64,000 bases of DNA from a virus: positions 1 to 64,000 of IMG/VR virus record IMGVR_UViG_3300028563_000011; one strand, written 5' to 3'. Under the pieces are notes generated by a model. The model was not told the origin of the DNA, did no database searches, and saw only the letters and a program-made list of their open reading frames with translations. A program made the translations under genes and the position numbers. Each line of letters opens with the position of its first letter. Within the stretch, counting starts at the first letter, position 1. Below are positions 1 through 64,000 of the stretch, piece after piece.

Positions 1-26
1 ACGGCTACTAGGGGGGGGGGGGAGGT

Positions 27-269
27 TTATACTGGGTATAAACCAATCAATTCCCCATCTTCACCTACCTGTCCACTTAGAAAGTGCTTCCCTTCAGCAC
101 AATCAATATAAAGTGATTGAAACCGATCTTTGAACCTTGAATCACTTTTGATTGTACGTTTTTCACCTTCAGGAATACAATCAAAGCCCCCATCACATTT
201 TACGGTTTGTCCCTCCTTACAGGTCGTAATATGTGCCCAAGGCACACCAAAGGTATCAGTCAGAGGCAT
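27..269 (-). CDS. small hypothetical protein (80 aa)
   Basis: I do not recognise the family. The product is soluble with four Cys (C17, C25, C31, C57) and no membrane segment. It is the most distal gene of the leftward group at the left edge. Its stop codon lies inside a perfect 9-bp inverted repeat at 24-44 with loop TGG, and a run of twelve G follows at 11-22. The hairpin could protect the transcript end but has no T-tract in the leftward direction. Confidence 0.6.
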   Translation of the reverse strand: MPLTDTFGVPWAHITTCKEGQTVKCDGGFDCIPEGEKRTIKSDSRFKDRFQSLYIDCAEGKHFLSGQVGEDGELIGLYPV

Positions 270-284
270 CTAATTCTCCAAATG

Positions 285-791
285 TTAGAGTTTACCCTTA
301 TGGACCAAGAAATCCAACATTCCCGACTGAACATACCCAGGGTAAGAACGCTCAATTGCAATGGGTATATTTCCTATGTTACATAGCATTTGTCTTAAAC
401 TAACCTCACCAAAGAAAGAGAGATAATCAGCTTCGCAGCGCGCTACCATCCTACCCAAAATCACTAATTGAACAGGATCAAGTATACTTGAAGAAACCCG
501 CCCTTCTAAGTGCTTACAGACCATAGCACAGTTCTCAACGTAAGAACTCGGAGCAGACTTTTTCAAGATAAAGTTGTTGAGGTCTTTTGCTACTGTACCC
601 CGCCTCTGTAATTCATATACAATTCCTAGAGTTAACCAATCGTTGAACTCTTCATTCTTGTCCTCTGCCTTAGTCTTACCCTGACCCAATAAAAATGACA
701 CTCGCGTTTTTACTTGCTTAAGCTCATCAGGCGAAAGCTTCGGGAGTAAGGCCAAAATTTCTTGAAATTTAGTAGTCATCACATATGACAT
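285..791 (-). CDS. hypothetical protein (168 aa)
   Basis: Unrecognised, soluble and probably mostly helical. The N-terminal LSPDELKQVKTRVSFLL is amphipathic. Residues 90-168 hold several Cys and a hydrophobic helix-rich section. The start may be M1 or M5; neither has a good Shine-Dalgarno (SD) sequence. It sits 12 bp downstream of the phosphoribosyltransferase stop, so it is probably co-transcribed with it. Confidence 0.6.
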   Translation of the reverse strand: MSYVMTTKFQEILALLPKLSPDELKQVKTRVSFLLGQGKTKAEDKNEEFNDWLTLGIVYELQRRGTVAKDLNNFILKKSAPSSYVENCAMVCKHLEGRVSSSILDPVQLVILGRMVARCEADYLSFFGEVSLRQMLCNIGNIPIAIERSYPGYVQSGMLDFLVHKGKL

Positions 792-803
792 GTAAATAAA
801 GCA

Positions 804-1193
804 CTAAACCAAATTCTCCCTTTCAATACTTCCTGCTCGCGCAAAAACAACCAAACCAAAAATAATAGGTTCGGGGCCTACCTTCTCACGAAGAGCCCTC
901 CTACAATCCTCCATACTTTTACCAGTCGTATAAACATCATCAACAATAAGGTATGAATTTGCTGCAGGATCACAATATGATTTTAGAGCATCAGCAAATC
1001 GCACAGCATTGTCTATAGTACTTCTCGACTTACCTTTAGGTACAGGTATAACCTCTTTATATACAAACCTCCAATTTTGAGACATAAACGCAAGAGTTTT
1101 CCAAACCTCTTCTGTAAGGTAGTCACAATCAATCTTCCATCTGGATTTTTGTCCAGAACTCAAAGTAAAATCACCAAGACGAAATAAACCCAT
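804..1193 (-). CDS. phosphoribosyltransferase-fold protein (129 aa)
   Basis: Likely PRPP-dependent transferase of the orotate PRTase-like type I fold. The PRPP-binding loop is visible as LIVDDVYTTGKS near residues 82-93: two acidic residues followed by TTG. The start region GDFTLSSGQKSRWKIDCD resembles the N-terminus of orotate PRTases. The frame is open upstream to a GTG at 1244, but I prefer the ATG at 1193. It has a TGGAG SD about 8 nt upstream, and the upstream stretch is occupied by a strong terminator-like hairpin. Substrate is unknown; orotate, or a nucleobase in phage nucleotide salvage, is possible. It directly follows the VWA gene. Confidence 0.75.
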   Translation of the reverse strand: MGLFRLGDFTLSSGQKSRWKIDCDYLTEEVWKTLAFMSQNWRFVYKEVIPVPKGKSRSTIDNAVRFADALKSYCDPAANSYLIVDDVYTTGKSMEDCRRALREKVGPEPIIFGLVVFARAGSIERENLV

Positions 1194-1216
1194 ACTTACT
1201 ACTCCAAAAAGGTAGA

Positions 1217-1238
1217 GGGGAGGGATCAATCCCTCCCC
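1217..1238 (-). terminator. hairpin between VWA and PRTase genes
   Basis: GGGGAGGGAT and ATCCCTCCCC form a perfect 10-bp stem around a 2-nt centre. Reading leftward it is followed by TCTACCTTTTT. This is a plausible Rho-independent terminator or attenuator just after the VWA stop and before the PRTase ATG, so read-through would set PRTase levels. Confidence 0.6.
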
Positions 1239-1244
1239 CTTCAC

Positions 1245-1865
1245 TTACTTATTAAAATCAGGCTTTTCTTCAGCAGAATAAGACATAGACTGACCACTAG
1301 CCCCAAAAGCCGCTCGTTTAAGAGCCATACTGCGGAAAGCAGTATCCAACTTTGCCTTACCAACACTCAGCGTAGCAGCGGAAGCGTTCCCGTAGGAAGC
1401 GGCTTGGACAGCATTATCAAAATCAGCCCCAAGGAAGATCACCTGCCAACCTTTAGTGCGACAGCTGTCCAACAATGCCTTAGCCTGAGTGTGAGTGTAC
1501 TCCCTGGAAGCATTTTCATGCCCATCAGTAATGATGATCAACACAACCTTATCGTATTGAACACCATTTAAACCAGCCTGAGCACGAGTAACCAACTTAC
1601 CGATAGCATCATTCAAAGGAGTATAGCCACGAGGCTTGACTTCTTGTTCAGTAACCGGCTTCCAAGTCGCAGGGATAATCCTATCCCGGACCACATCAAA
1701 GGTAGACTCACCACCCACACGCTCATCAAACAAAGCAAGGGTAACCCCCGTATCTACGTTCTTTTCAACAAGATCAGAAACGTAGCTATTGAGCGCGGAA
1801 AGAGTTTCCTTCCAACGATCACTCATAGAACCAGAACGGTCCAAGAGAATAAAGTCATGCTGCAT
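1245..1865 (-). CDS. VWA-domain protein (206 aa)
   Basis: A von Willebrand factor A domain fills the protein. All three metal-ion-dependent adhesion site parts are present: DRSGS (D9, S11, S13) after the first hydrophobic strand, a Thr in RGYTPLND near residue 82, and ITDGHEN near residue 112. There is no signal peptide or membrane segment, so it is probably an intracellular metal-dependent protein-binding module. The start has GGAG about 8 nt upstream. In other systems free VWA proteins often partner with MoxR-type AAA+ ATPases. The AAA+ protein at 9287-10762 is not adjacent and is not MoxR-like, so no pairing is claimed. Confidence 0.85.
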   Translation of the reverse strand: MQHDFILLDRSGSMSDRWKETLSALNSYVSDLVEKNVDTGVTLALFDERVGGESTFDVVRDRIIPATWKPVTEQEVKPRGYTPLNDAIGKLVTRAQAGLNGVQYDKVVLIIITDGHENASREYTHTQAKALLDSCRTKGWQVIFLGADFDNAVQAASYGNASAATLSVGKAKLDTAFRSMALKRAAFGASGQSMSYSAEEKPDFNK

Positions 1866-1907
1866 TGTAGTTCTCCAAAGTTGTGTATAATATCATACTA
1901 CTTGTAC

Positions 1908-2371
1908 TTAAATCCAAGTAGTAGGGACTTTATGACCAGGCCCAAAACATAACTCTTGATCTCCATTAGGCCAGATTATAGCTAAAGGCTTGTGGATCTT
2001 TAGAGCGTAACGAATTGTAGCCCAAGTCCCACTACCAATCATCTTTTCTTCATAGCCATAAGGACAAGCTAACACAAAGTCAGAAGAATCAACAATATTT
2101 TTGTTGCGTTCTAGTGGGGGTTTTACGGGTCAATTATGTCACCATCTTCAAAACCCCCAATAAATTCATGACAAGGTCTCAACCTTACCTTTAGTTTTAA
2201 CTCTTTAGCGATAACATGGAATTGAGTATCAGCCCCTTCTGCTGCACCATGTGTTACCCAATCTGGCTTTATTTCAACTAAAACTTGCTTTATACGAACA
2301 AGCTGGATAGGACTAGCTCCTTTACGAGTACCAGTAAACCCTACAACAACAGGTATTTCTACAGTTTCCAT
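1908..2371 (-). pseudogene. SLOG/DprA-like Rossmann protein, split by a frameshift
   Basis: Residues 1-82 (2371 to 2123) begin with VVVGFTGTRKG, the nucleotide-binding loop typical of SLOG/DprA-like proteins, and contain THGAAEGAD. The frame stops at TAA near 2125. In the -1 frame from about 2128 to 1908 the rest of the family reads on: PPLERNKNIVDSSDFVLACP, SGTWATIRYA, LAIIWPNGD. One missing base in the CCCG run would restore a single protein of about 154 aa. It could be a true mutation, programmed frameshifting or a sequencing error. A SLOG protein would be expected to bind a nucleotide-like ligand. Confidence 0.75.
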
Positions 2372-2376
2372 TTGTA

Positions 2377-2835
2377 CTACACTTTCACTTTTAACTTAAC
2401 ACCGGGGGGCTGGTACGCATTGTACATCTTGTTGAAGTGAAGCTCACAATACTTGGCGTTACATAGCACAGGTTCTCCACAGTAACATTCCAAGTCCCGA
2501 GGATCCCCTACAACAAAGTGACACTGTTGTGAAGTGAGAGAAGCTAAGGTCTTGCCTTTGTACGGAACAACAGGCTTAAGTTGCATCCGGGGTACTGATA
2601 CTTTATCCGCTATGTCTTGTAGACGCCTGATTTGGTTAACACTGTCTGGAGTTTTACCTTTCAATAAGATTTCTATCTTTTTACGTATAGCACTACTTGT
2701 TGCTTTATGTCCGTTCTTGTCTACCGGGAGTAAAGCTGCAATATGAGCATACCTTTTGCCTTCTTGGTACCATTTTAAGATTTGATCAAGAGACTCAGTA
2801 TTCCAGAGATGTTTGGTGAAGTTATCTTTACGCAT
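2377..2835 (-). CDS. gcrA: GcrA-family transcription regulator (152 aa)
   Basis: Homologue of GcrA, the alphaproteobacterial sigma70 partner that activates promoters carrying CcrM-methylated GANTC. The N-terminal 50 residues form a helix-turn-helix-like segment (ILKWYQEGKRYAHIAALL, then SSAIRKKI) at the place of the GcrA DNA-binding domain. Residues 104-143 match the conserved C-terminal sigma-binding signature: C-x5-GDPR, YCGEPV, YCELH and AYQPP. Its order next to the SLOG gene suggests one leftward early operon. A phage copy could redirect host polymerase or act on methylated phage promoters (inference). It is the best clue to host class in the window. Confidence 0.85.
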   Translation of the reverse strand: MRKDNFTKHLWNTESLDQILKWYQEGKRYAHIAALLPVDKNGHKATSSAIRKKIEILLKGKTPDSVNQIRRLQDIADKVSVPRMQLKPVVPYKGKTLASLTSQQCHFVVGDPRDLECYCGEPVLCNAKYCELHFNKMYNAYQPPGVKLKVKV

Positions 2836-2948
2836 TTTTATTCCTTAAAAGGGTGGAGGAGTTATTCTAACATACTCTTTTGAATAAAACCACCCGATCA
2901 ATTACTTCATCATAAAGATTATTTATGGTTTGTTGGATTAATAGAATA

Positions 2949-3338
2949 TTATTCTTCCCAAGGTGGTTTTATACAATTTGACTCATTTGACGTTATATCA
3001 GATGACGTTAACTCAACTCTTGGTTCTTCTTTTACCGTATTTGTGACTGGTTTGTCCTTAAATACCTTAAACCTATCAGGCATGATCAAAGTTGTATTAC
3101 AGTTGGGATTAACACATCTAAACCATTGAGAATAATAGTACGGTTGATTCAGATGTTTTTGAGTTATCTTAAGATGAGACTGTACTTCAGTTATTAAACC
3201 ACATCGCGGGCATAATTCACCGTAAGGATCAGTCTTAAGTGATTTATTAGTTTTAGTAAGATATTCAAGTGTTGCTTTAAGCAAGTCTTCAAAAGACTTA
3301 TATTTTAATCCTCTTAAATATCGTTTACTATGCTTCAT
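2949..3338 (-). CDS. zinc-ribbon hypothetical protein (129 aa)
   Basis: Residues 43-80 carry CPRCG and CVNPNC pairs about 31 residues apart, a four-Cys zinc-ribbon pattern. The N-terminus is basic and the C-terminus is Ser/Thr/Glu-rich and probably disordered. It is the first gene of the leftward block after the non-coding tract. Function is unknown; nucleic acid binding is the usual role of such ribbons. Confidence 0.6.
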   Translation of the reverse strand: MKHSKRYLRGLKYKSFEDLLKATLEYLTKTNKSLKTDPYGELCPRCGLITEVQSHLKITQKHLNQPYYYSQWFRCVNPNCNTTLIMPDRFKVFKDKPVTNTVKEEPRVELTSSDITSNESNCIKPPWEE

Positions 3339-3401
3339 ACGTTGTTTTCCTTAGCCTTAAATACATCCATATCCTTACTTAACTTCATCAAAGCGGTGTT
3401 T

Positions 3402-3600
3402 CCATACCTTGGCTTAAGCACAGCCAAGGTATGGTGACTTCACCTGAAGGGAGCCACTGTCCATACAGATCCAACAACCCAGTAAAGGGTAAGCCCAGAA
3501 CATCGTAGGGGCTTTTACGTTGCCTTGAAGGTGCAGAGACTGATCACCGCCGATCTGCTAACGGTGGCTCCTTGGGTCGTATAGTACCGTTGCCCAAACT
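3402..3600 (+). ncRNA. structured RNA with group I intron-like core element
   Basis: Positions 3526-3540 read GAAGGTGCAGAGACT, which matches the R element (P7 5' strand) of tRNA-Leu-type group I introns. A P8-like hairpin follows (CCGCCG/CGGTGG, 3547-3567), then TATAGT near 3580-3585 in the S position. GGTGA (3433-3437) can pair with TCACC (3544-3548) as P3. A perfect 13-bp hairpin (3402-3414 with 3422-3434) is in the P2 place and CTGT/ACAG in the P5 place. P4 and Q are weak, P7 would be only about 4 bp, and no interrupted gene is visible. It may be a degenerate intron, a related ribozyme or another structured RNA. Confidence 0.4.
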
Positions 3601-3601
3601 T

Positions 3602-3744
3602 GTGACAAACCGTGTCACTTTTAGTGCTCTATTACAAGCACAATTGTCTTTACAGCCGTCAACGCCACTATGTATTGGCGTTATGTAGGTTTATTCCCAG
3701 ACTACTTTTTAGTAGCTGGGCTTGGTAAATTTATTTTTACCAAG
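3602..3744. repeat. cluster of consecutive hairpins
   Basis: Five inverted repeats follow one another: GTGAC/GTCAC (3602-3618), GTGCT/AGCAC (3623-3642), AACGCC/GGCGTT (3661-3682), CCCAG-CTACT/AGTAG-CTGGG (3696-3720) and a 9-bp CTTGGTAAA/TTTACCAAG (3721-3744). No open frame with a start signal occupies them. They may belong to a longer structured RNA or a replication/packaging site between the divergent transcription units. Confidence 0.5.
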
Positions 3745-3760
3745 CTGGCGAATTTTAGCG

Positions 3761-3789
3761 TTGACTTTGTTATATGGAAGCAGTATATA
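3761..3789 (+). promoter_or_regulatory. sigma70-type promoter, TTGACT-17-TATATA
   Basis: The -35 TTGACT (3761-3766) and -10 TATATA (3784-3789) are separated by exactly 17 bp. Both boxes lie in an inverted repeat (TTGAC/GTCAA and GTTATAT/ATATAAC, 3761-3798), so the promoter DNA could extrude or be bound by a dimer. It would fire into the short RNA at about 3797-3880. Confidence 0.55.
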
Positions 3790-3796
3790 ACTTGTC

Positions 3797-3880
3797 AACG
3801 GGTGTGGGTTTCGCCTGCAACAGCTTTACCACACTCAGCCCAGGGGGGTTTTAATTAGCCTCGCCTGGGCACTTCTTTTT
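3797..3880 (+). ncRNA. candidate small RNA (~85 nt)
   Basis: It starts about 8 nt after the promoter -10 at 3784. It contains GTGTGG/CCACAC (3802-3807 with 3829-3834). It ends with GCCCAGG/CCTGGGC (3838-3844 with 3864-3870) followed by ACTTCTTTTT, a Rho-independent terminator pattern. No start codon with SD is inside. Promoter, structured body and terminator together make a compact sRNA gene. Target unknown. Confidence 0.45.
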
Positions 3881-4396
3881 CTATAGCCTACTTACATACG
3901 TTTCGTAAAGTTGTTTATTAGGCCCAAAACTGAGTCTAGGGTCTTCCCATAGAAGTGACGTTTGGGAGTGCTTGGGAGGGGAGCGCTAGGAGGGCCTAGG
4001 TCCCTCCATTTTACCTCCTCCACGAGCTCCTAAAGCCGAATTAGACCCTATCCCTAGAAAAGGGACCCCCACCATCAACTACCATGGAGCCCCCACCATG
4101 GAGTTCACCATCAAAATAGACCCCAAAATCACCATACGGTGTCACCGTACGGATATTGTGGTTTTTCATTGAGTTTTGGGGATATTGATCCCCCCTGGGG
4201 CTTTCCCCCTTCCAGGGCGGGTTCCGAGCTCCCCCCCCCCCCGGCCAAGCTGGAAGCCTCCGAACCTTCCGCCGTTCGGGGCGTTTTAAGTAATTCTACG
4301 AGCCGTTACTTCGATTACTTGGATTTACTTAAGAAGAGCCTTGTAAGAAAAACGGCCTCTACTGTAAAAATGCAAGGTTTCGATGTATTAAAGAAT
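3881..4396. other. non-coding tract between divergent units
   Basis: No gene is supported here. It holds short repeats and palindromes (GGAGGG/CCCTCC near 3990-4010, repeated CCCCCACCAT near 4070-4095, GGGGATATTGATCCCC near 4180) and a run of twelve C at 4231-4242. The only long frame (from GTG 4139) lacks an SD and has low-complexity composition, so I do not call it. Confidence 0.5.
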
Positions 4397-4425
4397 TTGA
4401 CTTTTTTCGACCGTTTTGGTAGAAT
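4397..4425 (+). promoter_or_regulatory. sigma70-type promoter of the rightward operon
   Basis: TTGACT (4397-4402), a 17-bp spacer and TAGAAT (4420-4425) give a near-consensus vegetative promoter facing the rightward gene block. It is the best candidate for starting the early transcript and lies about 755 bp before the first ATG. Confidence 0.6.
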
Positions 4426-4431
4426 GCCCCT

Positions 4432-5160
4432 GGGTTTGGAAGGCCGTAACGCCCCGAGCGCCCTCAGAGGCCGCCGCGCGGTAGCGCGGGTAGGCGAAGC
4501 TGCGAAGCGGGCTCCAAGCTAACCGCCAGCGAGGCCAACTGCCTCCGGTATAACGCTCCAGGACGCGCGCAAACGCGGCCACAGGATCACGCTAGGGCGC
4601 GCAGGCCGGGACCGTCATTCGCTGCAAGGTCAGGGTCAAGACCACGCGCGAAGCCTCGAACGGCGAGTAGCGCGAGTCAGCCCGGATTGCGCCCAGAAAA
4701 GTAGGGTGCATTCACCCACCGGCGAGGCGGGTTAAAACGGCTGGCGTCGGAACAACCCCAGATCCTTTGGAAGGCGCAAGCCGGCTAGGCCGAGCCCGTC
4801 TTCCGAGCACTTTTGCCCCAATGCAACCGAACGGATCCGCGTGGTACGGCGTAAAAACGCCGTTCTCGCTTGCTAAACGCGGCGTTGTCGGATAGTTAAA
4901 GGCGAAAAAGGCTCGGAAAGGCGTCAGCGCTACGCACGGAAATCGTCCTTCCAGATAAAAGCACAGGGCAGTCACCGCGCGGTCAGAGCGCGCGGCGTCA
5001 CAGGCCGACGCATACAAATTCGGATCGATCTCTCTCCTCCTATGAGCGGCGGGTGACGTTGAGGCTTCGAGCCTCGGGGTTTGCCTGCCGTCGTTCAGCA
5101 TGAATTCCGCCTCCTCGTGGCGCTGAATGGGCAACGCGCAATACCGCGCGGCTGAGAGAA
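4432..5160 (+). other. long GC-rich transcribed leader
   Basis: No protein gene is supported; the long leftward frame here is an antisense shadow of GC-rich DNA. Hairpins are dense: ACGGCGT-AAAA-ACGCCGT (4846-4863), CGCGC/GCGCG (about 4977-4993), GAGGCT-TCG-AGCCTC (5061-5075). If the 4397 promoter is used, the first mRNA has a structured leader of about 750 nt, long enough for regulatory or structural RNA. Composition differs sharply from the AT-richer leftward genes on its left. Confidence 0.45.
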
Positions 5161-5179
5161 TTTTATAGGAGAGAGAACT

Positions 5180-5728
5180 ATGATGACCCTCAATACCGAA
5201 GCCAACACCACCGACACCAACAAGTCCGAGGCGTCCTCCGTTGCCAAGGCACTGCTCGATGCAGTCAACGCCAAGGCGAAGAAGGCCAATCGGGCCGAAC
5301 GGCGCGCGGCGGCGAAGGCCATGGCGAAGGCTTCCAAGGAAGCGGCGCAGGTTGCTTCCGAGGTTGCTCCGGCTGCTCCGGCGCCGGTTCAGGAAGTCAA
5401 GTCCCCGGAAGTGCCGGTCCAACTCACGGCCAGCACGCGGGACTATGCTTCCATGCGCCGTTTCATAAAGAAGTACGGGCGCAGCGCGGTGGAAGGCGCC
5501 TTGCGTGAGGTTGCCAAGGAAGTCAGCGGCCGACGGATCTTTGCGCCGACGGACGTCATCACGCTTCTGAAGGCGGAAAATCCGCACGCTCGCGGCACCA
5601 AGAACTGGAAGCGTTGGAACAAGTACCGCAATGGGATGACCGTTGCGGAAGCGGTGAAGGCGGGCATCGAGCGCGCCAACATCCGTTACCTCAACAGCAT
5701 CAATTACATCGCGGTCAGCGGTGGCTGA
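5180..5728 (+). CDS. Ala/Lys-rich basic hypothetical protein (182 aa)
   Basis: First gene of the rightward block. Residues 20-90 are rich in Ala, Lys and Pro (AKAKKANRAERRAAAKAMAK), probably a disordered or helical basic arm. Residues 85-182 form a compact basic domain with FIKKYGRSAVEGALREVAKE and NWKRWNKYRNGMTVAEAVKAG, which looks like a helical nucleic-acid-binding domain. It starts at ATG 5180 after TATAGGAGAGAGAACT; a second ATG follows directly. Codon use is much GC-richer than most neighbours. Possibly an early host-takeover or nucleoid-associated protein (inference). Confidence 0.7.
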   Translation: MMTLNTEANTTDTNKSEASSVAKALLDAVNAKAKKANRAERRAAAKAMAKASKEAAQVASEVAPAAPAPVQEVKSPEVPVQLTASTRDYASMRRFIKKYGRSAVEGALREVAKEVSGRRIFAPTDVITLLKAENPHARGTKNWKRWNKYRNGMTVAEAVKAGIERANIRYLNSINYIAVSGG

Positions 5729-5773
5729 GTGCAGCTAGGGCGGTCCCCGTAGGGACCGCCTTATGGTGTACTC
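5727..5773 (+). promoter_or_regulatory. intergenic hairpin element 1
   Basis: Outer stem GAGTGCA/TGTACTC, inner stem GGCGGTCCC/GGGACCGCC, five-prime internal-loop side GCTAG. It overlaps the upstream stop codon and ends 16 nt before the next ATG. Member of the repeated family described in the findings. Confidence 0.75.
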
Positions 5774-5788
5774 CATAGGAGAGAGAAC

Positions 5789-5965
5789 ATGTTGTACTAC
5801 GAAGAGATTTACAACTTCCTGTATATGAGTAGCTACTCCGAAGCGGAGAAAGCACGAGCTCGGTGCGAGATCACGCATATGTCGGATCAAGACTGGAACG
5901 ATTGGGTCAGTTACCGTAACCAACGCCGACGGCAGGAAGCTCACCAATCCAAAGCATGTGTTTAG
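5789..5965 (+). CDS. small hypothetical protein (58 aa)
   Basis: Begins ATG TTG TAC TAC GAA 5 nt after ATAGGAGAGAGA. The product starts MLYYEEIYNFLYMSSYSE and ends with a basic Arg-rich stretch (NQRRRQEAHQS). Helical, soluble and unrecognised. It lies between hairpin elements 1 and 2. Confidence 0.6.
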   Translation: MLYYEEIYNFLYMSSYSEAEKARARCEITHMSDQDWNDWVSYRNQRRRQEAHQSKACV

Positions 5966-5981
5966 CTTTGGACGGTTTGAG

Positions 5982-6022
5982 GTAGCAGCTAGCGTAGCCT
6001 ACGGGCTACGTCAGGGTGCTAC
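5982..6022 (+). promoter_or_regulatory. intergenic hairpin element 2
   Basis: Outer stem GTAGCA/TGCTAC (different bases from element 1, pairing kept), inner stem CGTAGCC/GGCTACG, internal loop GCTAG and TCAGGG. A further hairpin GAGTCAAGT/ACTGACTC follows before the SD. Confidence 0.75.
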
Positions 6023-6088
6023 TGCACCACGACCGGACCTGAGTCAAGTCCCAAAACTGACTCAACTCATCTTATAGGAGAGAGAACC

Positions 6089-6349
6089 ATGAGCTTGCAA
6101 GAAACACGTCGTGAGACCGTCAAGGAACGGCTGGCCCGGTTGGAAGCCGAAAATGAACGGCTAAATGCCGCCATCCGCAAGAAGTCTTCTAGCAATCTTC
6201 GGCTGGCGTTGGGGAACAAGAGGAATATCTCCCTCTACGGTCTCCAGAAGTGGCCCGTGACGTTCTATCGGGATCAATGGGAAAAGATCCTAGACATGGC
6301 GGATGAAATCCGTGAGTTCATCAAGAACAATCAAGACAAACTCGCCTAA
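6089..6349 (+). CDS. coiled-coil hypothetical protein (86 aa)
   Basis: Residues 8-35 (TVKERLARLEAENERLNAAI) have leucine heptads typical of a short parallel coiled coil. A basic segment follows, then an acidic amphipathic helix. Probably an oligomeric small phage protein. Starts after TATAGGAGAGAGAACC. Confidence 0.65.
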   Translation: MSLQETRRETVKERLARLEAENERLNAAIRKKSSSNLRLALGNKRNISLYGLQKWPVTFYRDQWEKILDMADEIREFIKNNQDKLA

Positions 6350-6362
6350 AGGGAGCTTCCTC

Positions 6363-6452
6363 ATGTTCTTCAGTTGGAAAGGCGCAACCGATGGGTTAGT
6401 GTTGAACCTTGTGATTGTGCTAGCAATCATGCTTGTTTTGCATTGGCTTTGA
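6363..6452 (+). CDS. 29-aa single-membrane-segment peptide
   Basis: The frame reads MFFSWKGATDGLVLNLVIVL and then a further hydrophobic run ending HWL. GGGAG lies about 8 nt before the ATG. Residues 10-28 are a transmembrane helix. It follows the coiled-coil gene by 13 nt, so it is probably co-translated. Too small to assign. Confidence 0.5.
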   Translation: MFFSWKGATDGLVLNLVIVLAIMLVLHWL

Positions 6453-6456
6453 TCGG

Positions 6457-6502
6457 AGTGCAGCTAGGGCGGATCCTGGATGGATCCGCCTCAGGGTGCA
6501 TT
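6457..6502 (+). promoter_or_regulatory. intergenic hairpin element 3
   Basis: Outer AGTGCA/TGCATT (one G-U), inner GGCGGATCC/GGATCCGCC, loop sides GCTAG and TCAGGG. Compared with element 1, two inner base pairs changed on both strands. Confidence 0.75.
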
Positions 6503-6552
6503 ACCGCACCAATACGGTGGAAATGGTTCCACCAAAGAGGAGAGTGAAGATC

Positions 6553-6837
6553 ATGACCGCAATGGACAACCTTCAGAGCCAAGGCTACCCGGACCAGGAC
6601 AACGTCTCCAACTTGGAGCAGGACCAGGCCCGTGTGGATGCCCTCCGTGAGGACTTCCTGGAAGCCGACGCCGAAGGTGATACGGCCCGTGCCGACCAGG
6701 ACGTGGCGGAAGCTGAGGCAATCATGGCCCAGGACCCTGCCGTCGATCCGGATGGGTCGGACGATGACGATAACGATGCTGACGACAACATCAGCACCGA
6801 TGACGGCGTCAGTGACGAAGTCGAGGGCGATCTCTAA
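6553..6837 (+). CDS. very acidic small protein (94 aa)
   Basis: The start is the ATG at 6553 after AGAGGAGAG; the frame is open further upstream but has no ribosome-binding site (RBS) there. The protein is dominated by Asp/Glu, with residues 60-80 nearly all Asp (PDGSDDDDNDADDNIS). Such DNA-mimic-like acidic proteins are common among phage inhibitors of nucleases or DNA-binding proteins. That role is inference from composition only. Confidence 0.65.
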   Translation: MTAMDNLQSQGYPDQDNVSNLEQDQARVDALREDFLEADAEGDTARADQDVAEAEAIMAQDPAVDPDGSDDDDNDADDNISTDDGVSDEVEGDL

Positions 6838-6846
6838 TCGCCTTTG

Positions 6847-6893
6847 AGTGTAGTCAGGGGGGTGCCTGAAAGGGCACCTCCTCAGAGTGCACT
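6847..6893 (+). promoter_or_regulatory. intergenic hairpin element 4
   Basis: Outer AGTGTA/TGCACT, inner GGGGGTGCC/GGCACCTCC with G-U, three-prime loop TCAGAG. No gene with an SD follows before element 5, so two elements stand in tandem. Confidence 0.6.
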
Positions 6894-6956
6894 TTATTTT
6901 GAGAGATTTATGGTAGCATAAAGACCTAGATGAAAGGTTTTTATGGTACCACCGCG

Positions 6957-7001
6957 AGTGTAGCCAGGAAGGTGCCTTCGGGCACCTTCTCAGGGGGCAC
7001 T
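6957..7001 (+). promoter_or_regulatory. intergenic hairpin element 5
   Basis: Outer AGTGTA/GGCACT (last pair lost), inner GAAGGTGCC-TTCG-type loop-GGCACCTTC. It precedes the gene at 7036. Confidence 0.6.
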
Positions 7002-7035
7002 TTGAAAACACCAAGCATAGGAGAGAGAATCAATC

Positions 7036-7227
7036 ATGGCTTCCAATGCCAAGTCCGACAAGAAGGATCGCCACAGCAAGAGCAAGCAAAACTTGCGGTA
7101 CATAAATGAACGGCGACACGCCAAGTCGCACGTCAAAAGGTTGAAGAAGCATTTGGAAACTCAACCTGACGACAAACTTGCGAAGATCGCTTTGGCAAAA
7201 TACAAGATCGAAGCTGGGGTCTCTTAA
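7036..7227 (+). CDS. Lys-rich basic hypothetical protein (63 aa)
   Basis: Start after ATAGGAGAGAGAATCAATC. Highly basic (KSDKKDRHSKSKQN, then RRHAKSHVKRLKKHLE), with a predicted long helix. Probably binds nucleic acid. Unrecognised. Confidence 0.6.
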   Translation: MASNAKSDKKDRHSKSKQNLRYINERRHAKSHVKRLKKHLETQPDDKLAKIALAKYKIEAGVS

Positions 7228-7271
7228 GTCCAACTAGGGCGGTCCCTACGGGATCGTCTCAGGATGCACTT
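7226..7271 (+). promoter_or_regulatory. intergenic hairpin element 6
   Basis: Outer AAGTCCA/TGCACTT, inner GGCGGTCCC/GGGATCGTC, where two pairs have become G-U instead of breaking. Loop sides ACTAG and TCAGGA. Confidence 0.7.
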
Positions 7272-7294
7272 AAGCATCACATAGGAGAGAGACC

Positions 7295-7423
7295 ATGGGG
7301 CGTTTTGAAACGCCGGATCAAGATAACACCCAAGTCAAGGTTGGCTTGGCGGCAGGCATGTTTTATGGCTTCGCCATAGCCGGGGTTTTTCTGCTGCTGG
7401 CCTGGTTGGCCTCAGGAGGTTGA
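7295..7423 (+). CDS. 42-aa single-pass membrane protein
   Basis: ATG 7295 follows ATAGGAGAGAGACC. Residues 1-17 are polar and 18-39 (GLAAGMFYGFAIAGVFLLLA) form one transmembrane helix. One of several tiny membrane proteins in this block. No family recognised. Confidence 0.55.
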   Translation: MGRFETPDQDNTQVKVGLAAGMFYGFAIAGVFLLLAWLASGG

Positions 7424-7428
7424 GCGTA

Positions 7429-7474
7429 AGTGCAGTGCAGCGCAGTCTTACCTTAGACTGCGTCACGGTGCACT
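7429..7474 (+). promoter_or_regulatory. intergenic hairpin element 7 (variant loop)
   Basis: Outer AGTGCA/TGCACT, inner CGCAGTCT/AGACTGCG. The internal loop is GTGCAG opposite TCACGG instead of CTAG opposite TCAGGG, a second loop type shared with 13855 and 18750. Confidence 0.7.
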
Positions 7475-7512
7475 CATACCGAGTGTCCCCAACCCGGAAA
7501 GTAGGAGAGAGG

Positions 7513-7830
7513 ATGACGAAAGAACATTCCCATACAAATGGGCATATGGGGCATTTTGACTTTGTGGAAATCAAGTCCACGGATGAAAGGCTTCATGGCC
7601 CATATCCAGTGATCCTTGATGTTGGATCCTTCATCTGGATCCCAGCGTCACAGGATATCACAGCCATCCCGGAAGTCCAGCTTGTCACAGACGGACGTAG
7701 CTCAGGCCTAGACGGTGATGGAAATTGCATCGCAAGCGTTCCTGCGGCGTGGTGTTCCTTCATCTCTGAAGCTCAGGCCATCGATCTGGCCGAAAGCCTA
7801 CAAAGGAAGGAGGAACCTGCCTCCGCCTAA
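7513..7830 (+). CDS. hypothetical protein (105 aa)
   Basis: The true start is the ATG at 7513 after GTAGGAGAGAGG. His-rich N-terminus (EHSHTNGHMGHFDF), then a beta-rich globular body with several Trp and Pro and an acidic helical tail. Soluble and unrecognised. Confidence 0.6.
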   Translation: MTKEHSHTNGHMGHFDFVEIKSTDERLHGPYPVILDVGSFIWIPASQDITAIPEVQLVTDGRSSGLDGDGNCIASVPAAWCSFISEAQAIDLAESLQRKEEPASA

Positions 7831-7832
7831 CC

Positions 7833-7891
7833 GAGTGTGACGAAGCACAGTCTCCTTTTTTCACAGGGGGAGACTGTGTCACGATGCACTC
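7833..7891 (+). promoter_or_regulatory. intergenic hairpin element 8
   Basis: GAGTG/TGCACTC outer pairing with a long inner stem GCACAGTCTCC/GGAGACTGTG and a 10-12-nt loop. Three-prime loop side TCACGA. Confidence 0.6.
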
Positions 7892-7921
7892 TTGTGGCAT
7901 CTTATAGGAGAGAGAACCCCA

Positions 7922-8185
7922 ATGAAAGAGATCAAAAGTCAGGAACATCTGGACAACATGGCTAGAAAAGGAACCCCAGCCCGTTACTGGGTTGGTCACG
8001 TTCCGGGCAAGGATGATTTTGGGATCCCCATCATCGACGTTTTCTACGATGGGAAGACCAGGGCTGGTCCCTGGGCCTTTATGACCCCGGCCGCCTTCGC
8101 GAACTATGGCGTTGGTCTTGGAACAGGGCGAGGCCAGAAATACGAGCGTCAGGCTGACGGTCGTTGGCTCAAAACGGAGGGTTAA
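7922..8185 (+). CDS. hypothetical protein (87 aa)
   Basis: Start at ATG 7922 after ATAGGAGAGAGAACCCCA. Globular and Gly-rich with GTPARYWVGHVPGKDD and FMTPAAFANYGVG. No motif recognised. The next gene begins 5 nt after its stop. Confidence 0.6.
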   Translation: MKEIKSQEHLDNMARKGTPARYWVGHVPGKDDFGIPIIDVFYDGKTRAGPWAFMTPAAFANYGVGLGTGRGQKYERQADGRWLKTEG

Positions 8186-8190
8186 AACAA

Positions 8191-8508
8191 ATGATCTCTC
8201 CGATTACGGCGCGCCGTGCCTTGGCCTTTAAGGCTGCAACTGATGGTCAGTTGAAGTTAACCGAAGAAGAGAAGGCTCGGTGGGAGCCTTTCCTCCACCA
8301 CACTTGGCAAGCCATTGGTCCGGATGCAGAGCAATTTGTCAGCAAGGGCCGTGGGCGAATTGCGGAGATCATTGAGCTTTGCCTTGATGCTAACCGCATG
8401 ACCACCTTTTCGAACATCACCCCTGAAGAAGAGGGGGTGTTGTGCGGTCTATGGGTCAAGAAAGACCGTAAGACCATGCAATGGTTACGGAAGACGTTGA
8501 ACTACTAA
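8191..8508 (+). CDS. hypothetical helical protein (105 aa)
   Basis: ATG 8191 with GGAGG about 10 nt upstream inside the previous gene's end, so translation is probably coupled. All-helical soluble protein with ITPEEEGVLCGLWVKKDRKT. Unrecognised. Confidence 0.6.
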   Translation: MISPITARRALAFKAATDGQLKLTEEEKARWEPFLHHTWQAIGPDAEQFVSKGRGRIAEIIELCLDANRMTTFSNITPEEEGVLCGLWVKKDRKTMQWLRKTLNY

Positions 8509-8557
8509 AAGTACAACTAGCGCAGTCTCTTAACTGAGACTGCGTCAGGGTGTACTT
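8509..8557 (+). promoter_or_regulatory. intergenic hairpin element 9 (best example)
   Basis: Perfect outer AAGTACA/TGTACTT and inner CGCAGTCTC/GAGACTGCG with ACTAG opposite TCAGGG. A second small hairpin GTACA-TC-TGTAC (8562-8573) lies just before the SD. Nearly identical to element 12138-12183. Confidence 0.8.
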
Positions 8558-8588
8558 GAGTGTACATCTGTACCATAGGAGAGAGAAC

Positions 8589-8852
8589 ATGCTAGGCGAT
8601 GAGGAAGAGTGTGGAGCACTTACCAAGAAAATGCGAACATGGCTGGTGTTGTACTTTATGGCCGTTTTCGCTTCTACAGGGTACTTCTACAAGTACGACT
8701 GTGCTGACCCATCAACTCCAAATGACACACCTCGTGGGCTTTGCGCAGGGCTTATGGCTTTGGCCCTGCCGATAACCGGCCCTATGTCCTTTTCCGTCCA
8801 ACTGTGGACAAATGGGTTGCCCTTCTCGTTAAGTATCAAACCCAAAGACTGA
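8589..8852 (+). CDS. two-helix membrane protein (87 aa)
   Basis: Start ATG 8589 after CATAGGAGAGAGAAC. Hydrophobic segments at about residues 18-35 (WLVLYFMAVFASTGYFY) and 52-72 (LCAGLMALALPITGPM). They are separated by a short loop with Cys and Pro, consistent with an inner-membrane protein. Unrecognised. Confidence 0.6.
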   Translation: MLGDEEECGALTKKMRTWLVLYFMAVFASTGYFYKYDCADPSTPNDTPRGLCAGLMALALPITGPMSFSVQLWTNGLPFSLSIKPKD

Positions 8853-8900
8853 AGTACAACTAGGGTGGTGTTGAAGAAAGCACCACCTCAGGGTGTACTT
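8852..8900 (+). promoter_or_regulatory. intergenic hairpin element 10
   Basis: Outer AAGTACA/TGTACTT as in element 9, but the inner stem is replaced by GGTGGTG/CACCACC. The outer stem and CTAG/TCAGGG loop are kept while the inner stem differs fully. Confidence 0.8.
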
Positions 8901-8929
8901 AAGTACACTTCTACCATAGGAGAGAGAAC

Positions 8930-9187
8930 ATGAAAAAGCAGCAGACCCAGCTTAAGGCTGGAATGCGAGTCACTATCAGTGGCGGGATGGAAGAATTCCG
9001 CGGCAAACGTGGCGTTATCATCAACACCGAACGCCTCATTGGGGATGTCGGTGGCTTGATGTACCGTGTCAGGCTTGATGAGCCTGTTGAAATCCCCGGC
9101 TTGGGCAAGGTCGAAGATGACGTCTGGGCTGTTGATAGACTTCAACCCCTGAAAGAAGAAACCACAGCGGCCGTACGTCGGTACTGA
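8930..9187 (+). CDS. KOW/SH3-like small protein (85 aa)
   Basis: Residues 8-75 read like a small beta-barrel: LKAGMRVTISGGMEEFRGKR, GVIINTE, YRVRLDEPV, DDVWAVDRLQPL. The Gly-rich turn after the second strand is typical of KOW/SH3-like folds that bind RNA or protein. This is a fold-level guess. Confidence 0.55.
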   Translation: MKKQQTQLKAGMRVTISGGMEEFRGKRGVIINTERLIGDVGGLMYRVRLDEPVEIPGLGKVEDDVWAVDRLQPLKEETTAAVRRY

Positions 9188-9213
9188 TCCAGCACAGAGG
9201 GTATCGAATAAGC

Positions 9214-9259
9214 ATTGCAAGCTCGGTGGTTACTTACGAGTAATCACCAGGGTTGCAAT
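9214..9259 (+). promoter_or_regulatory. intergenic hairpin element 11 (ATTGCAA type)
   Basis: Outer ATTGCAA/TTGCAAT, inner GGTGGTTACT/AGTAATCACC, loop sides GCTC and AGGG. A different outer-stem sequence but the same architecture. Confidence 0.75.
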
Positions 9260-9286
9260 CCTGCGACCTCATAGGAGAGAGATCTT

Positions 9287-10762
9287 ATGTTAAAGACAAA
9301 GGTACCTGCAAAGAAGGTTCCTGCCGTTGAGGCCCACAATTGGTCTCAGTACGAAGGAGGCGTCAAGTTTGACGGCCAGCACATTGTGCTGCCTGCAAAC
9401 CCAGAAGAAATGCCTCTTGACGTGGCTGAAGACCACATCCGGCGCCTTCGTCAAGACCAAGAACAGAAATACCGGTTCTTCGAGAAAATCGATGCCTACC
9501 CGCACGATGCGGCCGTTGCCTTTCAACGGGCGATGGTGAATTTGTTCGGGTGGTCGTCGCCACAGTCCATGATGACTTGGTTCGGGAAGCGTCCGCCGGA
9601 AATGTTGCGTGTGAGTACCGGTCCCGGACCGAATGATTTCGTTCAGGTCCCTCAGGGCTCCTTCAAGGTCCCAAACATCGAGGACGATATCCAGGCTGCT
9701 ATCAATACCGATGAGAACTTCTTCTACATCACAGCGAGCATCAAGAAAAAGGATCAGCCCAAGATGGTTCGGCTGGTCGAAGAAACTCGACGGCTTGTCC
9801 GCGAGGAAAGCATCTATCGCGGGAAGGCCATCCAACTGCGGGTGGACGAAGACGGTGACCTGATGGTCAGGAAACCACCAGAGTTCATCGACGCGACCAA
9901 GTCAGTGCCGGTCATCTTGGATGATTTGGTAATGAATCAAGTGAAAGACAATCTCTTGGTTCCCATCAAATTCACCCAACAAGTCAAGGCTTTGGGGATC
10001 CCTCTGAAAAGGGGAGTCCTGCTCGAAGGCCAATACGGTACTGGCAAGACCCTCATCGCCAAGCTTGTGGCGAATGTGTGTTACGAGAACGGCTGGACCT
10101 ACATCCTGCTGGATCGTATCCAGGGTCTCCGTGCGGCGCTGGAATTCGCCAAAAGGTACTCGCCGGCAGTGGTCTTTGCTGAAGATATCGACCGTATCGC
10201 CGACGAACGTGACGATGATACCAATGACCTCATCAACACGATCGACGGGGTGGTGTCGAAAGACAGCGAGATCATGACGGTTCTCACCACCAACTTCGTG
10301 GAGAAACTGGACCCAGTAATCCTTCGCCCCGGTAGACTGGACGCGGTAATCTCTATCCGTGCTCCTCAAGCCGAAGCTGTGGAACGGCTGATCCGGTTCT
10401 ATGCCGGTGAGTTGCTTGACAAGGACGAAAATCTGGCATCACTCAAGGATGTCTTAAAGGGACAGATCCCTGCAACCATCCGTGAGGTGGTGGAACGGTC
10501 CAAGTTGGGCAGTATCGGACGTGGAGCTTCAACGCTGTCCGCCAACGACCTGCTGGTCTCGGCGGAGACCATGAAGAATCACATGGCTCTGTTGGCTCCG
10601 AAGCTGCCGCCACAAACGGCAGCTGAGAAGTTGTCTGAAGGGCTTCAGGAAGTCCTTCACATCGGCAATGGGTCCACCGACTACGAGGGTTTGGCTGAAG
10701 GCTTAGCCGACCAAATCAACAAGCGTGGGGGCATGATGATTATGTCTCCCAAGAAGAACTAA
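9287..10762 (+). CDS. AAA+ ATPase (491 aa)
   Basis: Residues 1-200 are an alpha/beta N-domain that I do not recognise. One AAA+ module follows: Walker A GQYGTGKT at about 248-255, Walker B VVFAEDID at about 294-301, sensor 1 around TTNF, and second-region-of-homology RPGRLD near 347-352. The core resembles the Cdc48/Vps4/FtsH classic clade. There is no protease domain, zinc motif or membrane helix, so it probably remodels proteins as a hexamer. It has its own SD block and is flanked by hairpins 11 and 12. Codon use is GC-rich. Partner unknown. Confidence 0.85.
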   Translation: MLKTKVPAKKVPAVEAHNWSQYEGGVKFDGQHIVLPANPEEMPLDVAEDHIRRLRQDQEQKYRFFEKIDAYPHDAAVAFQRAMVNLFGWSSPQSMMTWFGKRPPEMLRVSTGPGPNDFVQVPQGSFKVPNIEDDIQAAINTDENFFYITASIKKKDQPKMVRLVEETRRLVREESIYRGKAIQLRVDEDGDLMVRKPPEFIDATKSVPVILDDLVMNQVKDNLLVPIKFTQQVKALGIPLKRGVLLEGQYGTGKTLIAKLVANVCYENGWTYILLDRIQGLRAALEFAKRYSPAVVFAEDIDRIADERDDDTNDLINTIDGVVSKDSEIMTVLTTNFVEKLDPVILRPGRLDAVISIRAPQAEAVERLIRFYAGELLDKDENLASLKDVLKGQIPATIREVVERSKLGSIGRGASTLSANDLLVSAETMKNHMALLAPKLPPQTAAEKLSEGLQEVLHIGNGSTDYEGLAEGLADQINKRGGMMIMSPKKN

Positions 10763-10768
10763 AGCCTT

Positions 10769-10817
10769 TTGTAAGCTCGATGTCCCGTCAAAAGTCGGCG
10801 GGGCATCAGGGTTGCAA
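10769..10817 (+). promoter_or_regulatory. intergenic hairpin element 12
   Basis: Outer TTGTAA/TTGCAA, inner GATGTCCCG/CGGGGCATC, loop sides GCTC and AGGG. Follows the AAA+ stop. Confidence 0.7.
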
Positions 10818-10892
10818 TCGTGCAGCCAATCAGGTCCACTGCAACTTTCTTAGGTCCTGAATCATCACCCAGATGAGAGGAGGAGAAGGGTC

Positions 10893-10970
10893 ATGACTAT
10901 TCATCACCACTGTGCTCTGTGTGCGTACGGGTACATCCTCGCCTTGATGGTGGGAACCCTCCCTTGGTAA
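10893..10970 (+). CDS. 25-aa peptide
   Basis: ATG 10893 follows AGGAGGAGAAGGGTC, a strong SD. The product begins MTIHHHCALCAYGYILAL and ends TLPW. Short with a hydrophobic centre. The good SD and position 13 nt before the DUF2061 gene support translation; it may also act as a leader peptide. Confidence 0.45.
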   Translation: MTIHHHCALCAYGYILALMVGTLPW

Positions 10971-10983
10971 TGGAGACAAAAAC

Positions 10984-11223
10984 ATGTCTGCAATTCGCAG
11001 TCATTCGCAATCCCTTGCCAAAGCCGTGTCCTGGCGGTTGGTCGGCAGCGTTGATACTTTCGTTGTCGCTTTCGTCCTTACTGGCCATCCAGGAGCAGCC
11101 GGAGCAATTGCTTCGACTGAGGTTCTCACGAAGACTGTTCTGTACTACCTCCATGAGCGGGTCTGGCTGATCCGTCAATGGGGCGGAAGGAAGGTGCCCG
11201 ATGATCAAGAAAGTCATGACTAA
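10984..11223 (+). CDS. DUF2061 membrane protein (79 aa)
   Basis: Matches the DUF2061 pattern throughout: AKAVSWRLVGSVDTFVVAF, then ASTEVLTKTVLYYLHERVW. Residues 20-37 and 42-60 are membrane helices. The family consists of small inner-membrane proteins of unknown function found in bacteria and phages. Start ATG 10984 after GGAGACAAAAAC. Confidence 0.85.
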   Translation: MSAIRSHSQSLAKAVSWRLVGSVDTFVVAFVLTGHPGAAGAIASTEVLTKTVLYYLHERVWLIRQWGGRKVPDDQESHD

Positions 11224-11389
11224 ACTGCACATCCATGTCAGCCACAAGGTTCTCCATGTCGGGGCGCACTGGACTGAGATGACGTATCTGATACTGGTGT
11301 TTGTGACCTCCCACGGTCCTTACACCTGGGCGGCGGGAACCTTGTTCGTCATCAAGGTGATTGCCGTGATCAAACACGAGGAGGTGTGA
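11201..11389 (+). CDS. small membrane protein (62 aa)
   Basis: Overlaps the DUF2061 gene by 23 bp in another frame. GGAAGG about 8 nt before ATG 11201 supports this start; ATG 11216 is an alternative. Residues 28-60 contain two short hydrophobic stretches (EMTYLILVFVTSHG, AAGTLFVIKVIAVI). Probably works with or beside the DUF2061 protein. Confidence 0.6.
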   Translation: MIKKVMTKLHIHVSHKVLHVGAHWTEMTYLILVFVTSHGPYTWAAGTLFVIKVIAVIKHEEV

Positions 11390-11392
11390 AAG

Positions 11393-11554
11393 ATGAAAGT
11401 CCCTCAATTGACAAAACATCAACACCGCGTCCTCGTCTTTGTGGGGTTATTCTTGTGCGTGGTAGTTTCGGTTAGTGAAGCCGGGTACTATACGCACTCT
11501 GCGATAATCCAGTTCCTCGTCAACGCTTTTTGGCTCCTTGAGCCAGAAGCCTAG
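11393..11554 (+). CDS. 53-aa membrane protein
   Basis: ATG 11393 with GGAGGTG about 6 nt upstream, starting 3 nt after the previous stop. Residues 12-29 (RVLVFVGLFLCVVVSVSE) and 36-50 are hydrophobic. Fourth of four tandem short genes encoding hydrophobic products after the ATPase. Confidence 0.55.
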   Translation: MKVPQLTKHQHRVLVFVGLFLCVVVSVSEAGYYTHSAIIQFLVNAFWLLEPEA

Positions 11555-11566
11555 CAACATAGCACG

Positions 11567-11612
11567 ATTGCAAGCTCGAAGCCCAATCTTTGGTTGGGCT
11601 TCAGGGTTGCGA
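11567..11612 (+). promoter_or_regulatory. intergenic hairpin element 13
   Basis: Outer ATTGCAA/TTGCGAT with one G-U, inner GAAGCCCAA/TTGGGCTTC, loop sides GCTC and AGGG. Confidence 0.75.
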
Positions 11613-11646
11613 TAATGCTGACACAACCCTTATAGGAGAGAGAACC

Positions 11647-11823
11647 ATGGAAATCTTTGGCAGAGAAATCGGGACTTCCGAGAAACCTACCATCAGCCTT
11701 GATCACGTGGATGAAGTCGTTTTCAAACACAAGGGAAACACTTTTGTTGTTTCCCTTGCAGAGTTCCGGGAATTTGGAAAGCTCAGTGTTCAAGCAAACA
11801 AAAACAAGATTTATGTAACGTAA
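11647..11823 (+). CDS. small hypothetical protein (58 aa)
   Basis: The start is the ATG at 11647 after TATAGGAGAGAGAACC; the open frame upstream covers the hairpin. Beta-rich short product with DEVVFKHKGNTFVVSLAEF. Unrecognised. Confidence 0.6.
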   Translation: MEIFGREIGTSEKPTISLDHVDEVVFKHKGNTFVVSLAEFREFGKLSVQANKNKIYVT

Positions 11824-11876
11824 AGAGCTACTTGAGGAGGTCTGAATAAGACCTTCTCGGGGAGCACTTTGCTCTT
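11823..11876 (+). promoter_or_regulatory. intergenic hairpin element 14 (divergent)
   Basis: Inner GAGGAGGTCT/AGACCTTCTC with one G-U and outer AAGAGC/GCTCTT. The CTAG loop is not conserved. Position and SD context match the others. Confidence 0.5.
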
Positions 11877-11892
11877 ATAGGAGAGAGAAACC

Positions 11893-12138
11893 ATGATTGA
11901 TTTGTCAAAAGAGAGGAAACCAGTCCTCACCGAGGTTGAGGTCTTAGGGTTTGCTGCCAAGAACAAAACTACCGGACAGTGGTTGTCAATATCCAATCCA
12001 GATGGACCTTGGTCCACAATTTTGGTTATGGAAACCAAGCAAGAATTACTAAGCTTTGCCGCACAGTTGAAGCATTACGAGAAAGACGTGGAAATCGTTG
12101 AAGTATTGGCAAATATCCGAGCAGTCCCCACCAACTGA
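11893..12138 (+). CDS. hypothetical protein (81 aa)
   Basis: Starts after TATAGGAGAGAGAAACC. Alpha/beta small protein (VEVLGFAAKNKTTGQWLSIS, then helical ETKQELLSFAAQLKHYEK). No motif recognised. Confidence 0.6.
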   Translation: MIDLSKERKPVLTEVEVLGFAAKNKTTGQWLSISNPDGPWSTILVMETKQELLSFAAQLKHYEKDVEIVEVLANIRAVPTN

Positions 12139-12183
12139 GTACAACTAGCGCAGTCTTCCTTTAGACTGCGTCAGGGTGTACTT
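12138..12183 (+). promoter_or_regulatory. intergenic hairpin element 15
   Basis: Outer AGTACA/TGTACT, inner CGCAGTCT/AGACTGCG, ACTAG opposite TCAGGG. The downstream GTACATCTGTACC block and SD are identical to those after element 9, so the whole cassette is duplicated. Confidence 0.8.
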
Positions 12184-12214
12184 GAGTGTACATCTGTACC
12201 ATAGGAGAGAGAAC

Positions 12215-12352
12215 ATGATGGATGAAGACTGGCTTTACGCAACCCTTACACCTGAGGAACAACGTGAAGTCTATGAAGCTCAACTCAGGGCTTTGCCCTA
12301 TTGGGCTGCTGGAGTTCTGGTGTTCCTCCTCTTGATTTGGGGGGTGTCGTGA
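12215..12352 (+). CDS. 45-aa single-pass membrane protein
   Basis: MMDEDWLYATLTPEEQREVY, then a C-terminal transmembrane helix (AAGVLVFLLLIWGV). SD block directly upstream. Its TGA overlaps the GTG start of the DoxX gene (GTGA), so the two are translationally coupled. Confidence 0.6.
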   Translation: MMDEDWLYATLTPEEQREVYEAQLRALPYWAAGVLVFLLLIWGVS

Positions 12353-12813
12353 ATGAAACGATCCACTTCTTGTTTTTGGGGTTCAACGCTCCAGAAGCGA
12401 TCCTCTCCATCAATCGGGTCGTCCTGGGGGTAGTGTTCACTATCACAGGCTTTCACAAGTGCTTCTATCCTCAACGGCATGAGGTATTTTGCCACACTTT
12501 GAAAGAGTGTGGTATACCCGATATTCCACTAGTGGACTGGTTTGTCTGCTCGGTGGAGCTCTTGGGGGGACTGGCTCTTGTGATAGGCCTCCTCGCTCCC
12601 TTAGCAGCCCTAGGGCTGCTCGGAATAGCAGTGGTAGCGGTTGTTACCAACGGGATCTATCGCATCCCCAACGACGAACCTGAGGACCTAGGAGACTGGG
12701 TTTTCTACTTCCTCTACCTCCCTGAGGTCCTATGGGTTGTGATGCTTCTTGTTGTGATTATTGGTGGGCCCGGTTGGTTCTCTTTGGACCACTACATCTC
12801 AACCCTAATCTAA
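12349..12813 (+). CDS. DoxX-like membrane protein (154 aa)
   Basis: Start is GTG 12349 overlapping the previous stop; the longer open frame upstream belongs to the 45-aa gene. Four hydrophobic segments and the pattern RVVLGVVFTITGFHKCF near the first helix fit the DoxX/DoxD-like family. Helices at about 18-35, 58-76, 78-95 and 118-138. DoxX proteins are linked to redox or thiosulfate functions in cells; the role in a phage is unknown. Confidence 0.7.
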   Translation: MNETIHFLFLGFNAPEAILSINRVVLGVVFTITGFHKCFYPQRHEVFCHTLKECGIPDIPLVDWFVCSVELLGGLALVIGLLAPLAALGLLGIAVVAVVTNGIYRIPNDEPEDLGDWVFYFLYLPEVLWVVMLLVVIIGGPGWFSLDHYISTLI

Positions 12814-12819
12814 AAGGCT

Positions 12820-12873
12820 TTGCAAGCTCGATACTCACTCTTGGAAAAGATAGCGTGAGTATCTGGGTTGCAA
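12820..12873 (+). promoter_or_regulatory. intergenic hairpin element 16
   Basis: Outer TTGCAA/TTGCAA, inner GATACTCAC/GTGAGTATC, loop sides GCTC and TGGG. Followed by TATAAGGAGAGAGAACC. Confidence 0.7.
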
Positions 12874-12900
12874 TCCTGCAACCTATAAGGAGAGAGAACC

Positions 12901-13110
12901 ATGTCGGTCACACACCAAACCCACATCCATACCCATGCTCCCAAGGCAAAGGTTATTGAGACTACTGCGACCTTCGACGGCACCTGTTATCAGGAAGACG
13001 GGGACAATCCCGTATTCACCACGGACCTGGGCGTTCACGACCGGGTGTTCGGCGGTACGGAGAATTTTCCGCGGCGTGTGCGGATCACGATCACCCCGAT
13101 CACCGACTAA
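12901..13110 (+). CDS. small hypothetical protein (69 aa)
   Basis: His-rich start (SVTHQTHIHTHAPKAK), then a beta-rich acidic region with LGVHDRVFGGTENFPRR. The DRVFGG motif recurs as DRVYGG in the next gene, suggesting a shared short binding motif or partial duplication. Function unknown. Confidence 0.6.
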   Translation: MSVTHQTHIHTHAPKAKVIETTATFDGTCYQEDGDNPVFTTDLGVHDRVFGGTENFPRRVRITITPITD

Positions 13111-13134
13111 GGCTTAGCCAAGACTTTCGGCCTG

Positions 13135-13190
13135 TAGCGTAGCGAAGCGTGGTCTTCTGAAAACCCAGGGGACCACGTCACGGTGCGCTA
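13135..13190 (+). promoter_or_regulatory. intergenic hairpin element 17
   Basis: Outer TAGCGTA/TGCGCTA, inner CGTGGTC/GACCACG with a long loop, three-prime side TCACGG. Confidence 0.6.
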
Positions 13191-13216
13191 TTGCACCCTT
13201 ATAGGAGAGAGATAAA

Positions 13217-13849
13217 ATGAGAGTCATCATTCATGATGAAGAGGGTAATGCTCACGCCTACGAGGTCAACTTGGACGGTCGGAAGGAAGCCTTGGCGGAA
13301 GCCTGGCGAATGTTCCGGAGTGAACTCGCCGGCGAAGACGTGACTCCTGACGGGGAGCAGCCGCCGGATTGGGCTGTGGCCCACCCCGTCATCAACCCCA
13401 AGCACTTGGGCACTTACGACCGGGTGTACGGAGGCAATCCTGAGCTTGTTCACATCAAAGACAAGCATCGCCGGGAATTGGGCAAGGGCTTCGCGATGGC
13501 CTTGGACAGCGTCATGCGTGAAAGGGCTGAAATGGACGCAACCGGGAAGGCTTTGTGTCCCGGTTGCTATATGATCGCGTTGTACGATGCGGCGGTCTAC
13601 TTGGCCCAAGATAACGGGCAGTCCTTGTCCGAATTGGGCCACACTATGGCATGGGCCTTCACGCAACTGGCTCAAGGGACCCTCAACCTCACGGAAGAGA
13701 TCCACGTGATGGTGGACCCGGAAGCTTCAGCCAGCCCCAATTGGCTAGTCAATCAGCCTCCTGCTGATGGCCAAGACCACGAAGAGCCCCATAGCGCTCA
13801 GGTCGCACCGTTGCTGGGCCTGGAAGGCCAGGAAGGAACATCCAACTAA
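13217..13849 (+). CDS. hypothetical protein (210 aa)
   Basis: Starts MRVIIHDEEGNAHAYEVN after TATAGGAGAGAGATAAA. Contains LGTYDRVYGGNPEL (residues 62-75), a CPGC pair near 116-119 and helices to residue 165, ending in a low-complexity acidic tail. Three parts: short beta domain, helical core, disordered tail. Unrecognised. Codon use is GC-rich. Confidence 0.65.
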   Translation: MRVIIHDEEGNAHAYEVNLDGRKEALAEAWRMFRSELAGEDVTPDGEQPPDWAVAHPVINPKHLGTYDRVYGGNPELVHIKDKHRRELGKGFAMALDSVMRERAEMDATGKALCPGCYMIALYDAAVYLAQDNGQSLSELGHTMAWAFTQLAQGTLNLTEEIHVMVDPEASASPNWLVNQPPADGQDHEEPHSAQVAPLLGLEGQEGTSN

Positions 13850-13854
13850 ACAAA

Positions 13855-13904
13855 AAGTGTAGTGCAGCGCAGTCTCTTAACTGAGACTGCGTCACGGTAC
13901 ACTT
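13855..13904 (+). promoter_or_regulatory. intergenic hairpin element 18 (variant loop)
   Basis: Outer AAGTGTA/TACACTT (perfect, bases differ from element 9), inner CGCAGTCTC/GAGACTGCG, loop GTGCAG opposite TCACGG. Confidence 0.8.
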
Positions 13905-13930
13905 GGGTACCACTTATAGGAGAGAAGATC

Positions 13931-14233
13931 ATGGTTGAAAATGAGAAAAAGTACTCAATGGAAGAAATTCATAAGATGCGCGATAAACTCGCCGTCCTTT
14001 TGAGCCCATACGACAAGGAGGACTTTCTCTTGCTCTTTCTGGGCTTGTTGAAGTTCTTGGCTGATCGCCTAGTGACACATTCCAAAGCCAAGAAATATGT
14101 TGAAAACGGAGAACCCATTTCCAAGGAGCATATGGCAGACGATTTGCTCCGTGGGGCGGGTCTTATCGGCAAGACCTTTACAGCCTACGTTGCTGAGTCA
14201 TTCAAGCAAGTGACTTCCTCAGCCATTAACTAA
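13931..14233 (+). CDS. hypothetical helical protein (100 aa)
   Basis: ATG 13931 after TATAGGAGAGAAGATC. Mostly helical with EDFLLLFLGLLKFLADRLV near residues 29-47, which could be a buried amphipathic helix rather than a true membrane span. Unrecognised. Confidence 0.6.
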   Translation: MVENEKKYSMEEIHKMRDKLAVLLSPYDKEDFLLLFLGLLKFLADRLVTHSKAKKYVENGEPISKEHMADDLLRGAGLIGKTFTAYVAESFKQVTSSAIN

Positions 14234-14235
14234 CA

Positions 14236-14284
14236 AAGTACAACTAGGTGAGCCTGCCTTTTAGGGCTCACTCAGGGTGTACTT
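14236..14284 (+). promoter_or_regulatory. intergenic hairpin element 19
   Basis: Outer AAGTACA/TGTACTT, inner GGTGAGCC/GGCTCACT, ACTAG opposite TCAGGG. The inner stem is shared with 19509 but not with 8509. Confidence 0.75.
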
Positions 14285-14314
14285 AAACAATGCACCGTAT
14301 AGGAGAGAGCAAAG

Positions 14315-14779
14315 ATGTCACAATCAAACCCAATAGACCCTTGGTTCGAACGTCCCTTGGACCACCGAGCGCCTAAGGGTGGGGAGGAAGGTGTCAATGG
14401 TCATCACTACAAAGGTGGGGAGTTCTTACCTTTCTACGTACCTAGGCCAGTGATGCCTCAAATTGAGCATCACGACCTGAACGCCTTGATCCGGTTTGTG
14501 AGGGAAAAGGGAGTATGGGCCCGTAGGAGGATCTATACTCCATTAGAACTCCACAACCATCAACGCATCAATTGGGACGCTAGCCGCTGGAAACCCCAGC
14601 TAGGACGCTTCCCGGTACTTGTGTCTGTGGATAAGTTCATCCTCGACGGGAATCATCGTTGGTACGGGCACCTGAAGGAAGGAACCCCAGTTCCAGTCGT
14701 CCAATTTGGTTTGGCGTTTGAGCCGGCCATAGCCCTCCTCTTCAAATTCCCTCGAACATCTTCAGGAGCTCGACAATGA
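14315..14779 (+). CDS. ParB-fold (ParB/Srx) protein (154 aa)
   Basis: Residues 95-130 (RFPVLVSVDKFILDGNHRWY) carry the D-G-N-H-R signature of the ParB/sulfiredoxin nucleotide-binding fold. The rest is short and lacks the DNA-binding C-domain of plasmid ParB. Such phage proteins may be CTPases or nucleases. The next gene starts inside its stop (ATGA). Confidence 0.7.
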   Translation: MSQSNPIDPWFERPLDHRAPKGGEEGVNGHHYKGGEFLPFYVPRPVMPQIEHHDLNALIRFVREKGVWARRRIYTPLELHNHQRINWDASRWKPQLGRFPVLVSVDKFILDGNHRWYGHLKEGTPVPVVQFGLAFEPAIALLFKFPRTSSGARQ

Positions 14780-15006
14780 GGAAAAGGAAAGCAAACTTGC
14801 TTCCAGACACACGTCCTCGTTGGGACGACCCTGACTTAAGATGTTCTTACGGGAAGTACAAAGAGGGAAAGTCTGCATTAGATGTACAACGAGGCTGTAA
14901 GCATCGTATGCACGACCTTTTACCTGAGTGGGACCCTTCACCTGAGTGGTATGCTGACCCATCCTATTTTTGGGGTTGTAGGAACAAAGGAGATCAAAGT
15001 GAATGA
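14776..15006 (+). CDS. hypothetical protein (76 aa)
   Basis: ATGA overlap with the ParB-fold gene. Basic N-terminus (MRKRKANLLPDTRPRWDDPD), Trp/Tyr-rich C-terminus and two isolated Cys. Unrecognised. Confidence 0.6.
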   Translation: MRKRKANLLPDTRPRWDDPDLRCSYGKYKEGKSALDVQRGCKHRMHDLLPEWDPSPEWYADPSYFWGCRNKGDQSE

Positions 15007-15256
15007 GCAAATCATAGCTAAACTAGGGTATTCCCCAGCTAAACAGCTTCCATCAGGAGAATGGGCCGGGGTGATGGATATGCTTTTCACTGTTGGCCTT
15101 TTTGTTGGAATAGACATGGTAGGTTGGCGTACTCGATATTGTTTCCCCAATCGTGCGGCTGCTGAAGCCGCTTTGAAAGCTTGGGATGGGGAAGGCTTTC
15201 CACCAGGTTATTGGATCAAACAAAAGCCGGAAGACATATCTAACCCCAATCTCTGA
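15000..15256 (+). CDS. hypothetical protein (85 aa)
   Basis: GTG start at 15000 with AAAGGAG about 7 nt upstream, overlapping the previous gene by 7 bp. Has one hydrophobic stretch (GVMDMLFTVGLFVGIDMVG), then AAAEAALKAWDGEGFPPGYW. Possibly membrane-associated. Unrecognised. Confidence 0.6.
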
Positions 15257-15310
15257 TTGTAGACTGATGGGCTACTTTTCTCTTTTCAAGTTAGCCCATT
15301 GGCGTGCAAT
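15256..15310 (+). promoter_or_regulatory. intergenic hairpin element 20
   Basis: Outer ATTGTA/TGCAAT, inner GATGGGCTA/TAGCCCATT with a long AT-rich loop. The following GTGCAATCCCTGCAC can form a second small hairpin before the SD. Confidence 0.55.
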
Positions 15311-15336
15311 CCCTGCACGTTATAGGAGAGAGAACA

Positions 15337-15876
15337 ATGATCAGTGCAACGTACTGTTGCGTTCCGGAAGGAATTCGTCCGATCTTTGACGTGGCACTAG
15401 AACTCACCTCAAAGCGATTGGGCATTGATGCCTACAATGCTACAATCAAGTTCCATCTGAGGCCCCCAGGCTTCACTTCAAAAGACACGCCTGAGGGTAT
15501 GTCAGAAGGTGGAGCCTTAGCGCCTTCTCTTTCGGAAGAGAATGCCAAGCGTGTGGAAAAGGGTCTGCCGCCGAAACTGTTTGACTTATCCATTACGGTT
15601 GATTCACCAACGCAAATGATGCTCGCTTTCGCGCATGAGATGATACACATCCGTCAGTGGTTAACGGGGGAACTAGCCATTAAGACTATGCGCAAAAGTT
15701 CCCCCAAAGAACTTCAGTACCTATACTACAATAGGGTTCCCATCAAGGATGAAATCCCTTATAAGGCCCGACCTTGGGAAACTGAAGCCCACAAGAAAAT
15801 GGATGAGTTGGCAGTTTGGTTGATGAGAGAATTGACCAAACACGAAGAGGAAATATTGGGTAAAGTGCGCCCTTAA
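15337..15876 (+). CDS. HExxH zinc metallopeptidase-like protein (179 aa)
   Basis: FAHEMIHIRQW near residues 101-111 is a classic HExxH zinc site, and PWETEAHKKM about 45 residues later offers the third ligand, as in SprT/gluzincin-like small peptidases. The N-terminal 90 residues are alpha/beta. No signal peptide, so it acts in the cytoplasm. Target unknown; phage metallopeptidases of this type may cleave host or defence proteins (inference). Start ATG 15337 after TATAGGAGAGAGAACA. Confidence 0.7.
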   Translation: MISATYCCVPEGIRPIFDVALELTSKRLGIDAYNATIKFHLRPPGFTSKDTPEGMSEGGALAPSLSEENAKRVEKGLPPKLFDLSITVDSPTQMMLAFAHEMIHIRQWLTGELAIKTMRKSSPKELQYLYYNRVPIKDEIPYKARPWETEAHKKMDELAVWLMRELTKHEEEILGKVRP

Positions 15877-15880
15877 AAGC

Positions 15881-15926
15881 AAGTGTAACTAGCACAGCCC
15901 TATTAGGGCTGTGTCAGGGTACACTT
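15881..15926 (+). promoter_or_regulatory. intergenic hairpin element 21
   Basis: Outer AAGTGTA/TACACTT, inner GCACAGCCC/GGGCTGTGT with a TATTA loop, ACTAG opposite TCAGGG. Confidence 0.8.
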
Positions 15927-15955
15927 AAATGTACCATTTGAAAAGGAGAGAGAAC

Positions 15956-16294
15956 ATGGATATCGAAAACCTTACGCTCAAACAGATCCGAGAAATCGGG
16001 TCTTTGTTTCAAGCTACTCCATCCAATACGGAAGGAGCCTGGAAAATTGGGCGGAATTACCTCATTCGTACCGTCACAATGTTCCAAACGGGTAGGCTGG
16101 TTGCGGTTTACCCCCAAGAACTGGTCCTTGAGGACGCCGCTTGGATCCCCGATACTGGACAGTTTGCTCAGGCCGTCGAGAAATCTCAATTCAAGGAAGT
16201 CGAACCCTTCCCTGATAACCGACAGGTTATTGTTGGCCGAGGTTCAGTGATTGACGCCGTGGAAATCCAAATCCTTCCAAGGTCAATCAAATGA
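15956..16294 (+). CDS. conserved phage protein (112 aa)
   Basis: The pattern IGRNYLIRTVTMFQTGRLVA, LEDAAWIPDTG, then VEPF and GRGSVIDA matches a small conserved protein I have seen in many tailed-phage genomes; function unassigned. Starts at ATG 15956 after AAAAGGAGAGAGAAC. Its TGA overlaps the ATG of the Ser-X repeat gene. Confidence 0.75.
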   Translation: MDIENLTLKQIREIGSLFQATPSNTEGAWKIGRNYLIRTVTMFQTGRLVAVYPQELVLEDAAWIPDTGQFAQAVEKSQFKEVEPFPDNRQVIVGRGSVIDAVEIQILPRSIK

Positions 16295-16446
16295 GTACCA
16301 TTTCGATACTAGGGTCTAGGTCTTGGTCTTGGTCTTGGTCTGGGTCTAGGTCTGGGTCTTGGTCTGGGTCTTGGTCTGGGTCTAGGTCTAGGTCTAGGTC
16401 TAGGTCTGAGTCTAGGTCTTGGTCTTGGTCTGGGTCTACGAGTTAA
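16291..16446 (+). CDS. Ser-X dipeptide repeat protein A (51 aa)
   Basis: ATGA overlap with the upstream gene gives translational coupling. After the leader MSTISIL the whole protein is Ser alternating with Arg, Trp, Gly or Glu, encoded by TCT plus AGG, TGG, GGG or GAG. It ends in TAA. No known family. The leader is shared with repeat protein B (MSIISIL), which argues that this frame is translated. Likely disordered, cationic and aromatic. Confidence 0.6.
   Translation: MSTISILGSRSWSWSWSGSRSGSWSGSWSGSRSRSRSRSESRSWSWSGSTS
16312..16440 (+). repeat. GGTCTN hexamer array 1
   Basis: About 21 tandem 6-bp units GGTCTN with N being A, T or G but never C; one unit has GAGTCT. Occupies all of the coding sequence of repeat protein A after its leader. 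Confidence 0.9.
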
Positions 16447-16516
16447 GCGATTGTTACTCACTACAGTCTATCACAAGACTGTAGTAGGAAGCAATCAGAC
16501 AAGAAAAGAGAGATCA

Positions 16517-17164
16517 ATGGAGAAACTCTACCATGGGACGACCCTAACCCACTTACCTCAAATTATGGCAAAAGGAATAGTGCCTCGGGCCAAATCCAAG
16601 GTCAAAGGCAATTGGGAAGGTACCGTTAACAGCAACAGGAATGCGGTGTACCTAACAACTGCATATCCTTGGCACTTTGCAGCTGCTGCATCAAAGGATC
16701 AAATGGGTCTGGTTCTAGAGATCAAATCAGAAGAACTCTTACCCTTCAAACTTGCTCCTGATGAAGATTTCTTGGAGCAGCTAACCAGAAACATAGGACC
16801 ATCAGAGGCTGCGCCCAATCTTGCCCCTATTGATTGGGGTATGGTCAAAAGAACCAAGTTTTACCGCAAGGTCGCAAGGTTTAACCCCAACCTAGCCCCT
16901 ATTAGTTTGGCCAAGATGGGAACTGCGGCTTATTATGGTACCATCCCTTGGAGTGCTGTTTCACGCTATGTTATTATTGATTGGAGTAAGCTGCCTTGGC
17001 AACTAAAGCTTCAAGCAACTGATTCTCAAGTTAGCATCATCAATTACCAAGTCCTTTCAGAGAAGCACAATCAACGTGAAGGACTCAAAGTCGAAAATGT
17101 CGGAGGAAGTTATGCAAAAAGTTTGGGTAGTACGGACCATGGATTGGGAGGGAATTTGGATTAA
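16517..17164 (+). CDS. ADP-ribosyltransferase-like protein (215 aa)
   Basis: Start ATG 16517 after AAAAGAGAGATCA. The N-terminus LYHGTTLTHLPQIMAKGIVP and NAVYLTTAYPWHFAAAA (residues about 40-56) match the H-Y pattern of the KptA/ADP-ribosyltransferase fold. In that fold HGT binds NAD and the Tyr strand follows about 40 residues later. A catalytic Glu is not obvious, so activity is unsure. Phages use such enzymes to modify host polymerase or translation; this is inference. Confidence 0.55.
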   Translation: MEKLYHGTTLTHLPQIMAKGIVPRAKSKVKGNWEGTVNSNRNAVYLTTAYPWHFAAAASKDQMGLVLEIKSEELLPFKLAPDEDFLEQLTRNIGPSEAAPNLAPIDWGMVKRTKFYRKVARFNPNLAPISLAKMGTAAYYGTIPWSAVSRYVIIDWSKLPWQLKLQATDSQVSIINYQVLSEKHNQREGLKVENVGGSYAKSLGSTDHGLGGNLD

Positions 17165-17270
17165 CGCTTCATTTCATAGGACTGAGGCTGGAGCCTACAA
17201 AAAGGCACCAAGTGTAGCAGAGCGTTATGAAGCCCCAACCTATGTAACAAATTATATTCTTGAAGAGTAG
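17112..17270 (+). CDS. small hypothetical protein (52 aa)
   Basis: GGAGG about 6 nt before ATG 17112; overlaps the end of the ART-like gene by 53 bp. MQKVWVVRTMDWEGIWINAS begins a beta-hairpin-like product. Unrecognised. Confidence 0.55.
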   Translation: MQKVWVVRTMDWEGIWINASFHRTEAGAYKKAPSVAERYEAPTYVTNYILEE

Positions 17271-17310
17271 AGTTCATCGCAGCAGGCTTTTTAGATAGGA
17301 GAGAGACATC

Positions 17311-18252
17311 ATGACAAGGATGAACTTCGATAAAACAAGGCGCTCAAAACTCCTGGCTCAAACTCGGGCTTCCTCCCCTGACCCCAGGTTTAATTATCTG
17401 GCAAAGGAACAAGAAGTTCTAGTGATGCCAACAAAGGAACCAGCCATGGGTTTAACCAACACCCTCAAACCGACGGTGATGGAAATCACCCCAGAGCTAG
17501 CCACAAAATGGCTCGAAGGGAATGTCCATAACCGCAAACTCCGCCAGAAGGAGGTTGACCGCCTTGCACGTGAAATGAAAGGTGGGCGTTGGGCTCTTAA
17601 TGGGGAGTCCATCATCTTCGCTAGCGATGGGACATTGCTAGATGGACAACACAGGCTCTGGGCTTGTGTTGAAAGTCAGGTAACTTTCCAGTCCGTTGTG
17701 GTATACGGAGCGGATGCCTCCTCATTTACCACGATTGACCAAGGGCGTCATCGTTCGCCGGCCAACCACCTGGAAGTGGCACGTGTCCAATCGAACTACA
17801 CAACAACTGTTGCTGCGGTTGCTTCCATTATTATCCGTTACCGCACCAACAATATCTTCTCTAACGAGAAGGTAAATCCTGCGGATCTTGTCGAACTGGT
17901 CAAAACGAACCCCGAAATCGTTGAATGGGTCAATAAGGCCAGAAAGGCTCCAAAAGGGCTCAAGGGAAGTGCGTCATCAATCGCTACTGTTCTTTACCTG
18001 GGCAGCCGGTATCTGCCAAATGAGGCTGAAGCCTTCCTACACCACTGGGTCACAGGTTCTGACTTAGCAACAGGATCTCCCATCCTAACGCTCCGTCAAC
18101 GGGTCCTGACCGCAAAACCCCCAGCTTCGCAATGGGAACGGCTCTTCTTGGTTGTAAGCGCGTGGAATGCTTACGCTGAGAAACGTCCTCTTTATAAGAT
18201 GGGCAGCTTGCGTGGGGATAAGTTTCCTGGCATTGTTGGTTACGAAAAATAA
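17311..18252 (+). CDS. ParB-like phage protein (313 aa)
   Basis: Residues 50-135 show the phage ParB-like pattern: ITPELATKWLEGNVHNRKL, then MKGGRWALNGESI and GTLLDGQHRLWAC. DGQHR corresponds to the catalytic or nucleotide-binding motif of the ParB/Srx fold. Residues 150-313 are a helical C-domain. Similar proteins occur widely in siphophages; role uncertain. Start after ATAGGAGAGAGACATC. Confidence 0.8.
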   Translation: MTRMNFDKTRRSKLLAQTRASSPDPRFNYLAKEQEVLVMPTKEPAMGLTNTLKPTVMEITPELATKWLEGNVHNRKLRQKEVDRLAREMKGGRWALNGESIIFASDGTLLDGQHRLWACVESQVTFQSVVVYGADASSFTTIDQGRHRSPANHLEVARVQSNYTTTVAAVASIIIRYRTNNIFSNEKVNPADLVELVKTNPEIVEWVNKARKAPKGLKGSASSIATVLYLGSRYLPNEAEAFLHHWVTGSDLATGSPILTLRQRVLTAKPPASQWERLFLVVSAWNAYAEKRPLYKMGSLRGDKFPGIVGYEK

Positions 18253-18253
18253 G

Positions 18254-18312
18254 AGTGCAACTAGCACGGTCTTAGGGGGAAGAATATACTTAAGACCGTG
18301 TCAGGGGGCACT
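18254..18312 (+). promoter_or_regulatory. intergenic hairpin element 22
   Basis: Outer AGTGCA/GGCACT, inner GCACGGTCTTA/TAAGACCGTGT with a long loop, ACTAG opposite TCAGGG. Confidence 0.75.
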
Positions 18313-18338
18313 TAAGCGCCATATAGGAGAGAGAACGG

Positions 18339-18599
18339 ATGAGAAAAGAACTTGAATACGTTCAAATACCACCCAATGAAGCACCAATTACAGAGCTCTG
18401 GGCTTGGTTGTCAATTGATGACAAAGGCAATGAAGGAATTGTTGCCTTTGAATTGTCCAATAAGACTTGGATGTCTGTTACGTCAAAGCGGCGTATAGCG
18501 GAAAAGATGCGGCCCTTTGTACAAGAAGTCGTAGAACGCTCTGGACTTCGGGTGCGGCTTGTAAAGTTCACCACCAAGGAAGTGGTCGAAGAAAACTAA
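18339..18599 (+). CDS. hypothetical protein (86 aa)
   Basis: ATG 18339 after TATAGGAGAGAGAACGG. Alpha/beta product with GNEGIVAFELSNKTWMSVTS and a helix EKMRPFVQEVVERSG. Unrecognised. Directly followed by a non-coding structured segment. Confidence 0.6.
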   Translation: MRKELEYVQIPPNEAPITELWAWLSIDDKGNEGIVAFELSNKTWMSVTSKRRIAEKMRPFVQEVVERSGLRVRLVKFTTKEVVEEN

Positions 18600-18600
18600 T

Positions 18601-18746
18601 CTCTTTAGGAGAGAACCCACCAAGGCCGTATGTATACGTACAGATTGGCCAAGCTCGGTGGTCAAGGAAGCCCCTACGGGGGAACTTCCACTCTCCTATA
18701 CGGCGATGGCAGGCCGTCGTCCGAGATTAGTCTGCCCTTCCTTTTT
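18601..18746 (+). ncRNA. structured RNA with sequestered SD and terminator
   Basis: Begins with an AGGAGAG block (18607-18613) like a gene start, but no ATG/GTG frame follows. AGGAGAG can pair with CTCTCCT (18691-18697). Inside are CCACC/GGTGG (18617-18621 with 18657-18661), GGAAG-CCCC/GGGG-CTTCC (18666-18689) and alternative CCGTAT/ATACGG. It ends with GGCAG/CTGCC (18708-18712 with 18732-18736) then CTTCCTTTTT, a likely terminator. Looks like a ~145-nt multibranched RNA. Confidence 0.5.
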
Positions 18747-18749
18747 CTG

Positions 18750-18798
18750 AGTATAGTGCAGCGCAGTCTCTTAAATTGAGACTGCGTCACGGTACACT
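18750..18798 (+). promoter_or_regulatory. intergenic hairpin element 23 (variant loop)
   Basis: Inner CGCAGTCTC/GAGACTGCG, loop GTGCAG opposite TCACGG, outer AGTATA/TACACT with one mismatch. Almost a copy of 13855-13904, including the downstream TTGGGTACCACTTATAGGAG. Confidence 0.75.
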
Positions 18799-18828
18799 TG
18801 GGTACCACTTATAGGAGAGAAGATCAGC

Positions 18829-19122
18829 ATGAGTCTTGCAGATAAACTTGGGTTTGGCCCAAAGCGAGAGCTAACTGCTCTTGGCGATGGGATGTACCTA
18901 CTTAAAGTCACCCCACCAAGTTGGTCCCATTTTTCCCCCTCAACCATTCGTTTGACGGAAGATCAGGTCAAACGATATGAGCGGTGGCTTACCGACGATA
19001 CCCTCATACAAGATGCTTTCCCTGAGTTGAGTCTGGACCAACGGGAAATCCTCCTGTCCGGAATTGGACCGGGGGAGTTCAGCGAAGCTTTCAAAGACAA
19101 CGAAGAGGACCAAAATGGCTGA
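18829..19122 (+). CDS. hypothetical protein (97 aa)
   Basis: ATG 18829 after TATAGGAGAGAAGATCAGC. Polar alpha/beta protein with IRLTEDQVKRYERWL and acidic C-terminus KDNEEDQNG. Overlaps the next gene by 8 bp. Confidence 0.6.
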   Translation: MSLADKLGFGPKRELTALGDGMYLLKVTPPSWSHFSPSTIRLTEDQVKRYERWLTDDTLIQDAFPELSLDQREILLSGIGPGEFSEAFKDNEEDQNG

Positions 19123-19300
19123 TATCCAAAAAGACCGTGACCACACCAAAGCTGCACCCGTCAAAAAGAAATGTGTAGGGGGTTGCACACACCCCTTCCA
19201 GGATGAGCGATACGGTAAAGGCGTTCGCCTTATGAACCCAATCGCTTCGGGCGGTTTCCCCAAATACCGCTGCACCGTCTGCAGCCGTGAACAAGACTAA
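19115..19300 (+). CDS. Cys-rich zinc-finger-like phage protein (61 aa)
   Basis: Start ATG 19115 within the previous gene's end. KKKCVGGCTHPFQDERYGKG, then YRCTVC, gives a four-Cys zinc-binding pattern seen in small conserved phage proteins. Probably a treble-clef-like knuckle; function unknown. Confidence 0.7.
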   Translation: MADIQKDRDHTKAAPVKKKCVGGCTHPFQDERYGKGVRLMNPIASGGFPKYRCTVCSREQD

Positions 19301-19314
19301 GAGGAGGTACTGTG

Positions 19315-19509
19315 ATGAACTTTCAAGCTCTTTCAATACTCATGAACGACCCAACAAAGTTGTCAATAAAACCAGGAGCAGATAACCCAGAAAAAGACAC
19401 TAGGCACTTTGGAGCCTACATTACCGTAACACTTGGACTTTCAAGTAAGACTTTCTTTATTGGTGTGGACACTAGCACTGGTAAAGATGTAATCGAGCAA
19501 GTTGAGTAA
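19315..19509 (+). CDS. hypothetical protein (64 aa)
   Basis: GAGGAGGTACTGTG before ATG 19315 is a consensus SD. Beta-rich product (FGAYITVTLGLSSKTFFIGV). Unrecognised. Confidence 0.6.
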   Translation: MNFQALSILMNDPTKLSIKPGADNPEKDTRHFGAYITVTLGLSSKTFFIGVDTSTGKDVIEQVE

Positions 19510-19558
19510 AGCACAGCTAGGTGAGCCTGCCTCTTTTAGGCTCACTCAGGGTGTACTT
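19509..19558 (+). promoter_or_regulatory. intergenic hairpin element 24
   Basis: Outer AAGCACA/TGTACTT (one C-A mismatch), inner GGTGAGCC/GGCTCACT, GCTAG opposite TCAGGG. Confidence 0.7.
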
Positions 19559-19587
19559 TTGCACCGTTTATAGGAGAGAGAAATGAC

Positions 19588-19956
19588 ATGGACCTATTTA
19601 AGATAGAATGTTTCGTGGAGGACAAGCGCCTAGCGCAAGTCCACCGCGCGCTATCGGGGTTAGTTTACGAACTCCAAACAACCCCTGTCACCAATGTGAC
19701 TCAGACCGAAGATGGTGCCTTAAAGGCCAAAAGCCATACAGGATCCTTTGGTGCGGTTCTAAAGAGCCTAAAATTGGGCCAAACCTTCACTTCTAAGGAG
19801 GTTAGAGACCGTTTGGTTGCTGAAGGATATTCGGATCAGCGCCATCACGGTGTCCTACACCAACTGACAAAGTCAGGAGTCATCAAACGTGTTGGAACGG
19901 GTAAGTACCAACTGACGCAACCCAACACCAAATCCAAGGCTCGGAGAAAAGCATGA
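19588..19956 (+). CDS. winged-helix-like regulator (122 aa)
   Basis: ATG 19588 after TATAGGAGAGAGAAATGAC. Residues 60-110 (GQTFTSKEVRDRLVAEGYSD, then VLHQLTKSGVIKRVGTGKYQ) read as helix-turn-helix plus wing. The basic tail TKSKARRKA could contact DNA. Overlaps the XRE-type gene by ATGA, so two regulators are made together. Confidence 0.65.
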   Translation: MDLFKIECFVEDKRLAQVHRALSGLVYELQTTPVTNVTQTEDGALKAKSHTGSFGAVLKSLKLGQTFTSKEVRDRLVAEGYSDQRHHGVLHQLTKSGVIKRVGTGKYQLTQPNTKSKARRKA

Positions 19957-20213
19957 GCAAACCTACCACCAAGAAAGGTCCTTTGAAGCTCTACAAATCG
20001 TATATCTTCAAAGAAAAAGATCCTGTTATTGATCAACTGCGAACGGTTGTTCAAGACTCCAAGAAGAGCTACGGAGAGATCCATGCCCTGTCTGGGGTCA
20101 GCGTTTCGGCAATCAACGGTTGGTTCAACGGGGTTACAAAACGGCCCCAATTTGCTACCGTTAACGCCGTGGCTAGTGCTTTGGGCCAAGAGTTCAAACT
20201 TACCAAGAAGTGA
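19953..20213 (+). CDS. XRE-family HTH protein (86 aa)
   Basis: Residues 38-80 (SYGEIHALSGVSVSAINGWF, then TVNAVASALGQEFKL) match the Cro/C1 helix-turn-helix fold. Short and lacking a dimerisation domain, as in Cro-like regulators. Coupled to the winged-helix gene. Targets unknown; the inverted repeat just downstream is one possibility. Confidence 0.75.
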   Translation: MSKPTTKKGPLKLYKSYIFKEKDPVIDQLRTVVQDSKKSYGEIHALSGVSVSAINGWFNGVTKRPQFATVNAVASALGQEFKLTKK

Positions 20214-20261
20214 TTGTAAAGTCAATAGGGCTGAGCAATTGGCCCTATTAGCGTTTCAATC
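20212..20261 (+). promoter_or_regulatory. intergenic hairpin element 25 (last)
   Basis: Outer GATTG/CAATC, inner AATAGGG/CCCTATT. The conserved loop is lost. It is the last hairpin of the series; genes to the right mostly overlap instead. Confidence 0.45.
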
Positions 20262-20284
20262 AAATCTCAAAGGAGAGAAATCAA

Positions 20285-20524
20285 ATGAGTATTATTTCAA
20301 TACTAAGGTCTTGGTCTAGGTCTAGGTCTAGGTCTTGGTCTTGGTCTTGGTCTGGGTCTAGGTCCAGGTCTAGGTCTAGGTCCAGGTCCAGGTCTTGGTC
20401 TAGGTCTTGGTCTTGGTCTGGGTCTAGGTCCAGGTCTTGGTCTTGGTCTTGGTCTGGGTCTAGGTCCAGGTCTTGGTCTTGGTCTTGGTCTGGGTCTAGA
20501 TCAAAACCTAAAGTCTTGGTCTAG
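20285..20524 (+). CDS. Ser-X dipeptide repeat protein B (79 aa)
   Basis: Own SD (AAAGGAGAGAAATCAA) before ATG 20285. Leader MSIISIL as in protein A, then about 33 Ser-X units with X mostly Arg, Trp or Gly, ending SKPKVLV. A 12-residue higher-order unit SGSRSRSWSWSW occurs twice in tandem. No known family; predicted disordered, positively charged and Trp-rich. Confidence 0.6.
   Translation: MSIISILRSWSRSRSRSWSWSWSGSRSRSRSRSRSRSWSRSWSWSGSRSRSWSWSWSGSRSRSWSWSWSGSRSKPKVLV
20306..20506 (+). repeat. GGTCTN hexamer array 2
   Basis: About 33 hexamers GGTCTN or GGTCCA. A 36-bp higher-order unit (N = G, A, then GGTCCA, then T, T, T) is repeated twice. No GGTCTC unit. Confidence 0.9.
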
Positions 20525-20536
20525 GTCTTAATTTCT

Positions 20537-20746
20537 ATGGTAGAAAGAGTAAAGATCAAACCAAAGATCGAACGGGTAAAGATATTTTGCCTGGAGATCA
20601 AAGCAAGAGTGGCCTTAACATATGACCCTTCCAAAAAGGGTACTGTCGTAACTGTTGGGCCAGAAGTTAGCGAAATCAAATGGGACGATAGAAGTGCTCA
20701 AGTCTATGTGACTAATCACTTCTTAACATCAGCAGGAACAGAATAA
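20537..20746 (+). CDS. hypothetical protein (69 aa)
   Basis: MVERVKIKPKIERVKIFCLE begins a beta-rich product. No strong SD is seen, so the start is uncertain. The next gene begins immediately at its stop. Unrecognised. Confidence 0.5.
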   Translation: MVERVKIKPKIERVKIFCLEIKARVALTYDPSKKGTVVTVGPEVSEIKWDDRSAQVYVTNHFLTSAGTE

Positions 20747-20944
20747 GTGCAAGCAACAACAGTAGGACTTGGACCCTTTTACCCAGCTATCCGAATTACA
20801 GGGGTTCTTTGGGTAAATAGATCCGTATCATTCGACAATGAGGATGCAGCGCACAACGCTGCAATCATAATACTAAACCGACTGCAATACCGCCAGACAG
20901 CCCAGCTAAAACAAGCTGGGTACGCAAAAGAACTGGAGTCTTAA
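20747..20944 (+). CDS. hypothetical protein (65 aa)
   Basis: GTG start immediately after the preceding TAA, with AGGA about 10 nt upstream. AHNAAIIILNRLQYRQTAQL is a helical segment. Unrecognised; modest support from tight packing. Confidence 0.5.
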   Translation: MQATTVGLGPFYPAIRITGVLWVNRSVSFDNEDAAHNAAIIILNRLQYRQTAQLKQAGYAKELES

Positions 20945-20945
20945 C

Positions 20946-21320
20946 ATGGAATTGCCCAAGATCTTGAAGCGTAATTGGCAGATGAAAGGAGGGGTTCCTG
21001 TTTACGCGGACCAACCCCTTACTCTTTCCTCCTTTGAAAAGGAGTTTGGCGATAACCTTGATGAATGGGAGGATCAAGTCTTCAAAGATGCCGTCAAGTT
21101 CCGCCTACACCGCTTTAAGGAGGGTGGGGCTATTGACCGGGCTGAAGTTCAAGATTTCGAACAAGCTTTAGCTTTAGCTGGTGTGGAACTAAGAACACCA
21201 GGGCACCGAGTGCTTATCTATGCCGTAACAGAACCCGGTCGTTTCGTATGTTTAGAAAGGAAGCGTTGGGCTCACTTTCTAGACTTGTGGAACAAAAAGA
21301 AGGAAGGAACCTCCAAATGA
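20946..21320 (+). CDS. hypothetical protein (124 aa)
   Basis: Starts 1 nt after the previous stop. Soluble; helical KEFGDNLDEWEDQVFKDAVK and a beta segment RVLIYAVTEPGRFVCLE. No motif recognised. Overlaps the next gene by ATGA. Confidence 0.6.
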   Translation: MELPKILKRNWQMKGGVPVYADQPLTLSSFEKEFGDNLDEWEDQVFKDAVKFRLHRFKEGGAIDRAEVQDFEQALALAGVELRTPGHRVLIYAVTEPGRFVCLERKRWAHFLDLWNKKKEGTSK

Positions 21321-21640
21321 AACACTATGTCTTAGATGGCGAAAACCATATCCAAGAAGAAACTGATATAGTGTCTTGGGCTCTTTGGTTTGAGAACCTA
21401 TCCAATAGATCAGTTGGATACACCCAAATAAACAGTGTTGTCAATGTTAGCACTGTTTTCCTAGGAATTGATCATGGGCTAGACCTTAATGGCCTACCTC
21501 TGTTGTTTGAAACAATGGTTTTTGGATTGGACAACGATTACTGTACTCGGTACTTTTCTTGGGATGACGCCAAATTGGGCCACAAATTGATCGTAGCTAA
21601 AGTGCGAAAACAACTAAAGTACCGAAAGGTTGAAGCGTGA
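21317..21640 (+). CDS. conserved phage protein (107 aa)
   Basis: ATG 21317 with AAGGAAGGAA upstream. VSTVFLGIDHGLDLNGLPLL, FETMVFGLDND, RYFSWDDAKLGH is a pattern I know from several phage genomes as an uncharacterised conserved protein. GTGA overlap with the next gene. Confidence 0.65.
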   Translation: MKHYVLDGENHIQEETDIVSWALWFENLSNRSVGYTQINSVVNVSTVFLGIDHGLDLNGLPLLFETMVFGLDNDYCTRYFSWDDAKLGHKLIVAKVRKQLKYRKVEA

Positions 21641-21855
21641 CAAAATTGTATATCATTGTAAAATACGCAGAGATGTACCTGGGAGGAAAGGCTCCAATTT
21701 CGGTTTCTATTGCCGATACTTACACAGTTAGGGAATTAGGGATACCTCGCGGTCCTTATACTTCAAAAGAAGAAGCTGAGTCATATTTACCAAAACTAAA
21801 TGACTATAATCCTACAGTTGGTTATGGGGTTGTGGAATTAAGTGGGTTGGAATGA
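21637..21855 (+). CDS. hypothetical protein (72 aa)
   Basis: GTG start overlapping the previous stop. Small alpha/beta protein (PYTSKEEAESYLPKLNDYN). Overlaps the following 30-aa frame by ATGA. Confidence 0.55.
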   Translation: MTKLYIIVKYAEMYLGGKAPISVSIADTYTVRELGIPRGPYTSKEEAESYLPKLNDYNPTVGYGVVELSGLE

Positions 21856-21944
21856 CAAAAAGATTGCGACCATACCCTGAACACAAACCACCTTTGCCAC
21901 TGTGGCTTTGGAATTGGATCATGTCAAAATTTGGTATCACTTAA
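21852..21944 (+). CDS. 30-aa peptide
   Basis: ATGA overlap with the upstream gene. MTKRLRPYPEHKPPLPLWLW, then a short Trp/Ile segment. Support is only the coupled start and tight packing. Confidence 0.4.
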   Translation: MTKRLRPYPEHKPPLPLWLWNWIMSKFGIT

Positions 21945-21957
21945 GAGGTCACCCAAA

Positions 21958-22143
21958 TTGGTAAAAAGAGTAGTGTTATTCTGCAAAGATTATGAAGAGT
22001 ATTTGGCTGAACTACCGCCAAAATGTGGTTGTTTTGCTTGTATCAGCAAATGGCAACAAACACAAAAGGAACGGATCAAACGTGCAAACACAAGAAAAAC
22101 GTCAATTGGTGAAAGCCAAACCACGGAAAAAGAAGGGGAGTAA
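21958..22143 (+). CDS. Cys-motif hypothetical protein (61 aa)
   Basis: TTG at 21958 with AAGAGG about 9 nt upstream is my preferred start. CGCFAC near residues 26-31 is a C-x-C-x2-C cluster and the tail is basic. Such cores recur in small phage proteins; function unknown. Confidence 0.45.
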   Translation: MVKRVVLFCKDYEEYLAELPPKCGCFACISKWQQTQKERIKRANTRKTSIGESQTTEKEGE

Positions 22144-22222
22144 GCCAAGTTTCTTGGCTACGCTAAAGAAAGTCTTGGCCGAGTATCGAATACACATTAC
22201 AATCGAAAGGAAGAAACAATGA
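22082..22222 (+). CDS. basic 46-aa peptide
   Basis: GTG 22082 with AAGGA about 12 nt upstream; the frame continues to a TGA that overlaps the ATG of repeat protein C. Lys/Arg-rich (KAKPRKKKGSKPSF), then KKVLAEYRIHITIERKKQ. Low confidence, but the coupling to the next gene favours it. Confidence 0.4.
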   Translation: MQTQEKRQLVKAKPRKKKGSKPSFLATLKKVLAEYRIHITIERKKQ

Positions 22223-22443
22223 TAATACATCAACCTCCGTCTGGGTCTTGGTCTAGGTCTTGGTCTTGGTCTAGGTCCAGGTCTAGGTCTAGGTCCAGGT
22301 CTGGGTCTAGGTCCAGGTCTGAGTCTGAGTCTTGGTCTTGGTCTTGGTCTGGGTCTAGGTCTAGGTCTAGGTCTAGGTCCAGGTCTTGGGCTTGGTCTTG
22401 GTCTGAGTCTAGGTCTGAGTCTGAGTCTTGGTCTAGGTCTTAA
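22219..22443 (+). CDS. Ser-X dipeptide repeat protein C (74 aa)
   Basis: ATG 22219 after AAAGGAAGAAACA; leader MIIHQPP differs from A and B. Then about 33 Ser-X units with Arg, Trp, Gly and Glu; Glu is commoner than in A or B. Ends SWSRS before TAA, 2 nt upstream of the next ATG. No known family. Confidence 0.6.
   Translation: MIIHQPPSGSWSRSWSWSRSRSRSRSRSGSRSRSESESWSWSWSGSRSRSRSRSRSWAWSWSESRSESESWSRS
22232..22440 (+). repeat. GGTCTN hexamer array 3
   Basis: About 35 hexamers: GGTCTA, GGTCTT, GGTCTG, GGTCCA and several GAGTCT, plus one GGGCTT interruption. No GGTCTC. Third copy of the array family within 6.2 kb. Confidence 0.9.
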
Positions 22444-22445
22444 AA

Positions 22446-22640
22446 ATGAGGTATTACGCTCAATGGTTAAACTTTCCAGAGTCAGGAAATCAAGAGTTTT
22501 GGTGTGTCTTTGACCGAATGCGCCTCACCAATCAAGGTGAAGTCAAACCAATATGTGCTTGTATTAGTCGTGCTGTTGCTTTTAACATCAGAGATACGTT
22601 AAACCACCAAGAGAATGAACGTGATAAACAGCAAGGGTAA
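22446..22640 (+). CDS. hypothetical protein (64 aa)
   Basis: ATG 22446 begins 2 nt after repeat gene C, probably by re-initiation. MRYYAQWLNFPESGNQEFWC, then ICACISRAVAFNI. Overlaps the nuclease gene by 26 bp. Unrecognised. Confidence 0.5.
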   Translation: MRYYAQWLNFPESGNQEFWCVFDRMRLTNQGEVKPICACISRAVAFNIRDTLNHQENERDKQQG

Positions 22641-23112
22641 GGGTTCATCCTTTGAACGCAAAGTATGTACTACGTTATCCCTTTGGGTAACTGAAGGAAA
22701 ACAAAACGATTGTTTCTGGCGTAGTTCTATTTCAGGTGGCCGAGCTACCGTCGCTCATAATAAGGGGAAGACTAATCGTCAAGCTGGAGATATTTGTTCC
22801 GTTTCTCCAGAAGGACACATTCTAACAGAAAAGTTCTTTATTGAATGTAAACATTACCGAAAGCTTCAAATTGATAAGTTCATCTTATTAAAAGAAGGAA
22901 CCTTAGCCAAGTTTTGGGTTACATGTAATAACCAAGCTTTTAATCACAAGCGTTGGCCAATGCTTATCGTCAAAGAGAACGGGAAACCGGAATTGGTGAT
23001 AACATATCAAGACCACTTAACCAATTTTTGTAATGTAGGCCCCAGCCTTACCACAGGTTTGACAGAAATTCGTTTGTTTAGAGACTTACTACAATCCCAA
23101 CTAAGAAAGTGA
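22615..23112 (+). CDS. PD-(D/E)XK nuclease-like protein (165 aa)
   Basis: Resembles Hjc-type or other small PD-(D/E)XK nucleases: SSFERKV (Glu near residue 14), then QAGDI (Asp near 59) and FIECKHYRKL (E-C-K near 76-78). Basic residues surround the site. Likely cuts branched or damaged DNA during replication/recombination, in keeping with SbcD and SbcC downstream. No lost catalytic residue is evident. Confidence 0.75.
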   Translation: MNVINSKGKGSSFERKVCTTLSLWVTEGKQNDCFWRSSISGGRATVAHNKGKTNRQAGDICSVSPEGHILTEKFFIECKHYRKLQIDKFILLKEGTLAKFWVTCNNQAFNHKRWPMLIVKENGKPELVITYQDHLTNFCNVGPSLTTGLTEIRLFRDLLQSQLRK

Positions 23113-23118
23113 AAAACC

Positions 23119-23694
23119 ATGGACCTTCCTACAGGAAGTGTTTTCGCTCATATGTTTGACTCAAGCCCTGCAGAAATTAAGCAACCAATAAACTTACCCC
23201 CAGATATATCTGGAGTTAGCGGCAAAGCTTGGTCAGTTGACTTAGCAAGGGCAAGAGCCAAGCTTAAAGTTCATCCAAAGGATGATGCTACATTAACCCA
23301 TTGGGTCGTTGAAGCACCTTGGGCTCATCCAGTTTGGCATTCTTACTCAATTGTACTGCTTCATCTAAGACCATTAGTTGGTAAAACAACCCTTTTTTAT
23401 AAAGAGGGGGCCACCCATGAAATCTGGGTTTATGCTCAGAATCCTGATTCAAACAGAACAAAATTAATCCAAGGAGGCCCACTGAAGGACTATTGGCTTC
23501 ACCCTATGAATTTTGCTGCTCAGTTTATTGAACTAACTGATGAACTTGCGCTGGAACGTGTAAAAGGATCAGTACAACAAATCTGTGATGGAAAATTGAG
23601 TCCAGATACGGATTTTATCCAAGATTGGGCCAGGCTTTACGGTAATAATATGATGAAAGACCGCCCCAATCCTAAGTCTCCGATCATAAAGTAA
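23119..23694 (+). CDS. conserved phage hypothetical protein (191 aa)
   Basis: Trp/His-rich beta protein: THWVVEAPWAHPVWHSYSIV, then LFYKEGATHEIWVYAQNPD. No catalytic motif seen. Sits between the nuclease and sbcD, suggesting a link to DNA recombination, but nothing in the sequence proves it. Confidence 0.6.
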   Translation: MDLPTGSVFAHMFDSSPAEIKQPINLPPDISGVSGKAWSVDLARARAKLKVHPKDDATLTHWVVEAPWAHPVWHSYSIVLLHLRPLVGKTTLFYKEGATHEIWVYAQNPDSNRTKLIQGGPLKDYWLHPMNFAAQFIELTDELALERVKGSVQQICDGKLSPDTDFIQDWARLYGNNMMKDRPNPKSPIIK

Positions 23695-23701
23695 AACCCT
23701 T

Positions 23702-24682
23702 ATGTCAATAGCTGTCTTCTCTGATCCGCATTGGACAGAAAATCCTAAGGATTTATACCGGCATAATTTTGTACCTTGGTTTGTAGCCAAGCTAAAAAAG
23801 CTAAAGGTAGGTCAAGTCCTCCTTTTAGGAGACTTAACTGAAGTCAAGGACAACCATAGTGCTTGGTTGGTCAACAAAGTTGTGGGCCACATTCATGACC
23901 TATCAAAAATATGCCCGGTAATTATCTTAAAAGGGAACCACGATTACGTAGTTCCTAGTAACCCCTACTTTGCATTTCTCAATGAACTTGAGAATGTTGA
24001 ATGGGTTAATGATCCCACCCGTTTAGATATCTTAGGGTACGATTGTTTGTTATTACCTCATACTAGAAATTATAAGAAGGATTGGGCAGGCGTTCCTGTG
24101 AACACAGAATGGATATTTGCCCATAATACATTTGAGGGGGCCAATAACGGCCATGGACATAAGTTATCAGGTATACCTCAAAGCGTTTTTCCCAAAGATG
24201 CAAGAGTTATTAGTGGGGATATTCACACTCCACAACAATCTGGTTGTGTGGATTATGTTGGGGCTCCGTATCGAATCAATTTTGGTGACAACTTCGAGCC
24301 AAGATTTCTTGAAGTCATTGATGATGATCTCATCGAACACCCTTGTCCAGGACCTAGAAAACAACTCCTGGAAATTTCTTCCGTTAAGGATCTAAATAAG
24401 TTCAAGGACCTAAGCAAAGGAGATATGCTTAAGGTCCGAGTGGGATTATCACAAGACCAACAAGACGATTGGCAAAAGATCAAAGACACCATCCGTAACT
24501 GGGGAGAAAAGCAGGGGTATGTTATGGAACATATTCAACCCATTTTTGAAGTCAAACGAGTCAAAAAGGAGCGGGATCAAGATCAAAAGTCAGATGAAGA
24601 GCTCGTGCGATCATACGCAAAGCGTACAGCCACTTCCGACTTGACTCTTAAAACAGGATTGAAACTACTCAAGGGAGAATGA
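23702..24682 (+). CDS. sbcD: SbcD/Mre11-like nuclease (326 aa)
   Basis: Calcineurin-like phosphoesterase. Metal ligands in order: SDPHW (D8, H10), LLGDLTE (Asp near 43), KGNHDYV (near 78-81), FAHNTFEG (near 138) and SGDIHTPQ (near 171-178). Residues 230-326 are the capping/partner-binding part. With SbcC it forms the Mn-dependent Mre11-Rad50 type complex that trims DNA ends and cuts hairpins, like T4 gp47/gp46. sbcC follows after one small gene. Confidence 0.93.
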   Translation: MSIAVFSDPHWTENPKDLYRHNFVPWFVAKLKKLKVGQVLLLGDLTEVKDNHSAWLVNKVVGHIHDLSKICPVIILKGNHDYVVPSNPYFAFLNELENVEWVNDPTRLDILGYDCLLLPHTRNYKKDWAGVPVNTEWIFAHNTFEGANNGHGHKLSGIPQSVFPKDARVISGDIHTPQQSGCVDYVGAPYRINFGDNFEPRFLEVIDDDLIEHPCPGPRKQLLEISSVKDLNKFKDLSKGDMLKVRVGLSQDQQDDWQKIKDTIRNWGEKQGYVMEHIQPIFEVKRVKKERDQDQKSDEELVRSYAKRTATSDLTLKTGLKLLKGE

Positions 24683-24688
24683 ATAGAC

Positions 24689-24916
24689 ATGAAGATGCGA
24701 GAATACGTAGATAGCATTCAAGGAAAAGGTTCTTGGGATCATATACATGAGTGTATAGCTAAAGGCGAAATGTTCGGGTGGTCTTTACCCCCGGTATACG
24801 TTGATGGGCATGAGGTCCATATTTTTCCAGGCTCAAACCAAGAGATCTTACTAGAAGACGTTCAATCAGCAATTAAGAAAGTCTTAGCAACCCTTAATAC
24901 TGAGAAAATAGATTAG
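24689..24916 (+). CDS. hypothetical protein (75 aa)
   Basis: Lies between sbcD and sbcC, 6 nt after the sbcD stop. Soluble, starting MKMREYVDSIQGKGSWDHIH. Position suggests an accessory role or simple co-transcription. Unrecognised. Confidence 0.55.
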   Translation: MKMREYVDSIQGKGSWDHIHECIAKGEMFGWSLPPVYVDGHEVHIFPGSNQEILLEDVQSAIKKVLATLNTEKID

Positions 24917-24929
24917 AGTTGACTCATAA

Positions 24930-26780
24930 ATGAATTTAGTCTTTGACACTATTGAAGTCAGTAACTTTAAGGCGTTCAATGGAACCCATTCTTTCCCTCT
25001 GCAAGAGCTAGGGATTGGGCTACATTTTGTTGTGGGGGAAAATCTCGATGAGCCTAAGCTAGGTTCAAATGGTTCAGCTAAGTCAACCCTTGTTTGTGAT
25101 GCTTTGTCCTGGGGACTTTACGGTAAGACCCCAAGTGGGTTAAAGAACACAGATATACTTCCCTGGAATGGGAACAAACCGGCTTCAGTTAAAACTACTG
25201 TATTAGTCAACAATAAGCGTAATATCATTCATCGAACAGCCAACCCTAATTTCCTCTCCTTGAATGGAGAGGAATGTAATCAGGTTACCATCAATAATCT
25301 TCTTCAGCTTTCATTTGAGATATTTTCTCAGGCTGTTTTATTAGGTCAAGGCCAACCATTATTCTTCGATTTAGCCCCTAAAGCTAAGATGGAATTATTT
25401 GCTGAGGTTTTGAACCTTAGTAGGTGGGACGATCGATCCGAATTTGCAGGCAAGGCCGTAACCGACCTAGCCCACCAGGAAGCCGCTGGACAGGCTAAAT
25501 TGGCCGCCCTAAGCACGGGTGCTTCCCAGCTAGAAAAACTCCTCAGCGAGGCTTTACGGGGCGCTGAGACCTGGTCCAAAGAACGGAGTACCCGACTGAG
25601 GGAACTCCGCGCCGCTCTTATGGGGGCTAGGAAGGAACAAGATAAACTCGAAACGGAACGTACTACCTTTGACTTGGAATACGATGGCGCTTGCACTGAG
25701 CTTAAAGCCTTAGAGAACCAATCAGATAAACAATCTAAGGTGTGGCAGGGTTTGGTTGAAGCTCGTAATAAAGCCATGATCCAAGTTGGGATTTTTACTA
25801 GTGAGATGCACCGTCTTAACCAAGAACTAGCAATATTAGGTTCTAGCAACGAGTGCCCTACCTGTGGGCAGTCCATAAAAGGGACCAACCTAGAGAAGCA
25901 CAAAGCTGAAATAACTAAAGAGTACAACAAAGTCTCTAAATCAGCTGATGATTGGCTGTCCGATGCTAATGAAGAACAAAAAGAAATTGATAGAGTAAGA
26001 GCTCAGCTTGATGCTAGCCTTAAACATAAGAAAGACTTCCAATTAAAGATTGACTTAGCCCGTGTAGCCAGGGACGATAAAGCTAGAGACTTTAACCGTA
26101 TAGCGGCTAAGGCTTCTTCTTTACAAGACCAAATAAAACAAATCGATGAAGAATCAAATCCATATCGAGTGCAAGTTCAACAACTCCGCAGTCAAATACA
26201 AGAAAGTGATTCAAAAATATCTCAACAAGAAGAACTCTTACAAGAGCTAAAGGCTACCATTGATCAAACCAAGCCTTGGATTAAAGGGTTTAAGGATATC
26301 CGTTTATACGTTATGGAAGAAGTCTTAAAAGAACTTGAGCTTACAACCAATTCTATGTTGGAAGAAATGGGCCTCCAAGATTGGATTGTTACTTATAATA
26401 TTGAGCGAGAGACAAAAGCTGGGACGACAAGTCGAGGCTTGAATGTAACCATCATGTCTCCCCGATCCAAGAATGACGTAAAGTGGGAATCATGGTCTGG
26501 AGGAGAAGGTCAACGCTTGAGGCTTGTTAGTGCGTTAGCTTTAGGCGAAGTCCTTTTGAGTTATGCTGGAGTCCAAACTTCACTAGAGATTTTGGATGAA
26601 CCAACCCAACATATGTCTGGGGTTGGGGTTATGGATATGTGTGAGTATTTAAGTAATAGGGCAACCGTACTAGGGAAACAAATAATTCTAATTGATCACG
26701 TTGCACGACAATCAACTTACTTCACAACAACCACCAAAGTGGTAAAAACCAAAGAAGGAGCTAGGATAGAATGGGAGTAG
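24930..26780 (+). CDS. sbcC: SbcC/Rad50-like ATPase (616 aa)
   Basis: ABC-type SMC-like ATPase. Walker A LGSNGSAKST near residues 45-54, zinc hook CPTCGQ near 308-313 in the middle of two coiled-coil arms (about 190-460), ABC signature WSGGEGQRL near 521 and Walker B LEILDEPTQH near 552. Short arms give a compact Rad50 like T4 gp46. Partner of the SbcD above in end processing and recombination-dependent replication. Ends inside the start of the next gene. Confidence 0.93.
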   Translation: MNLVFDTIEVSNFKAFNGTHSFPLQELGIGLHFVVGENLDEPKLGSNGSAKSTLVCDALSWGLYGKTPSGLKNTDILPWNGNKPASVKTTVLVNNKRNIIHRTANPNFLSLNGEECNQVTINNLLQLSFEIFSQAVLLGQGQPLFFDLAPKAKMELFAEVLNLSRWDDRSEFAGKAVTDLAHQEAAGQAKLAALSTGASQLEKLLSEALRGAETWSKERSTRLRELRAALMGARKEQDKLETERTTFDLEYDGACTELKALENQSDKQSKVWQGLVEARNKAMIQVGIFTSEMHRLNQELAILGSSNECPTCGQSIKGTNLEKHKAEITKEYNKVSKSADDWLSDANEEQKEIDRVRAQLDASLKHKKDFQLKIDLARVARDDKARDFNRIAAKASSLQDQIKQIDEESNPYRVQVQQLRSQIQESDSKISQQEELLQELKATIDQTKPWIKGFKDIRLYVMEEVLKELELTTNSMLEEMGLQDWIVTYNIERETKAGTTSRGLNVTIMSPRSKNDVKWESWSGGEGQRLRLVSALALGEVLLSYAGVQTSLEILDEPTQHMSGVGVMDMCEYLSNRATVLGKQIILIDHVARQSTYFTTTTKVVKTKEGARIEWE

Positions 26781-26986
26781 TTAAAACTATAACTCACGAT
26801 AACTTCCCGAAGCAGGGAAGCTTTCTTGGATTAGAAGTAAAAGTCATATATCATTATGACACGTCAAAGTCGGATACCGGGATTGTTGTGCGGGACGACG
26901 CGGAAGATCCTTGGGTAGTGATCATATTACTCGACAATGGTCGATATGTATTATCAACTGAGTGTCAGTATAGCTTAATACAATAA
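26771..26986 (+). CDS. conserved small phage protein (71 aa)
   Basis: Overlaps sbcC by 10 bp. ITHDNFPKQGSFLGLEVKVI, then VRDDAEDPWVVIILLDNGRY is a conserved phage pattern (small beta-barrel-like) without known function. Last gene of the rightward block. Confidence 0.7.
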   Translation: MGVVKTITHDNFPKQGSFLGLEVKVIYHYDTSKSDTGIVVRDDAEDPWVVIILLDNGRYVLSTECQYSLIQ

Positions 26987-26990
26987 AAAG

Positions 26991-27012
26991 AAGGCCGGAG
27001 TGATCCGGCCTT
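26991..27012. terminator. convergent bidirectional terminator
   Basis: AAGGCCGGA-GTGA-TCCGGCCTT, 9-bp GC-rich stem. Leftward it is followed by CTTTTTATTG, a strong Rho-independent terminator for the late operon. Rightward it is followed by AAGTTT. It lies between the converging blocks. Confidence 0.8.
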
Positions 27013-27053
27013 AAGTTTACTCGGGAGGAACTACACACCCAACAAGGAAAGGC

Positions 27054-27443
27054 TTAGGAGGTCCCACCAGAAGTACCACCAGAAGTATCAGTTGGGGGAG
27101 GGACATTGGTATTCAATGCAGTATCAATCTTAGCCTTGTTCGCTTCAGCTGCGGTAAAAATTGCATCAACCTTGGCCTGAACAGCCGGAGGCAGAGAAGC
27201 TCCAGAAAGAGCGTCAGCAAGCTGCTGACGAATACCAGAGATTAACGTCGAAAGACTGTCAAGACGAGTTGTCTCTCCAGTAACATCTGCCAAAACGTCG
27301 TCAAGGGAAGCCATGATTTGAGTCTCCTTAGTTAGGACTTGCTGAATGAGGCCCTGAAGCTTGATGACCTCGGCTTTGACCTCTTCCAAACCGGGCCCTG
27401 GATTAGGGTAGTGATGGTGGTGATGGGTTATCCTATCAAACAT
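27054..27443 (-). CDS. coiled-coil protein (129 aa)
   Basis: Starts MFDRITHHHHHYPNPGPG; residues 18-100 are helical with heptads (EEVKAEVIKLQGLIQQVL), and the C-terminus is Gly/Thr-rich. Last gene of the leftward late operon. A natural His cluster near the N-terminus could bind metal. Possibly a minor structural or lysis-associated protein. Confidence 0.6.
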   Translation of the reverse strand: MFDRITHHHHHYPNPGPGLEEVKAEVIKLQGLIQQVLTKETQIMASLDDVLADVTGETTRLDSLSTLISGIRQQLADALSGASLPPAVQAKVDAIFTAAEANKAKIDTALNTNVPPPTDTSGGTSGGTS

Positions 27444-27447
27444 ACCC

Positions 27448-27678
27448 TCACTCGACCCTCTTAGGCTTGATGTGAATCACAAGCCACTCCCCTTCAGAAG
27501 CAACTCGTAACCCATCAAGCTTGTAGTTTACGCCCCCAACATTAACAACACCAACCATAGATAAGAGTCTGTGCATTTCCGCTGGTGGGAATGCTGGTGC
27601 TGACGTTTTTGCGAAGGCAAGAGATAAGGCGGCGAATGATAATGCCGTAGCCCATAAAAAAGTTCCACTATGCCTCAC
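27448..27678 (-). CDS. exported small protein (76 aa)
   Basis: Sec-type signal peptide MRHSGTFLWATALSFAALSL with a likely cut after AFA (residue 23). The mature part is about 53 aa. Overlaps the papain-like protease start region by 11 bp. Periplasmic role unknown; a lysis helper is possible from position. Confidence 0.6.
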   Translation of the reverse strand: MRHSGTFLWATALSFAALSLAFAKTSAPAFPPAEMHRLLSMVGVVNVGGVNYKLDGLRVASEGEWLVIHIKPKRVE

Positions 27679-28441
27679 TGATTTCTCCCACTGATTGAAC
27701 CGTCCACAAATCTGACACCAATGTAGGGTTCGTAATATACCTATACGGCATAAGGAAGTGCCCCTTAACGGTAGGTAAGCCCCACTTATCGCCGTAACTA
27801 TTACGAACCAGCACCATCTGTGCTATATCATCATACCCAACTGCTACAACGCAATGCCCGCCAAGAGGATCCCCCTCCGGCATTAATAGAAGGCCATTGG
27901 CTGCGATCTGATCCCCCTCAAACTGAGGGAAAACTTGGAACCCAAAGAGGAAAGGATGCCCGGCAAATAAACAAGAACGGATACCATCTAAACTTTGAGC
28001 GACGCGAGAATATCGACCTATTAGGTTTTGCTTAGCCGCGGCAAAAGCCTGCTCATCTGGCTTTTTGGTGATAGGTTGGTTTTCAGACCAATAATCATTA
28101 GGACAAGCCCCAAATTGAGCTACAGCTTTAATAGCATTACGGATTTGAGCTCCATCGTCAGCCTCAACGTCTCCTTCTAAGTTACGAGTTACCCAATACA
28201 TAAAGTATGGAGAAGGAAACCATTCATCATCATCTGCCGTGTTAGCTCTATCTAAGTGTTGGATAATTGAAGCCAAACTATAGAAAATACAAGCATTGGT
28301 TTCGCCCTGGTCTTGAACGTAGGGCATACGATCTAATAAATCAAACTTAGGTGGCAAACTTACATGAGGACGCACGAGACCAAAATGTTGGTCTCGTGTA
28401 TCGATTGCATCTCGCTTATAACCAAAGCGATGCTTCGTCAT
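27668..28441 (-). CDS. papain-like C1 cysteine peptidase (257 aa)
   Basis: C1A fold with all catalytic positions: QDQGETNAC (oxyanion Gln45, Cys51), LGGHCVVAVGYDD (His near 195) and VRNSYGDKWG (Asn near 212). No signal peptide or propeptide, so it is a bare catalytic domain, shorter than most papains. Located downstream of the lysis genes. It could process virion proteins, act on the host envelope or cleave host factors; none is proved. Confidence 0.85.
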   Translation of the reverse strand: MTKHRFGYKRDAIDTRDQHFGLVRPHVSLPPKFDLLDRMPYVQDQGETNACIFYSLASIIQHLDRANTADDDEWFPSPYFMYWVTRNLEGDVEADDGAQIRNAIKAVAQFGACPNDYWSENQPITKKPDEQAFAAAKQNLIGRYSRVAQSLDGIRSCLFAGHPFLFGFQVFPQFEGDQIAANGLLLMPEGDPLGGHCVVAVGYDDIAQMVLVRNSYGDKWGLPTVKGHFLMPYRYITNPTLVSDLWTVQSVGEISEA

Positions 28442-28447
28442 AGTAGA

Positions 28448-28807
28448 TTACCGAACAAAGTGTCCGTGGATGGCAACCCCATAAACTCTAGGAGCAGCCC
28501 CACCACGTCGAACCCCAGTTTTGGTAACACTAGCACAAATTGAAGAAGCAATACTAGAGGCCGTGTCCACGATTGGTCCAGCACCAGCTAGAGAAGCGAT
28601 GATGGAAGCAACAGTAGCCGCAGCCGGTTCAAACTTGCAAATAGACGTTGCAATGGCTTGAACCTGAGCAATTGTAGCATCCACACTCGGGGAGATTGAT
28701 GGAAGGGTGATCGTTGGTAACGTAACAGTCGTACCACCACCAGGGGTTGTAGCACACCCTGAAAGTAAGAGACCAGATAAAGCTGCAAGCATAACTAACT
28801 TACGCAT
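28448..28807 (-). CDS. lipoprotein (119 aa)
   Basis: Signal peptide with lipobox LLLSGC (Cys18), then a Thr/Pro/Ala-rich region and a hydrophobic stretch near 60-90 (ASIIASLAGAGPIVDTASSI). In the lysis region, so an outer spanin-like role is conceivable, but it lacks the usual Pro-rich spanin layout. Confidence 0.7.
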   Translation of the reverse strand: MRKLVMLAALSGLLLSGCATTPGGGTTVTLPTITLPSISPSVDATIAQVQAIATSICKFEPAAATVASIIASLAGAGPIVDTASSIASSICASVTKTGVRRGGAAPRVYGVAIHGHFVR

Positions 28808-28821
28808 TTGATTCTCCTCTT

Positions 28822-29163
28822 TTAGGACTGTTTAGTCTGCTTGATTGGGGTACCCATATTTTGGGAGGTTGGGACATCGACATGAGGCCCCAAAGAATCG
28901 GCCAAGGTTTGGTTGTCTACCGTGTTTTTCAGAACCACGTTACGGATTGGACCATCTGGTCCTGTAAGTTCATCCGCACTTTTGATGATTGAAGTCGCTC
29001 GATTATTCCAGAAGCCATAGACAGCCCCCGCCACTCCAAGAACCAATGCTGCATATGGAGCAACGTCTTCGGTAGCTATCCAATGTTTAGCTACAGCAAA
29101 AGTCAGGAACATTAGGATCAAACGATCCAATCCTCCTGAAATTTGACTCCAGGATGGCATCAT
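28822..29163 (-). CDS. putative holin (113 aa)
   Basis: Two hydrophobic helices at about 14-30 (LILMFLTFAVAKHWI) and 36-52 (APYAALVLGVAGAVYGF), then a long polar C-terminus. Layout and sequence resemble Pam3-gp28-type putative holins. Directly downstream of two endolysin-type genes. Would form the membrane lesion at lysis. Confidence 0.65.
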   Translation of the reverse strand: MMPSWSQISGGLDRLILMFLTFAVAKHWIATEDVAPYAALVLGVAGAVYGFWNNRATSIIKSADELTGPDGPIRNVVLKNTVDNQTLADSLGPHVDVPTSQNMGTPIKQTKQS

Positions 29164-29226
29164 TAGGAATTCTCCTAGATGTATAAGGAAGAGATGACGG
29201 GGTTGTAGTCTTCACGTTTACGGAAG

Positions 29227-29637
29227 TCAAGCCTTTTTGGTGTGTTTGTGACGGTAATAACCACTATGGTATCTACTGTGATACCCGTGGTTATGTACAA
29301 AGCGTAAACCCCATTCTTGTCCGCCAGGATTATAGGATATATGTACGTGCTTCCCTCCTGGTGCAGAATTATAATCAGTAGAATACCCTCCTGGCCATTG
29401 GTGGAGATGATTATAAATACAACCGGGGTTTCCAGAGATATCTACAGCCCGCCCAATGGGGTGATTTGAATGGTAGCCACGCCCAGCACGAGCAGAAACA
29501 ATAGTACTACCACAGTCTTGAATTATTTCTAAAGCTTTGGATATTAACTGTGGAGCAACAACCCCATGTAATGAATCTGCAAGTGTGACGTTAAGTGAAG
29601 AAAGCAAGAACACTAAACTACCAAGAACAATCCTCAT
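29227..29637 (-). CDS. secreted M15-like peptidase (136 aa)
   Basis: Signal peptide (MRIVLGSLVFLLSSLNVTLA). The mature part has SNHPIGRAVDISG and KHVHISY, an H-x6-D and H-x-H zinc pattern of D-Ala-D-Ala carboxypeptidase-like (M15/peptidoglycan) enzymes. The C-terminal tail is His/Tyr-rich (YHSRYHSGYYRHKHTKK). Likely a periplasmic murein hydrolase acting with the GH25 enzyme. Confidence 0.75.
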   Translation of the reverse strand: MRIVLGSLVFLLSSLNVTLADSLHGVVAPQLISKALEIIQDCGSTIVSARAGRGYHSNHPIGRAVDISGNPGCIYNHLHQWPGGYSTDYNSAPGGKHVHISYNPGGQEWGLRFVHNHGYHSRYHSGYYRHKHTKKA

Positions 29638-29646
29638 AATCCCTCC

Positions 29647-30279
29647 TTATTTTACCCATTCAGCTTTGAGCTTCTCCAAACTACCACTATAATGGTTTAT
29701 ATCTAGTCCTTTAGCACAAGTAATCCCGGGGACGTTATGGGGTAACGGTCCAACCCCGTCTCCTGTATATTGCCAAAGCCATTGAGTGGGCCATTGTTTT
29801 GGACACACTGGTTTTGGCCCGTATTGTGACAACCATAAATCTATGTTCTTCCAGAAGGGATCAGTTTTTGTACCAAGTTGTTGCTTAATTAAAAAGCCAG
29901 AATAAAGCTTGGGCCAACGTCCGACTTTATCATGGACAAGTTGTAGCCACTTTTGTACGTCTGATAATGGAACCTTTGGGTCTTCATGATCCAAAGCTAA
30001 AAGTAAATCTGAAATATCTGTCCCTATATTGGTTAAAAACCAAGAAACTTGTTCCTCTATATCTCCTGGGCTCATGTAGTGGTAGCCCCCATAAAGTAAC
30101 CCCATATCTCTAGCAGGACCTCGACGCCAACCAAAGCTATGGTCTTGAACTCCCCTACCTTCAGTTACCTTATTGATTACTCCCCAAATGCCAAAAGCTT
30201 TAGCTCCAGCAAATTTGTCTTGGACATTCTCATAGTGAGAAAGATCTATAACACGAGGTACCACATTCGTACTAACCAA
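29647..30279 (-). CDS. GH25 lysozyme endolysin (210 aa)
   Basis: Glycoside hydrolase 25 fold: VIDLSHYENVQDKF at the N-terminus (first catalytic-site Asp), KVTEGRG, LALDHED (acid pair near residue 97-99) and WLWQYTGDGVG at the C-terminus. No signal peptide, so release depends on the holin. Cuts MurNAc-GlcNAc bonds. Start TTG/ATG region near 30279. Confidence 0.88.
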   Translation of the reverse strand: MVSTNVVPRVIDLSHYENVQDKFAGAKAFGIWGVINKVTEGRGVQDHSFGWRRGPARDMGLLYGGYHYMSPGDIEEQVSWFLTNIGTDISDLLLALDHEDPKVPLSDVQKWLQLVHDKVGRWPKLYSGFLIKQQLGTKTDPFWKNIDLWLSQYGPKPVCPKQWPTQWLWQYTGDGVGPLPHNVPGITCAKGLDINHYSGSLEKLKAEWVK

Positions 30280-30300
30280 GAGTTCCTCCCTTTAGCGTTC

Positions 30301-33294
30301 TCATACATTACTCATTCCGGCAGCGTTAACCCATACAAGAACCTTGCCTCCGGTCGTAGCATTTGCGTTGTCTATAGCTAGACAATCAGCCACATTACCG
30401 CGATCATAAAGATACGGAGTGAGCCCGTTAACAGTGCCGTCTATACCTAAATCAAGAGGGGCCTTAGTAGATACGTCTCTAACATTGTTACGGTTAGCCG
30501 CAATTGACCAATCAATGTAGCCTTCGGCCAACCACAAACAATTACGGCGGCCAACGAAAGAATTAACTCCCGAATCACCTGTGTCATTCGACCAGATCGT
30601 TACCGGCGTATTGAGCGGCACATGGCCGCCGTTGACCGGAGCTACAGGCGTAAGTTTGCAATCAACCGTGTCCTTAAACAGAGTAGCAGAACCACCGCCA
30701 GTGTGACTAATAGAGCCGAAAATCCAAATGTCACCATTGGCTTGAGTTAGTGTAGGCCCTGCCCCACCAGAATTAAGCTGACACAATACAGTGCCAGCAC
30801 CGTCGGACGTAAAGATATTGAGTTCGCCACTCCCTCTAATAATATCAAAACTATCGAGATTATTACGAGTAACATACATAGTCTTACTGTCATCTTCCGG
30901 GCAGATGCGGAAGAAAAACGATATAGCAGTTGAGTATGATGCTGATATAGGAGGCTCAAGCATATACGCTCTATTGCCGCCACCATCTACTTGACCTGGA
31001 GGGTCTTCAATACGATTTCCAGGATTTAATCTAATATTAACTGGGATAGTATTAGCCGCACCATATAAGATTGTAACCGTTCCAGTTGTACCACCTGGGT
31101 ATACCCCAACTGTAAGATTGTACACGGGCTGGTTAGAAAATGCTGTCAAACTACGCCAAATTTGCCCCGAAGCATCGATAGTAAACTGTTTATCCTCATT
31201 CCCAGTCAATATAACAAAGGAAGTAGGGGTACCAAAAGCCGCAACTTGACCTACAGGAGCGCCGAGTTGTTGTGCGTTATAGGAAGCATTAAGCGACAAA
31301 TAGATTGTCTGTGTAGGCGGTAAACACGGAAAACCACCAGGCTGCTTAGCACGAAGCCAACGAAGCACGAAATCAGCAATGACGCGATGACCCGAATCAT
31401 TAGGATGATCGTCGTCAACACGTAACGACCGAGGAATGCGGTCAAGAATACGATCAACTTGATCGGTTGGAGATAGGTTACCTGCTGCCTGAAGTAATAC
31501 AATCTGATTGAACCATTTACCTCTATAATTTATATCTAGCCATCGTTTAATTTGCTGTACTACAACCCAACCGGAGGTTCCGCGTTGCCCGGTATGCGGC
31601 AAAAAGTAGAGACAGTCATCTCCATGATCAACGGAAGTAAAAATAGAAGCCACATTGCTCTTAATAGCGGCAATAGACGGAAGCGAGCCTAGAATCGTAA
31701 TATCGTTAGTACCACCATTAAAAACATGCGAACTTGCTTTTTGTGGAGAACTTTCAGCATTGGTATTGGTCAATATCGCAGAGGTAAGCGACCCCCCTAC
31801 ACCACGATTAGTAACAGTACCGCCGGTAGTATTAGAACCGACTACTCCTGGCCATGCTGTAGCTGTGGTAGTCGGGCCTGGAATGCCAGCTACAATGCTG
31901 TCACCTTCGGCCACAAGATTTTTTGTCAACGTAACTGGCAATGGAACAACACCAATCAAAAGCGAATCATCCGCGTTTAGCCTAGCATTAAGTACGTTAA
32001 TCTGACTTTGCAAATCAGTTATTTCTTGTTCAAGCATTGGTAAGCTATTTAATGCAACCTGAAATTCTGGTAGATCAGATAAACTGATTACTTTTATTAC
32101 TTCAATATCAGTAACAGGATCGGTGCCAAAGGTTTGAACAAAAGGACGTGCGTAGACTGCTCCTGTGGGTGCAGTTGTCACTAAATTTAGTGCGCTCCGG
32201 GATATATCTTTGTACGATTCTGTACGTCCACTGGTGACAACAAGTTCATTAAGATCATTAAGGACTGTAGTATCATTAGGAGAGTTAAGCCTCGCTTTGG
32301 TGTTGTCATACCAAGCTACCGCCAAACGAACAGTATCATTAGCTGGGTCACTACTATTTGTACGCCGACGTACAACGTATCGAACACGATAAGAATAAGT
32401 GTCCTCTAATTCAAATAGAGAACGAGTAGCAACAATCCCAGACCCAGTAACTCGTATAACGTCCCCATCACTTGCCGTTATAACTGCGCTAAGAGGGGTT
32501 AAGCTATCAGGCTCTCCTCCAGTAAGAACTGAGACAAATAAATCTGGAGTATCTCCAGGGCGGAAAGGAACACTAAAGGCTTGGACCCCAGAAAGGTCCC
32601 CAGCACCAGCACCAATATTAGCCCTAGCTTGGGCTTGCTGTGGGACCGTTAGTGATTGTCCAGTATCAAATCGCACTGCCTTACTAGCAATTTCTCCACC
32701 AACAAAAGCTGTGCTGGCTATTTTAGTACTACTGTTCCCAGAACTTTGTGTGGGAGTAGTAGGATTACCGGTTAAAGCAGGTGAATCAATCGGTGCTTTA
32801 GCCCCAAGTTCAGTTTGAACATAAGCTGTTGTAGCGATTTGGGGGGTATTAGTTCCAGGTGTAGCTGTTGGAGCAGCAGGAGTACCAGTAAGAGTGGGGG
32901 AAGCTATATTTGCTTTTGCGGATAAAGCATCAGCAGATAACCACTTCCAACCAGCAGGTGAGACCGACCAAGCATAAACGCCAGTGTTACTGACTGAACC
33001 TCCTACAACAGGATCGGTATGGGTACCCCCATCTCCATAGACTTCAGCCTTTTCTCCCAAAAAAGTTCCAGTAATAGCGCTAAGATGAACCCAAGTGTCT
33101 TGTACAATTGAGTTACCATTTGCTTGCTCAAGATTAGACAATCTTGTAGCTAAAGCGCCAGCACCACCCAATTGAGTTGCCAAGTCAGAAATAGTTTGTC
33201 TAACCGGACCTGTGTTTCCATTCACACCCAAAACATGGGTAGTAGAGGAAACAAGTGGGGAATTGGGGGCTTGGATGGTATCGTCGTCTGCCAT
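30301..33294 (-). CDS. tail fibre with SGNH esterase domain (997 aa)
   Basis: The N-terminal about 430 residues are a fibre stalk with repeated TP-x-APTAT-type segments and a coiled coil (LPMLEQEITDLQSQINVLN). An SGNH hydrolase spans about 455-645: EGDSI near 461, NRGVGG, GGTNDI and DDDHPNDSGH near 633, giving the Ser and Asp-x-x-His parts. Residues about 800-997 look like a LamG-type beta-sandwich. Probably deacetylates or binds a host surface polysaccharide. Confidence 0.85.
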   Translation of the reverse strand: MADDDTIQAPNSPLVSSTTHVLGVNGNTGPVRQTISDLATQLGGAGALATRLSNLEQANGNSIVQDTWVHLSAITGTFLGEKAEVYGDGGTHTDPVVGGSVSNTGVYAWSVSPAGWKWLSADALSAKANIASPTLTGTPAAPTATPGTNTPQIATTAYVQTELGAKAPIDSPALTGNPTTPTQSSGNSSTKIASTAFVGGEIASKAVRFDTGQSLTVPQQAQARANIGAGAGDLSGVQAFSVPFRPGDTPDLFVSVLTGGEPDSLTPLSAVITASDGDVIRVTGSGIVATRSLFELEDTYSYRVRYVVRRRTNSSDPANDTVRLAVAWYDNTKARLNSPNDTTVLNDLNELVVTSGRTESYKDISRSALNLVTTAPTGAVYARPFVQTFGTDPVTDIEVIKVISLSDLPEFQVALNSLPMLEQEITDLQSQINVLNARLNADDSLLIGVVPLPVTLTKNLVAEGDSIVAGIPGPTTTATAWPGVVGSNTTGGTVTNRGVGGSLTSAILTNTNAESSPQKASSHVFNGGTNDITILGSLPSIAAIKSNVASIFTSVDHGDDCLYFLPHTGQRGTSGWVVVQQIKRWLDINYRGKWFNQIVLLQAAGNLSPTDQVDRILDRIPRSLRVDDDHPNDSGHRVIADFVLRWLRAKQPGGFPCLPPTQTIYLSLNASYNAQQLGAPVGQVAAFGTPTSFVILTGNEDKQFTIDASGQIWRSLTAFSNQPVYNLTVGVYPGGTTGTVTILYGAANTIPVNIRLNPGNRIEDPPGQVDGGGNRAYMLEPPISASYSTAISFFFRICPEDDSKTMYVTRNNLDSFDIIRGSGELNIFTSDGAGTVLCQLNSGGAGPTLTQANGDIWIFGSISHTGGGSATLFKDTVDCKLTPVAPVNGGHVPLNTPVTIWSNDTGDSGVNSFVGRRNCLWLAEGYIDWSIAANRNNVRDVSTKAPLDLGIDGTVNGLTPYLYDRGNVADCLAIDNANATTGGKVLVWVNAAGMSNV

Positions 33295-33312
33295 GACTCA
33301 CCTTATCTTAAC

Positions 33313-34902
33313 TTAGAAGACTTCCCAAACCTCAATAGTAGAATTTATAAGAACACTTGATGTTCCATTAGGAGTGTTTTGAGCAAATTGTGGAACAATA
33401 GTTCCAGTAGTACTGACTCTAATAAATCCTTCAATCTCAGTAAATACAGTTGTAGCCCCAGCTTGACCAGCCCCAGTAGCACCTAAGGCAGTTTGTCTCT
33501 TTGTTACTACAAGAGAACTCGCTCCATTATTTATGGACTTAATGTTATAAGTGATAGATACGGGCGTAGCTGTACCCCCCATTGAATATTGATGACCACC
33601 TGTAGCATCGGCTGTTACGTGTAACACAACTCTAAATTTATAATTGACTCCAGAAGCAAGATTAACCTGAAGATCAGTAATCGACGCTAAAGTAGCATTC
33701 GTCTTATCGAATTGAGCAGTTAGATAGTGCAGTCCGTTAGTACCTAATATTCCTTTAGTTATATCACTTGTTTTAAGAACATTGCCAATATTCATAACAT
33801 TGGAGTTAGTAGCTCCGTAGACATCAACACTAGGACCAATTACTATGTTATTACTACCACTTGTTAGACTAGCAGCAGCGCCAGGGCCTATAATAGTATT
33901 ACTGTTTCCAGTAACCAAGAGAGCACCAGCAGCTTGCCCAATACCAATATTATTAGCACCAGTAGCATTAACAAATGCATTAACGCCTATAGCAACATTG
34001 TTGTCAGCTAGATCGGAATTTAGGGCGTTAGCCCCTATCGCAATGTTATAATTACCATGCTTATTTTGGTAAAGAGCAGTCGAACCAAACCCTACATTGT
34101 AGTTTCCATCTATATTCGCAGCTAAACAACGGTCCCCTATAGCAACATTTGATAGACCAGTAGTATTAGCTAATAAACAAGCCCCACCGATAGATATGTT
34201 AACATTTCCGCTTGTATTAACCGGTAATGCCGAAGTGCCAATAGCAACATTGCTAGTACCGGTATTAGCGCCAGCAATTGCACCGTTACCGATAGCGACG
34301 TTACCAGCACCAGTATTGGCTCCGGCAAGAGCCGAAACTCCAATCGCTATATTATTATCCCCTGTATTAGCATTACCAGCAGCCGAACCAATTGCAGTAT
34401 TAGATGCCCCAGTTGTCCCACTTGTTAAAGTATTGGCACCAACCGCTGTGTTGTTAGTACCAGCTATGTTACTTCGTAAGGCATTCGTACCAACTGCTGT
34501 ATTACTTACTCCCGTACTATCTCGAAGAGCAAGAGCCCCTACAGCAGTAACTTGAACAGCGGTAGTGACGGATTGCATGGCACGATTGCCAATTGCAACA
34601 TTGTTACCAGCCGTAGTATTAGCAGCCCCAGCATTATACCCAACAAATACGTTTGAACCTCCAGTTGTATTTGCTAGACCAGCATTAACCCCTACCGCAG
34701 TATTGAAAGCCCCTGTATTATTTGCAGTGAGGGTTGAATAACCTACAGCTGTATTATTATTACCTGTGGTAAGGGAGCGGAGAGCTCCATAACCAAATAA
34801 TGTATTAAAACTGGAGACAACTGCTCCTATAAATCGACGTAAACGTGGGCGACTACCGGGGTTCAAAAACATGGGCTTAGAAATCCCCAACAACAGCTGC
34901 AA
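33313..34902 (-). CDS. tail fibre with YadA-head-like repeats (529 aa)
   Basis: Residues about 30-360 are dense repeats of the type NTAVGxxAL and NVAIGNGA, every 14-18 residues, the left-handed beta-roll of trimeric autotransporter heads. A beta-rich C-terminal domain (400-529) follows. Predicted trimeric spike or fibre binding the host. Overlaps the upstream gene by about 26 bp. Confidence 0.8.
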   Translation of the reverse strand: MQLLLGISKPMFLNPGSRPRLRRFIGAVVSSFNTLFGYGALRSLTTGNNNTAVGYSTLTANNTGAFNTAVGVNAGLANTTGGSNVFVGYNAGAANTTAGNNVAIGNRAMQSVTTAVQVTAVGALALRDSTGVSNTAVGTNALRSNIAGTNNTAVGANTLTSGTTGASNTAIGSAAGNANTGDNNIAIGVSALAGANTGAGNVAIGNGAIAGANTGTSNVAIGTSALPVNTSGNVNISIGGACLLANTTGLSNVAIGDRCLAANIDGNYNVGFGSTALYQNKHGNYNIAIGANALNSDLADNNVAIGVNAFVNATGANNIGIGQAAGALLVTGNSNTIIGPGAAASLTSGSNNIVIGPSVDVYGATNSNVMNIGNVLKTSDITKGILGTNGLHYLTAQFDKTNATLASITDLQVNLASGVNYKFRVVLHVTADATGGHQYSMGGTATPVSITYNIKSINNGASSLVVTKRQTALGATGAGQAGATTVFTEIEGFIRVSTTGTIVPQFAQNTPNGTSSVLINSTIEVWEVF

Positions 34903-35314
34903 GGTTAATAAAGGAATTAGTGGTTAACGCAGTTGCAAAAGTTGCTTGTAGTATATCTCCACTTTGGAGGAAGAAATATGGGTTTCCATCACTATCAATA
35001 GGTAAACCAGGCCATAAAGTGGGGGTCATAAGGTTCTTGGCTGGGGTCCCGTTAGCCCAGCCATCATTCACAGCAGTTGTAAAAACAACACCACCATAAA
35101 TAATACCACTCCTATTTATCGCAAGAGTGACATTGTGTGTAAGAGAACCATCATTATTGTTTTCCCAAAGACCAATTATCTTAGAACCATTAGCCCCACC
35201 AGTGTACAAAGTTTTATACGTGCCTGGGGCATCTGGTGTTGATATTGTTCCCAAAAACTGAACCAAAGCAAGTTTAGGAACTTGAACCAATACTGGTGAG
35301 GAAGAAGTAGCCAT
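34877..35314 (-). CDS. tail-associated protein (145 aa)
   Basis: Beta-rich with Gly/Thr/Asn: TYKTLYTGGANGSKIIGLWE and WPGLPIDSDGNPYFFLQSGD. Resembles small tail-tip or fibre-base proteins encoded between the J protein and fibres. Starts at the stop of the upstream gene. Confidence 0.65.
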   Translation of the reverse strand: MATSSSPVLVQVPKLALVQFLGTISTPDAPGTYKTLYTGGANGSKIIGLWENNNDGSLTHNVTLAINRSGIIYGGVVFTTAVNDGWANGTPAKNLMTPTLWPGLPIDSDGNPYFFLQSGDILQATFATALTTNSFINLAAVVGDF

Positions 35315-35799
35315 TATATGCCTCCAAAGTGAGTGAAGTTATATAGATAATTCACAGAATCCCAAGGCTTTGTATGGTAGCCGTTAATTATGACCCACCC
35401 ATCAACCCCATTACTCTTAAATCCAAGGATACCATCAGCGATCTTTATACTGATCGTAGTGTATATTTTATTTATTACATCGCTACCAGCCCTTGTGATA
35501 GAAATTTTAATTCCACTTGTGCAATTCCCTGATTCATCCCCCACCCAAAGCACTACGCCAGCCTCAACACTATTAGCAGCGGGTAAAGTAACCGTTCTTG
35601 AAGCTGTTAAAGAGGTGTAAGAAATCCAGTATTCTGAACCAGCAGTTATAGTATGATCAGCATCAGCAACAGTTGTGCGAGTGGCAAGCAAAGCATAAAG
35701 TTCAATGAAATTGTCATTTGCTTTTATGAAAGCAGTGCGTAGTGGATCACCGGTACCATCGTTGGCGACCGTACCGACACTAATGCTTTCTCTAGCCAT
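35314..35799 (-). CDS. tail fibre-associated protein (161 aa)
   Basis: N-terminus ISVGTVANDGTGDPLRTAFI, KANDNFIELY is a common phage fibre-attachment module. The rest is a beta-rich domain. Overlaps the tail-tip gene stop by one base, so it is tightly coupled. Likely adaptor between tail tip and fibres. Confidence 0.7.
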   Translation of the reverse strand: MARESISVGTVANDGTGDPLRTAFIKANDNFIELYALLATRTTVADADHTITAGSEYWISYTSLTASRTVTLPAANSVEAGVVLWVGDESGNCTSGIKISITRAGSDVINKIYTTISIKIADGILGFKSNGVDGWVIINGYHTKPWDSVNYLYNFTHFGGI

Positions 35800-38700
35800 T
35801 AAAACGAATCCGCCTTGAGTATTGCATTATCTGCACTGAACACTGTAGTATCAGCTGTAGGCCCAAAGTGAATATAGAATGTTTTCGTATCCGAGTAAAG
35901 GCTAGACGTGCCACCAAAGCTTGTGGCTAAAACTTTAACTTCTATGGTATCACCCAACGCAAAACCAGTCAAAGTAACTTCTCCTGCCCCCGCAGGACCT
36001 GTTACCGTTGAGAATGTTGGACCACCGACATGTCGATACGCAACAGTATACGTAAATGGCGGAACACCAAATCCCGCAGCTATGAAAACTTCTGCGCTTC
36101 CCAATGCAATTGTTGTATTTATAACCGTTATAGAAGGAATACCAGGGGCCACATCCGGTACTGACGTTATATCCCCAATCCGCCCATCCCAAGCTGGTGG
36201 AACTTCTGCATCCGTTAACGAATCAATTTGAGGGGCATGAGGTAATAATGTCAGTAAACCACTATGAGTATCATTCCGTTCAATTGACTTAACTATAACT
36301 TCTAAGGCTGGGGAGGAGATCGAGTAAAATGAAGCCAAATCTCCAACTTCAGGTAAAGTCCCAGAACTTGTTATAACTAAGAGTTTGGTAGTACCATCCA
36401 TAGGAGCAATAGTATGTTCTATGGTTGAATTATCTGAACTCCGGAACCTACATTTGTAGGTTCCGCTCGCTACCATTGTAACAAATTCATCGATCTCTAC
36501 TGTATTATCTGAAACGGAACGGACTCGTCCACCAATCTGACGCCTATCAATTACTGGGTGTGCTAAATACCCAGCATCCCCCCGGCTGATCGTAAGATGT
36601 TCAATATCCTGATTAACTGTCCAACTACGCCTTCGGTAGATTGCCTCGTACTGACGACGCCTTGCTTCAATCCAAACTTCTGCAGGGTCTGTTTTACCAG
36701 GGATATTCAAATCCTCAGTGATTGCTACATCACCAAGATCAACTCCTGGGAAAGGAACGGTACGCCTTGATGCTATATAGTTATAGGTTTTATCCAAAAA
36801 TGGAACAACGTAAGCATCAGGATAGAATATTGGGGGATCGGCCTCCTTCAACCCCCAAGAATTCCTTGTAGAGATGTTATCAAAAAACTCCGTACGGGGC
36901 CTATCAATTATGATAGTACGTTTATCCAACCTTGCAGGCAATGCCCGTCCTGCACCACAAATATCTGCAAGAGTATCCTCACGAGTGACTGCATCCGTAA
37001 TAAAGGCATTATAGGTCAAACCTTTAGTGTTACAAAAGGTATGCCAATCCTCAAAAGCAGCAAGATCAAGCTCCGAGTCTTGATCTGGAAATACGTTTTG
37101 GGGGCCTTGTAAGAGTAGCCTAGCAATAGAAGCTGGGTTGGATGTTGCTTGAGTTACCCAAGAACTCCCATTCCAATCTGGGCAAAGTCTTCTAGCGAAG
37201 ATATTGAAAGTATCAAGAGTACCATTCAATTGAGCACTAGCTTTTATCCGTAAGGCCACATAAGCCATAGGCTTTTCGTAATTGAACGGGTATTCCGGTC
37301 GAAACCCACGAGACGTAACCCAAGTACACTTAGCTGTTGCGCGATTATTCCCTGAAACTGCGTCACTATCTGAATAAATAGAGTATTTTGTTAGTTTTAT
37401 CTCGTATTGTCCCCTAGGAACATCCCATTCAATCATTCGCCAAAATGGCGTAAGAGTTCCAGCACTAATTGTAAGGACACCATCCCTAGTCATCCCTGCG
37501 CCAATAACATCCAACCAAGTAGAAGACCCAATAGCACGATACTGGGCTTGGATGTCAATACTTATAGGATGGGGTCCGCCATTACTATCATAAAGAATCA
37601 TCCCTCCTGGAAAGAAAATCTCAACTTGAATATGAGTTATATCCCTAGCTGAAGCTCGAATTTGGGGTTGTTCTGATCCAGGAACAAACTGTGGAGAAAG
37701 TACTCCAGTTAATTGTGGAGGAGGCAAGTCAATTGAGAGGGATTCCTCAATAACCTGTTGGTGGTATAAGGTAAGAGGATCATCTGTGTCATAACCTTCA
37801 CGGTACTCAATTTCGTAGTCCGTGAATTCTGTTAAATCAGTTAGCCCTATCCTAGGGGCGTAATTCGAAAGATCAAGCGGACCATATCCTAACAAGAAAG
37901 CTACACGAATATAACGGTCATCCCCAACCGTTTCACTATACGGAAATGCCGCGTAAGGGGGAGCAAAACGCAACTCCCCAAACACGTTAGGTACTGGCAT
38001 TTCCGGTGTAGCTGTATTCTGTAAACCATCAATAGCATAAATCTGCCCAGCCGATAACGTAACTGGGGGCCTAATTGGCACAAGAGCATTAACGATTGCT
38101 CCACCACCTAAAGCTAAGGCTCCAGTACCAACTGCACTCAAAAAGTTAACAGCATTTGCCGAAAATAGTCCTGTGGCTGTTAAGGCTGGAGCAAGTTCTA
38201 ATTGTCCTATAGCCAAAGCAGCAACAGTAACAGCAATCAACAAAGCCGACCGCAATAAGTCATTGGCCCCAGGTATAACCCGTATAAACAGTTTGTCCCA
38301 AGCTTTGGGTTTAATTCTTGACCATTGCTTTTGAGGTACTACAACATTATCGAACAAGACCCGAACACGATTATACTGGGCCTCAGCGAGGCCAGGGAGG
38401 GCCAAGGAGACCGCATCCGCGATCGTGGAGCCAAGGGGGACCGTTAGGGAGAAACGCTCTCCCAGGTCTAAACTCGGGAGAATTAGAGCCTTCCCAGCTT
38501 CGAGGGGAACAGGCTCCACAGCTATCTCAGGTACGTAAAACCTATGACGTAAAAAACGACCAATTAAAGGCTTCCATCGGCCTTCATTGTACCGCTCAAC
38601 TCTCGAAGTAATGTCATGAGCTACATGTATAAATTCACCCCGACGCCGTACTAAGCCAATATGGGACTCAACTCGTCCTAACTTAAATGTTACTAAGTCA

Positions 38701-38948
38701 AAAGGTCGAACCTCAGTCTCATCAATATTATGCCAAGGCCAATATTCTGATGAGTCTAAACTTGCCAATGTGGCTTGCCTAAGCTCCTCTTCGCAAGCTT
38801 CTCCATAAAATCCAGGAAGGTTGATGCCCAGCTGCTCTTGGTAGACAAGAGAGATCAACCCCCAACAAGAAACTCCAGAGCGTTGGGCTCCACCCTCAGT
38901 AAAGGATAAGCCAAGATAATCACTACTCCAGTGCCGAATATTATTCAT
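35799..38948 (-). CDS. tail tip protein: NlpC/P60 + gpI-like + gpJ-like fusion (1049 aa)
   Basis: Residues 1-135 are an NlpC/P60-type domain (SGVSCWGLISLVY with Cys28; ESHIGLVRR with His near 95; HVAHD). Residues about 150-240 resemble the lambda gpI tail assembly region, including hydrophobic LLIAVTVAALAIG. Residues 290-950 are a gpJ-like central tail tip protein and the end is FN3-like. In lambda these are three genes (K, I, J). The peptidase part would open peptidoglycan during entry. Confidence 0.8.
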   Translation of the reverse strand: MNNIRHWSSDYLGLSFTEGGAQRSGVSCWGLISLVYQEQLGINLPGFYGEACEEELRQATLASLDSSEYWPWHNIDETEVRPFDLVTFKLGRVESHIGLVRRRGEFIHVAHDITSRVERYNEGRWKPLIGRFLRHRFYVPEIAVEPVPLEAGKALILPSLDLGERFSLTVPLGSTIADAVSLALPGLAEAQYNRVRVLFDNVVVPQKQWSRIKPKAWDKLFIRVIPGANDLLRSALLIAVTVAALAIGQLELAPALTATGLFSANAVNFLSAVGTGALALGGGAIVNALVPIRPPVTLSAGQIYAIDGLQNTATPEMPVPNVFGELRFAPPYAAFPYSETVGDDRYIRVAFLLGYGPLDLSNYAPRIGLTDLTEFTDYEIEYREGYDTDDPLTLYHQQVIEESLSIDLPPPQLTGVLSPQFVPGSEQPQIRASARDITHIQVEIFFPGGMILYDSNGGPHPISIDIQAQYRAIGSSTWLDVIGAGMTRDGVLTISAGTLTPFWRMIEWDVPRGQYEIKLTKYSIYSDSDAVSGNNRATAKCTWVTSRGFRPEYPFNYEKPMAYVALRIKASAQLNGTLDTFNIFARRLCPDWNGSSWVTQATSNPASIARLLLQGPQNVFPDQDSELDLAAFEDWHTFCNTKGLTYNAFITDAVTREDTLADICGAGRALPARLDKRTIIIDRPRTEFFDNISTRNSWGLKEADPPIFYPDAYVVPFLDKTYNYIASRRTVPFPGVDLGDVAITEDLNIPGKTDPAEVWIEARRRQYEAIYRRRSWTVNQDIEHLTISRGDAGYLAHPVIDRRQIGGRVRSVSDNTVEIDEFVTMVASGTYKCRFRSSDNSTIEHTIAPMDGTTKLLVITSSGTLPEVGDLASFYSISSPALEVIVKSIERNDTHSGLLTLLPHAPQIDSLTDAEVPPAWDGRIGDITSVPDVAPGIPSITVINTTIALGSAEVFIAAGFGVPPFTYTVAYRHVGGPTFSTVTGPAGAGEVTLTGFALGDTIEVKVLATSFGGTSSLYSDTKTFYIHFGPTADTTVFSADNAILKADSF

Positions 38949-39466
38949 CGATGTAGCCCAGGAGCCTTGTTGCGAGTTTGTCGCTCTCCAACCAAAGGCT
39001 CTAGACGATCTGCAGAATACGTACGGTTACCATAGCGAGAAACAGAAAGAGTAACTGTAGCCATCTCATAGTTACGATCAACAATCACAAGGTTTGGGAT
39101 GCTTAAAAACTGAGTGTCAGGCTGAGACCGTAATGCTAAGGCAATTGTTACTGTTGCCAACAGTGTCAAATTACGAACCAAAGGTTCAACATTCTCTACG
39201 ATATTATCAATGATAATATCGGTGGATTGAGAAAGATCTTCCGATTCTGTGGGGATAACTACATTTTGTAGTGCGTAGTTATACGTCAAACCATTAGAAA
39301 CAATACCGTAAGTCAATGGATCTGTAGCTAATAACCCAGGATAGTTTGTATAAAGTATAGGAGAACTTAAACTGCTATCTGCTATGGTTACTAATACAAC
39401 TAAGACATCGTCAATCTCTTCTGCAGTAAGAGCTTCCTTGATAAGAGTAGGAAGATCTAATGCCAT
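38945..39466 (-). CDS. minor tail protein, DUF1833-like (173 aa)
   Basis: Beta-rich with early SSLSSPILYTNYPG and ends overlapping the tail tip start by ATGA. Order TMP - this pair - tail tip corresponds to lambda M/L minor tail proteins. Family name is tentative. Confidence 0.6.
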   Translation of the reverse strand: MALDLPTLIKEALTAEEIDDVLVVLVTIADSSLSSPILYTNYPGLLATDPLTYGIVSNGLTYNYALQNVVIPTESEDLSQSTDIIIDNIVENVEPLVRNLTLLATVTIALALRSQPDTQFLSIPNLVIVDRNYEMATVTLSVSRYGNRTYSADRLEPLVGERQTRNKAPGLHR

Positions 39467-39471
39467 AAGAG

Positions 39472-39903
39472 TTAAGCCAACCTTTCAATCTGAAACTGAT
39501 GATCAACTAAAAATCCACTTTTAGGAGTTTTAACAGGAGTAGTTCCCCCAAACCGTACCAACCACCAAGACCCAAATACAATTGGGGTACCGCTTTGATC
39601 GGTTATAGTGTTACCATCCTGATCAGTCAAGGTTAAACCATCATAGAATAAATCAGGTAACCAGAAAGGTAAGACTCCATATCCAATTTCTTCATTCCAA
39701 AATCGCTCAAATCTAGCGTATTGATCTATTGTCAATGGCTGAACTTGAACGGTAAAAGGAGTAACAGCTGCAGAATTCAATAACCTTACCTTACCAGGAC
39801 CTGTATCAGTTTGACTCCGAATACGACCTTCTGCTTGTGAGAGCGTAAAGTTATCAAGGGCTGCAAGCTGCGGTAAATCAGAAGGCCATGTCGGTATGGT
39901 CAT
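39472..39903 (-). CDS. minor tail protein, gpM-like (143 aa)
   Basis: Starts IPTWPSDLPQ; contains EGRIRSQTDTGPGKVRLLNS and RFERFWNEEIGYGVLPFWLP, typical of distal tail/minor tail proteins after the tape measure. Overlaps the tape measure stop by ATGA. Adds to the tail tip complex. Confidence 0.7.
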   Translation of the reverse strand: MTIPTWPSDLPQLAALDNFTLSQAEGRIRSQTDTGPGKVRLLNSAAVTPFTVQVQPLTIDQYARFERFWNEEIGYGVLPFWLPDLFYDGLTLTDQDGNTITDQSGTPIVFGSWWLVRFGGTTPVKTPKSGFLVDHQFQIERLA

Positions 39904-42900
39904 GAGCCACGTAACCTAGGTTTTTGCTTTTGTCCCTGACTAGACAATAAACTGCGACTAGCTGGGGTTCCAGGTAAGAGAGCCGAGTTAACCATTTCAT
40001 TAATCACAATTCTGGCTTGCCGACCGCCCTTGCCATCTGACTCTTGTTGCACAGAAACACTAGCACCAGAGTGATTGTTTTCTACTGTAATTTGAGGTTG
40101 AAGGTAAATAGGTTGATTACCCCCGCCACTACCCCCATTCCAACTGTGACGAGGGTCATTACGTGTGATAACTTCTTCGTCATCCATAGCAATAATGGGG
40201 CGTTCTTTACCAACAATGCCACCACTATGAAAACGCGGAGCGTTAGTAAATTCTGAAGCGTGAACATAACGGGTTGCAGGTATATTCCCTACAATTCCAC
40301 CTGTATGCCCTTGACCTAAAGCAACCCACTCATTGCCAGTTAGCGTACCAGCACCCCCAGAACCTTGACCCCCAGAAAACTGAGCCAATGGATTATACCC
40401 AGTACCAATACCAAACATCCCTAAAGAACTACCCAAGATTTGTTTTATCAGTTGTTTACTAGCCATATCTATTAAAGTGTTCTGTAGGTTCTTAAAGGCA
40501 TCAGTTAAAGCAGTAATACCTTTTGTACCATTTGCAAGTTCAGTAAAGAACGTCGAAGCAAACGTTCCAGCTTGATCTGTTACAGCCTTTAACTCCGCGT
40601 TCAAACGCGTAGTTTGAGCTAAAGTATCGTCCATAAACTTAGACCAATCTCCTCCGTGAAGAGATTTTTGTAAATCAGCAACCTGCTTATCCGTATCGCT
40701 TAAGAACATCGTCTCACGAGTATATTTAGCGTCATCAGCAGCTTGAGATTCTCTAGTCGCTTGCTTTAATTGAGCTTCCAAATCCTTTTGAGCTTGTAAT
40801 GCAGTAATATGAGACTCATCCGCCTTGATGCGATGGGCCGCAGCTTCAGTCTCGACTTGTTGACGTGCTTGCAGTTCACCACGAAGCTTATCCTGCTGTT
40901 CAATAGATTTACCAACAAGAGTCAATTCCAATTGAGAAGTCTGAATACTTTGAGAACCCGACAGTAACCTAGATCTTGCTGCTTCAGCCAAGGTAAAGCG
41001 TTCTTGTGCTGTAGCTAAAGTGCCAGCTTGTGTTGATAGCTGTTTATAAATATCTAATGTCTTTTGATCTATTGTAGCATTAGCTCCATGAAGTACCAAG
41101 TATTGTTGTTCAAGTTTGGTCATCTCCTGTAGAGCAGCTTGCTGACCCTTAGCCTCAGGAGAAAGCGCGCCAATACCTTTCATTGCGACGTTAAAGTTTT
41201 GAGTTTCTTCTCTTAATTTAATGGTTAAATCTAAAGATTCTTTCATACTCTGGTCGTACCGCATAAACTTAGCTGGTAAAGAATTTAATTGATTGACCCA
41301 ATCTTCCTTAAACAAGCCTTGCAACATGGTTATAACAGCGGATTCATTTGTACCAATATCGCCAAGCTGTAAAACTTCAGCCTGAGACTTTAACTTTTGA
41401 AGTTCAGTTGTAACTTTCAATAACTGCATTGTTGATGCGTATTCATTAGACAAAGCAGCAATCTCAGAAGGAGCTAACTTTAGCTTACCTTCCTTCACTG
41501 CTCTCAATAACTCGTCTTGAATACGCAACTGAGTCGTTGCCTGCGTGCTCCGGCTTATATTATCAATTTCTGACTGCATTTCCTTTGTTTGATCTTTAAT
41601 ATGTTGTACTAATGGTTGTAATTGGAGAGATTGTTCTCCATAAACTTGGTTTAATTCTGTAGCTTTACGAGTAACAGCATCCTCGTCTTGTAGTAAAACT
41701 TTAAGAGCAGCACTTGCCTCCGCATAAGATTGCGTAGCGTGCTGCATACTATCCGCTTGAGCCCCGGCTTGATTTGGCTCATTCGGAGAAACTGCTCCTA
41801 AAATATCTGCAATTGTAAGCTTACTTGTAGCTATTGCAGAAGTTGGGGTTGTGGGTTGTTGAAGGGCTGGAAACGCCCGAGCAGGGCTTAAGGCTCCACG
41901 CTTTAAGCGAGCAGCTGCCGCAGTAAAGGCATCATTTTCTCCAGTAACAGCTTGATACGGCCCAGTTGTTTGCTCTTGTCCTGGAGATGGAATATTATAC
42001 AAGCGATCAGCTTGAGTGATAGGAGCGCCCATCAAACCAAAACGAAGAGCACTTGCAGTTGTACTTATAGTATCATTTAAAGCTTTTAAATAGGTTGAAA
42101 GCTTACCGAACCAAACCCTTATATTACTTGGTTGTTCAAGCCAAGGTTTGTTTAGTTGCTCAGTCCAGTAATCTGCACTATCTTTTATACGCTTGTCAAT
42201 TGCATCAAATTGTAAGGCTATGCCTTTGGCATAGTACATAGTATATTGATCACTGGAAGAAGGTTTAGACTTATCAGATTTATCTAATAAGTTTTGAAGA
42301 ACAATCGCACCATAAGCCTGTACTTGTTTATAAATATCCGGAGGTAAAATCATCTTAGCAAGGTCTAAAGCCGCCAACCGTTGACCTGCAGCAATAGCTT
42401 GATCCATCAAAGTAACAACAGCCTTAAATTTATCCTCCAAAGTTTGGGCTGTACTTAAAGCTGTAACTCCAGTATTTCCCTGGAAATACCCCATATTACT
42501 TAATTGAATGATACGGTTTCCTAACGGATCTCCTCCTATCCTTTGGGTTGTTAATTCATCCACCTTATGAAGAGCATCAATAACTGAATCAAGACTTAGC
42601 TTTGTACTGTCTGCAGCTTTTTGCAGTCCAATAAAGAATGGTAGGTCCAATTGAGCTTTGCTTGCTGCATCAATTTCTTTAGATGCGTTTACGACAGCAG
42701 CTTTAGCTAAAGTCCAAGCACTGACTACAACAAGAGTAGCTGCCCCCAAAGCTGTTGTAGCACGGGCTACAGTAACGACCGTAGCTGCCATAGCAGCAGC
42801 TGAAGCAACCGCTTGAGGGGAAGCAAAAGAAGCCATAGCCCCAGTAGAAGCAACTCCTAATAAAGCCCAAGCTTTGGATGACGCTTCAACAGCAGGTTGT

Positions 42901-43133
42901 GATTCTTTAATGCTTGAGTTTACTCTTTGATAGGTTGCATCCATGTCAGTCAAAGCTTTTGTTAAGTCTTTGACTGCTTTTGTTGAATCTTCCGTGGAAC
43001 CTGTAAACCCACCAAGGTCTCTTACGCCACTTTGGCTAAAAGAATTCAAAGAGGACTTAGCTTGCGCTAAGTCCCGGTCAAGAGAATCAAGGCGGGCTCG
43101 CACATCAACCGAAACGGAGCCAGCTTGTATCAT
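39900..43133 (-). CDS. tape measure protein (1077 aa)
   Basis: Long helical protein with Ala/Gln/Leu coiled coil. Hydrophobic stretches at about 95-150 (MASFASPQAVASAAAMAATV) fit a membrane-inserting segment. The C-terminal 170 residues have SGGQGSGGAGTLTG and FHSGGIVGKERPIIAMDDEE, as in lambda gpH-type tape measures. At about 0.15 nm per residue the tail would be roughly 160 nm (established rule of thumb). Its ATG overlaps the chaperone frame stop. Confidence 0.9.
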   Translation of the reverse strand: MIQAGSVSVDVRARLDSLDRDLAQAKSSLNSFSQSGVRDLGGFTGSTEDSTKAVKDLTKALTDMDATYQRVNSSIKESQPAVEASSKAWALLGVASTGAMASFASPQAVASAAAMAATVVTVARATTALGAATLVVVSAWTLAKAAVVNASKEIDAASKAQLDLPFFIGLQKAADSTKLSLDSVIDALHKVDELTTQRIGGDPLGNRIIQLSNMGYFQGNTGVTALSTAQTLEDKFKAVVTLMDQAIAAGQRLAALDLAKMILPPDIYKQVQAYGAIVLQNLLDKSDKSKPSSSDQYTMYYAKGIALQFDAIDKRIKDSADYWTEQLNKPWLEQPSNIRVWFGKLSTYLKALNDTISTTASALRFGLMGAPITQADRLYNIPSPGQEQTTGPYQAVTGENDAFTAAAARLKRGALSPARAFPALQQPTTPTSAIATSKLTIADILGAVSPNEPNQAGAQADSMQHATQSYAEASAALKVLLQDEDAVTRKATELNQVYGEQSLQLQPLVQHIKDQTKEMQSEIDNISRSTQATTQLRIQDELLRAVKEGKLKLAPSEIAALSNEYASTMQLLKVTTELQKLKSQAEVLQLGDIGTNESAVITMLQGLFKEDWVNQLNSLPAKFMRYDQSMKESLDLTIKLREETQNFNVAMKGIGALSPEAKGQQAALQEMTKLEQQYLVLHGANATIDQKTLDIYKQLSTQAGTLATAQERFTLAEAARSRLLSGSQSIQTSQLELTLVGKSIEQQDKLRGELQARQQVETEAAAHRIKADESHITALQAQKDLEAQLKQATRESQAADDAKYTRETMFLSDTDKQVADLQKSLHGGDWSKFMDDTLAQTTRLNAELKAVTDQAGTFASTFFTELANGTKGITALTDAFKNLQNTLIDMASKQLIKQILGSSLGMFGIGTGYNPLAQFSGGQGSGGAGTLTGNEWVALGQGHTGGIVGNIPATRYVHASEFTNAPRFHSGGIVGKERPIIAMDDEEVITRNDPRHSWNGGSGGGNQPIYLQPQITVENNHSGASVSVQQESDGKGGRQARIVINEMVNSALLPGTPASRSLLSSQGQKQKPRLRGS

Positions 43134-43438
43134 TGGACCTTTGCTCTTCTGGTCTTTGGTCTTTTACCTGAGAATAAAGTGTCAAAGACCTTTGTTGTCA
43201 AGATTAAAGGTTGACCCTTAGCATCTCGCGGTGGACCACTTGATTTGGGCTTACCATCACCAAAAATGGCGCGATACATATCTACGCGCCCTAGGTACCC
43301 AATCTCAATCGCATTCATATCGGAGTGAAGTGTTTGTTCTTCGGTCCACCCTAACCAACCAAGGGCTTTCCTTTCTAGCCAGCCACAATACTCCTCTATG
43401 GTCCACGCTACGACTGAGGGTCCTCGGAAGAGTTCTCC
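43130..43438 (-). CDS. tail assembly chaperone, -1 frameshift extension
   Basis: The frame is open from 43438 (after a TGA at 43441) to 43130. It has no ATG/GTG/TTG before the ATG at 43318, yet reads sensibly upstream of it: VAWTIEEYCGWLERKALGWL. So it is likely fused to the upstream chaperone by -1 frameshifting between 43438 and the TAG at 43408, like lambda gpGT. No canonical slippery heptamer is visible (GAG GAC CCT CAG TCG). Its stop overlaps the tape measure ATG. Confidence 0.65.
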   Translation of the reverse strand, partial: GELFRGPSVVAWTIEEYCGWLERKALGWLGWTEEQTLHSDMNAIEIGYLGRVDMYRAIFGDGKPKSSGPPRDAKGQPLILTTKVFDTLFSGKRPKTRRAKVQ

Positions 43439-43788
43439 TCACTCTTGTTAATTGGGCGACCACCATTTGCTAAAACATGGAGGTACTCAATACACCGAGC
43501 AAGAAGAGCTCCACTATCATCTGTCAAGCCTGACGACCAAACAAGCTCAGGGATATCTTTGTCTTTCAATAACCCTGGCCGACCTGATTGTGGGCCTAGT
43601 CCAAGAGTTATCACCCGCACAACGACGTCAAAATCCATCCTTGCTACAGCATCAATAGTCCCACGAATACCTCCGTTTAGTCGAGACAGCTGTTGCGCAG
43701 CATTAAGGGTTGGGCGTAGGACGTAATCTTGGCCGCCAAGAGTGATCTCCACATTCCCAATACCCAACCTACTCTTTTCATCGCTCAT
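43408..43788 (-). CDS. tail assembly chaperone, gpG-like (126 aa)
   Basis: IGNVEITLGGQDYVLRPTLN, AAQQLSRLNGG is the typical start of alphaproteobacterial siphophage/GTA tail assembly chaperones that bind the tape measure. Lies between tail tube and tape measure, as expected. The last about 10 codons overlap the -1 frame extension. Confidence 0.8.
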   Translation of the reverse strand: MSDEKSRLGIGNVEITLGGQDYVLRPTLNAAQQLSRLNGGIRGTIDAVARMDFDVVVRVITLGLGPQSGRPGLLKDKDIPELVWSSGLTDDSGALLARCIEYLHVLANGGRPINKSEENSSEDPQS

Positions 43789-43823
43789 TTTTGCTATTCC
43801 TTTAGTTGACCCTTTAGAGATTA

Positions 43824-44306
43824 TTAGGAGGCATACACCTTCACGACGTTGGAGTTTACCCCTAATGTTGCCGTAAGCTTCATGACGTTATTAGCCGTAT
43901 CAAGTTGCTCACGGGAATCCATCACAAGCGCAAGGAAGTACCGTAAGGAATTTGTTGTTCCTCCACTAGGCATATCATTGAACTCAACCTTGAAAGCATA
44001 GTTATACGGAGTTTCTTCCGCTGCTCTCAAAGCAATCTGACCTAGATCACTATAGTCAATGCCACATATGATAGCCATATCACCAGCATCTCGGTTACCC
44101 TTGAGCTTGTGAGTACGCTTGTCTTTGATGGCATCAAACTTGATGTTTGAAGATTGATCTCCAAACTGACCAAGGTTCTCTAACCAGTTAACTTCAACCC
44201 AAGATTGTCCAGAAAAGTCACCAGAGACAAAGTCTGAGTTCTTGGGGGAGATTACCCCACCAATGTATAGGCGTGCACCAGAGGTAGCGAAAATACCAGC
44301 AGTCAT
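43824..44306 (-). CDS. major tail tube protein (160 aa)
   Basis: Beta-rich with GARLYIGGVISP and SWVEVNWLENLGQFGDQ, the pattern of siphophage tail tube proteins (lambda V/HK97 gp6-like). Position just upstream of the chaperones supports it. Should be among the most abundant virion proteins. No Ig-like extra domain. Confidence 0.82.
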   Translation of the reverse strand: MTAGIFATSGARLYIGGVISPKNSDFVSGDFSGQSWVEVNWLENLGQFGDQSSNIKFDAIKDKRTHKLKGNRDAGDMAIICGIDYSDLGQIALRAAEETPYNYAFKVEFNDMPSGGTTNSLRYFLALVMDSREQLDTANNVMKLTATLGVNSNVVKVYAS

Positions 44307-44349
44307 GACACTTGTTCCTTTTCGTTTGCCTTCCGCCTACTGATCCAGC

Positions 44350-44790
44350 TTATACGCCCAACTTTGCTAACTGGATAGTTAGTGTTACGATCCGTCCTAC
44401 AACATTATCATCATCAACCGGGGCAACGATAGGACCAGTTGCCAGTATTAGTACAACGTTCCAACTTGGAATTGTTATACCCCCTCGTTGACGGTGAAAC
44501 AAGTCATGAACAAGATAAGATATAGTCTCAATATCTCGGTATTGTTGAGCCGTTGCATTATAACCATAAATTGAAATATCCCTAGTAAAAGTAGGCCGAC
44601 GATCGTTTACACCATCGGTCTCGCTTTGAGCAATATCTGGACTAACAAAAATAACGGGTCGAGGAGTATCAACTGGAGCCGGACGCCGAGAAAACACCGG
44701 AAAGGTATTCTCATAGTCCGGAAGCATAGCCGTTATGCTGCTATCTCCTAAAATAGCAGCAATCAATGGAGCAGCAAGGTCTGGACTCAT
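44350..44790 (-). CDS. tail completion protein, DUF3168-like (146 aa)
   Basis: LAAPLIAAILGDSSITAMLP at the start, then TRDISIYGYNATAQQYRDIE, fits the DUF3168 tail terminator family, which caps the tail for head joining. Overlaps the HK97 gp10-like stop by ATGA. Confidence 0.75.
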   Translation of the reverse strand: MSPDLAAPLIAAILGDSSITAMLPDYENTFPVFSRRPAPVDTPRPVIFVSPDIAQSETDGVNDRRPTFTRDISIYGYNATAQQYRDIETISYLVHDLFHRQRGGITIPSWNVVLILATGPIVAPVDDDNVVGRIVTLTIQLAKLGV

Positions 44791-45194
44791 GGACCAAACT
44801 CACGCCGTATTGCTGCAGCAATACGTTGCTCCATTTCAGGAGTTTTATTAGCAATTGCTGGCCGGAGATACGGCCTAGGCTCCATTTTTTCTGTACCGTA
44901 TTCAAGAAATAAACCATAATCTACAGTAACTGTTACGGTTCCAGTATAGGTATTAAAGTCATAAGAAGTTGAAATGTTATTAACTAATGTTCCAGTATCA
45001 GAAGCCGGGGGCTCTCCAGCCGCTGAAGCTCGATGGGTTACTCCACGGTGCCTATACGAGCGCCCATTTTTCTCAGTATTAAGTATTAAAGAAATAGCCT
45101 CAGCCCGAATGGCTTCAGTACCACGAATGACCTCAGGCATTACAGCCTTACGGATGCGGTCAGCTAAAGCTTTATCGTTAAAATCAACAGCCAT
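44787..45194 (-). CDS. HK97 gp10-like head-tail protein (135 aa)
   Basis: HRASAAGEPPASDTGTLVNN, then VTVDYGLFLEYGTEKMEPRP is the family signature of HK97-gp10/tail component proteins. Basic, single domain. Coupled with neighbours on both sides. Confidence 0.85.
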   Translation of the reverse strand: MAVDFNDKALADRIRKAVMPEVIRGTEAIRAEAISLILNTEKNGRSYRHRGVTHRASAAGEPPASDTGTLVNNISTSYDFNTYTGTVTVTVDYGLFLEYGTEKMEPRPYLRPAIANKTPEMEQRIAAAIRREFGP

Positions 45195-45583
45195 TACGGT
45201 GGTAAATCCCCAATTTCGGTAGCTTGAACCGACATTGAAGCTCCAGCTGGGTCCACTTCTAGGACCTTACGGAACTGATGCCAACGGGGGGGAACCCCTA
45301 TATAAATGAAATCCCCCTGCTTTGGGATTGTCACCGGCTTAACTGAGCCTAAGAGAATCAGTATTCTGACATCTTGATCGGGAATACCAGTTTTGGCTAT
45401 ATACATAGCCGAAAAGTGTTCTCGAATACCTGTAAAGGTAAATGTCTGAGTTGTTCCAGGGACTGCATCCCCGTATGCATCTAAAGCGGAAGGAATTCGA
45501 CGACTAATGGTTCCAACTAGAAGCTTGCCCTGAAACTTCTGAGCTATTGTTGCCTTTAGAGAGCCTTCCAGAATAGAAGCCAT
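45194..45583 (-). CDS. head closure/connector protein (129 aa)
   Basis: Beta-rich (TFTFTGIREHFSAMYIAKTG, KQGDFIYIGV) and placed where siphophages encode a head-closure or adaptor protein between capsid and gp10. No strong family match, so the call is partly from order. Confidence 0.6.
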   Translation of the reverse strand: MASILEGSLKATIAQKFQGKLLVGTISRRIPSALDAYGDAVPGTTQTFTFTGIREHFSAMYIAKTGIPDQDVRILILLGSVKPVTIPKQGDFIYIGVPPRWHQFRKVLEVDPAGASMSVQATEIGDLPP

Positions 45584-45648
45584 AGAGCCGTTTTATCCCT
45601 TAGGGTGAGCCTATCTAGCTGGTAGCTCTCAAAACTCCTCAGCGGGGC

Positions 45649-46002
45649 TTATTCGGACCTACGAGCAACACGAGTAACCTTAGTCCGTACCCGTTCAACC
45701 TTTGCCGGGGGTATATCTTCTACGGACTCCCCTTGAGGCTCTTCTTTGGGTTCTTGTCTTGATTCATCATCTTTTGATTCGAGTATCTCAGTATCCTCAA
45801 CTACAGTATCAAGTATTGGTTGAGGTTCTTCTTGCGCAAAGTCGATCATGTACTGATCGAAAAGCTGACGTAACCGTCTAGCTGTAACTTTTGTCTTGTC
45901 GAACGGTTGACCGCGAGGGATGATCTTGCCACCTAAAACCAAAGGCTTAAAGGCTACAAAGTCACGACCGCGGTCAAATTCATCTCGGGTCTTTATTACC
46001 AT
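45649..46002 (-). CDS. hypothetical head-region protein (117 aa)
   Basis: The N-terminal 60 residues are a small basic fold (GGKIIPRGQPFDKTKVTARR); the rest is an acidic disordered tail. Located between major capsid and connector genes. Could be a head-tail adaptor or head fibre anchor. Function uncertain. Confidence 0.6.
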   Translation of the reverse strand: MVIKTRDEFDRGRDFVAFKPLVLGGKIIPRGQPFDKTKVTARRLRQLFDQYMIDFAQEEPQPILDTVVEDTEILESKDDESRQEPKEEPQGESVEDIPPAKVERVRTKVTRVARRSE

Positions 46003-46029
46003 TGCTTACCCTCCGTTCAAGCTTTAACC

Positions 46030-47037
46030 TTAGAACGGATAGGCCGGAGACACCGCGTTCTTGAAGAAGATGCCAAGGTCCTGAGCAATAATCCGGATAT
46101 CCCAGGCCATACGAGACTGGAAGTAATCCGAATGCGCCCGGTTATCACGGCCACGTTCAATAACCCCACCAATTGCGTTTGTCACGCCAGGCATAAGCCC
46201 AGTCCAGGCAAACATAGCAATAGCGGTCGGGGAGTCCAAAGCCGGGTTGGGATCAATATACCCCAACCACATCGCGTTTTTATCCACGATATAGTTGAAG
46301 CTATCAGTTCCACCCTCAGCTGCGGAGTTGTAAATCGAACGTGCAACGAACACATTGTCAACTTCAAAGAGTGCAGCAAGGATATCCTCGTCGGCGATAC
46401 CGATCTGGGTATACTTGATACGATCAGCGATGTCAGCGTGCAGGCGTAAGATACGCTTGACGTTTGCGCCAAGAACAAGAGTATTCGGCATGAAGCCGGT
46501 CTTCTCGTTCATGACATCTTTGTAGTGGTCAATGGTCCCAAGCGGGTCCGATCCCACGTCGTTAAACTGGTGCATCTGGAGCGCGCCAGGGGCTGAAGCA
46601 ACACCAGCCACTTCCGTGGTCCACTTACCAGTCGCGAACATATTGGTCGCCCAGTAACGATCTTGCTTGATCATCATCTTCTGGGTGAGCAACGTAGTCG
46701 CATTCTCGTCAAGACGGATAGGATCATCGACGTTTGCACGCTGACGATCATCCACAATATGCTCCAAGGCGTACTCAACTGCCGAGTAGTTACCTTGGCT
46801 CAGCTTGTAACTAACTTGCTCAGGGCGACCGCCTAACGGACGAGGTTTAGCCTCATCACGCCAGAAGTAACCACGGTCGTAGACCACATACAAGTCAGTC
46901 TGCTTCAAGACTGGAATAACTGAAGCTGCTCGCTGAGCAACGAAACTCTTCCGATCCTGAACGTAGTTCACTGAGAAGTTTGTAAGGTACCTGTCTACGT
47001 GCAGTGTACCTTCAATGTTCTGGGCTTGGCCGGGCAT
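46030..47037 (-). CDS. major capsid protein (335 aa)
   Basis: HK97-fold type protein by content and place: N-arm VDRYLTNFSVNYVQDRKSFV, RGYFWRDEAKPRPLGG, LDENATTLLTQKMM and a long P-domain, ending DLGIFFKNAVSP. Preceded by decoration and scaffold genes. Codon use is GC-richer and more biased than neighbours, as expected for a very highly expressed gene. Confidence 0.85.
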   Translation of the reverse strand: MPGQAQNIEGTLHVDRYLTNFSVNYVQDRKSFVAQRAASVIPVLKQTDLYVVYDRGYFWRDEAKPRPLGGRPEQVSYKLSQGNYSAVEYALEHIVDDRQRANVDDPIRLDENATTLLTQKMMIKQDRYWATNMFATGKWTTEVAGVASAPGALQMHQFNDVGSDPLGTIDHYKDVMNEKTGFMPNTLVLGANVKRILRLHADIADRIKYTQIGIADEDILAALFEVDNVFVARSIYNSAAEGGTDSFNYIVDKNAMWLGYIDPNPALDSPTAIAMFAWTGLMPGVTNAIGGVIERGRDNRAHSDYFQSRMAWDIRIIAQDLGIFFKNAVSPAYPF

Positions 47038-47078
47038 TTCAACTCACTCCTTCTTCTAAGCTTGTTTATGCGTTAAGT

Positions 47079-47432
47079 TTAGCGACCAAACGTAAACTCA
47101 ACGCGTTCACCAGAGGCAGCACTGTTGCGAGCAATGCCAAAAGCAACACCCCCAGCTAAGGTAATGGCTTTCCCTGAACCATCAGATTGCAACCGATCCC
47201 CAGCTGTCACCGCCGCACCGGCGATAGCCTTACCTTCTCCTAAAGTCTGAATGGTAACTGGTAGCGTGGTTGAACCGGGTTCAAAGATAACACCAGCAAC
47301 CGGGTCCCCATTGCCAGCTAAGGCAATAAGACCATCTGTACCTACCTTGGCAAGGTAGTGCATGTTATTAGAAAGGTCGGCACTCGCAAACGCGGCATAA
47401 GTACCGGCCCCAAACAACTTCATTGTAGCCAT
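47079..47432 (-). CDS. capsid decoration protein, DUF2190-like (117 aa)
   Basis: YLAKVGTDGLIALAGNGDPV, VAGVIFEPG, AGAAVTAGDRLQSDGSGKAI is the DUF2190/capsid-cement pattern. Beta-rich trimeric decoration proteins stabilise the shell. Paralogue of the next gene upstream. Confidence 0.8.
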   Translation of the reverse strand: MATMKLFGAGTYAAFASADLSNNMHYLAKVGTDGLIALAGNGDPVAGVIFEPGSTTLPVTIQTLGEGKAIAGAAVTAGDRLQSDGSGKAITLAGGVAFGIARNSAASGERVEFTFGR

Positions 47433-47449
47433 AGTTCACTTCTCCTTTT

Positions 47450-47842
47450 TCACTTGAACAAGATCTCGATCTTGTCATTCAGAGCACCGTTACTTAACGC
47501 TATACCAAAAGCGTCACCAGTTGATAAGGGTATAGCGCGCCCTTCGCTATCCGACTGCAACCTACTACCCGCAGTAACTGAACCGCCAAGGATACACTTC
47601 TGTTTATCGGAGAACTCAACTGTTACTGGAAAATCCAGCGGACCAGCCCGGCTAATAATACCAAAAACCGGCTCTCCATAACCAGAAAGTACTATCCTTC
47701 CATCAACATCAATCTTGACTAGATAGTGCTTTTTCTCAGAGAGATCAACACCAGCCAAGGCAGCATAGCTAAAGGCAGTGACTTCATCCCTATCATAAAG
47801 GGAAATAAGTTCTTCACTTAAGAGTTGGGTAAGCGAAGCCAT
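47450..47842 (-). CDS. second capsid decoration-like protein (130 aa)
   Basis: Aligns with the 47079-47432 product from residue about 33 on: HYLVKIDVDGRIVLSGYGEP, GSVTAGSRLQSDSEGRAIPL, GDAFGIALSNGA. It has a different N-terminus of about 30 residues. Tandem duplication. May occupy a different capsid site or form mixed trimers. Confidence 0.75.
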   Translation of the reverse strand: MASLTQLLSEELISLYDRDEVTAFSYAALAGVDLSEKKHYLVKIDVDGRIVLSGYGEPVFGIISRAGPLDFPVTVEFSDKQKCILGGSVTAGSRLQSDSEGRAIPLSTGDAFGIALSNGALNDKIEILFK

Positions 47843-47864
47843 CTGCCTTTAACTCTTGTTTCCT

Positions 47865-48749
47865 TTAGTTGGCATTCCGATTTTGGTATGCCTCAAACTC
47901 ATCAGGGTAATCCGTACGTGCTTTGGTCATTGCCTCAGCACGCGAGATACCTTTGATTGACTTGTGGATGTCTTCCACCCGCTTTTCAAAAGCGTCAATC
48001 CCGGGCACGCCAGGCTTACGGCTCTTGCGGTTAAGATCATCAATACCAGACCCCTTACCGATTGTCTCAAAAGCACCCTTAGCCAGTTTCTCAGACTGGG
48101 TAAAGACAGCTTCGAAAGACTTGCGGACAGCCGGATCTAACCTGCCCATGGCCTTGAGCATAGCAGCCCGCTCTTCAACCGAACCAGGGACATGCTTGAA
48201 TTCATCGTCTGCACGCTTGCACAACTCAGCTTGCTCACGAGCATCACGTTCCTTAGCAATATCCTCATCAGCCTTCTTAAGGCGAGCATCCTGAGCCTTA
48301 AGAATAGCGAAATGGGCTTCACCAACCGCTGATTTCCGAATTTCTTGACCTTCGATCTTGAGAACTTCATCATCCTCAAGCCGCTTGTTCATTTCTTTCT
48401 TTCGGTCAGCTTCAGGCTTACCCATAAAAGTAGCAACATCATCAGCCGACTTACCGGCGCAATGATCCTTCTCGTCTTGGGTCATCTTAGCCAAGACTTT
48501 CAACTGCTCATTTTCCTCCAGAAGCTTTTCAATAAGCTTCTGGGTATCGTCCTCATCGTCGTCCGGTTCGCTATCGTCAGGCTCTTCGCCCTTAGCCTTC
48601 GCCTTCGCCTTCTTCAATGCAGCCTTAAGGACTTCCACACCTTGGTCCTCAAGCGGCTGATTGGCAGCTTCCACAGCCTTCTCAAGCTCAGTAGCAAGCT
48701 CTTCGACCTGCTCCTCAAGCTTGGAAATTTCGGTATCATTCGTAGCCAT
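47865..48749 (-). CDS. scaffolding-like protein (294 aa)
   Basis: Highly charged and helical throughout, with a coiled coil at 8-50 (ISKLEEQVEELATELEKAVE), an acidic patch EEPDDSEPDDDEDD and a basic C-terminus. This composition and place just upstream of decoration/capsid genes fit a head scaffold. No protease motif inside; protease function is likely in the 52490-53881 gene. Confidence 0.75.
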   Translation of the reverse strand: MATNDTEISKLEEQVEELATELEKAVEAANQPLEDQGVEVLKAALKKAKAKAKGEEPDDSEPDDDEDDTQKLIEKLLEENEQLKVLAKMTQDEKDHCAGKSADDVATFMGKPEADRKKEMNKRLEDDEVLKIEGQEIRKSAVGEAHFAILKAQDARLKKADEDIAKERDAREQAELCKRADDEFKHVPGSVEERAAMLKAMGRLDPAVRKSFEAVFTQSEKLAKGAFETIGKGSGIDDLNRKSRKPGVPGIDAFEKRVEDIHKSIKGISRAEAMTKARTDYPDEFEAYQNRNAN

Positions 48750-48819
48750 TGTTTCTTTCCTCTTCCTAAACGGTAGGTTAAAGGGATGGAGTGGCTGAGT
48801 GAGGACCTACCGCCCCACT

Positions 48820-51372
48820 TTACACTTTGAGTTCTTTTAATGTACCCCGCAAAGCTTGTAATCCTTGCATGACTTTGTCTTGTCCAGGAGCAGCTTTAGC
48901 GGCATCTGGAGGAACAGTAAAGCCCGAAGATCGCCCTACGGCAGAAAGTGGTACATGTTGTACTCCAGCTTTGCTCTGACGTTCACGAAGAGCAATAAGA
49001 GCTTCTGCCGCTTTTAAGACTTTCTGACGAGCAGCCTCACCAGAAATATCTTGAGTTTTTGCAACACGTTGAACTAAACCAGAAGCTTTGTCCTTAAGTT
49101 GACTACTTTCAGCGTATTTGATTATACCAGCCATAGCTTTAGGAGAAAGTTCTGGACCGGCATTGATTTTGTCTAAGACTGAGAAGACATGTGGAGAAGC
49201 AAACCAAGCCGCAGCAGCTAAAGCTAAAGTTGTTCCTGCTGCCAAAGCAGCTGCTCGACCAAAGCGTTTAATCCGCCCGATCTTTGCCGGTTCTTTAGCT
49301 ACTTCTGCTTTTGACGCGCCCGGACTTGAAGCAAAGCGCCCACCCTTACCATGATTTGGATTGAACTTATTTATACCTTCATTTGAGATTTTATCTAGAA
49401 TTTGGCTTACTAATGATAATCTATCCCTTACTGGATTGCCCTGAGTAATAGCTGGACGTTCCTTACCAATAGTATTAACTTGCTTTAATGAATACTTTTT
49501 ATTCACATCATCCACAATCCCTTTCAATATTTTAGCTGATTTTGCCTTTGATGCTCCAGTCTTTTTAGAAAACTCATTTACCATGTCAGTCATGGTAGAA
49601 GATATTTCTTCTTTAGACTTTGCACTAATGGCTTGCTTAAAAGCCCTCTTGAATTTACTTCTTAAGTATAAGGAGCGAATCTTCTTTGCAGCAATCGCTA
49701 CTCCTAATGCTGCAACTGCTGCCCCAACTGATGCTACGATTTGGGCTTGCTGTTGAACCTCTGGTCCGTACCTACCAGGTCCACTGGCCATATTTGGCAA
49801 CCCTAACCCAGAACTAAATCTACCCTTAGAATCATGATTTGGATTTCCAACAGTAGCTCCCATACGACTCAACGCAGAAGCAGCAGCTTGTTTCTCTCCT
49901 AAGGAGGTGTTAGGATGATGGTACAAATTTCTTGCTGCAGCAATACGTTCTTGTCTACCCTTGGTTAGTAGAATAGATTTTGTTAACTTATTTATATCTT
50001 CATTTTTTAATTCATCAAGAACTTGAATCAACATATCTACTTTATCTTTAAGCTGGGCTGGATCTACTGCTTTGTTTAGAGAAGCATTAGCTTCATGCTC
50101 CTTAATCGCTTTCATGTCTAAAGCAACAAGCCTAATACGTCCAATTGCCTCTCGAGAAGTTAACTTATCATTCCTAGCAATTTGTCGAGCTAGCACTTTT
50201 GCTCTAAACTTCATATTCTCTTTAGCAGCCGGACTCGATAAAATAGCTTTAAGTCCTTGTTTCATTGCTCGCATTGCACGAGCATTATGAAATTTTGCTC
50301 GTAACTTACGAGCCACATTATGTACAGAGGTTGCAACCAAGACTGCAACAGGAGCAGCTACAGCTGCGGCTGTTAATTTCTCTCCGGTAGACATTCTATT
50401 AAATTCAGCCTTAGCCCTAGCAGCCCCCCCGCTGGCTAAACCAGCTGCCGCAGAAGCAAAATGTCCTAAAGCATCATGGTAAGGATTCCCCCATTTTGTT
50501 AACTTATTTATAGGATCCATTGGCTTTTGCCAACGCGCAGGCTTGGTTGACTGCGGTTTTCTTTTCTCTGGACGCTCACGCGCTAGCTTTAGACTAGCCC
50601 AAGTAACATCAGGATGAGCCTTGGCTTTTGCATGATAAGCTTGAGCATCCGACCTACTAATAAATCGAGTTGTACGTACACGCTTGTCTCTCGTTAAAAC
50701 TGTAACCGAATGTGTGCCAGTCTTATCTCCTGAAGAAGCAACAAATTTACCTGTTTTAGGATCATGGTTAGGGTTACCAATCTTAGAAACGCTTATCTTA
50801 TTCTTATCTGTCAATGTCGTTGAAACAAACTTGGTCGCCCCCCTCATATGAGGCTCTTTGCTAGCCAATTCTTTAGCATGATCGTGATTTAGGGCAGTTA
50901 CCATCACTTGTCCTACAGGCTGCAGTCCGCCTAGGACATGCGGATGAGGAGCAAATCCCATCACGTAGTGTGATGTTCCTTGATGAGGCCCAGAACCAGG
51001 ACCGCCTTTCTTTAAAGATTGCATCCCCCTAAGAAATTTCTTGCCTCGCCTTCCCTTACCCCCCAAAGAAACTCGGCCACCTAAATACGTAGCAATATGA
51101 GTTGGACCCTCAATATTACCAGCGCCAGCACCTACACCACCATCCAAGTCCTTCTGAAACTTAAGCATGTTGTCTTTAAGTGTTTCAATTCTAGCTGCAA
51201 TTTTCTTTTTACGACCAACAAGAATATCATTCACCGAGTCTGAGTTAGAACCATCCTTCTCAATATCTGCTCGTTTCATAATCACCATCCGAGCATGTTC
51301 CTGGCAAGGGTTATCCACGGCCGAAATCTCTGTAATACGTAATTTGTGAAGGATGCGCTTCTTCTCAGTCAT
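48820..51372 (-). CDS. large internal head-region protein with GNPNHD motifs (850 aa)
   Basis: The N-terminus RITEISAVDNPCQEHARMVI, MKR resembles the phage prohead-core/XkdF-associated motif. The rest is basic, Ala/Lys-rich and mostly helical with several hydrophobic helices (TAAAVAAPVAVLVATSV, AAALAAGTTLALAAAAWFA). The motif GNPNHDPKTGKF recurs in variants at about residues 198, 293, 512 and 665. Its size and helices suggest an internal or ejected protein that crosses membranes; this is inference. Confidence 0.65.
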   Translation of the reverse strand: MTEKKRILHKLRITEISAVDNPCQEHARMVIMKRADIEKDGSNSDSVNDILVGRKKKIAARIETLKDNMLKFQKDLDGGVGAGAGNIEGPTHIATYLGGRVSLGGKGRRGKKFLRGMQSLKKGGPGSGPHQGTSHYVMGFAPHPHVLGGLQPVGQVMVTALNHDHAKELASKEPHMRGATKFVSTTLTDKNKISVSKIGNPNHDPKTGKFVASSGDKTGTHSVTVLTRDKRVRTTRFISRSDAQAYHAKAKAHPDVTWASLKLARERPEKRKPQSTKPARWQKPMDPINKLTKWGNPYHDALGHFASAAAGLASGGAARAKAEFNRMSTGEKLTAAAVAAPVAVLVATSVHNVARKLRAKFHNARAMRAMKQGLKAILSSPAAKENMKFRAKVLARQIARNDKLTSREAIGRIRLVALDMKAIKEHEANASLNKAVDPAQLKDKVDMLIQVLDELKNEDINKLTKSILLTKGRQERIAAARNLYHHPNTSLGEKQAAASALSRMGATVGNPNHDSKGRFSSGLGLPNMASGPGRYGPEVQQQAQIVASVGAAVAALGVAIAAKKIRSLYLRSKFKRAFKQAISAKSKEEISSTMTDMVNEFSKKTGASKAKSAKILKGIVDDVNKKYSLKQVNTIGKERPAITQGNPVRDRLSLVSQILDKISNEGINKFNPNHGKGGRFASSPGASKAEVAKEPAKIGRIKRFGRAAALAAGTTLALAAAAWFASPHVFSVLDKINAGPELSPKAMAGIIKYAESSQLKDKASGLVQRVAKTQDISGEAARQKVLKAAEALIALRERQSKAGVQHVPLSAVGRSSGFTVPPDAAKAAPGQDKVMQGLQALRGTLKELKV

Positions 51373-51373
51373 T

Positions 51374-51898
51374 TTACGTCCTGCTTTTGTAAGCGTTAAG
51401 CGCAGACTTAAGTTGCTTCAAATGAAGCAAAATAAGGTCAGCTTTTGTCTTAGCAATCTCTTCTTCACGCTTTTCAATTAAGTGATCTACGATACTACCT
51501 AAAACTTGTATAGCAACAGGAATTTTTAACGAAAAGTTCTTGGCAAAGTAGTTAACTCCTTGTCTAATAGCTTGCTGAGTTACACTTTGCCCAGCCATTT
51601 CAACAACAGCCCTTAAAACACTATTGGTACTCCAAGCAGCAGCCGCTGTACTTGCTCCAACAATAGGTAAAGCGATAGAAGCAATTGTAGCAACTGTTAG
51701 TGCTTTATCTACCCACTTTAGAATTGGGTGGTCTTCTGGTAAGGTAGAACTTTCACTCCCTGAACCTGAAGTAAATTCACCAGTCTTAGGGTCATGATTA
51801 GGATTACCCTCTTTAGCTAAAAATTTGACATCTGACCGAAGTTTGTTCAACTTCTCATTCAAATAATCAATACGAGTACGATTTCTAATCGATAACAT
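51374..51898 (-). CDS. GNPNHD-motif internal protein 2 (174 aa)
   Basis: An N-terminal helix (RTRIDYLNEKLNKLRSDVKF) precedes GNPNHDPKTGEFTSGSG near residues 33-49. Then comes a hydrophobic region at about 65-90 and a charged helical C-terminus. Paralogous at the N-terminus to the 51908-52444 product. Likely packed or assembled with the head; function unknown. Confidence 0.65.
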   Translation of the reverse strand: MLSIRNRTRIDYLNEKLNKLRSDVKFLAKEGNPNHDPKTGEFTSGSGSESSTLPEDHPILKWVDKALTVATIASIALPIVGASTAAAAWSTNSVLRAVVEMAGQSVTQQAIRQGVNYFAKNFSLKIPVAIQVLGSIVDHLIEKREEEIAKTKADLILLHLKQLKSALNAYKSRT

Positions 51899-51907
51899 TC
51901 AAAACCT

Positions 51908-52444
51908 TTAGACTCCCCAATCTTTTGCCTTCGATTGTAAGAATGTATTTAATTTGTCCATTTGATCTTTAGATAAATGCTTGGGAAGCTCATCCAAGAA
52001 CTTCTTACCATCAGCATCCGACTTGAAATTAAGTTTGGGTACTGCTTTAGTTAAAGCATTATATATTTTACCACCAGAATAAATCCCAACTCCTGCAGCT
52101 GTTAAGGCTGCACCTATTGGGTTAAGAACACCAGCAGACATTAACCAATATGCCACTGTACCCCCTAGCAAAGAACCACCCTTAACCGCTAATATAGCAG
52201 CAACAGTTTTTCTAAAAAGACCTGCTCCAGACCCCTTCTCTTCCTCAACCTTTGGTTTTTCCTTATCTTTTGAATCGGAAGAACTTCCGCCAGAACCTGA
52301 AGTAAATTCCCCAGTCTTAGGATCATGATTAGGGTTACCTTGATCTTCTTTAGCTAAAGATTCAATACCCATCTTGATCTTAAGAATACGATCACTGAGC
52401 TTAGAAACTCTTGAGCGGTCCCGCAAAGACAGCATCAACGTCAC
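51908..52444 (-). CDS. GNPNHD-motif internal protein 3 (178 aa)
   Basis: Same N-terminal layout as its neighbour: helix with RSRVSKLSDRILKIK, then GNPNHDPKTGEFTSGSG near residues 36-52. After a charged linker there is a hydrophobic region (AGVLNPIGAALTAAGVGIYS, about 107-126) typical of membrane-active or glycine-zipper helices. Confidence 0.65.
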   Translation of the reverse strand: MTLMLSLRDRSRVSKLSDRILKIKMGIESLAKEDQGNPNHDPKTGEFTSGSGGSSSDSKDKEKPKVEEEKGSGAGLFRKTVAAILAVKGGSLLGGTVAYWLMSAGVLNPIGAALTAAGVGIYSGGKIYNALTKAVPKLNFKSDADGKKFLDELPKHLSKDQMDKLNTFLQSKAKDWGV

Positions 52445-52489
52445 TCCTTACTTCTTGCCGTAGTACGCACCAAGAGCCATTTGTATACG

Positions 52490-53881
52490 TTAAGCCTTTG
52501 ATTTACCCTTAAATCTCTTATTGTCAGAATGGACAAAATCATGGATAAAGTCGGAAGCTTTAGCGTCTGCCCCCAAGGTCTTCAATAAAGTATCTATATC
52601 AAAATCAGAAACAGATTTATTCATTTCAATATCTTCAAAGTTTAATTTCTTTCCACCAATGCTAAATCCTTTATACACCCCATTCTCGTATTTAGACAAT
52701 AACTCAGGAGTAGAAGGCTTCATCGCAATCATCAACCCCGTTGTACGGGTATTGATACCCATAGCTTTAGCTATATCTGTCGTCAAGGGAAAAGCAAACA
52801 CGATAGAACCCTTACCATCCCCTACGTGCATTTCCTTTGCTAATCGGGAATTCTCCATAAAATCGGAAGAGGCTTCGAGCATAGATTGTTCTGGGATGTG
52901 TTCTGGAACACGTTCCCCTGAACTATCGCGATTGAGGTCGTAGTAGTCTTCCCCATCACGCTTGCATACAATGGCCCAGCCAAAGACAAGACCGAGGTTA
53001 GAGTCAACCTTGATAACATCAACATTTTGTCCTTCAGGGTTCTCTTCTAAATCCTCAAGATTATGAGTACCTTGACCCTCACACTTCGCACCTAAAGCAA
53101 CACACTGATCATGAATTGATTGTAACTGATCGTACTCTTGTTTTGTGTGCCTAGCACCAATCTTCTTCATTCCAGCATCGCCTACAATATCTTTGTAGCG
53201 ATCCATAGACAAACAATCTTCACCCTTGTTTTGAAGGTCAATAGCTCTCTCGGTTAATTCGTGTAATGATAAATCACCAGGTAATCCTTTTGGGGAGTCT
53301 TCCCGAGCGTACTCCAAAAGCCTAATAAATAATGGGACGTCAAGAGTAATAGAATGATCAGTCATATCTAACTTCTCAACAATTCCATCTGTTGCATTAG
53401 GAGTAATTTCTTCAAATGTTTCTGGTCCCAACTCAATTACTCCCTGATAAGGCTCAACCTCATCCAAATCTAAGCCTTTGGGGACCCCATTATAGGTCAA
53501 AGTAATATGAGGCTGAAATCCCGGCCAATCCCAAGAAGCCCCCTTATTACGAATGTCCTCATTACGGTAAGCCAAATCTGGGCTAGCAAACATCAAGACA
53601 ATAGCATCAGGACCTAAAGGCTCAACAACTCTAGGTCCTCCAGGCATGATAGTTAAAGTACCATCTACACGGAATGGGCTACCAGGATAAGTATTCTGGT
53701 TTGACCCCATTTTGATCCAATCAACCGGGGTCTTAGAATAAGCTATCGTAACGTGCATTTCTTCAGGGGGTACAACTTTGTCAAAGCCTTGGGACTTAGC
53801 CCAAGATATAATGTCTTGAGCATTCAAGACATTACGGTAAACATAAAGAGTACGAGGCTGAGCCTTCGTTATGTCTAACAT
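52490..53881 (-). CDS. 2H phosphoesterase (Acb1-like) + prohead protease fusion (463 aa)
   Basis: I choose ATG 53881 (TGGAAG upstream) over the TTG 12 bp earlier. Residues 1-170 have two H-x-T motifs, MHVTIAYS (H43) and PHITLTY (H125), the 2H phosphoesterase pattern of T4 Acb1, which cleaves CBASS cyclic nucleotides. Residues about 175-230 are a small helical domain. Residues 250-440 (KVDSNLGLVFGWAIV, MHVGDGKGSIVFAFPL, YKGFSIGG) match the XkdF/prohead serine protease family. The protease should mature the head; the phosphoesterase role is inference. Confidence 0.75.
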   Translation of the reverse strand: MLDITKAQPRTLYVYRNVLNAQDIISWAKSQGFDKVVPPEEMHVTIAYSKTPVDWIKMGSNQNTYPGSPFRVDGTLTIMPGGPRVVEPLGPDAIVLMFASPDLAYRNEDIRNKGASWDWPGFQPHITLTYNGVPKGLDLDEVEPYQGVIELGPETFEEITPNATDGIVEKLDMTDHSITLDVPLFIRLLEYAREDSPKGLPGDLSLHELTERAIDLQNKGEDCLSMDRYKDIVGDAGMKKIGARHTKQEYDQLQSIHDQCVALGAKCEGQGTHNLEDLEENPEGQNVDVIKVDSNLGLVFGWAIVCKRDGEDYYDLNRDSSGERVPEHIPEQSMLEASSDFMENSRLAKEMHVGDGKGSIVFAFPLTTDIAKAMGINTRTTGLMIAMKPSTPELLSKYENGVYKGFSIGGKKLNFEDIEMNKSVSDFDIDTLLKTLGADAKASDFIHDFVHSDNKRFKGKSKA

Positions 53882-53883
53882 AA

Positions 53884-54171
53884 TCACTTCCAACTATCAG
53901 GAAGCTGATCTTCAGCACCAAGGGCTTTTGCCCTTGCCTTGATATGAGCTTTCGTTTTACCGGGGTCCTTTGCGCGCCCTATTGCCTGAATTGCATTATG
54001 CAAGTCAGACACATTAGCAATCGGATAACCTCCCCCTCCCATAGCCTGACCTTTATCAGCCATCTTTTGTCGTTGCTTATCTGAAAATTCTCTTTTGTGT
54101 AAATTTGTCAGAAGTGGACGTAACTTCTCAATCCTATCACTAAGTTTACGTATTCGCTGGATAGGCAACAT
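53884..54171 (-). CDS. conserved phage protein, DUF6582-like (95 aa)
   Basis: The N-terminal helix RIRKLSDRIEKLRPLLTNLH resembles those of the GNPNHD proteins. FSDKQRQKMADKGQAM, then GGYPIANVSDLHNAIQAIGR and HIKARAKALG, is a common head-region motif. Ends immediately before the protease fusion. Confidence 0.75.
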   Translation of the reverse strand: MLPIQRIRKLSDRIEKLRPLLTNLHKREFSDKQRQKMADKGQAMGGGGYPIANVSDLHNAIQAIGRAKDPGKTKAHIKARAKALGAEDQLPDSWK

Positions 54172-54181
54172 TTCTTTCTCC

Positions 54182-55156
54182 TTAGAAACCGTACGTAACC
54201 GTGCAACGACAGTTAATTCTCTCAGCGGCTGAAGCGGAAGGGTCGCCTGGGTACATTAACTGTTCTCCGGAAGGAGTTTCAAATGGTGTATCTATACCTT
54301 GAACCGTTTGACCATCCATATCTTGATGGGAATGTCGAGTACGATTACCGGGGGTTGCGTTCCAAGTCTTGGAAACATCGTCGCCACTCATTCCGGCAGA
54401 GTCTAAAACTTGTTGCATAGCTTCTTGTCTGGCCAAAGATAAAATGGATAAGGACTCGGTCCTAGCTATAGTCTCAGCCCTATAATTCAACATTTGCTCG
54501 CGATAACGATCAACCATTCGATCAATTTGATCAGAGGTTAAAGAGTTACCCGTGTCAATAACGCCTTGAACTGTACCATCAAAGCGACGATCTCGTAATT
54601 GACGAGTTAAAGCGTCAGCAGAGCCTTGTTCTAACAGAGTTCTATAATTATCAACAGCTGAAAGCTGATAGGGAGTTAATCCAATAGAGTCAACAAGCTG
54701 TCTTGCTGTTTGTCTTACACCTTGACCTTGACTTAGCCCATTAGCCAAGATCTGGCGAGTATTTGCAGTTTGGTCAGCTGTAAAATTCTGTATAAAATCC
54801 AAACGCGAAGATCTCATCAAAGCAGAAGCCCGTTCATTTGTAGAATCAAATGAAACAGTTGGTTCTGCCTTAGCTAAAGTGGGAGTAATATGAGCCTTTT
54901 CGCCTAATTTATCTCTCAAGTACGAAACTTCTTCATTAGCTATATCGATAAATAACTGAGGTAAGATATTCCCCAAGCGAGTTATAGCGTTTTCAATTAA
55001 CTGATTGACTCTCTCAAACTTACCTTGATCCAAAAGGTTGTGTATAGCGTTATGAGTTTGTGGAGACTGAGCCTCATCTACAAATGCTAAAATTGTACGT
55101 TTGAATTTATTAGTGGCCCAACTGTGTAAATTTATAGTCCTAACCTGATCCGACAT
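54182..55156 (-). CDS. MuF-like head morphogenesis protein (324 aa)
   Basis: The C-terminal half shows the Mu gpF signature: RAETIARTESLSILSLARQE, WNATPGNRTRHSHQDMDGQT, FETPSGEQLMYPGDP, ERINCRCTVTY. The N-terminal half is helical. Present in a few copies in procapsids of related phages and needed for head assembly. Portal would be expected upstream, beyond this window's visible genes. Confidence 0.88.
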   Translation of the reverse strand: MSDQVRTINLHSWATNKFKRTILAFVDEAQSPQTHNAIHNLLDQGKFERVNQLIENAITRLGNILPQLFIDIANEEVSYLRDKLGEKAHITPTLAKAEPTVSFDSTNERASALMRSSRLDFIQNFTADQTANTRQILANGLSQGQGVRQTARQLVDSIGLTPYQLSAVDNYRTLLEQGSADALTRQLRDRRFDGTVQGVIDTGNSLTSDQIDRMVDRYREQMLNYRAETIARTESLSILSLARQEAMQQVLDSAGMSGDDVSKTWNATPGNRTRHSHQDMDGQTVQGIDTPFETPSGEQLMYPGDPSASAAERINCRCTVTYGF

Positions 55157-55861
55157 TCAACCCCCAGCTTCTTTCGATAAATCTCCAAGCATTTTCTTTT
55201 CTTGCAAAGACTCAACATTCTTTTGTTGCTTTACACGATCTTTAAGAGCAGCGTCAAGTTCACTAATTTTAGCCCGAGTAACCGCTAAAGCATCGATAGC
55301 TTCTATAGTTGGCTCCTTACCCGCAGCCTTTTTTAGGTCTATGACTTCAAGCATCATAGCTAATTCACGGTTTGTTGCATCCAATTCAGCTTGCATAGCT
55401 GCTGTCATATTGGAATTAACTAATGTATGAATCACATCTAATTTATTTGTTGTAACTTTACCTTGAACTATTAAAGTGGTATTAGTAAGGATCGCTTGCT
55501 CAGCTAACCTAGCTTGTGCATCAAGCAAGTTCTTAGAAGATGTAGCGGCAACAGTTGCTACCTTTTTATTTTCTTCCAGTAATTTCTGGGCTGCAATAGC
55601 AGCTTGACGAGCTACTTCTTCTTGGTGTTCATAAAGAACTTTAGCGTCTTCTTTTTGAACGGCTGCAACAGCATCTAAACGCGCCCAATCTTCTTTGCGT
55701 TCGGCACTACGAATTGCTGCATCTTGAGCTTTCTCAGCAGCTTTAGCTTTGGCTAAAGATTTAGCCATAAGCCAAGGAGCGACAACACTTGTTAACATAA
55801 CAGGAACAGCAACAAGTAAAAGCGGGGCAACACTCTCAACTATTGTTGGATGATCCAACAT
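55157..55861 (-). CDS. membrane-anchored coiled-coil protein (234 aa)
   Basis: One transmembrane helix at about 11-33 (APLLLVAVPVMLTSVVAPWL), then a long Ala/Glu/Lys coiled coil to residue 225. Adjacent to MuF with 0-1 nt spacing. Might be an internal virion protein or membrane factor. Unrecognised. Confidence 0.6.
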   Translation of the reverse strand: MLDHPTIVESVAPLLLVAVPVMLTSVVAPWLMAKSLAKAKAAEKAQDAAIRSAERKEDWARLDAVAAVQKEDAKVLYEHQEEVARQAAIAAQKLLEENKKVATVAATSSKNLLDAQARLAEQAILTNTTLIVQGKVTTNKLDVIHTLVNSNMTAAMQAELDATNRELAMMLEVIDLKKAAGKEPTIEAIDALAVTRAKISELDAALKDRVKQQKNVESLQEKKMLGDLSKEAGG

Positions 55862-55866
55862 TTAAC

Positions 55867-56016
55867 TTAAAATCGACCTAATAAGATTAAGATCAATACA
55901 ACAACTAAAACAAGACCTAAACCTCCACCGCCCCAAGCTGGTCCACCAGAGTAATAACCTCCCCCACCGAATACAACTAAGAGTACAATGATAAGTAAGA
56001 TTGTACCTATTGACAT
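55867..56016 (-). CDS. DUF3309-like hydrophobic protein (49 aa)
   Basis: TAATG overlap with the upstream gene. MSIGTILLIIVLLVVFGGGG, then a Gly/Trp turn and LGLVLVVVLILILLGRF, is two hydrophobic helices around a Gly-rich loop, matching the DUF3309 family. The family is common in proteobacteria; function unknown. Confidence 0.65.
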   Translation of the reverse strand: MSIGTILLIIVLLVVFGGGGYYSGGPAWGGGGLGLVLVVVLILILLGRF

Positions 56017-56531
56017 TATACCCTCTCTAGGAGTTCTTTAGTCCAGCCTGACATGGAAGTAACCCTACCCTTCAATTCAGGGAGGTAGGTTTCCCAAGCT
56101 TTACGGTGGAGTATTGCCTCATCCCAAGAACCCGGTAAATCGAAATGGGCACGATTTGGATCTAAAGGCACCCCAGTTAGAACAACACTCTGGCACAATT
56201 TCAAACCAACAAGTGTTGCAATTAACCCGGAAGAGCCACCATTACAAGGGATACGTTGAACAGGAAATTTAGTCTTATGATGAATTGTAGCTCCACGAAA
56301 CACTGACGACCAAAACGATGTTACGTCTGGGTAGCCAGCTTTCTTACGAAGATCAATCCAATGTGGAAACAAATCAATATGATAAGACACCCAGTGATCA
56401 AAAGCATCTGGATAAGACACACCAGCACTATTAATGGCAATAATACAATCAAAACAATAAAGTCTTTTAGCTTCTGCAACCTCTTCCCAAACGCCACCTG
56501 CGCTGCCAATAACAAGGGCACAGTTAAGCAT
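56016..56531 (-). CDS. Rossmann-like hypothetical protein (171 aa)
   Basis: Begins ALVIGSAGGVWEEVAEAKRL with a GSAGG turn after the first strand. It continues with IIAINSAGVSYPDAFDHWVS and VVLTGVPLD, consistent with a nucleotide-sugar or glycan-related Rossmann fold seen in some phages. Overlaps its upstream neighbour by 8 bp. Exact activity unknown. Confidence 0.6.
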   Translation of the reverse strand: MLNCALVIGSAGGVWEEVAEAKRLYCFDCIIAINSAGVSYPDAFDHWVSYHIDLFPHWIDLRKKAGYPDVTSFWSSVFRGATIHHKTKFPVQRIPCNGGSSGLIATLVGLKLCQSVVLTGVPLDPNRAHFDLPGSWDEAILHRKAWETYLPELKGRVTSMSGWTKELLERV

Positions 56532-56859
56532 CTTTCACTTTATCTTTAGCAGAAAACGCCATCAACGGCCACAACTGTCTAATAGCATCCTCGTAAGCAA
56601 ACTGCTGACCTAGAGCAAAATTATAGTTTTCCGAAGACATCGGAGCACTTTTACCAATAACAACAAACCCATTCTTCATAATCAACATACAAATTGAAAG
56701 TACCTCTAAAGAAGCTAGAGCCGTATTAGGAGCATACGGAATAATATCTTTACCATTGAGATCAAACTTATAAGCAATTTGATCTTCAATGTCCTTCAAA
56801 GCAATCCGCGGTGCCTTAGCAAACTTTGCGGATTGCTTATCCGTTTCGTAAATGCTCAC
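56524..56859 (-). CDS. N4 gp49/Sf6 gp66-family protein (111 aa)
   Basis: APRIALKDIEDQIAYKFD and the C-terminal MKNGFVVIGKSAPMSSENYN, then YEDAIRQLWPLMAFS, fit the Phage_gp49_66 family of small conserved proteins. Function unknown. Confidence 0.75.
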   Translation of the reverse strand: MSIYETDKQSAKFAKAPRIALKDIEDQIAYKFDLNGKDIIPYAPNTALASLEVLSICMLIMKNGFVVIGKSAPMSSENYNFALGQQFAYEDAIRQLWPLMAFSAKDKVKDA

Positions 56860-56860
56860 C

Positions 56861-57031
56861 TTAACCTCGAACAGGAGGGCCGTACACCTGCCAACCCAAG
56901 AGAAGGAAGAGTATAAAAACTAAAACAGCGTTACCTGCAAATACGTAAGCTCCCACCACTCCTACATAGGAAAGCACCCCGAAGACAAACCAAATAAGCA
57001 TTAAAACCCAAAACATTAAACCACGGGCCAT
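56861..57031 (-). CDS. two-helix membrane protein (56 aa)
   Basis: MARGLMFWVLMLIWFVFGVL and AVLVFILFLLLGWQVY are two transmembrane stretches. AGGAGGGTGTG precedes the ATG. Encoded in the head region like other small membrane proteins here. Confidence 0.6.
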   Translation of the reverse strand: MARGLMFWVLMLIWFVFGVLSYVGVVGAYVFAGNAVLVFILFLLLGWQVYGPPVRG

Positions 57032-57043
57032 CACACCCTCCTA

Positions 57044-57310
57044 TTACTTATTGGGGAACGGTTTGCCATCAGAACTTACACCTGTTCCAGACTTGCCAAG
57101 TTCAGGTTGGATCTGCATACCCCCACCCTTGACTTCTGTCCCAGGTAAGTTGGGTTGGACCTGCATATGAACAACGTCAGGGCTTTCCGGGTGATCCGTA
57201 ACATGATCCCGAGGAACAGTGATTTCCGAACCATCACCTAAATGAATTGTACGTGTATGCTGATCTTCTTTAACCAGCATAACCTTTTGTCCCTTATAGT
57301 AAACAACCAT
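57044..57310 (-). CDS. small hypothetical protein (88 aa)
   Basis: The N-terminal 45 residues are a beta-barrel-like unit (YYKGQKVMLVKEDQHTRTIH, GDGSEITVPRD); the C-terminal half is Gly/Pro/Gln-rich with two similar MQVQPNLPG and MQIQPELGK segments. Unrecognised. Good SD (AAAGGAGAGAAACCC). Confidence 0.6.
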   Translation of the reverse strand: MVVYYKGQKVMLVKEDQHTRTIHLGDGSEITVPRDHVTDHPESPDVVHMQVQPNLPGTEVKGGGMQIQPELGKSGTGVSSDGKPFPNK

Positions 57311-57405
57311 GGGTTTCTCTCCTTTGAAGAGATGCTACCGCCCAACAATCAATTTGATTTTGATTTGTATACTACGTTTCTCGACATTGGTAAAGCACTA
57401 AATTA

Positions 57406-58248
57406 TTACGACAATTGTTTCCACAAAGTCCCATCAACAAGCTCTTTTTCATTCCATTGCTGATACGCTAAAGCATGTACCCACTGAGTACGATCTGGAT
57501 AAAGCGGAGACTCAATCTTGGAGAAATCAGTTTCTCCTACCAAAGCAGCTGCCGACATTGGGTCTACAAAGACAGGACAACCCATCATAACAGCTTCCAC
57601 TGCTGCTATAGACCCATGCGTCACAAGAGCATGAGCTTCTCTTAATTGATCATCCAACGGAACTCTTGATTCTTTATCTCGAACTATAATTTCTCTTGTT
57701 GTGTATTTCCTTAACTCAGTAACTGTACGGCTGACCCAATTACGATCTGCAAATACATCCCAGTAATCAAACCCTGTATCAGCTACTAGAATATGCTTAC
57801 CCCAATGCCAAGGCCAAGGATAAGCCTGACTAACTCCCACACTTGTATTTACCTCATGAAGTTTTAAGGCTTTCCATCGATCATCAGGAACCGCGTTAAT
57901 AACTTGCATCTGATAGTCATTTAACGTCCAACGATAGTACCCGCCTGGAACTCCCAATTCGTGTCCAGTAGGCATCCATGTTGCAAACACACGTCTTAGG
58001 TATCCTCTATCCCAAAATATAAAGTTACGACCACGTAACTTCCATTCTGCAAAGTTCTGACGAAACTGAGGCGAAACCCCAACGATAGGTATTACCTCAT
58101 CTGGAAGAGTTTTGATCTTCTCATAGTCATGACGAATGATACTACCACCGCAAGCTATTATCTTTTTACCAATATCTTCAAATAGATGGAGCTTAAACTT
58201 TCTTAGGTTTGGCGGGATAAACAGACAAACTTGCTTTGGATCGATCAT
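57406..58248 (-). CDS. GT-B-like glycosyltransferase/capsule-type protein (280 aa)
   Basis: The C-terminal part HALVTHGSIAAVEAVMMGCP, VFVDPMSAAALVG resembles the donor-binding half of KpsS/KpsC-like and related GT-B enzymes. The N-terminal half is alpha/beta. Part of a run of sugar-related genes. Overlaps the small upstream gene by 56 bp. Confidence 0.6.
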   Translation of the reverse strand: MIDPKQVCLFIPPNLRKFKLHLFEDIGKKIIACGGSIIRHDYEKIKTLPDEVIPIVGVSPQFRQNFAEWKLRGRNFIFWDRGYLRRVFATWMPTGHELGVPGGYYRWTLNDYQMQVINAVPDDRWKALKLHEVNTSVGVSQAYPWPWHWGKHILVADTGFDYWDVFADRNWVSRTVTELRKYTTREIIVRDKESRVPLDDQLREAHALVTHGSIAAVEAVMMGCPVFVDPMSAAALVGETDFSKIESPLYPDRTQWVHALAYQQWNEKELVDGTLWKQLS

Positions 58249-58423
58249 ATTTTAACCACTCTTCTTTTATTCGCTCTGGATCCACTTTCCACAGAGTACA
58301 AAGATCTCCGTGAACCATCTCTACTCCCCATGGACGTAATCGATCTATCATAGCTCGAATATCTTGACCGCACAAGCCTGGACAAAGTCTCAACAAATCA
58401 TACATGGAATAGACTTTAGACAT
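58193..58423 (-). CDS. small HTH-like protein (76 aa)
   Basis: MSKVYSMYDLLRLCPGLCGQ, IRAMIDRLRPWG, TLWKVDPERI reads as a short winged-helix-like fold. Overlaps both neighbours. Could be a local regulator; low certainty. Confidence 0.5.
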   Translation of the reverse strand: MSKVYSMYDLLRLCPGLCGQDIRAMIDRLRPWGVEMVHGDLCTLWKVDPERIKEEWLKYDRSKASLSVYPAKPKKV

Positions 58424-59129
58424 TCAAAACTGCACCACCGTATTTCCATAAGGTACTCTTGGAGATTGGTTCCCAAACCAAATGCTGGTTAGAATTAAAC
58501 CAAGCAAATTTCTCCCCTACATAGAATTTCCGCTTCTCAAATATTCGCTTCTCACAACCAAATACCATAAAAGGATAATCAGTAAAGTACAATAAGTGCG
58601 AAGGACCACCTAATACAAAAAAGTTCATCGTAGCACCAGCGTATAACGCCATACGCTCGTGAAGATGAATAGGTTTTACTGAGTAATCTTCAATAACCAA
58701 AGCCCCAATATCAGCCGCAAATCCACGCCATAATTTCTCATCTGAATTACGCCAAGGCTCTTGCTTACTCTTACGTAAAGTCACCGTAAAATCAACCTGT
58801 TTTGGAGGAAGCACTGTCTTAAGTCTAGGAAAGTTATAATCTGGCTTGTAGTTCTCTAAGAACTTACTAAAACTTGCCGTTCCTTTAATTTGACCTTCTT
58901 CCCCATTCACACACTCCCGACAAGGTAACCCAGCAAGGGCGGGACCAGGGAATAGTATACTCTTTGCTCGCCGCCTTACATCTTGTAAGCCCCACTCAAA
59001 CATAAGCATGGGGCTAATAGTTTTAGTTTGCAGGATGATTTCGGTAGCCCCTTGAGCCTTTACATGAACTAACCAAGTAAAGAAATCAAAACAAGGTTGG
59101 GCTTCTCGTAAATCATATTTAGCCAACAT
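58416..59129 (-). CDS. hypothetical protein of the glycan island (237 aa)
   Basis: The C-terminal half (LHERMALYAGATMNFFVLGG, PSHLLYFTDYPFMVFG) resembles donor-site regions of GT-B-type enzymes. No clear N-terminal motif. One nt from the upstream glycosyltransferase gene. Confidence 0.5.
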   Translation of the reverse strand: MLAKYDLREAQPCFDFFTWLVHVKAQGATEIILQTKTISPMLMFEWGLQDVRRRAKSILFPGPALAGLPCRECVNGEEGQIKGTASFSKFLENYKPDYNFPRLKTVLPPKQVDFTVTLRKSKQEPWRNSDEKLWRGFAADIGALVIEDYSVKPIHLHERMALYAGATMNFFVLGGPSHLLYFTDYPFMVFGCEKRIFEKRKFYVGEKFAWFNSNQHLVWEPISKSTLWKYGGAVLNV

Positions 59130-59130
59130 C

Positions 59131-59808
59131 TTATACCCAATTCTCCTTTACCCATTTCAAGTGAAGTAAATCCACAGGATTACGCTTACCTACAAAAGTC
59201 ACAATACGCGCATCCACTGGCAACTGATCATCTTTTGGCCATTCACGCTTACGATACACGTATATACCACTTTTGGGTCCAACAGGCCAACCTGGCGCTC
59301 CGGGTAATTTATGCCAAAGCCAACCTTGATCATCCGGCCACTCATAGCGCGGAATATACTCAACAGCCTCCAAAGAGAAATCATCCCAAACACCCGGGTG
59401 TTCCCCAACCCTTACCATAACCAAAGCCCCGTTATAGGGGCAAGGGTTAGATACATTGGCTCCTTGTAGGATAACAAAAGGCTCAGGTCTATCAAATAAA
59501 GGATCAAGAGGACCCGTTATCACAGAATCTAGATCAATACCAACAATTCTATCATCAAACTTATACTTCTTCTGCCATTCAGGTGAAAACATTTGTAGGC
59601 GTATAAAACACCCTTTACCCAACAAATAAAACGACTCCTCAGGAATAGTAAAGACATTATCTATCTCAGGGGATTTGAGAAAAGACTCATCAGTAAATAC
59701 TGAGAACTTATACGGCTGTGTAATGTGCTTCCTTAAGCTTCTTGCAAGAATATGGACGTACGCAGGAGAATATTTGACGCCCCAAAACCAAGTTATGATA
59801 TTAAGCAT
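59131..59808 (-). CDS. GT-A glycosyltransferase 1 (225 aa)
   Basis: IITWFWGVKY at the start and VGIDLDSVITGPLDPLF (D-x-D near residues 97-99) indicate a GT-A fold, GT8-like. GAL-VMVRVGEHPGVWDDF and DDQGWLWHKL follow. About 40 percent similar by eye to the 60334-61053 product. Transfers a sugar from a nucleotide donor; acceptor unknown. Confidence 0.75.
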   Translation of the reverse strand: MLNIITWFWGVKYSPAYVHILARSLRKHITQPYKFSVFTDESFLKSPEIDNVFTIPEESFYLLGKGCFIRLQMFSPEWQKKYKFDDRIVGIDLDSVITGPLDPLFDRPEPFVILQGANVSNPCPYNGALVMVRVGEHPGVWDDFSLEAVEYIPRYEWPDDQGWLWHKLPGAPGWPVGPKSGIYVYRKREWPKDDQLPVDARIVTFVGKRNPVDLLHLKWVKENWV

Positions 59809-60340
59809 GAGGAGGATCCATCAAAGCAACCCATTCTTTAACACCAGTATTCCAAGTCCGCTTTACCTCAAACCCGTACTTAGCGAATTCCTGATGCCAC
59901 CACTCACCAGGGTTTACGATCAAATGACTATTACGCCCATCTGAAAGCCAACGTCGCTTTGTAAACTTACAGGAAATAACAACAAATAAAAGTTTCTTGG
60001 TAGCTACAACTAAATCCAACATCACATCGTGTAAACATTCGGGTTCAATATGCTCCATAACATCAAGACAAGTTACAAGATCTGCTGTATTTGTCAAACG
60101 ATCCTTACCCTCAACAGCTGGGTCATATTCAAGTACAGTAAAGGGCAACGGTGGGCGAATACGCTTTATTTCTTTTGCTAGTTCTCCTTTACCACAGCCA
60201 TAGTCAAAGACTGTAACACAACGCTCAATTAGAGCAATACCTGTAACAAGGTAAGCCCACTTACCCGAATTACAGGCGTACTCTTGATCCTCAGCGTGCA
60301 GACGACGCTGCTCTTCTAGGTATTTCTGAGTGATTAACAT
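59801..60340 (-). CDS. SAM methyltransferase 1 (179 aa)
   Basis: Class I fold: VFDYGCGKGELAKEI (SAM motif I near 46-60), YDPAVEGK and DLVTCLDVMEHIEPE. Overlaps GT1 by 8 bp and GT2 by 7 bp, so the three are co-expressed. Paralogue of 62155-62682. Small-molecule or sugar methylation is more likely than DNA because there is no target-recognition domain. Confidence 0.8.
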   Translation of the reverse strand: MLITQKYLEEQRRLHAEDQEYACNSGKWAYLVTGIALIERCVTVFDYGCGKGELAKEIKRIRPPLPFTVLEYDPAVEGKDRLTNTADLVTCLDVMEHIEPECLHDVMLDLVVATKKLLFVVISCKFTKRRWLSDGRNSHLIVNPGEWWHQEFAKYGFEVKRTWNTGVKEWVALMDPPHA

Positions 60341-61053
60341 AATCCCGCCAATTCTTGTTTAGACATTTTGTGAACTGCTCCCCAATGGGTATCTACCCAA
60401 TCCAGGTGACCTAACTTACGAGGGTCCCGCCGTCCTGGGAATACAACAAGCCTTGCGTTCTCGGGTAAATCATCTCCAGAAGGCCAGTGTTTTTTCTTAA
60501 AGCCGTACACCCCTTGTTCAGGACCCCACTCACAAGCATTAGGGAGCATATGATGTAACCAAGCTTGATCATCAAAGATTGAGTGCTTTGGTACTTTGTG
60601 TAAAGCCTCTAACGAAAACTCATCCCAGACATCTTGATAATCTCCCGCCTTAAACATCCAAAAGGAACCATTGTATGGGTTAGGGTTTGTTGAATTAATA
60701 CCTTGTAATATAGCAAACTCTTCATACATATCAAACAAAGGATCAAGTTGACCTGTAACAATTGAGTCAATATCTAAATTAACAACCTTCTCCCCCTTCT
60801 TTATGCTGTGAGCTTCCAACCATTTCCAATCAAAAAGCCTCATCCTAACAATACATCCAGGCTCTTGTAGTAATTGCGGGTCGGCTATATTCCAACGGTA
60901 GCACCCTGGGAGAAGAATGTTATTATTTTGAGCGTCAGTCACAACGTGAAAAATGAAAGGCTGTTTTATGTTACGGACTAAAGCCTTACGCAACTTCATC
61001 AAGAAGTAAGGCTTGTACTTGTTCCCCCAAAACCAAGAGACAATATGAATCAT
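60334..61053 (-). CDS. GT-A glycosyltransferase 2 (239 aa)
   Basis: Paralogue of GT1: IVSWFWGNKY, VVNLDIDSIVTGQLDPLF (D-x-D), NPNPYNGSFWMFKAG, WDEFSLEAL, DDQAWLHHML. Same catalytic layout, longer C-terminal tail. Its start overlaps the 47-aa gene (ATGA). Confidence 0.75.
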   Translation of the reverse strand: MIHIVSWFWGNKYKPYFLMKLRKALVRNIKQPFIFHVVTDAQNNNILLPGCYRWNIADPQLLQEPGCIVRMRLFDWKWLEAHSIKKGEKVVNLDIDSIVTGQLDPLFDMYEEFAILQGINSTNPNPYNGSFWMFKAGDYQDVWDEFSLEALHKVPKHSIFDDQAWLHHMLPNACEWGPEQGVYGFKKKHWPSGDDLPENARLVVFPGRRDPRKLGHLDWVDTHWGAVHKMSKQELAGLC

Positions 61054-61193
61054 TCTATATCTCTTCTATTTCTACCATTTAACCACTCAGTATTTTCCCA
61101 CCATTTCATCCACTCACTACGGGCTATACGGGAGGGACGATTAACTTTAACCCCATTTATCAAAACCCAATCTGGATAAATTTCGATGATCAT
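61050..61193 (-). CDS. 47-aa hypothetical protein
   Basis: ATGA overlaps at both ends link it to the GT9-like gene upstream and GT2 downstream. MIIEIYPDWVLINGVKVNRP, then SRIARSEWMKWWE. No motif. The double coupling makes translation likely. Confidence 0.55.
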   Translation of the reverse strand: MIIEIYPDWVLINGVKVNRPSRIARSEWMKWWENTEWLNGRNRRDIE

Positions 61194-61972
61194 GTCAGTA
61201 ACCCCAAGGCACTACGATACACCTGGTCGATACTAATCGCCTTCATCGCTTCTATACAGTGGCTGCATCGGCTAAGGGAGCCGCAGGGCTCTGTCCCGCC
61301 CGTTAAGTTGACATTGGTAGGGTAGCCCAAGATTTTTGGATCAGTGAAGCCCCCAAAGAGAACAACCGCCTTTACACCCAACGCCGCTGCACCGTGTGCT
61401 AACCCACCTTCAGGACCTATATATAACTTAGCCTGAGAAAGAGCGACTAAAGCCTGACGGAAGTTCTTAGTTACAATTGGCTTCACCCCAGGGAACATGG
61501 TTGTATTGTAGTGATTGGTATCATACATAAATTGACAAACAGTAAACCCTGCCCGTAACAACATCTTGGCTACTTGTTGATAACGCTCGTAAGGCCATTG
61601 TTTGTTAGGATAGACCGGTTTTACCCGAGGCTCTATCAGTACATACCTCGGCTTTATTTTTCTTGCTAATTCACATTCGGCTTTATTAAAGAAAATCTGA
61701 CCCGGTATTGCTCTAAAATTGGGGTCGTAAACCCAGTTAGCTCCCTGAGTGCTCTTACTAAAATAAATACGGTTATGTTTATAGTGCGCTATCCATTCTA
61801 AGTCAGGAGCTCCTTCACTACCAGGAGGCGCTATATTAGGGTTATTCCTATAAATCAGTTCACCAGTTTGAGCCCACAAGATAGTACGTCCGTCACCAAA
61901 AGCAATACGCTTACCACGATCACGTGCGCCTCTGGCCAAGCCTGTACCCAAAATTTCGTCACCGTAACCCAT
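61190..61972 (-). CDS. GT9-like (heptosyltransferase-type) protein (260 aa)
   Basis: The C-terminal region VALSQAKLYIGPEGGLAHGA, AALGVKAVVLFGGFTDP is the ADP-heptose:LPS heptosyltransferase (GT9) pattern: the G-P-x-x-G-x-x-H segment and the following V-x-L-F-G. KQWPYERYQQVAKML is also typical. Could modify a host LPS core or a virion glycan. An N-terminal GYGDEI replaces the usual first loop. Confidence 0.75.
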   Translation of the reverse strand: MGYGDEILGTGLARGARDRGKRIAFGDGRTILWAQTGELIYRNNPNIAPPGSEGAPDLEWIAHYKHNRIYFSKSTQGANWVYDPNFRAIPGQIFFNKAECELARKIKPRYVLIEPRVKPVYPNKQWPYERYQQVAKMLLRAGFTVCQFMYDTNHYNTTMFPGVKPIVTKNFRQALVALSQAKLYIGPEGGLAHGAAALGVKAVVLFGGFTDPKILGYPTNVNLTGGTEPCGSLSRCSHCIEAMKAISIDQVYRSALGLLT

Positions 61973-62158
61973 TTAGACAAAGTCTTTTTCATCAGCTACA
62001 AAAACTTTCACCTCAGTATTAAAAGTCTTGGTAGGGGTATTTTCTTCATCATCAAGCCCCCGAGCATACCACCACAAACTATTCTGTATCATAATTTTAA
62101 GATGTTCTGGTTTAAGTTCATAACTATCTGGTACTTGAATAGAGATTCTAAGGTTCAA
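61973..62158 (-). CDS. small hypothetical protein (61 aa)
   Basis: MNLRISIQVPDSYELKPEHL begins a beta-alpha product, with VFVADEKDFV at the end. Overlaps methyltransferase 2 by 4 bp. Unrecognised. Confidence 0.55.
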   Translation of the reverse strand: MNLRISIQVPDSYELKPEHLKIMIQNSLWWYARGLDDEENTPTKTFNTEVKVFVADEKDFV

Positions 62159-62682
62159 GTCAACCTCCTAGGGTACATCAAAGCCACCCACTCATCCTTC
62201 TCAAATTTCCAGACGGCTTTAACACTAAATTGTCTGTCTACCCTAGCTCGCCACCACAACCCCGGTTTGACGATAAGATGTGCATTAGACCCATCGGAAA
62301 GTAACTTACCTGCTGGACGAGTTGAAATTACAGCAAAGAGCGCAACCTTAGTTAAGGAATGTAAATGCTCAAGTACATTATCTAGTAAATCAGGCTCAAT
62401 ATGTTCTAATACATCTGTACAAATAACTAAATCACAAGGCTCAGGAAGATTTGATTTTTCTTCTATGGCTGGGTCATATTCTTCAGCAGCAAGATAGTAC
62501 CAACTCAAAGCCTTAGCTAAAGCCCCAGCCCCACAGCCATAATCCAAAATTGATTGTGCCTTGAGATACCCCTTTAGATAAATGATAGGGGTGACCCAAC
62601 GATCACCCCGTTCACCGTACCCGCCTAGTAAGTGTAGGCGCTTTTGTTCTTCCAAATACTCGGAAGATATAAGATCAAGCAT
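62155..62682 (-). CDS. SAM methyltransferase 2 (175 aa)
   Basis: SILDYGCGAGALAKALS (motif I), EYDPAIEEK and DLVICTDVLEHIEPDLLDN; shares DYGCGxGxLAK, the YDPA block and HLIVxPGxWW with methyltransferase 1, so it is a duplicate. Starts at ATG near 62682. Substrate unknown. Confidence 0.8.
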   Translation of the reverse strand: MLDLISSEYLEEQKRLHLLGGYGERGDRWVTPIIYLKGYLKAQSILDYGCGAGALAKALSWYYLAAEEYDPAIEEKSNLPEPCDLVICTDVLEHIEPDLLDNVLEHLHSLTKVALFAVISTRPAGKLLSDGSNAHLIVKPGLWWRARVDRQFSVKAVWKFEKDEWVALMYPRRLT

Positions 62683-62700
62683 CCTGCTTTAACCTATAAT

Positions 62701-63051
62701 TCAATACTTCACCCATTCCTGGGGTAACTTACAGTTCCTGGTAGCACTAGCAAACATAGGAGCAATATCCTCGTCCTTGTAACCAGCTAACCCACAACCG
62801 ATTCTAGTAACATTAAACTCTAAATCTTCATGTATAGCCGCGTACAACAAGAAATCTGCAACGTAGCACTTTATAGCCGCTAAAGACAACGGACGTAGCG
62901 TGCTATCTTTTGTAGGGATTGCATAAGCATTACCTGTACGTCCTACCCAAGCACCATAAACAGCCCCATGATGTTGTCGAGCATGTAAAGCCGCTCCCGC
63001 CCCGTGCCTACCTTTAAGGTTTGAACCAAACACAAATATAGAATTACTCAA
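62701..63051 (-). CDS. macro-like phage protein (116 aa)
   Basis: IFVFGSNLKGRHGAGAALHA, YAIPTKD, TRIGCGLAGYKDEDIAPMF is a conserved phage protein resembling the macro/Appr-binding fold (G-x-N at the first strand and a G-C-G-L-A-G loop). Might bind ADP-ribose or related nucleotides. The ART-like gene at 16517 is not adjacent. Confidence 0.65.
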   Translation of the reverse strand: MSNSIFVFGSNLKGRHGAGAALHARQHHGAVYGAWVGRTGNAYAIPTKDSTLRPLSLAAIKCYVADFLLYAAIHEDLEFNVTRIGCGLAGYKDEDIAPMFASATRNCKLPQEWVKY

Positions 63052-63078
63052 TGTTTATAACCTCTATTTTAAGGTACT

Positions 63079-63555
63079 TCACTCAGTTTCATCTTTCTCA
63101 ATCCTTGCAGGTTGCGGACCGGATTCTTGATCCTGGTACTTACCTTTATAGGGCTGAATTGTGGGTTCATCTAATTGCTCGAATATTACTTGAGCAATTG
63201 GCGTACCCGCATCTAAGTAAATCCACTCTTTTGTTTCGTTGGATAACTCCAAGGTAAGAAAGCCTCTCCAAACAGGCTCACCAATTGTATTTTGTACAAA
63301 CAAACCCTTACGAGCCCAAGATGATTTATCATGAACACGCATTACTAAAAAGGATGGGATAAAGAACTGTTCTAAAGTCGCCCCTAATGTGTAAGAACGA
63401 GGAGCAAGATTAACCATAGCTCCTAAACGAATATCATAACCTGCTGAGGACAAACCGTAGCTCATCCCACTAGGATGTACCTTACGATCAGTAAAGGGTG
63501 AAATTAAACTGGACTCAAGACACAACTTACGTATTGACTGCGCGCTTAAGATCAT
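63079..63555 (-). CDS. dcd: dCTP deaminase / dUTPase-family (158 aa)
   Basis: Trimeric dUTPase-fold enzyme. SSAGYDIRLG, HDKSSWARKGLFVQN, GEPVWRGFLTLELSN, GTPIAQVIFEQL and YKGKYQDQ near the C-terminus match dCTP deaminases. HDKSSWAR and EPVWRG hold active-site residues. Makes dUTP (or dUMP if bifunctional) for thymidylate synthesis. Stop overlaps little with neighbours; ATGA coupling at its start. Confidence 0.85.
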   Translation of the reverse strand: MILSAQSIRKLCLESSLISPFTDRKVHPSGMSYGLSSAGYDIRLGAMVNLAPRSYTLGATLEQFFIPSFLVMRVHDKSSWARKGLFVQNTIGEPVWRGFLTLELSNETKEWIYLDAGTPIAQVIFEQLDEPTIQPYKGKYQDQESGPQPARIEKDETE

Positions 63556-63872
63556 AGCCCTTCTCTACCTTCTTTGATCAAAGACAACAACTTCCAAGAA
63601 GCTATACCTAATATTTGCGACCTTAAAGCCAAACCTTCATTCCAATCTTCATCTACAAAGTAATGGATCTTAGAACCACAATCATCATTTAGATCATAAG
63701 GGCAAAAGATTTGTACAAGTACTCCTCGTCTAACTTTAGCAAAAATTAAGTACACCTTTTTAATCTTGATACAATACTCAGAAATATCCATTATCTTTAA
63801 TGGTTTAACGGAAGGTTCTTTAGGGTCTCCAGAATCATACAATCCCATATCATACGTAGTAATATCTATCAT
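63552..63872 (-). CDS. hypothetical protein (106 aa)
   Basis: Small alpha/beta protein (VKPLKIMDISEYCIKIKKVY, VQIFCPYDLNDDCGSKIHYF). Overlaps dcd by 4 bp and the partial gene upstream by ATGA. Unrecognised. Confidence 0.6.
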   Translation of the reverse strand: MIDITTYDMGLYDSGDPKEPSVKPLKIMDISEYCIKIKKVYLIFAKVRRGVLVQIFCPYDLNDDCGSKIHYFVDEDWNEGLALRSQILGIASWKLLSLIKEGREGL

Positions 63873-64000
63873 CGTCCCCTACCATAATCCCCAAACTCAA
63901 CTGGAACACGAAAGGTCTCAGGACCTTGACCCGCTGCATTGGCCTCTGCTAACATACGGTCAAACAATTCAGGTATTTCGGGCATAGGATGAAGTTCATC
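63869..64000 (-). CDS. partial CDS at right edge (C-terminal 43 aa)
   Basis: Open frame running out of the window, reading DELHPMPEIPELFDRMLAEA at the cut and ending VPVEFGDYGRGR before TGA. The TGA overlaps the next ATG, so the leftward operon continues beyond 64000. Identity cannot be judged. Confidence 0.6.
   Translation of the reverse strand, partial: DELHPMPEIPELFDRMLAEANAAGQGPETFRVPVEFGDYGRGR

Follow-up and report, generated by a model that had tools for sequence, protein, structure and literature searches.

Intercistronic elements with two alternative RNA folds in the early operon of a tailed phage: possible cut-and-cap processing devices

The early genes of a tailed phage known only from metagenomes (IMG/VR record IMGVR_UViG_3300028563_000011; genome, 110,591 bases) are punctuated by recurrent hairpins, which raises the question of what these RNA elements are and what they do. 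The window analyzed comprises the first 64,000 bases of that record. A mechanical scan for a stem, an internal loop, and a second stem on the plus strand at 5.18 to 20.28 kb returned 26 nonoverlapping matches, which lie between early genes at 5.7 to 20.3 kb (Table 1); 15 of the 26 carry AGGG, ACGG, or CAGG in the 3' loop. In 30 Markov simulations, the same scan gave a mean of 4.5 matches (maximum, 9), or 1.0 (maximum, 4) when the loop motif was required, and the minus strand gave 14 matches, 0 with the motif. A covariance model trained on 23 elements and run against the whole genome regained all 23 (E values of 2e-13 to 2e-4) and matched element 14 weakly; in the rest of the 110,591 bases it found no further element, only one antisense echo. 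These data bear out the earlier note, made from the letters alone, which had described about 25 covarying intergenic hairpins along a rightward operon: there are 26 by scan, and 23 strong plus 1 weak by model. The usual position is the 3' end of a gene, at a typical distance of -1 to 6 nt from the stop codon. Most elements are followed by the ribosome-binding cassette ATAGGAGAGAG, whose 22 plus-strand copies compare with a chance expectation of 1.4 for the whole window. Two pairs of elements, 8510/12138 and 13856/18750, are nearly identical.

Table 1. Elements of the early operon and the accompanying cassette (hairpin B is the alternative fold described in the text)
Feature	Coordinates	Strand	Description	Hairpin B
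Hairpin A element 1	5728..5772	+	GCTAG/TTATGG loop; covariance model E 1e-10; overlaps stop codon of ORF 5180-5728	merely 3-4 bp
Hairpin A element 2	5982..6022	+	outer GTAGCA/TGCTAC	6015-6028 (GGTGC/GCACC)
Hairpin A element 3	6457..6502	+		6495-6510 (GGTGC/GCACC)
Hairpin A element 4	6847..6893	+	middle pairs TC/GA; first of tandem doublet; no Shine-Dalgarno directly downstream	no real B
Hairpin A element 5	6957..7001	+	middle pairs CC/GG	absent
Hairpin A element 6	7227..7270	+	outer pair 4 is a C.C mismatch; B matches the TCAGGA loop	7263-7278 (GATGC/GCATC)
Hairpin A element 7	7429..7474	+	GTGCAG/TCACGG	alternative B, GCACTC/GAGTGT
Hairpin A element 8	7834..7890	+	ACGAAG/TCACGA	7883-7901 (GATGC/GCATC)
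Hairpin A element 9	8510..8556	+		8549-8568
Hairpin A element 10	8853..8899	+		8892-8909
Short-loop hairpin A element 11	9214..9259	+	GCTC/AGGG	9251-9268 (GGTTGC/GCGACC)
Short-loop element 12	10768..10818	+		GGTTGC/GCAGCC
Short-loop element 13	11567..11613	+		GGTTG/CAACC
Divergent element 14	11824..11868	+	covariance model E 0.32	GGGAGCA/TGCTCTT
Hairpin A element 15	12138..12182	+		12175-12194
Short-loop element 16	12819..12874	+	GCTC/TGGG	GGTTGC/GCAACC
Hairpin A element 17	13136..13189	+	GCGAAG/TCACGG; outer AGCGTA/TGCGCT	GGTGC/GCACC
Hairpin A element 18	13856..13903	+	GTGCAG/TCACGG; outer AGTGTA/TACACT	GGTAC/GTACC
Hairpin A element 19	14237..14283	+		GGTGT/GCACC
Divergent element 20	15256..15310	+	structural fit only	GCGTGCA/TGCACGT
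Hairpin A element 21	15882..15925	+		15918-15935 (GGTACA/TGTACC)
Short-loop-like element 22	16449..16496	+	directly 3' of TCTNGG-repeat ORF	none
Hairpin A element 23	18254..18312	+		imperfect (G.G mismatch)
Hairpin A element 24	18750..18798	+		GGTAC/GTACC
Hairpin A element 25	19510..19557	+		GGTGTA/TGCACC
Divergent last element 26	20211..20262	+	structural fit only	none
Ribosome-binding cassette ATAGGAGAGAG	5165..19580	+	22 copies (<=1 mismatch) before most genes of block	

The fold common to the family, hairpin A, spans about two helical turns and includes an inner stem of about 9 to 11 bp; its 5' strand is typically built of 6-7 + 4-6 + 8-11 nt, being shorter in 5982 and longer in 13136. In an alignment of 23 rows (A1), 90% of the cells were paired versus 71% after shuffling, and all 16 base pairs showed changes on both sides in some row. 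The covariation score was 0.597, compared with 0.238 for shuffled and at most 0.17 for slid alignments, and exchanging arms between elements separated own from swapped pairings for both the outer stem (z 5.7) and the inner stem (z 10.0). These controls confirm the claim of RNA-level covariation within one genome. The stems quoted in its support were also correct, both outer (AGTGCA/TGCACT, AGTACA/TGTACT, GTAGCA/TGCTAC, AAGTGTA/TACACTT, and ATTGCAA/TTGCAAT) and inner, GGTGGTG included. A DNA-level reading, as operator-like inverted repeats or as mobile repeats that spread, would fit units that are limited to one operon and include the near-identical pairs. However, operators conserve sequence, the stems here change and yet keep pairing, and every copy lies on one strand; covariation effectively refutes this scarcely credible reading.

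The internal loop had been described as usually CTAG opposite TCAGGG, which is exact in about 10 elements; the remainder have other loop types. GTGCAG/TCACGG occurs in three elements, GCGAAG or ACGAAG/TCACGR in two, and GTCAG/TCAGAG and GCCAG/TCAGGG in one each, and a shorter-loop class (GCTC/AGGG or TGGG) comprises 9214, 10768, 11567, and 12819, with 16449 similar. The layout is a purine, two variable base pairs, AG opposite UCA, and a G. Shifting the two middle pairs to another register (loop3 positions 3-4) left 64% paired, not above swapped controls, and this option was rejected.

Absent from the first reading was a second structure. Instead of closing the outer stem, its 3' arm can pair with sequence just 5' of the Shine-Dalgarno sequence, forming a small hairpin, B, that excludes the outer stem of A since both use this arm. 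Hairpin B is possible at about 20 of the 26 junctions and is absent or poor at about 6 (5728, 6847, 6957, 16449, 18254, and 20211). In most elements it begins at a near-invariant G one base after UCA, and its downstream arm of 5 to 7 nt lies 2 to 8 nt before AGGAG. Swapping downstream segments between elements abolished B (z 4.6 and -6.9; 0 of 20,000 permutations). Some changes are compensated in B only, as where a loop G-to-A change accompanies a downstream C-to-T change (GATGC/GCATC at 7227 and 7834). A C.C or T.T mismatch recurs at outer pair 4, weakening A while B remains paired. On average, only about 3.5 kcal/mol separates A from B, and in some elements nothing does; with the folds this close in energy, B might form without cutting.

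That closeness and the pair 4 mismatch would suit a bistable translational switch without cleavage, in which a terminating ribosome would mask the 5' arm of the outer stem along with some of the loop and free the 3' arm for B next to the Shine-Dalgarno sequence, so that the choice of A or B couples or uncouples translation of neighboring genes. The stop codon does overlap the outer arm or lie within 6 nt of it in most elements, but several elements, among them 9214, 11567, and 13136, are 12 to 26 nt from the stop codon and have a good B all the same. Neither fold sequesters the Shine-Dalgarno sequence, which leaves the on/off logic obscure, and the near-invariant AG/UCA loop is left unexplained. 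We consider a switch, the main rival to the processing account given below, unlikely, although it deserves some weight.

Exact-pattern scans of IMG/VR (ribosome-binding cassettes; TCAGGGTGYACT..GGAGAGA) yielded a second phage, L008, a distant relative whose helicase and SbcC-like proteins are 43% identical to those of this phage; proteins shared by the two lineages are about 43 to 54% identical. Other matches of these scans were mostly single and were judged to be due to chance. L008 adds seven elements to the family, each of which has a covarying hairpin B, and covariation of B was repeated in L008 alone and in both phages jointly. Here, too, changes occur that only B explains, a G-to-C change with a C-to-G change (GCTGC/GCAGC, GCTGTAC/GTATGGC in L008). 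Across both phages (alignment A3), three loop positions never vary (A and G in the 5' strand, A in the 3' strand), and the U, C, and G of the 3' strand hardly do. Such conservation exceeds what RNase III would be expected to need, pointing to recognition by a particular protein or to an RNA motif. The elements might be sites at which a phage or host RNA-binding protein (a translational repressor, antiterminator, or localization factor) reads the loop, with the stems presenting it and B as the unbound state. Invariance between phages about 43% identical in replication and recombination proteins speaks for such a site, but no candidate protein was identified and, in the short-loop elements, the UC and AG portions of the motif are missing, making it a rather improbable account.

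Searches beyond these two phages returned no further copies of the elements. Comparison of the elements with Rfam 15, which the earlier note had suggested, gave no credible family match at gathering or relaxed thresholds. Against 50,697 phage records, neither megablast of the 5- to 20-kb region nor distant blastn of one element found a match. The AAA+ ATPase and ParB-like protein used as bait gave no useful viral contig, the stretches read from capsid relatives (L029 to L038) contained no elements, helicase relatives (G019 to G022) did not match RNA model R1 or R2, and a genome collection scan gave one weak match, to a Bacteroidales assembly that contained no elements. The literature searched yielded no account of such junctions.

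We judge it an even call that the elements serve to process RNA between cistrons, using two alternative folds and a cut-and-cap mechanism. We infer the cutting, its position, the enzyme, and the protection as follows. Before cleavage, every junction of the polycistronic early mRNA would adopt hairpin A. A single cut, near UCA^NG in the 3' strand of the internal loop, would then be made by an RNase of the host that is specific for double strands, with RNase III, which acts in T7, as the likeliest candidate; the phages yielded no RNase III domain, so a phage-encoded enzyme was rejected and a host enzyme is assumed. The upstream mRNA would then end in the stable inner hairpin shortly after its stop codon, blocking 3' exonucleases. 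At the start of the downstream mRNA, the freed 3' arm would refold into B, and because B begins at the G one base after UCA in most elements, a cut there would yield a 5'-terminal hairpin. Lying 0 to 1 nt from the new 5' end, B would hide the 5'-monophosphate from RNase E-type 5'-end-dependent decay, and the ribosome-binding site beside it would stay open. Structure at the 5' end stabilizes mRNA because RNase E and RppH require single-stranded 5' ends (PMC3997798). Against this account stand the conservation of the loop beyond the needs of RNase III, the closeness of A and B in energy, the six or so junctions with a poor B or none, and the single T7 site in five that refolds comparably. Hairpin B and the second phage sharpen the earlier idea of a phage maturation or translation-control module.

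Simpler roles were also weighed. The inner stem is followed by UCAGGG or its variants, and no U-tract follows the outer stem or hairpin B, in agreement with the view that these are not simple terminators. They could still be 3'-end stabilizers or weak attenuators, with B a by-product of arm sequence, and at similar junctions two relatives, G020 and G001, carry ordinary GC-rich hairpins between stop codon and Shine-Dalgarno sequence. The covarying outer stem and B pairing nevertheless appear to be selected and are not needed by a plain hairpin, and the missing U-tract also counts against such roles; we find them highly improbable.

If the cut-and-cap reading is true, the long early transcript divides itself into stable single-gene messages, with each cleavage event shielding the two mRNAs it creates; this would go beyond what T7 does and offer a ready part for balanced gene expression from a single transcript. 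Somewhat more tentatively, the elements would make up a new family of cis-acting RNAs in phages, "cleave-and-cap junctions," in which one cut gives a 3' cap upstream and a 5' cap downstream at most early-operon junctions in two lineages. Whatever the mechanism, they offer clear RNA covariation among paralogous copies within one genome, and the three-way pairing (a, a', a'') makes the choice between A and B directly testable.

Three known systems invite comparison. In cluster K mycobacteriophages, an ATAGGAG-containing ribosome-binding cassette (SAS) precedes many nonstructural genes, and about half of the copies have an upstream inverted repeat (ESAS) whose arms follow one 17-bp consensus, departures from which, according to the authors, do not support RNA pairing (PMC3203893). 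The repeated cassette before nonstructural gene starts is alike, but the consensus differs (ATAGGAGAGAG here versus GGGATAGGAGCCC), and ESAS arms keep their sequence whereas the arms here covary. When refolded, Pixie and TM4 ESAS retained the TGTTGA..TCAACA consensus, and model R2 found nothing significant in them. In ompA-type stabilization, a 5'-terminal structure hinders RNase E and RppH (PMC3997798). Hairpin B would be comparable if the cut falls at UCA^NG, placing it at the extreme 5' end; unlike those hairpins, it and the outer stem of A exclude each other, and it would reach a 5'-terminal position only through processing.

The closest likeness, which the earlier note had drawn, is to the T7 early RNase III sites. 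These are likewise intercistronic, lie between early genes, and combine an inner stem of about 10 bp beside an asymmetric internal loop with an outer stem, over about two helical turns. T7 R0.3, R0.5, R1, R1.1, and R1.3, when refolded, have the anatomy of hairpin A, and about 3 nt separate the cut from the inner stem. The T7 cut lies in the 3' loop strand and leaves a 3'-terminal hairpin (PMC6121014, PMC8708148). The loop of R1.1 is asymmetric, with 4/5 nt, and this site gives products of 47 and 13 nt (PMC6121014); cutting at R1.1 both matures T7 mRNA and protects it (PMC8708148). Anatomy and size match, but tests for sequence and structure homology to the T7 sites were negative: neither RNA covariance model (R1 or R2) matched T7 positions 1 to 7500. 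The loop sequence is unrelated, the elements here having their own near-invariant AG/UCA, and T7 has few sites whereas this phage has 26, mostly adjoining stop codons. The 3' arms here can systematically refold to give a 5' hairpin; in T7 only R1.1, one of five sites, does anything comparable.

In the window, which covers bases 1 to 64,000 of a virus record 110,591 bases long, genes that are mainly small form a rightward block from 5.2 to 20.3 kb with hairpins at intervals. A structural scan with folding counted 26 of them, in agreement with an earlier note that claimed about 25 intergenic hairpins from the sequence alone. Most elements, named here by start coordinate, start anywhere from 3 nt within a stop codon to 6 nt past it (a few are 9 to 26 nt off), and a copy of ATAGGAGAGAG lies downstream of most. 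When the whole genome was searched with R1, a covariance model of 23 window elements, the model recovered its own building elements (E 2e-13 to 2e-4) and one weak match, and otherwise matched only the antisense strand of the first element, as an echo. Two elements have only the architecture in common with the others. Where the operon starts, both in the window and in the relative described below, the opening gene carries a ribosome-binding cassette without this hairpin, with a small leader hairpin upstream. The early operon also encodes DUF2061 and DoxX-like membrane proteins, which would be unexpected in a phage. Three ORFs are almost wholly composed of the degenerate hexamer TCTNGG.

R1 also gave two matches in L008, a stretch of a distant relative phage (IMGVR_UViG_3300021420_000001; 111,480 bases), where the matched region holds seven elements ahead of repeated CATAGGAGAGAG cassettes. 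Protein identity between the two phages runs from 54% for the terminase down to 43% for the SbcC-like protein, the helicase, and a protein of 850 residues, probably the DNA polymerase. Neither R1 nor R2, a second RNA model, matched the relatives found by helicase or capsid (G001 and G019 to G022). Two of these, G020 and G001, carry repeated ribosome-binding cassettes of their own, several with a simple GC-rich hairpin upstream, possibly the ancestral state. In L086, L040, and L041 the relatives' own cassettes are CACAGGAGAAGA and CACACAGGAG, several downstream of plain hairpins. L086 and L041 also contain repeated blocks that look like promoters (TTGCGTTAGTA .. CTTACACATAATGnnTAGGCAG, with variants), and some blocks in relatives follow GC-rich hairpins.

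The elements fold as hairpin A, composed of an outer stem of 6 to 7 bp, an internal loop, and an inner stem of 7 to 12 bp (mostly 9 to 10) capped by a variable loop. The internal loop, previously described as CTAG/TCAGGG, is present but is not wholly unpaired: a purine faces G (or A or C), two additional covarying pairs follow, and A and G face U, C, and A. Short-loop elements have GCTC/AGGG instead. The near-invariance of the AG/UCA bases leaves room for a less likely explanation, a specific binding protein that would read the element. The window elements have CT/GG, TC/GA, TG/CG, CG/CG, or CC/GG as middle pairs, the relative has CA/TG, and 97% of cells pair in this register versus 77% after swapping. 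An alternative register paired no better than after swapping. The claimed covariation of the stems within one genome was borne out: in A1, the alignment of 23 window rows, all 16 pairs changed on both sides, and the covariation score was 0.597, versus 0.238 shuffled and ≤0.17 slid. The copies in the window are paralogous and in some cases almost the same, so shuffle counts are not probabilities; protection from this kinship comes from the slid controls and from the second genome. In A3, which joins 18 window elements to 6 from the relative, 97.6% of cells were paired, 14 of 16 pairs changed on both sides, and the score was 0.743 (0.254 shuffled; ≤0.21 slid). In the swap analysis, the ends of the dissected 7228 and 9214 were misplaced by one base, leaving the pairing counts of their stems unaffected. 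The fourth outer pair is a recurring C.C or T.T mismatch in four elements, weakening A and not B.

Hairpin B is an alternative whose 5' side comprises the final two internal-loop bases and the 3' arm of the outer stem, and whose downstream partner is a short segment ending, in most cases, 2 to 8 nt ahead of AGGAG. Since both hairpins need that arm, A and B are mutually exclusive. B is clear in about 20 of the 26 window elements; the six others include the divergent 16449 and 20211 and also 6847, where the ribosome-binding site is not directly downstream. Compared with swapped downstream segments, the window's own segments gave a higher mean helix score (11.6 versus 8.1; z 4.6) and a lower mean folding energy (-7.5 versus -5.1; z -6.9), and none of 20,000 permutations equaled the own pairing. 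All seven L008 elements can form B (swap test on these alone, z 3.3 and -4.1; 0/20,000), and the two genomes jointly gave z 6.1 and -7.7. Some sequence changes support B alone: a change of the last loop base from G to A goes with downstream C to T, and in the relative a C there goes with downstream G.

B starts about one base past UCA; a cut between UCA and the next bases would therefore give the downstream mRNA B at its extreme 5' end and the upstream mRNA the inner stem as its 3' end. Such cleavage and capping, with its presumed enzyme and protective effect, is our best reading, at roughly an even chance, because of the T7-site anatomy, the equivalent place of the cut, and the hindrance of RNase E and RppH by 5' structure (PMC3997798). 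The predicted mean energies are close (A, -27.7; B-state, -24.2 kcal/mol). This near-equality and the nearby stop codons leave room for a less likely rival, a switch between A and B that the terminating ribosome would drive.

Features of the window phage, its relatives, and T7 (L039)
Feature	Location	Remark
AAA+ ATPase	window 9287-10762	inside hairpin-punctuated rightward block
Hairpin B	window 15918-15935	GGTACActtaaaTGTACC
Hairpin B	window 12866-12883	GGTTGCaatcctGCAACC
Hairpin B	window 7263-7278	GATGCacttaaGCATC
Weak R1 match	window 11824-11868	
Architecture-only elements	window 15256-15310, 20211-20262	
Mismatched fourth outer pair	L008 8950-8994, 9362-9412, 9836-9881; window 7227-7270	C.C or T.T
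Leader hairpins	window 5120-5165; L008 5727-5765	
DUF2061 protein	window 10984-11223	E 7e-23
DoxX-like protein	window 12352-12813	E 5e-13
TCTNGG ORF	window 16291-16446	(S-R/W/G/E)n; opposite strand also open, (P-R)n
TCTNGG ORFs	window 20285-20524, 22219-22443	(S-R/W/G/E)n
Promoter-like blocks	L086, upstream of 11677, 12401, 16149, 17788	
Promoter-like block	L041, upstream of 2006	- strand
T7 R1.1 5' hairpin	L039 5888-5909	ATTGACC/GGTTAAT

Like the window elements, the SAS/ESAS of cluster K mycobacteriophages combine a repeated ribosome-binding cassette with an upstream inverted repeat; unlike them, the arm sequence is constant, and their discoverers reject RNA pairing of the arms (PMC3203893). 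Terminators were ruled out by the lack of a U-tract, as the earlier note had it, and the Rfam search it called for returned no family matching the elements. Folding gave the early RNase III sites of T7 the anatomy of hairpin A, and T7 is cut at the place equivalent to the proposed UCA cut; the cut positions used in folding, that of R1.1 excepted, are presumed ones. R0.7 at its presumed position gave no such fold. R1.1 has an asymmetric 4/5-nt loop and yields products of 47 and 13 nt (PMC6121014); it is cut at 5887, and its role is to mature and protect T7 mRNA (PMC8708148). The downstream product of R1.1 can also form a 5' hairpin, and none was found at the other four early T7 sites examined. 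The proposed likeness to T7 RNase III sites did not extend to a match of the RNA models to T7 but holds for anatomy, by which the window elements resemble these sites and are putative RNase III sites.
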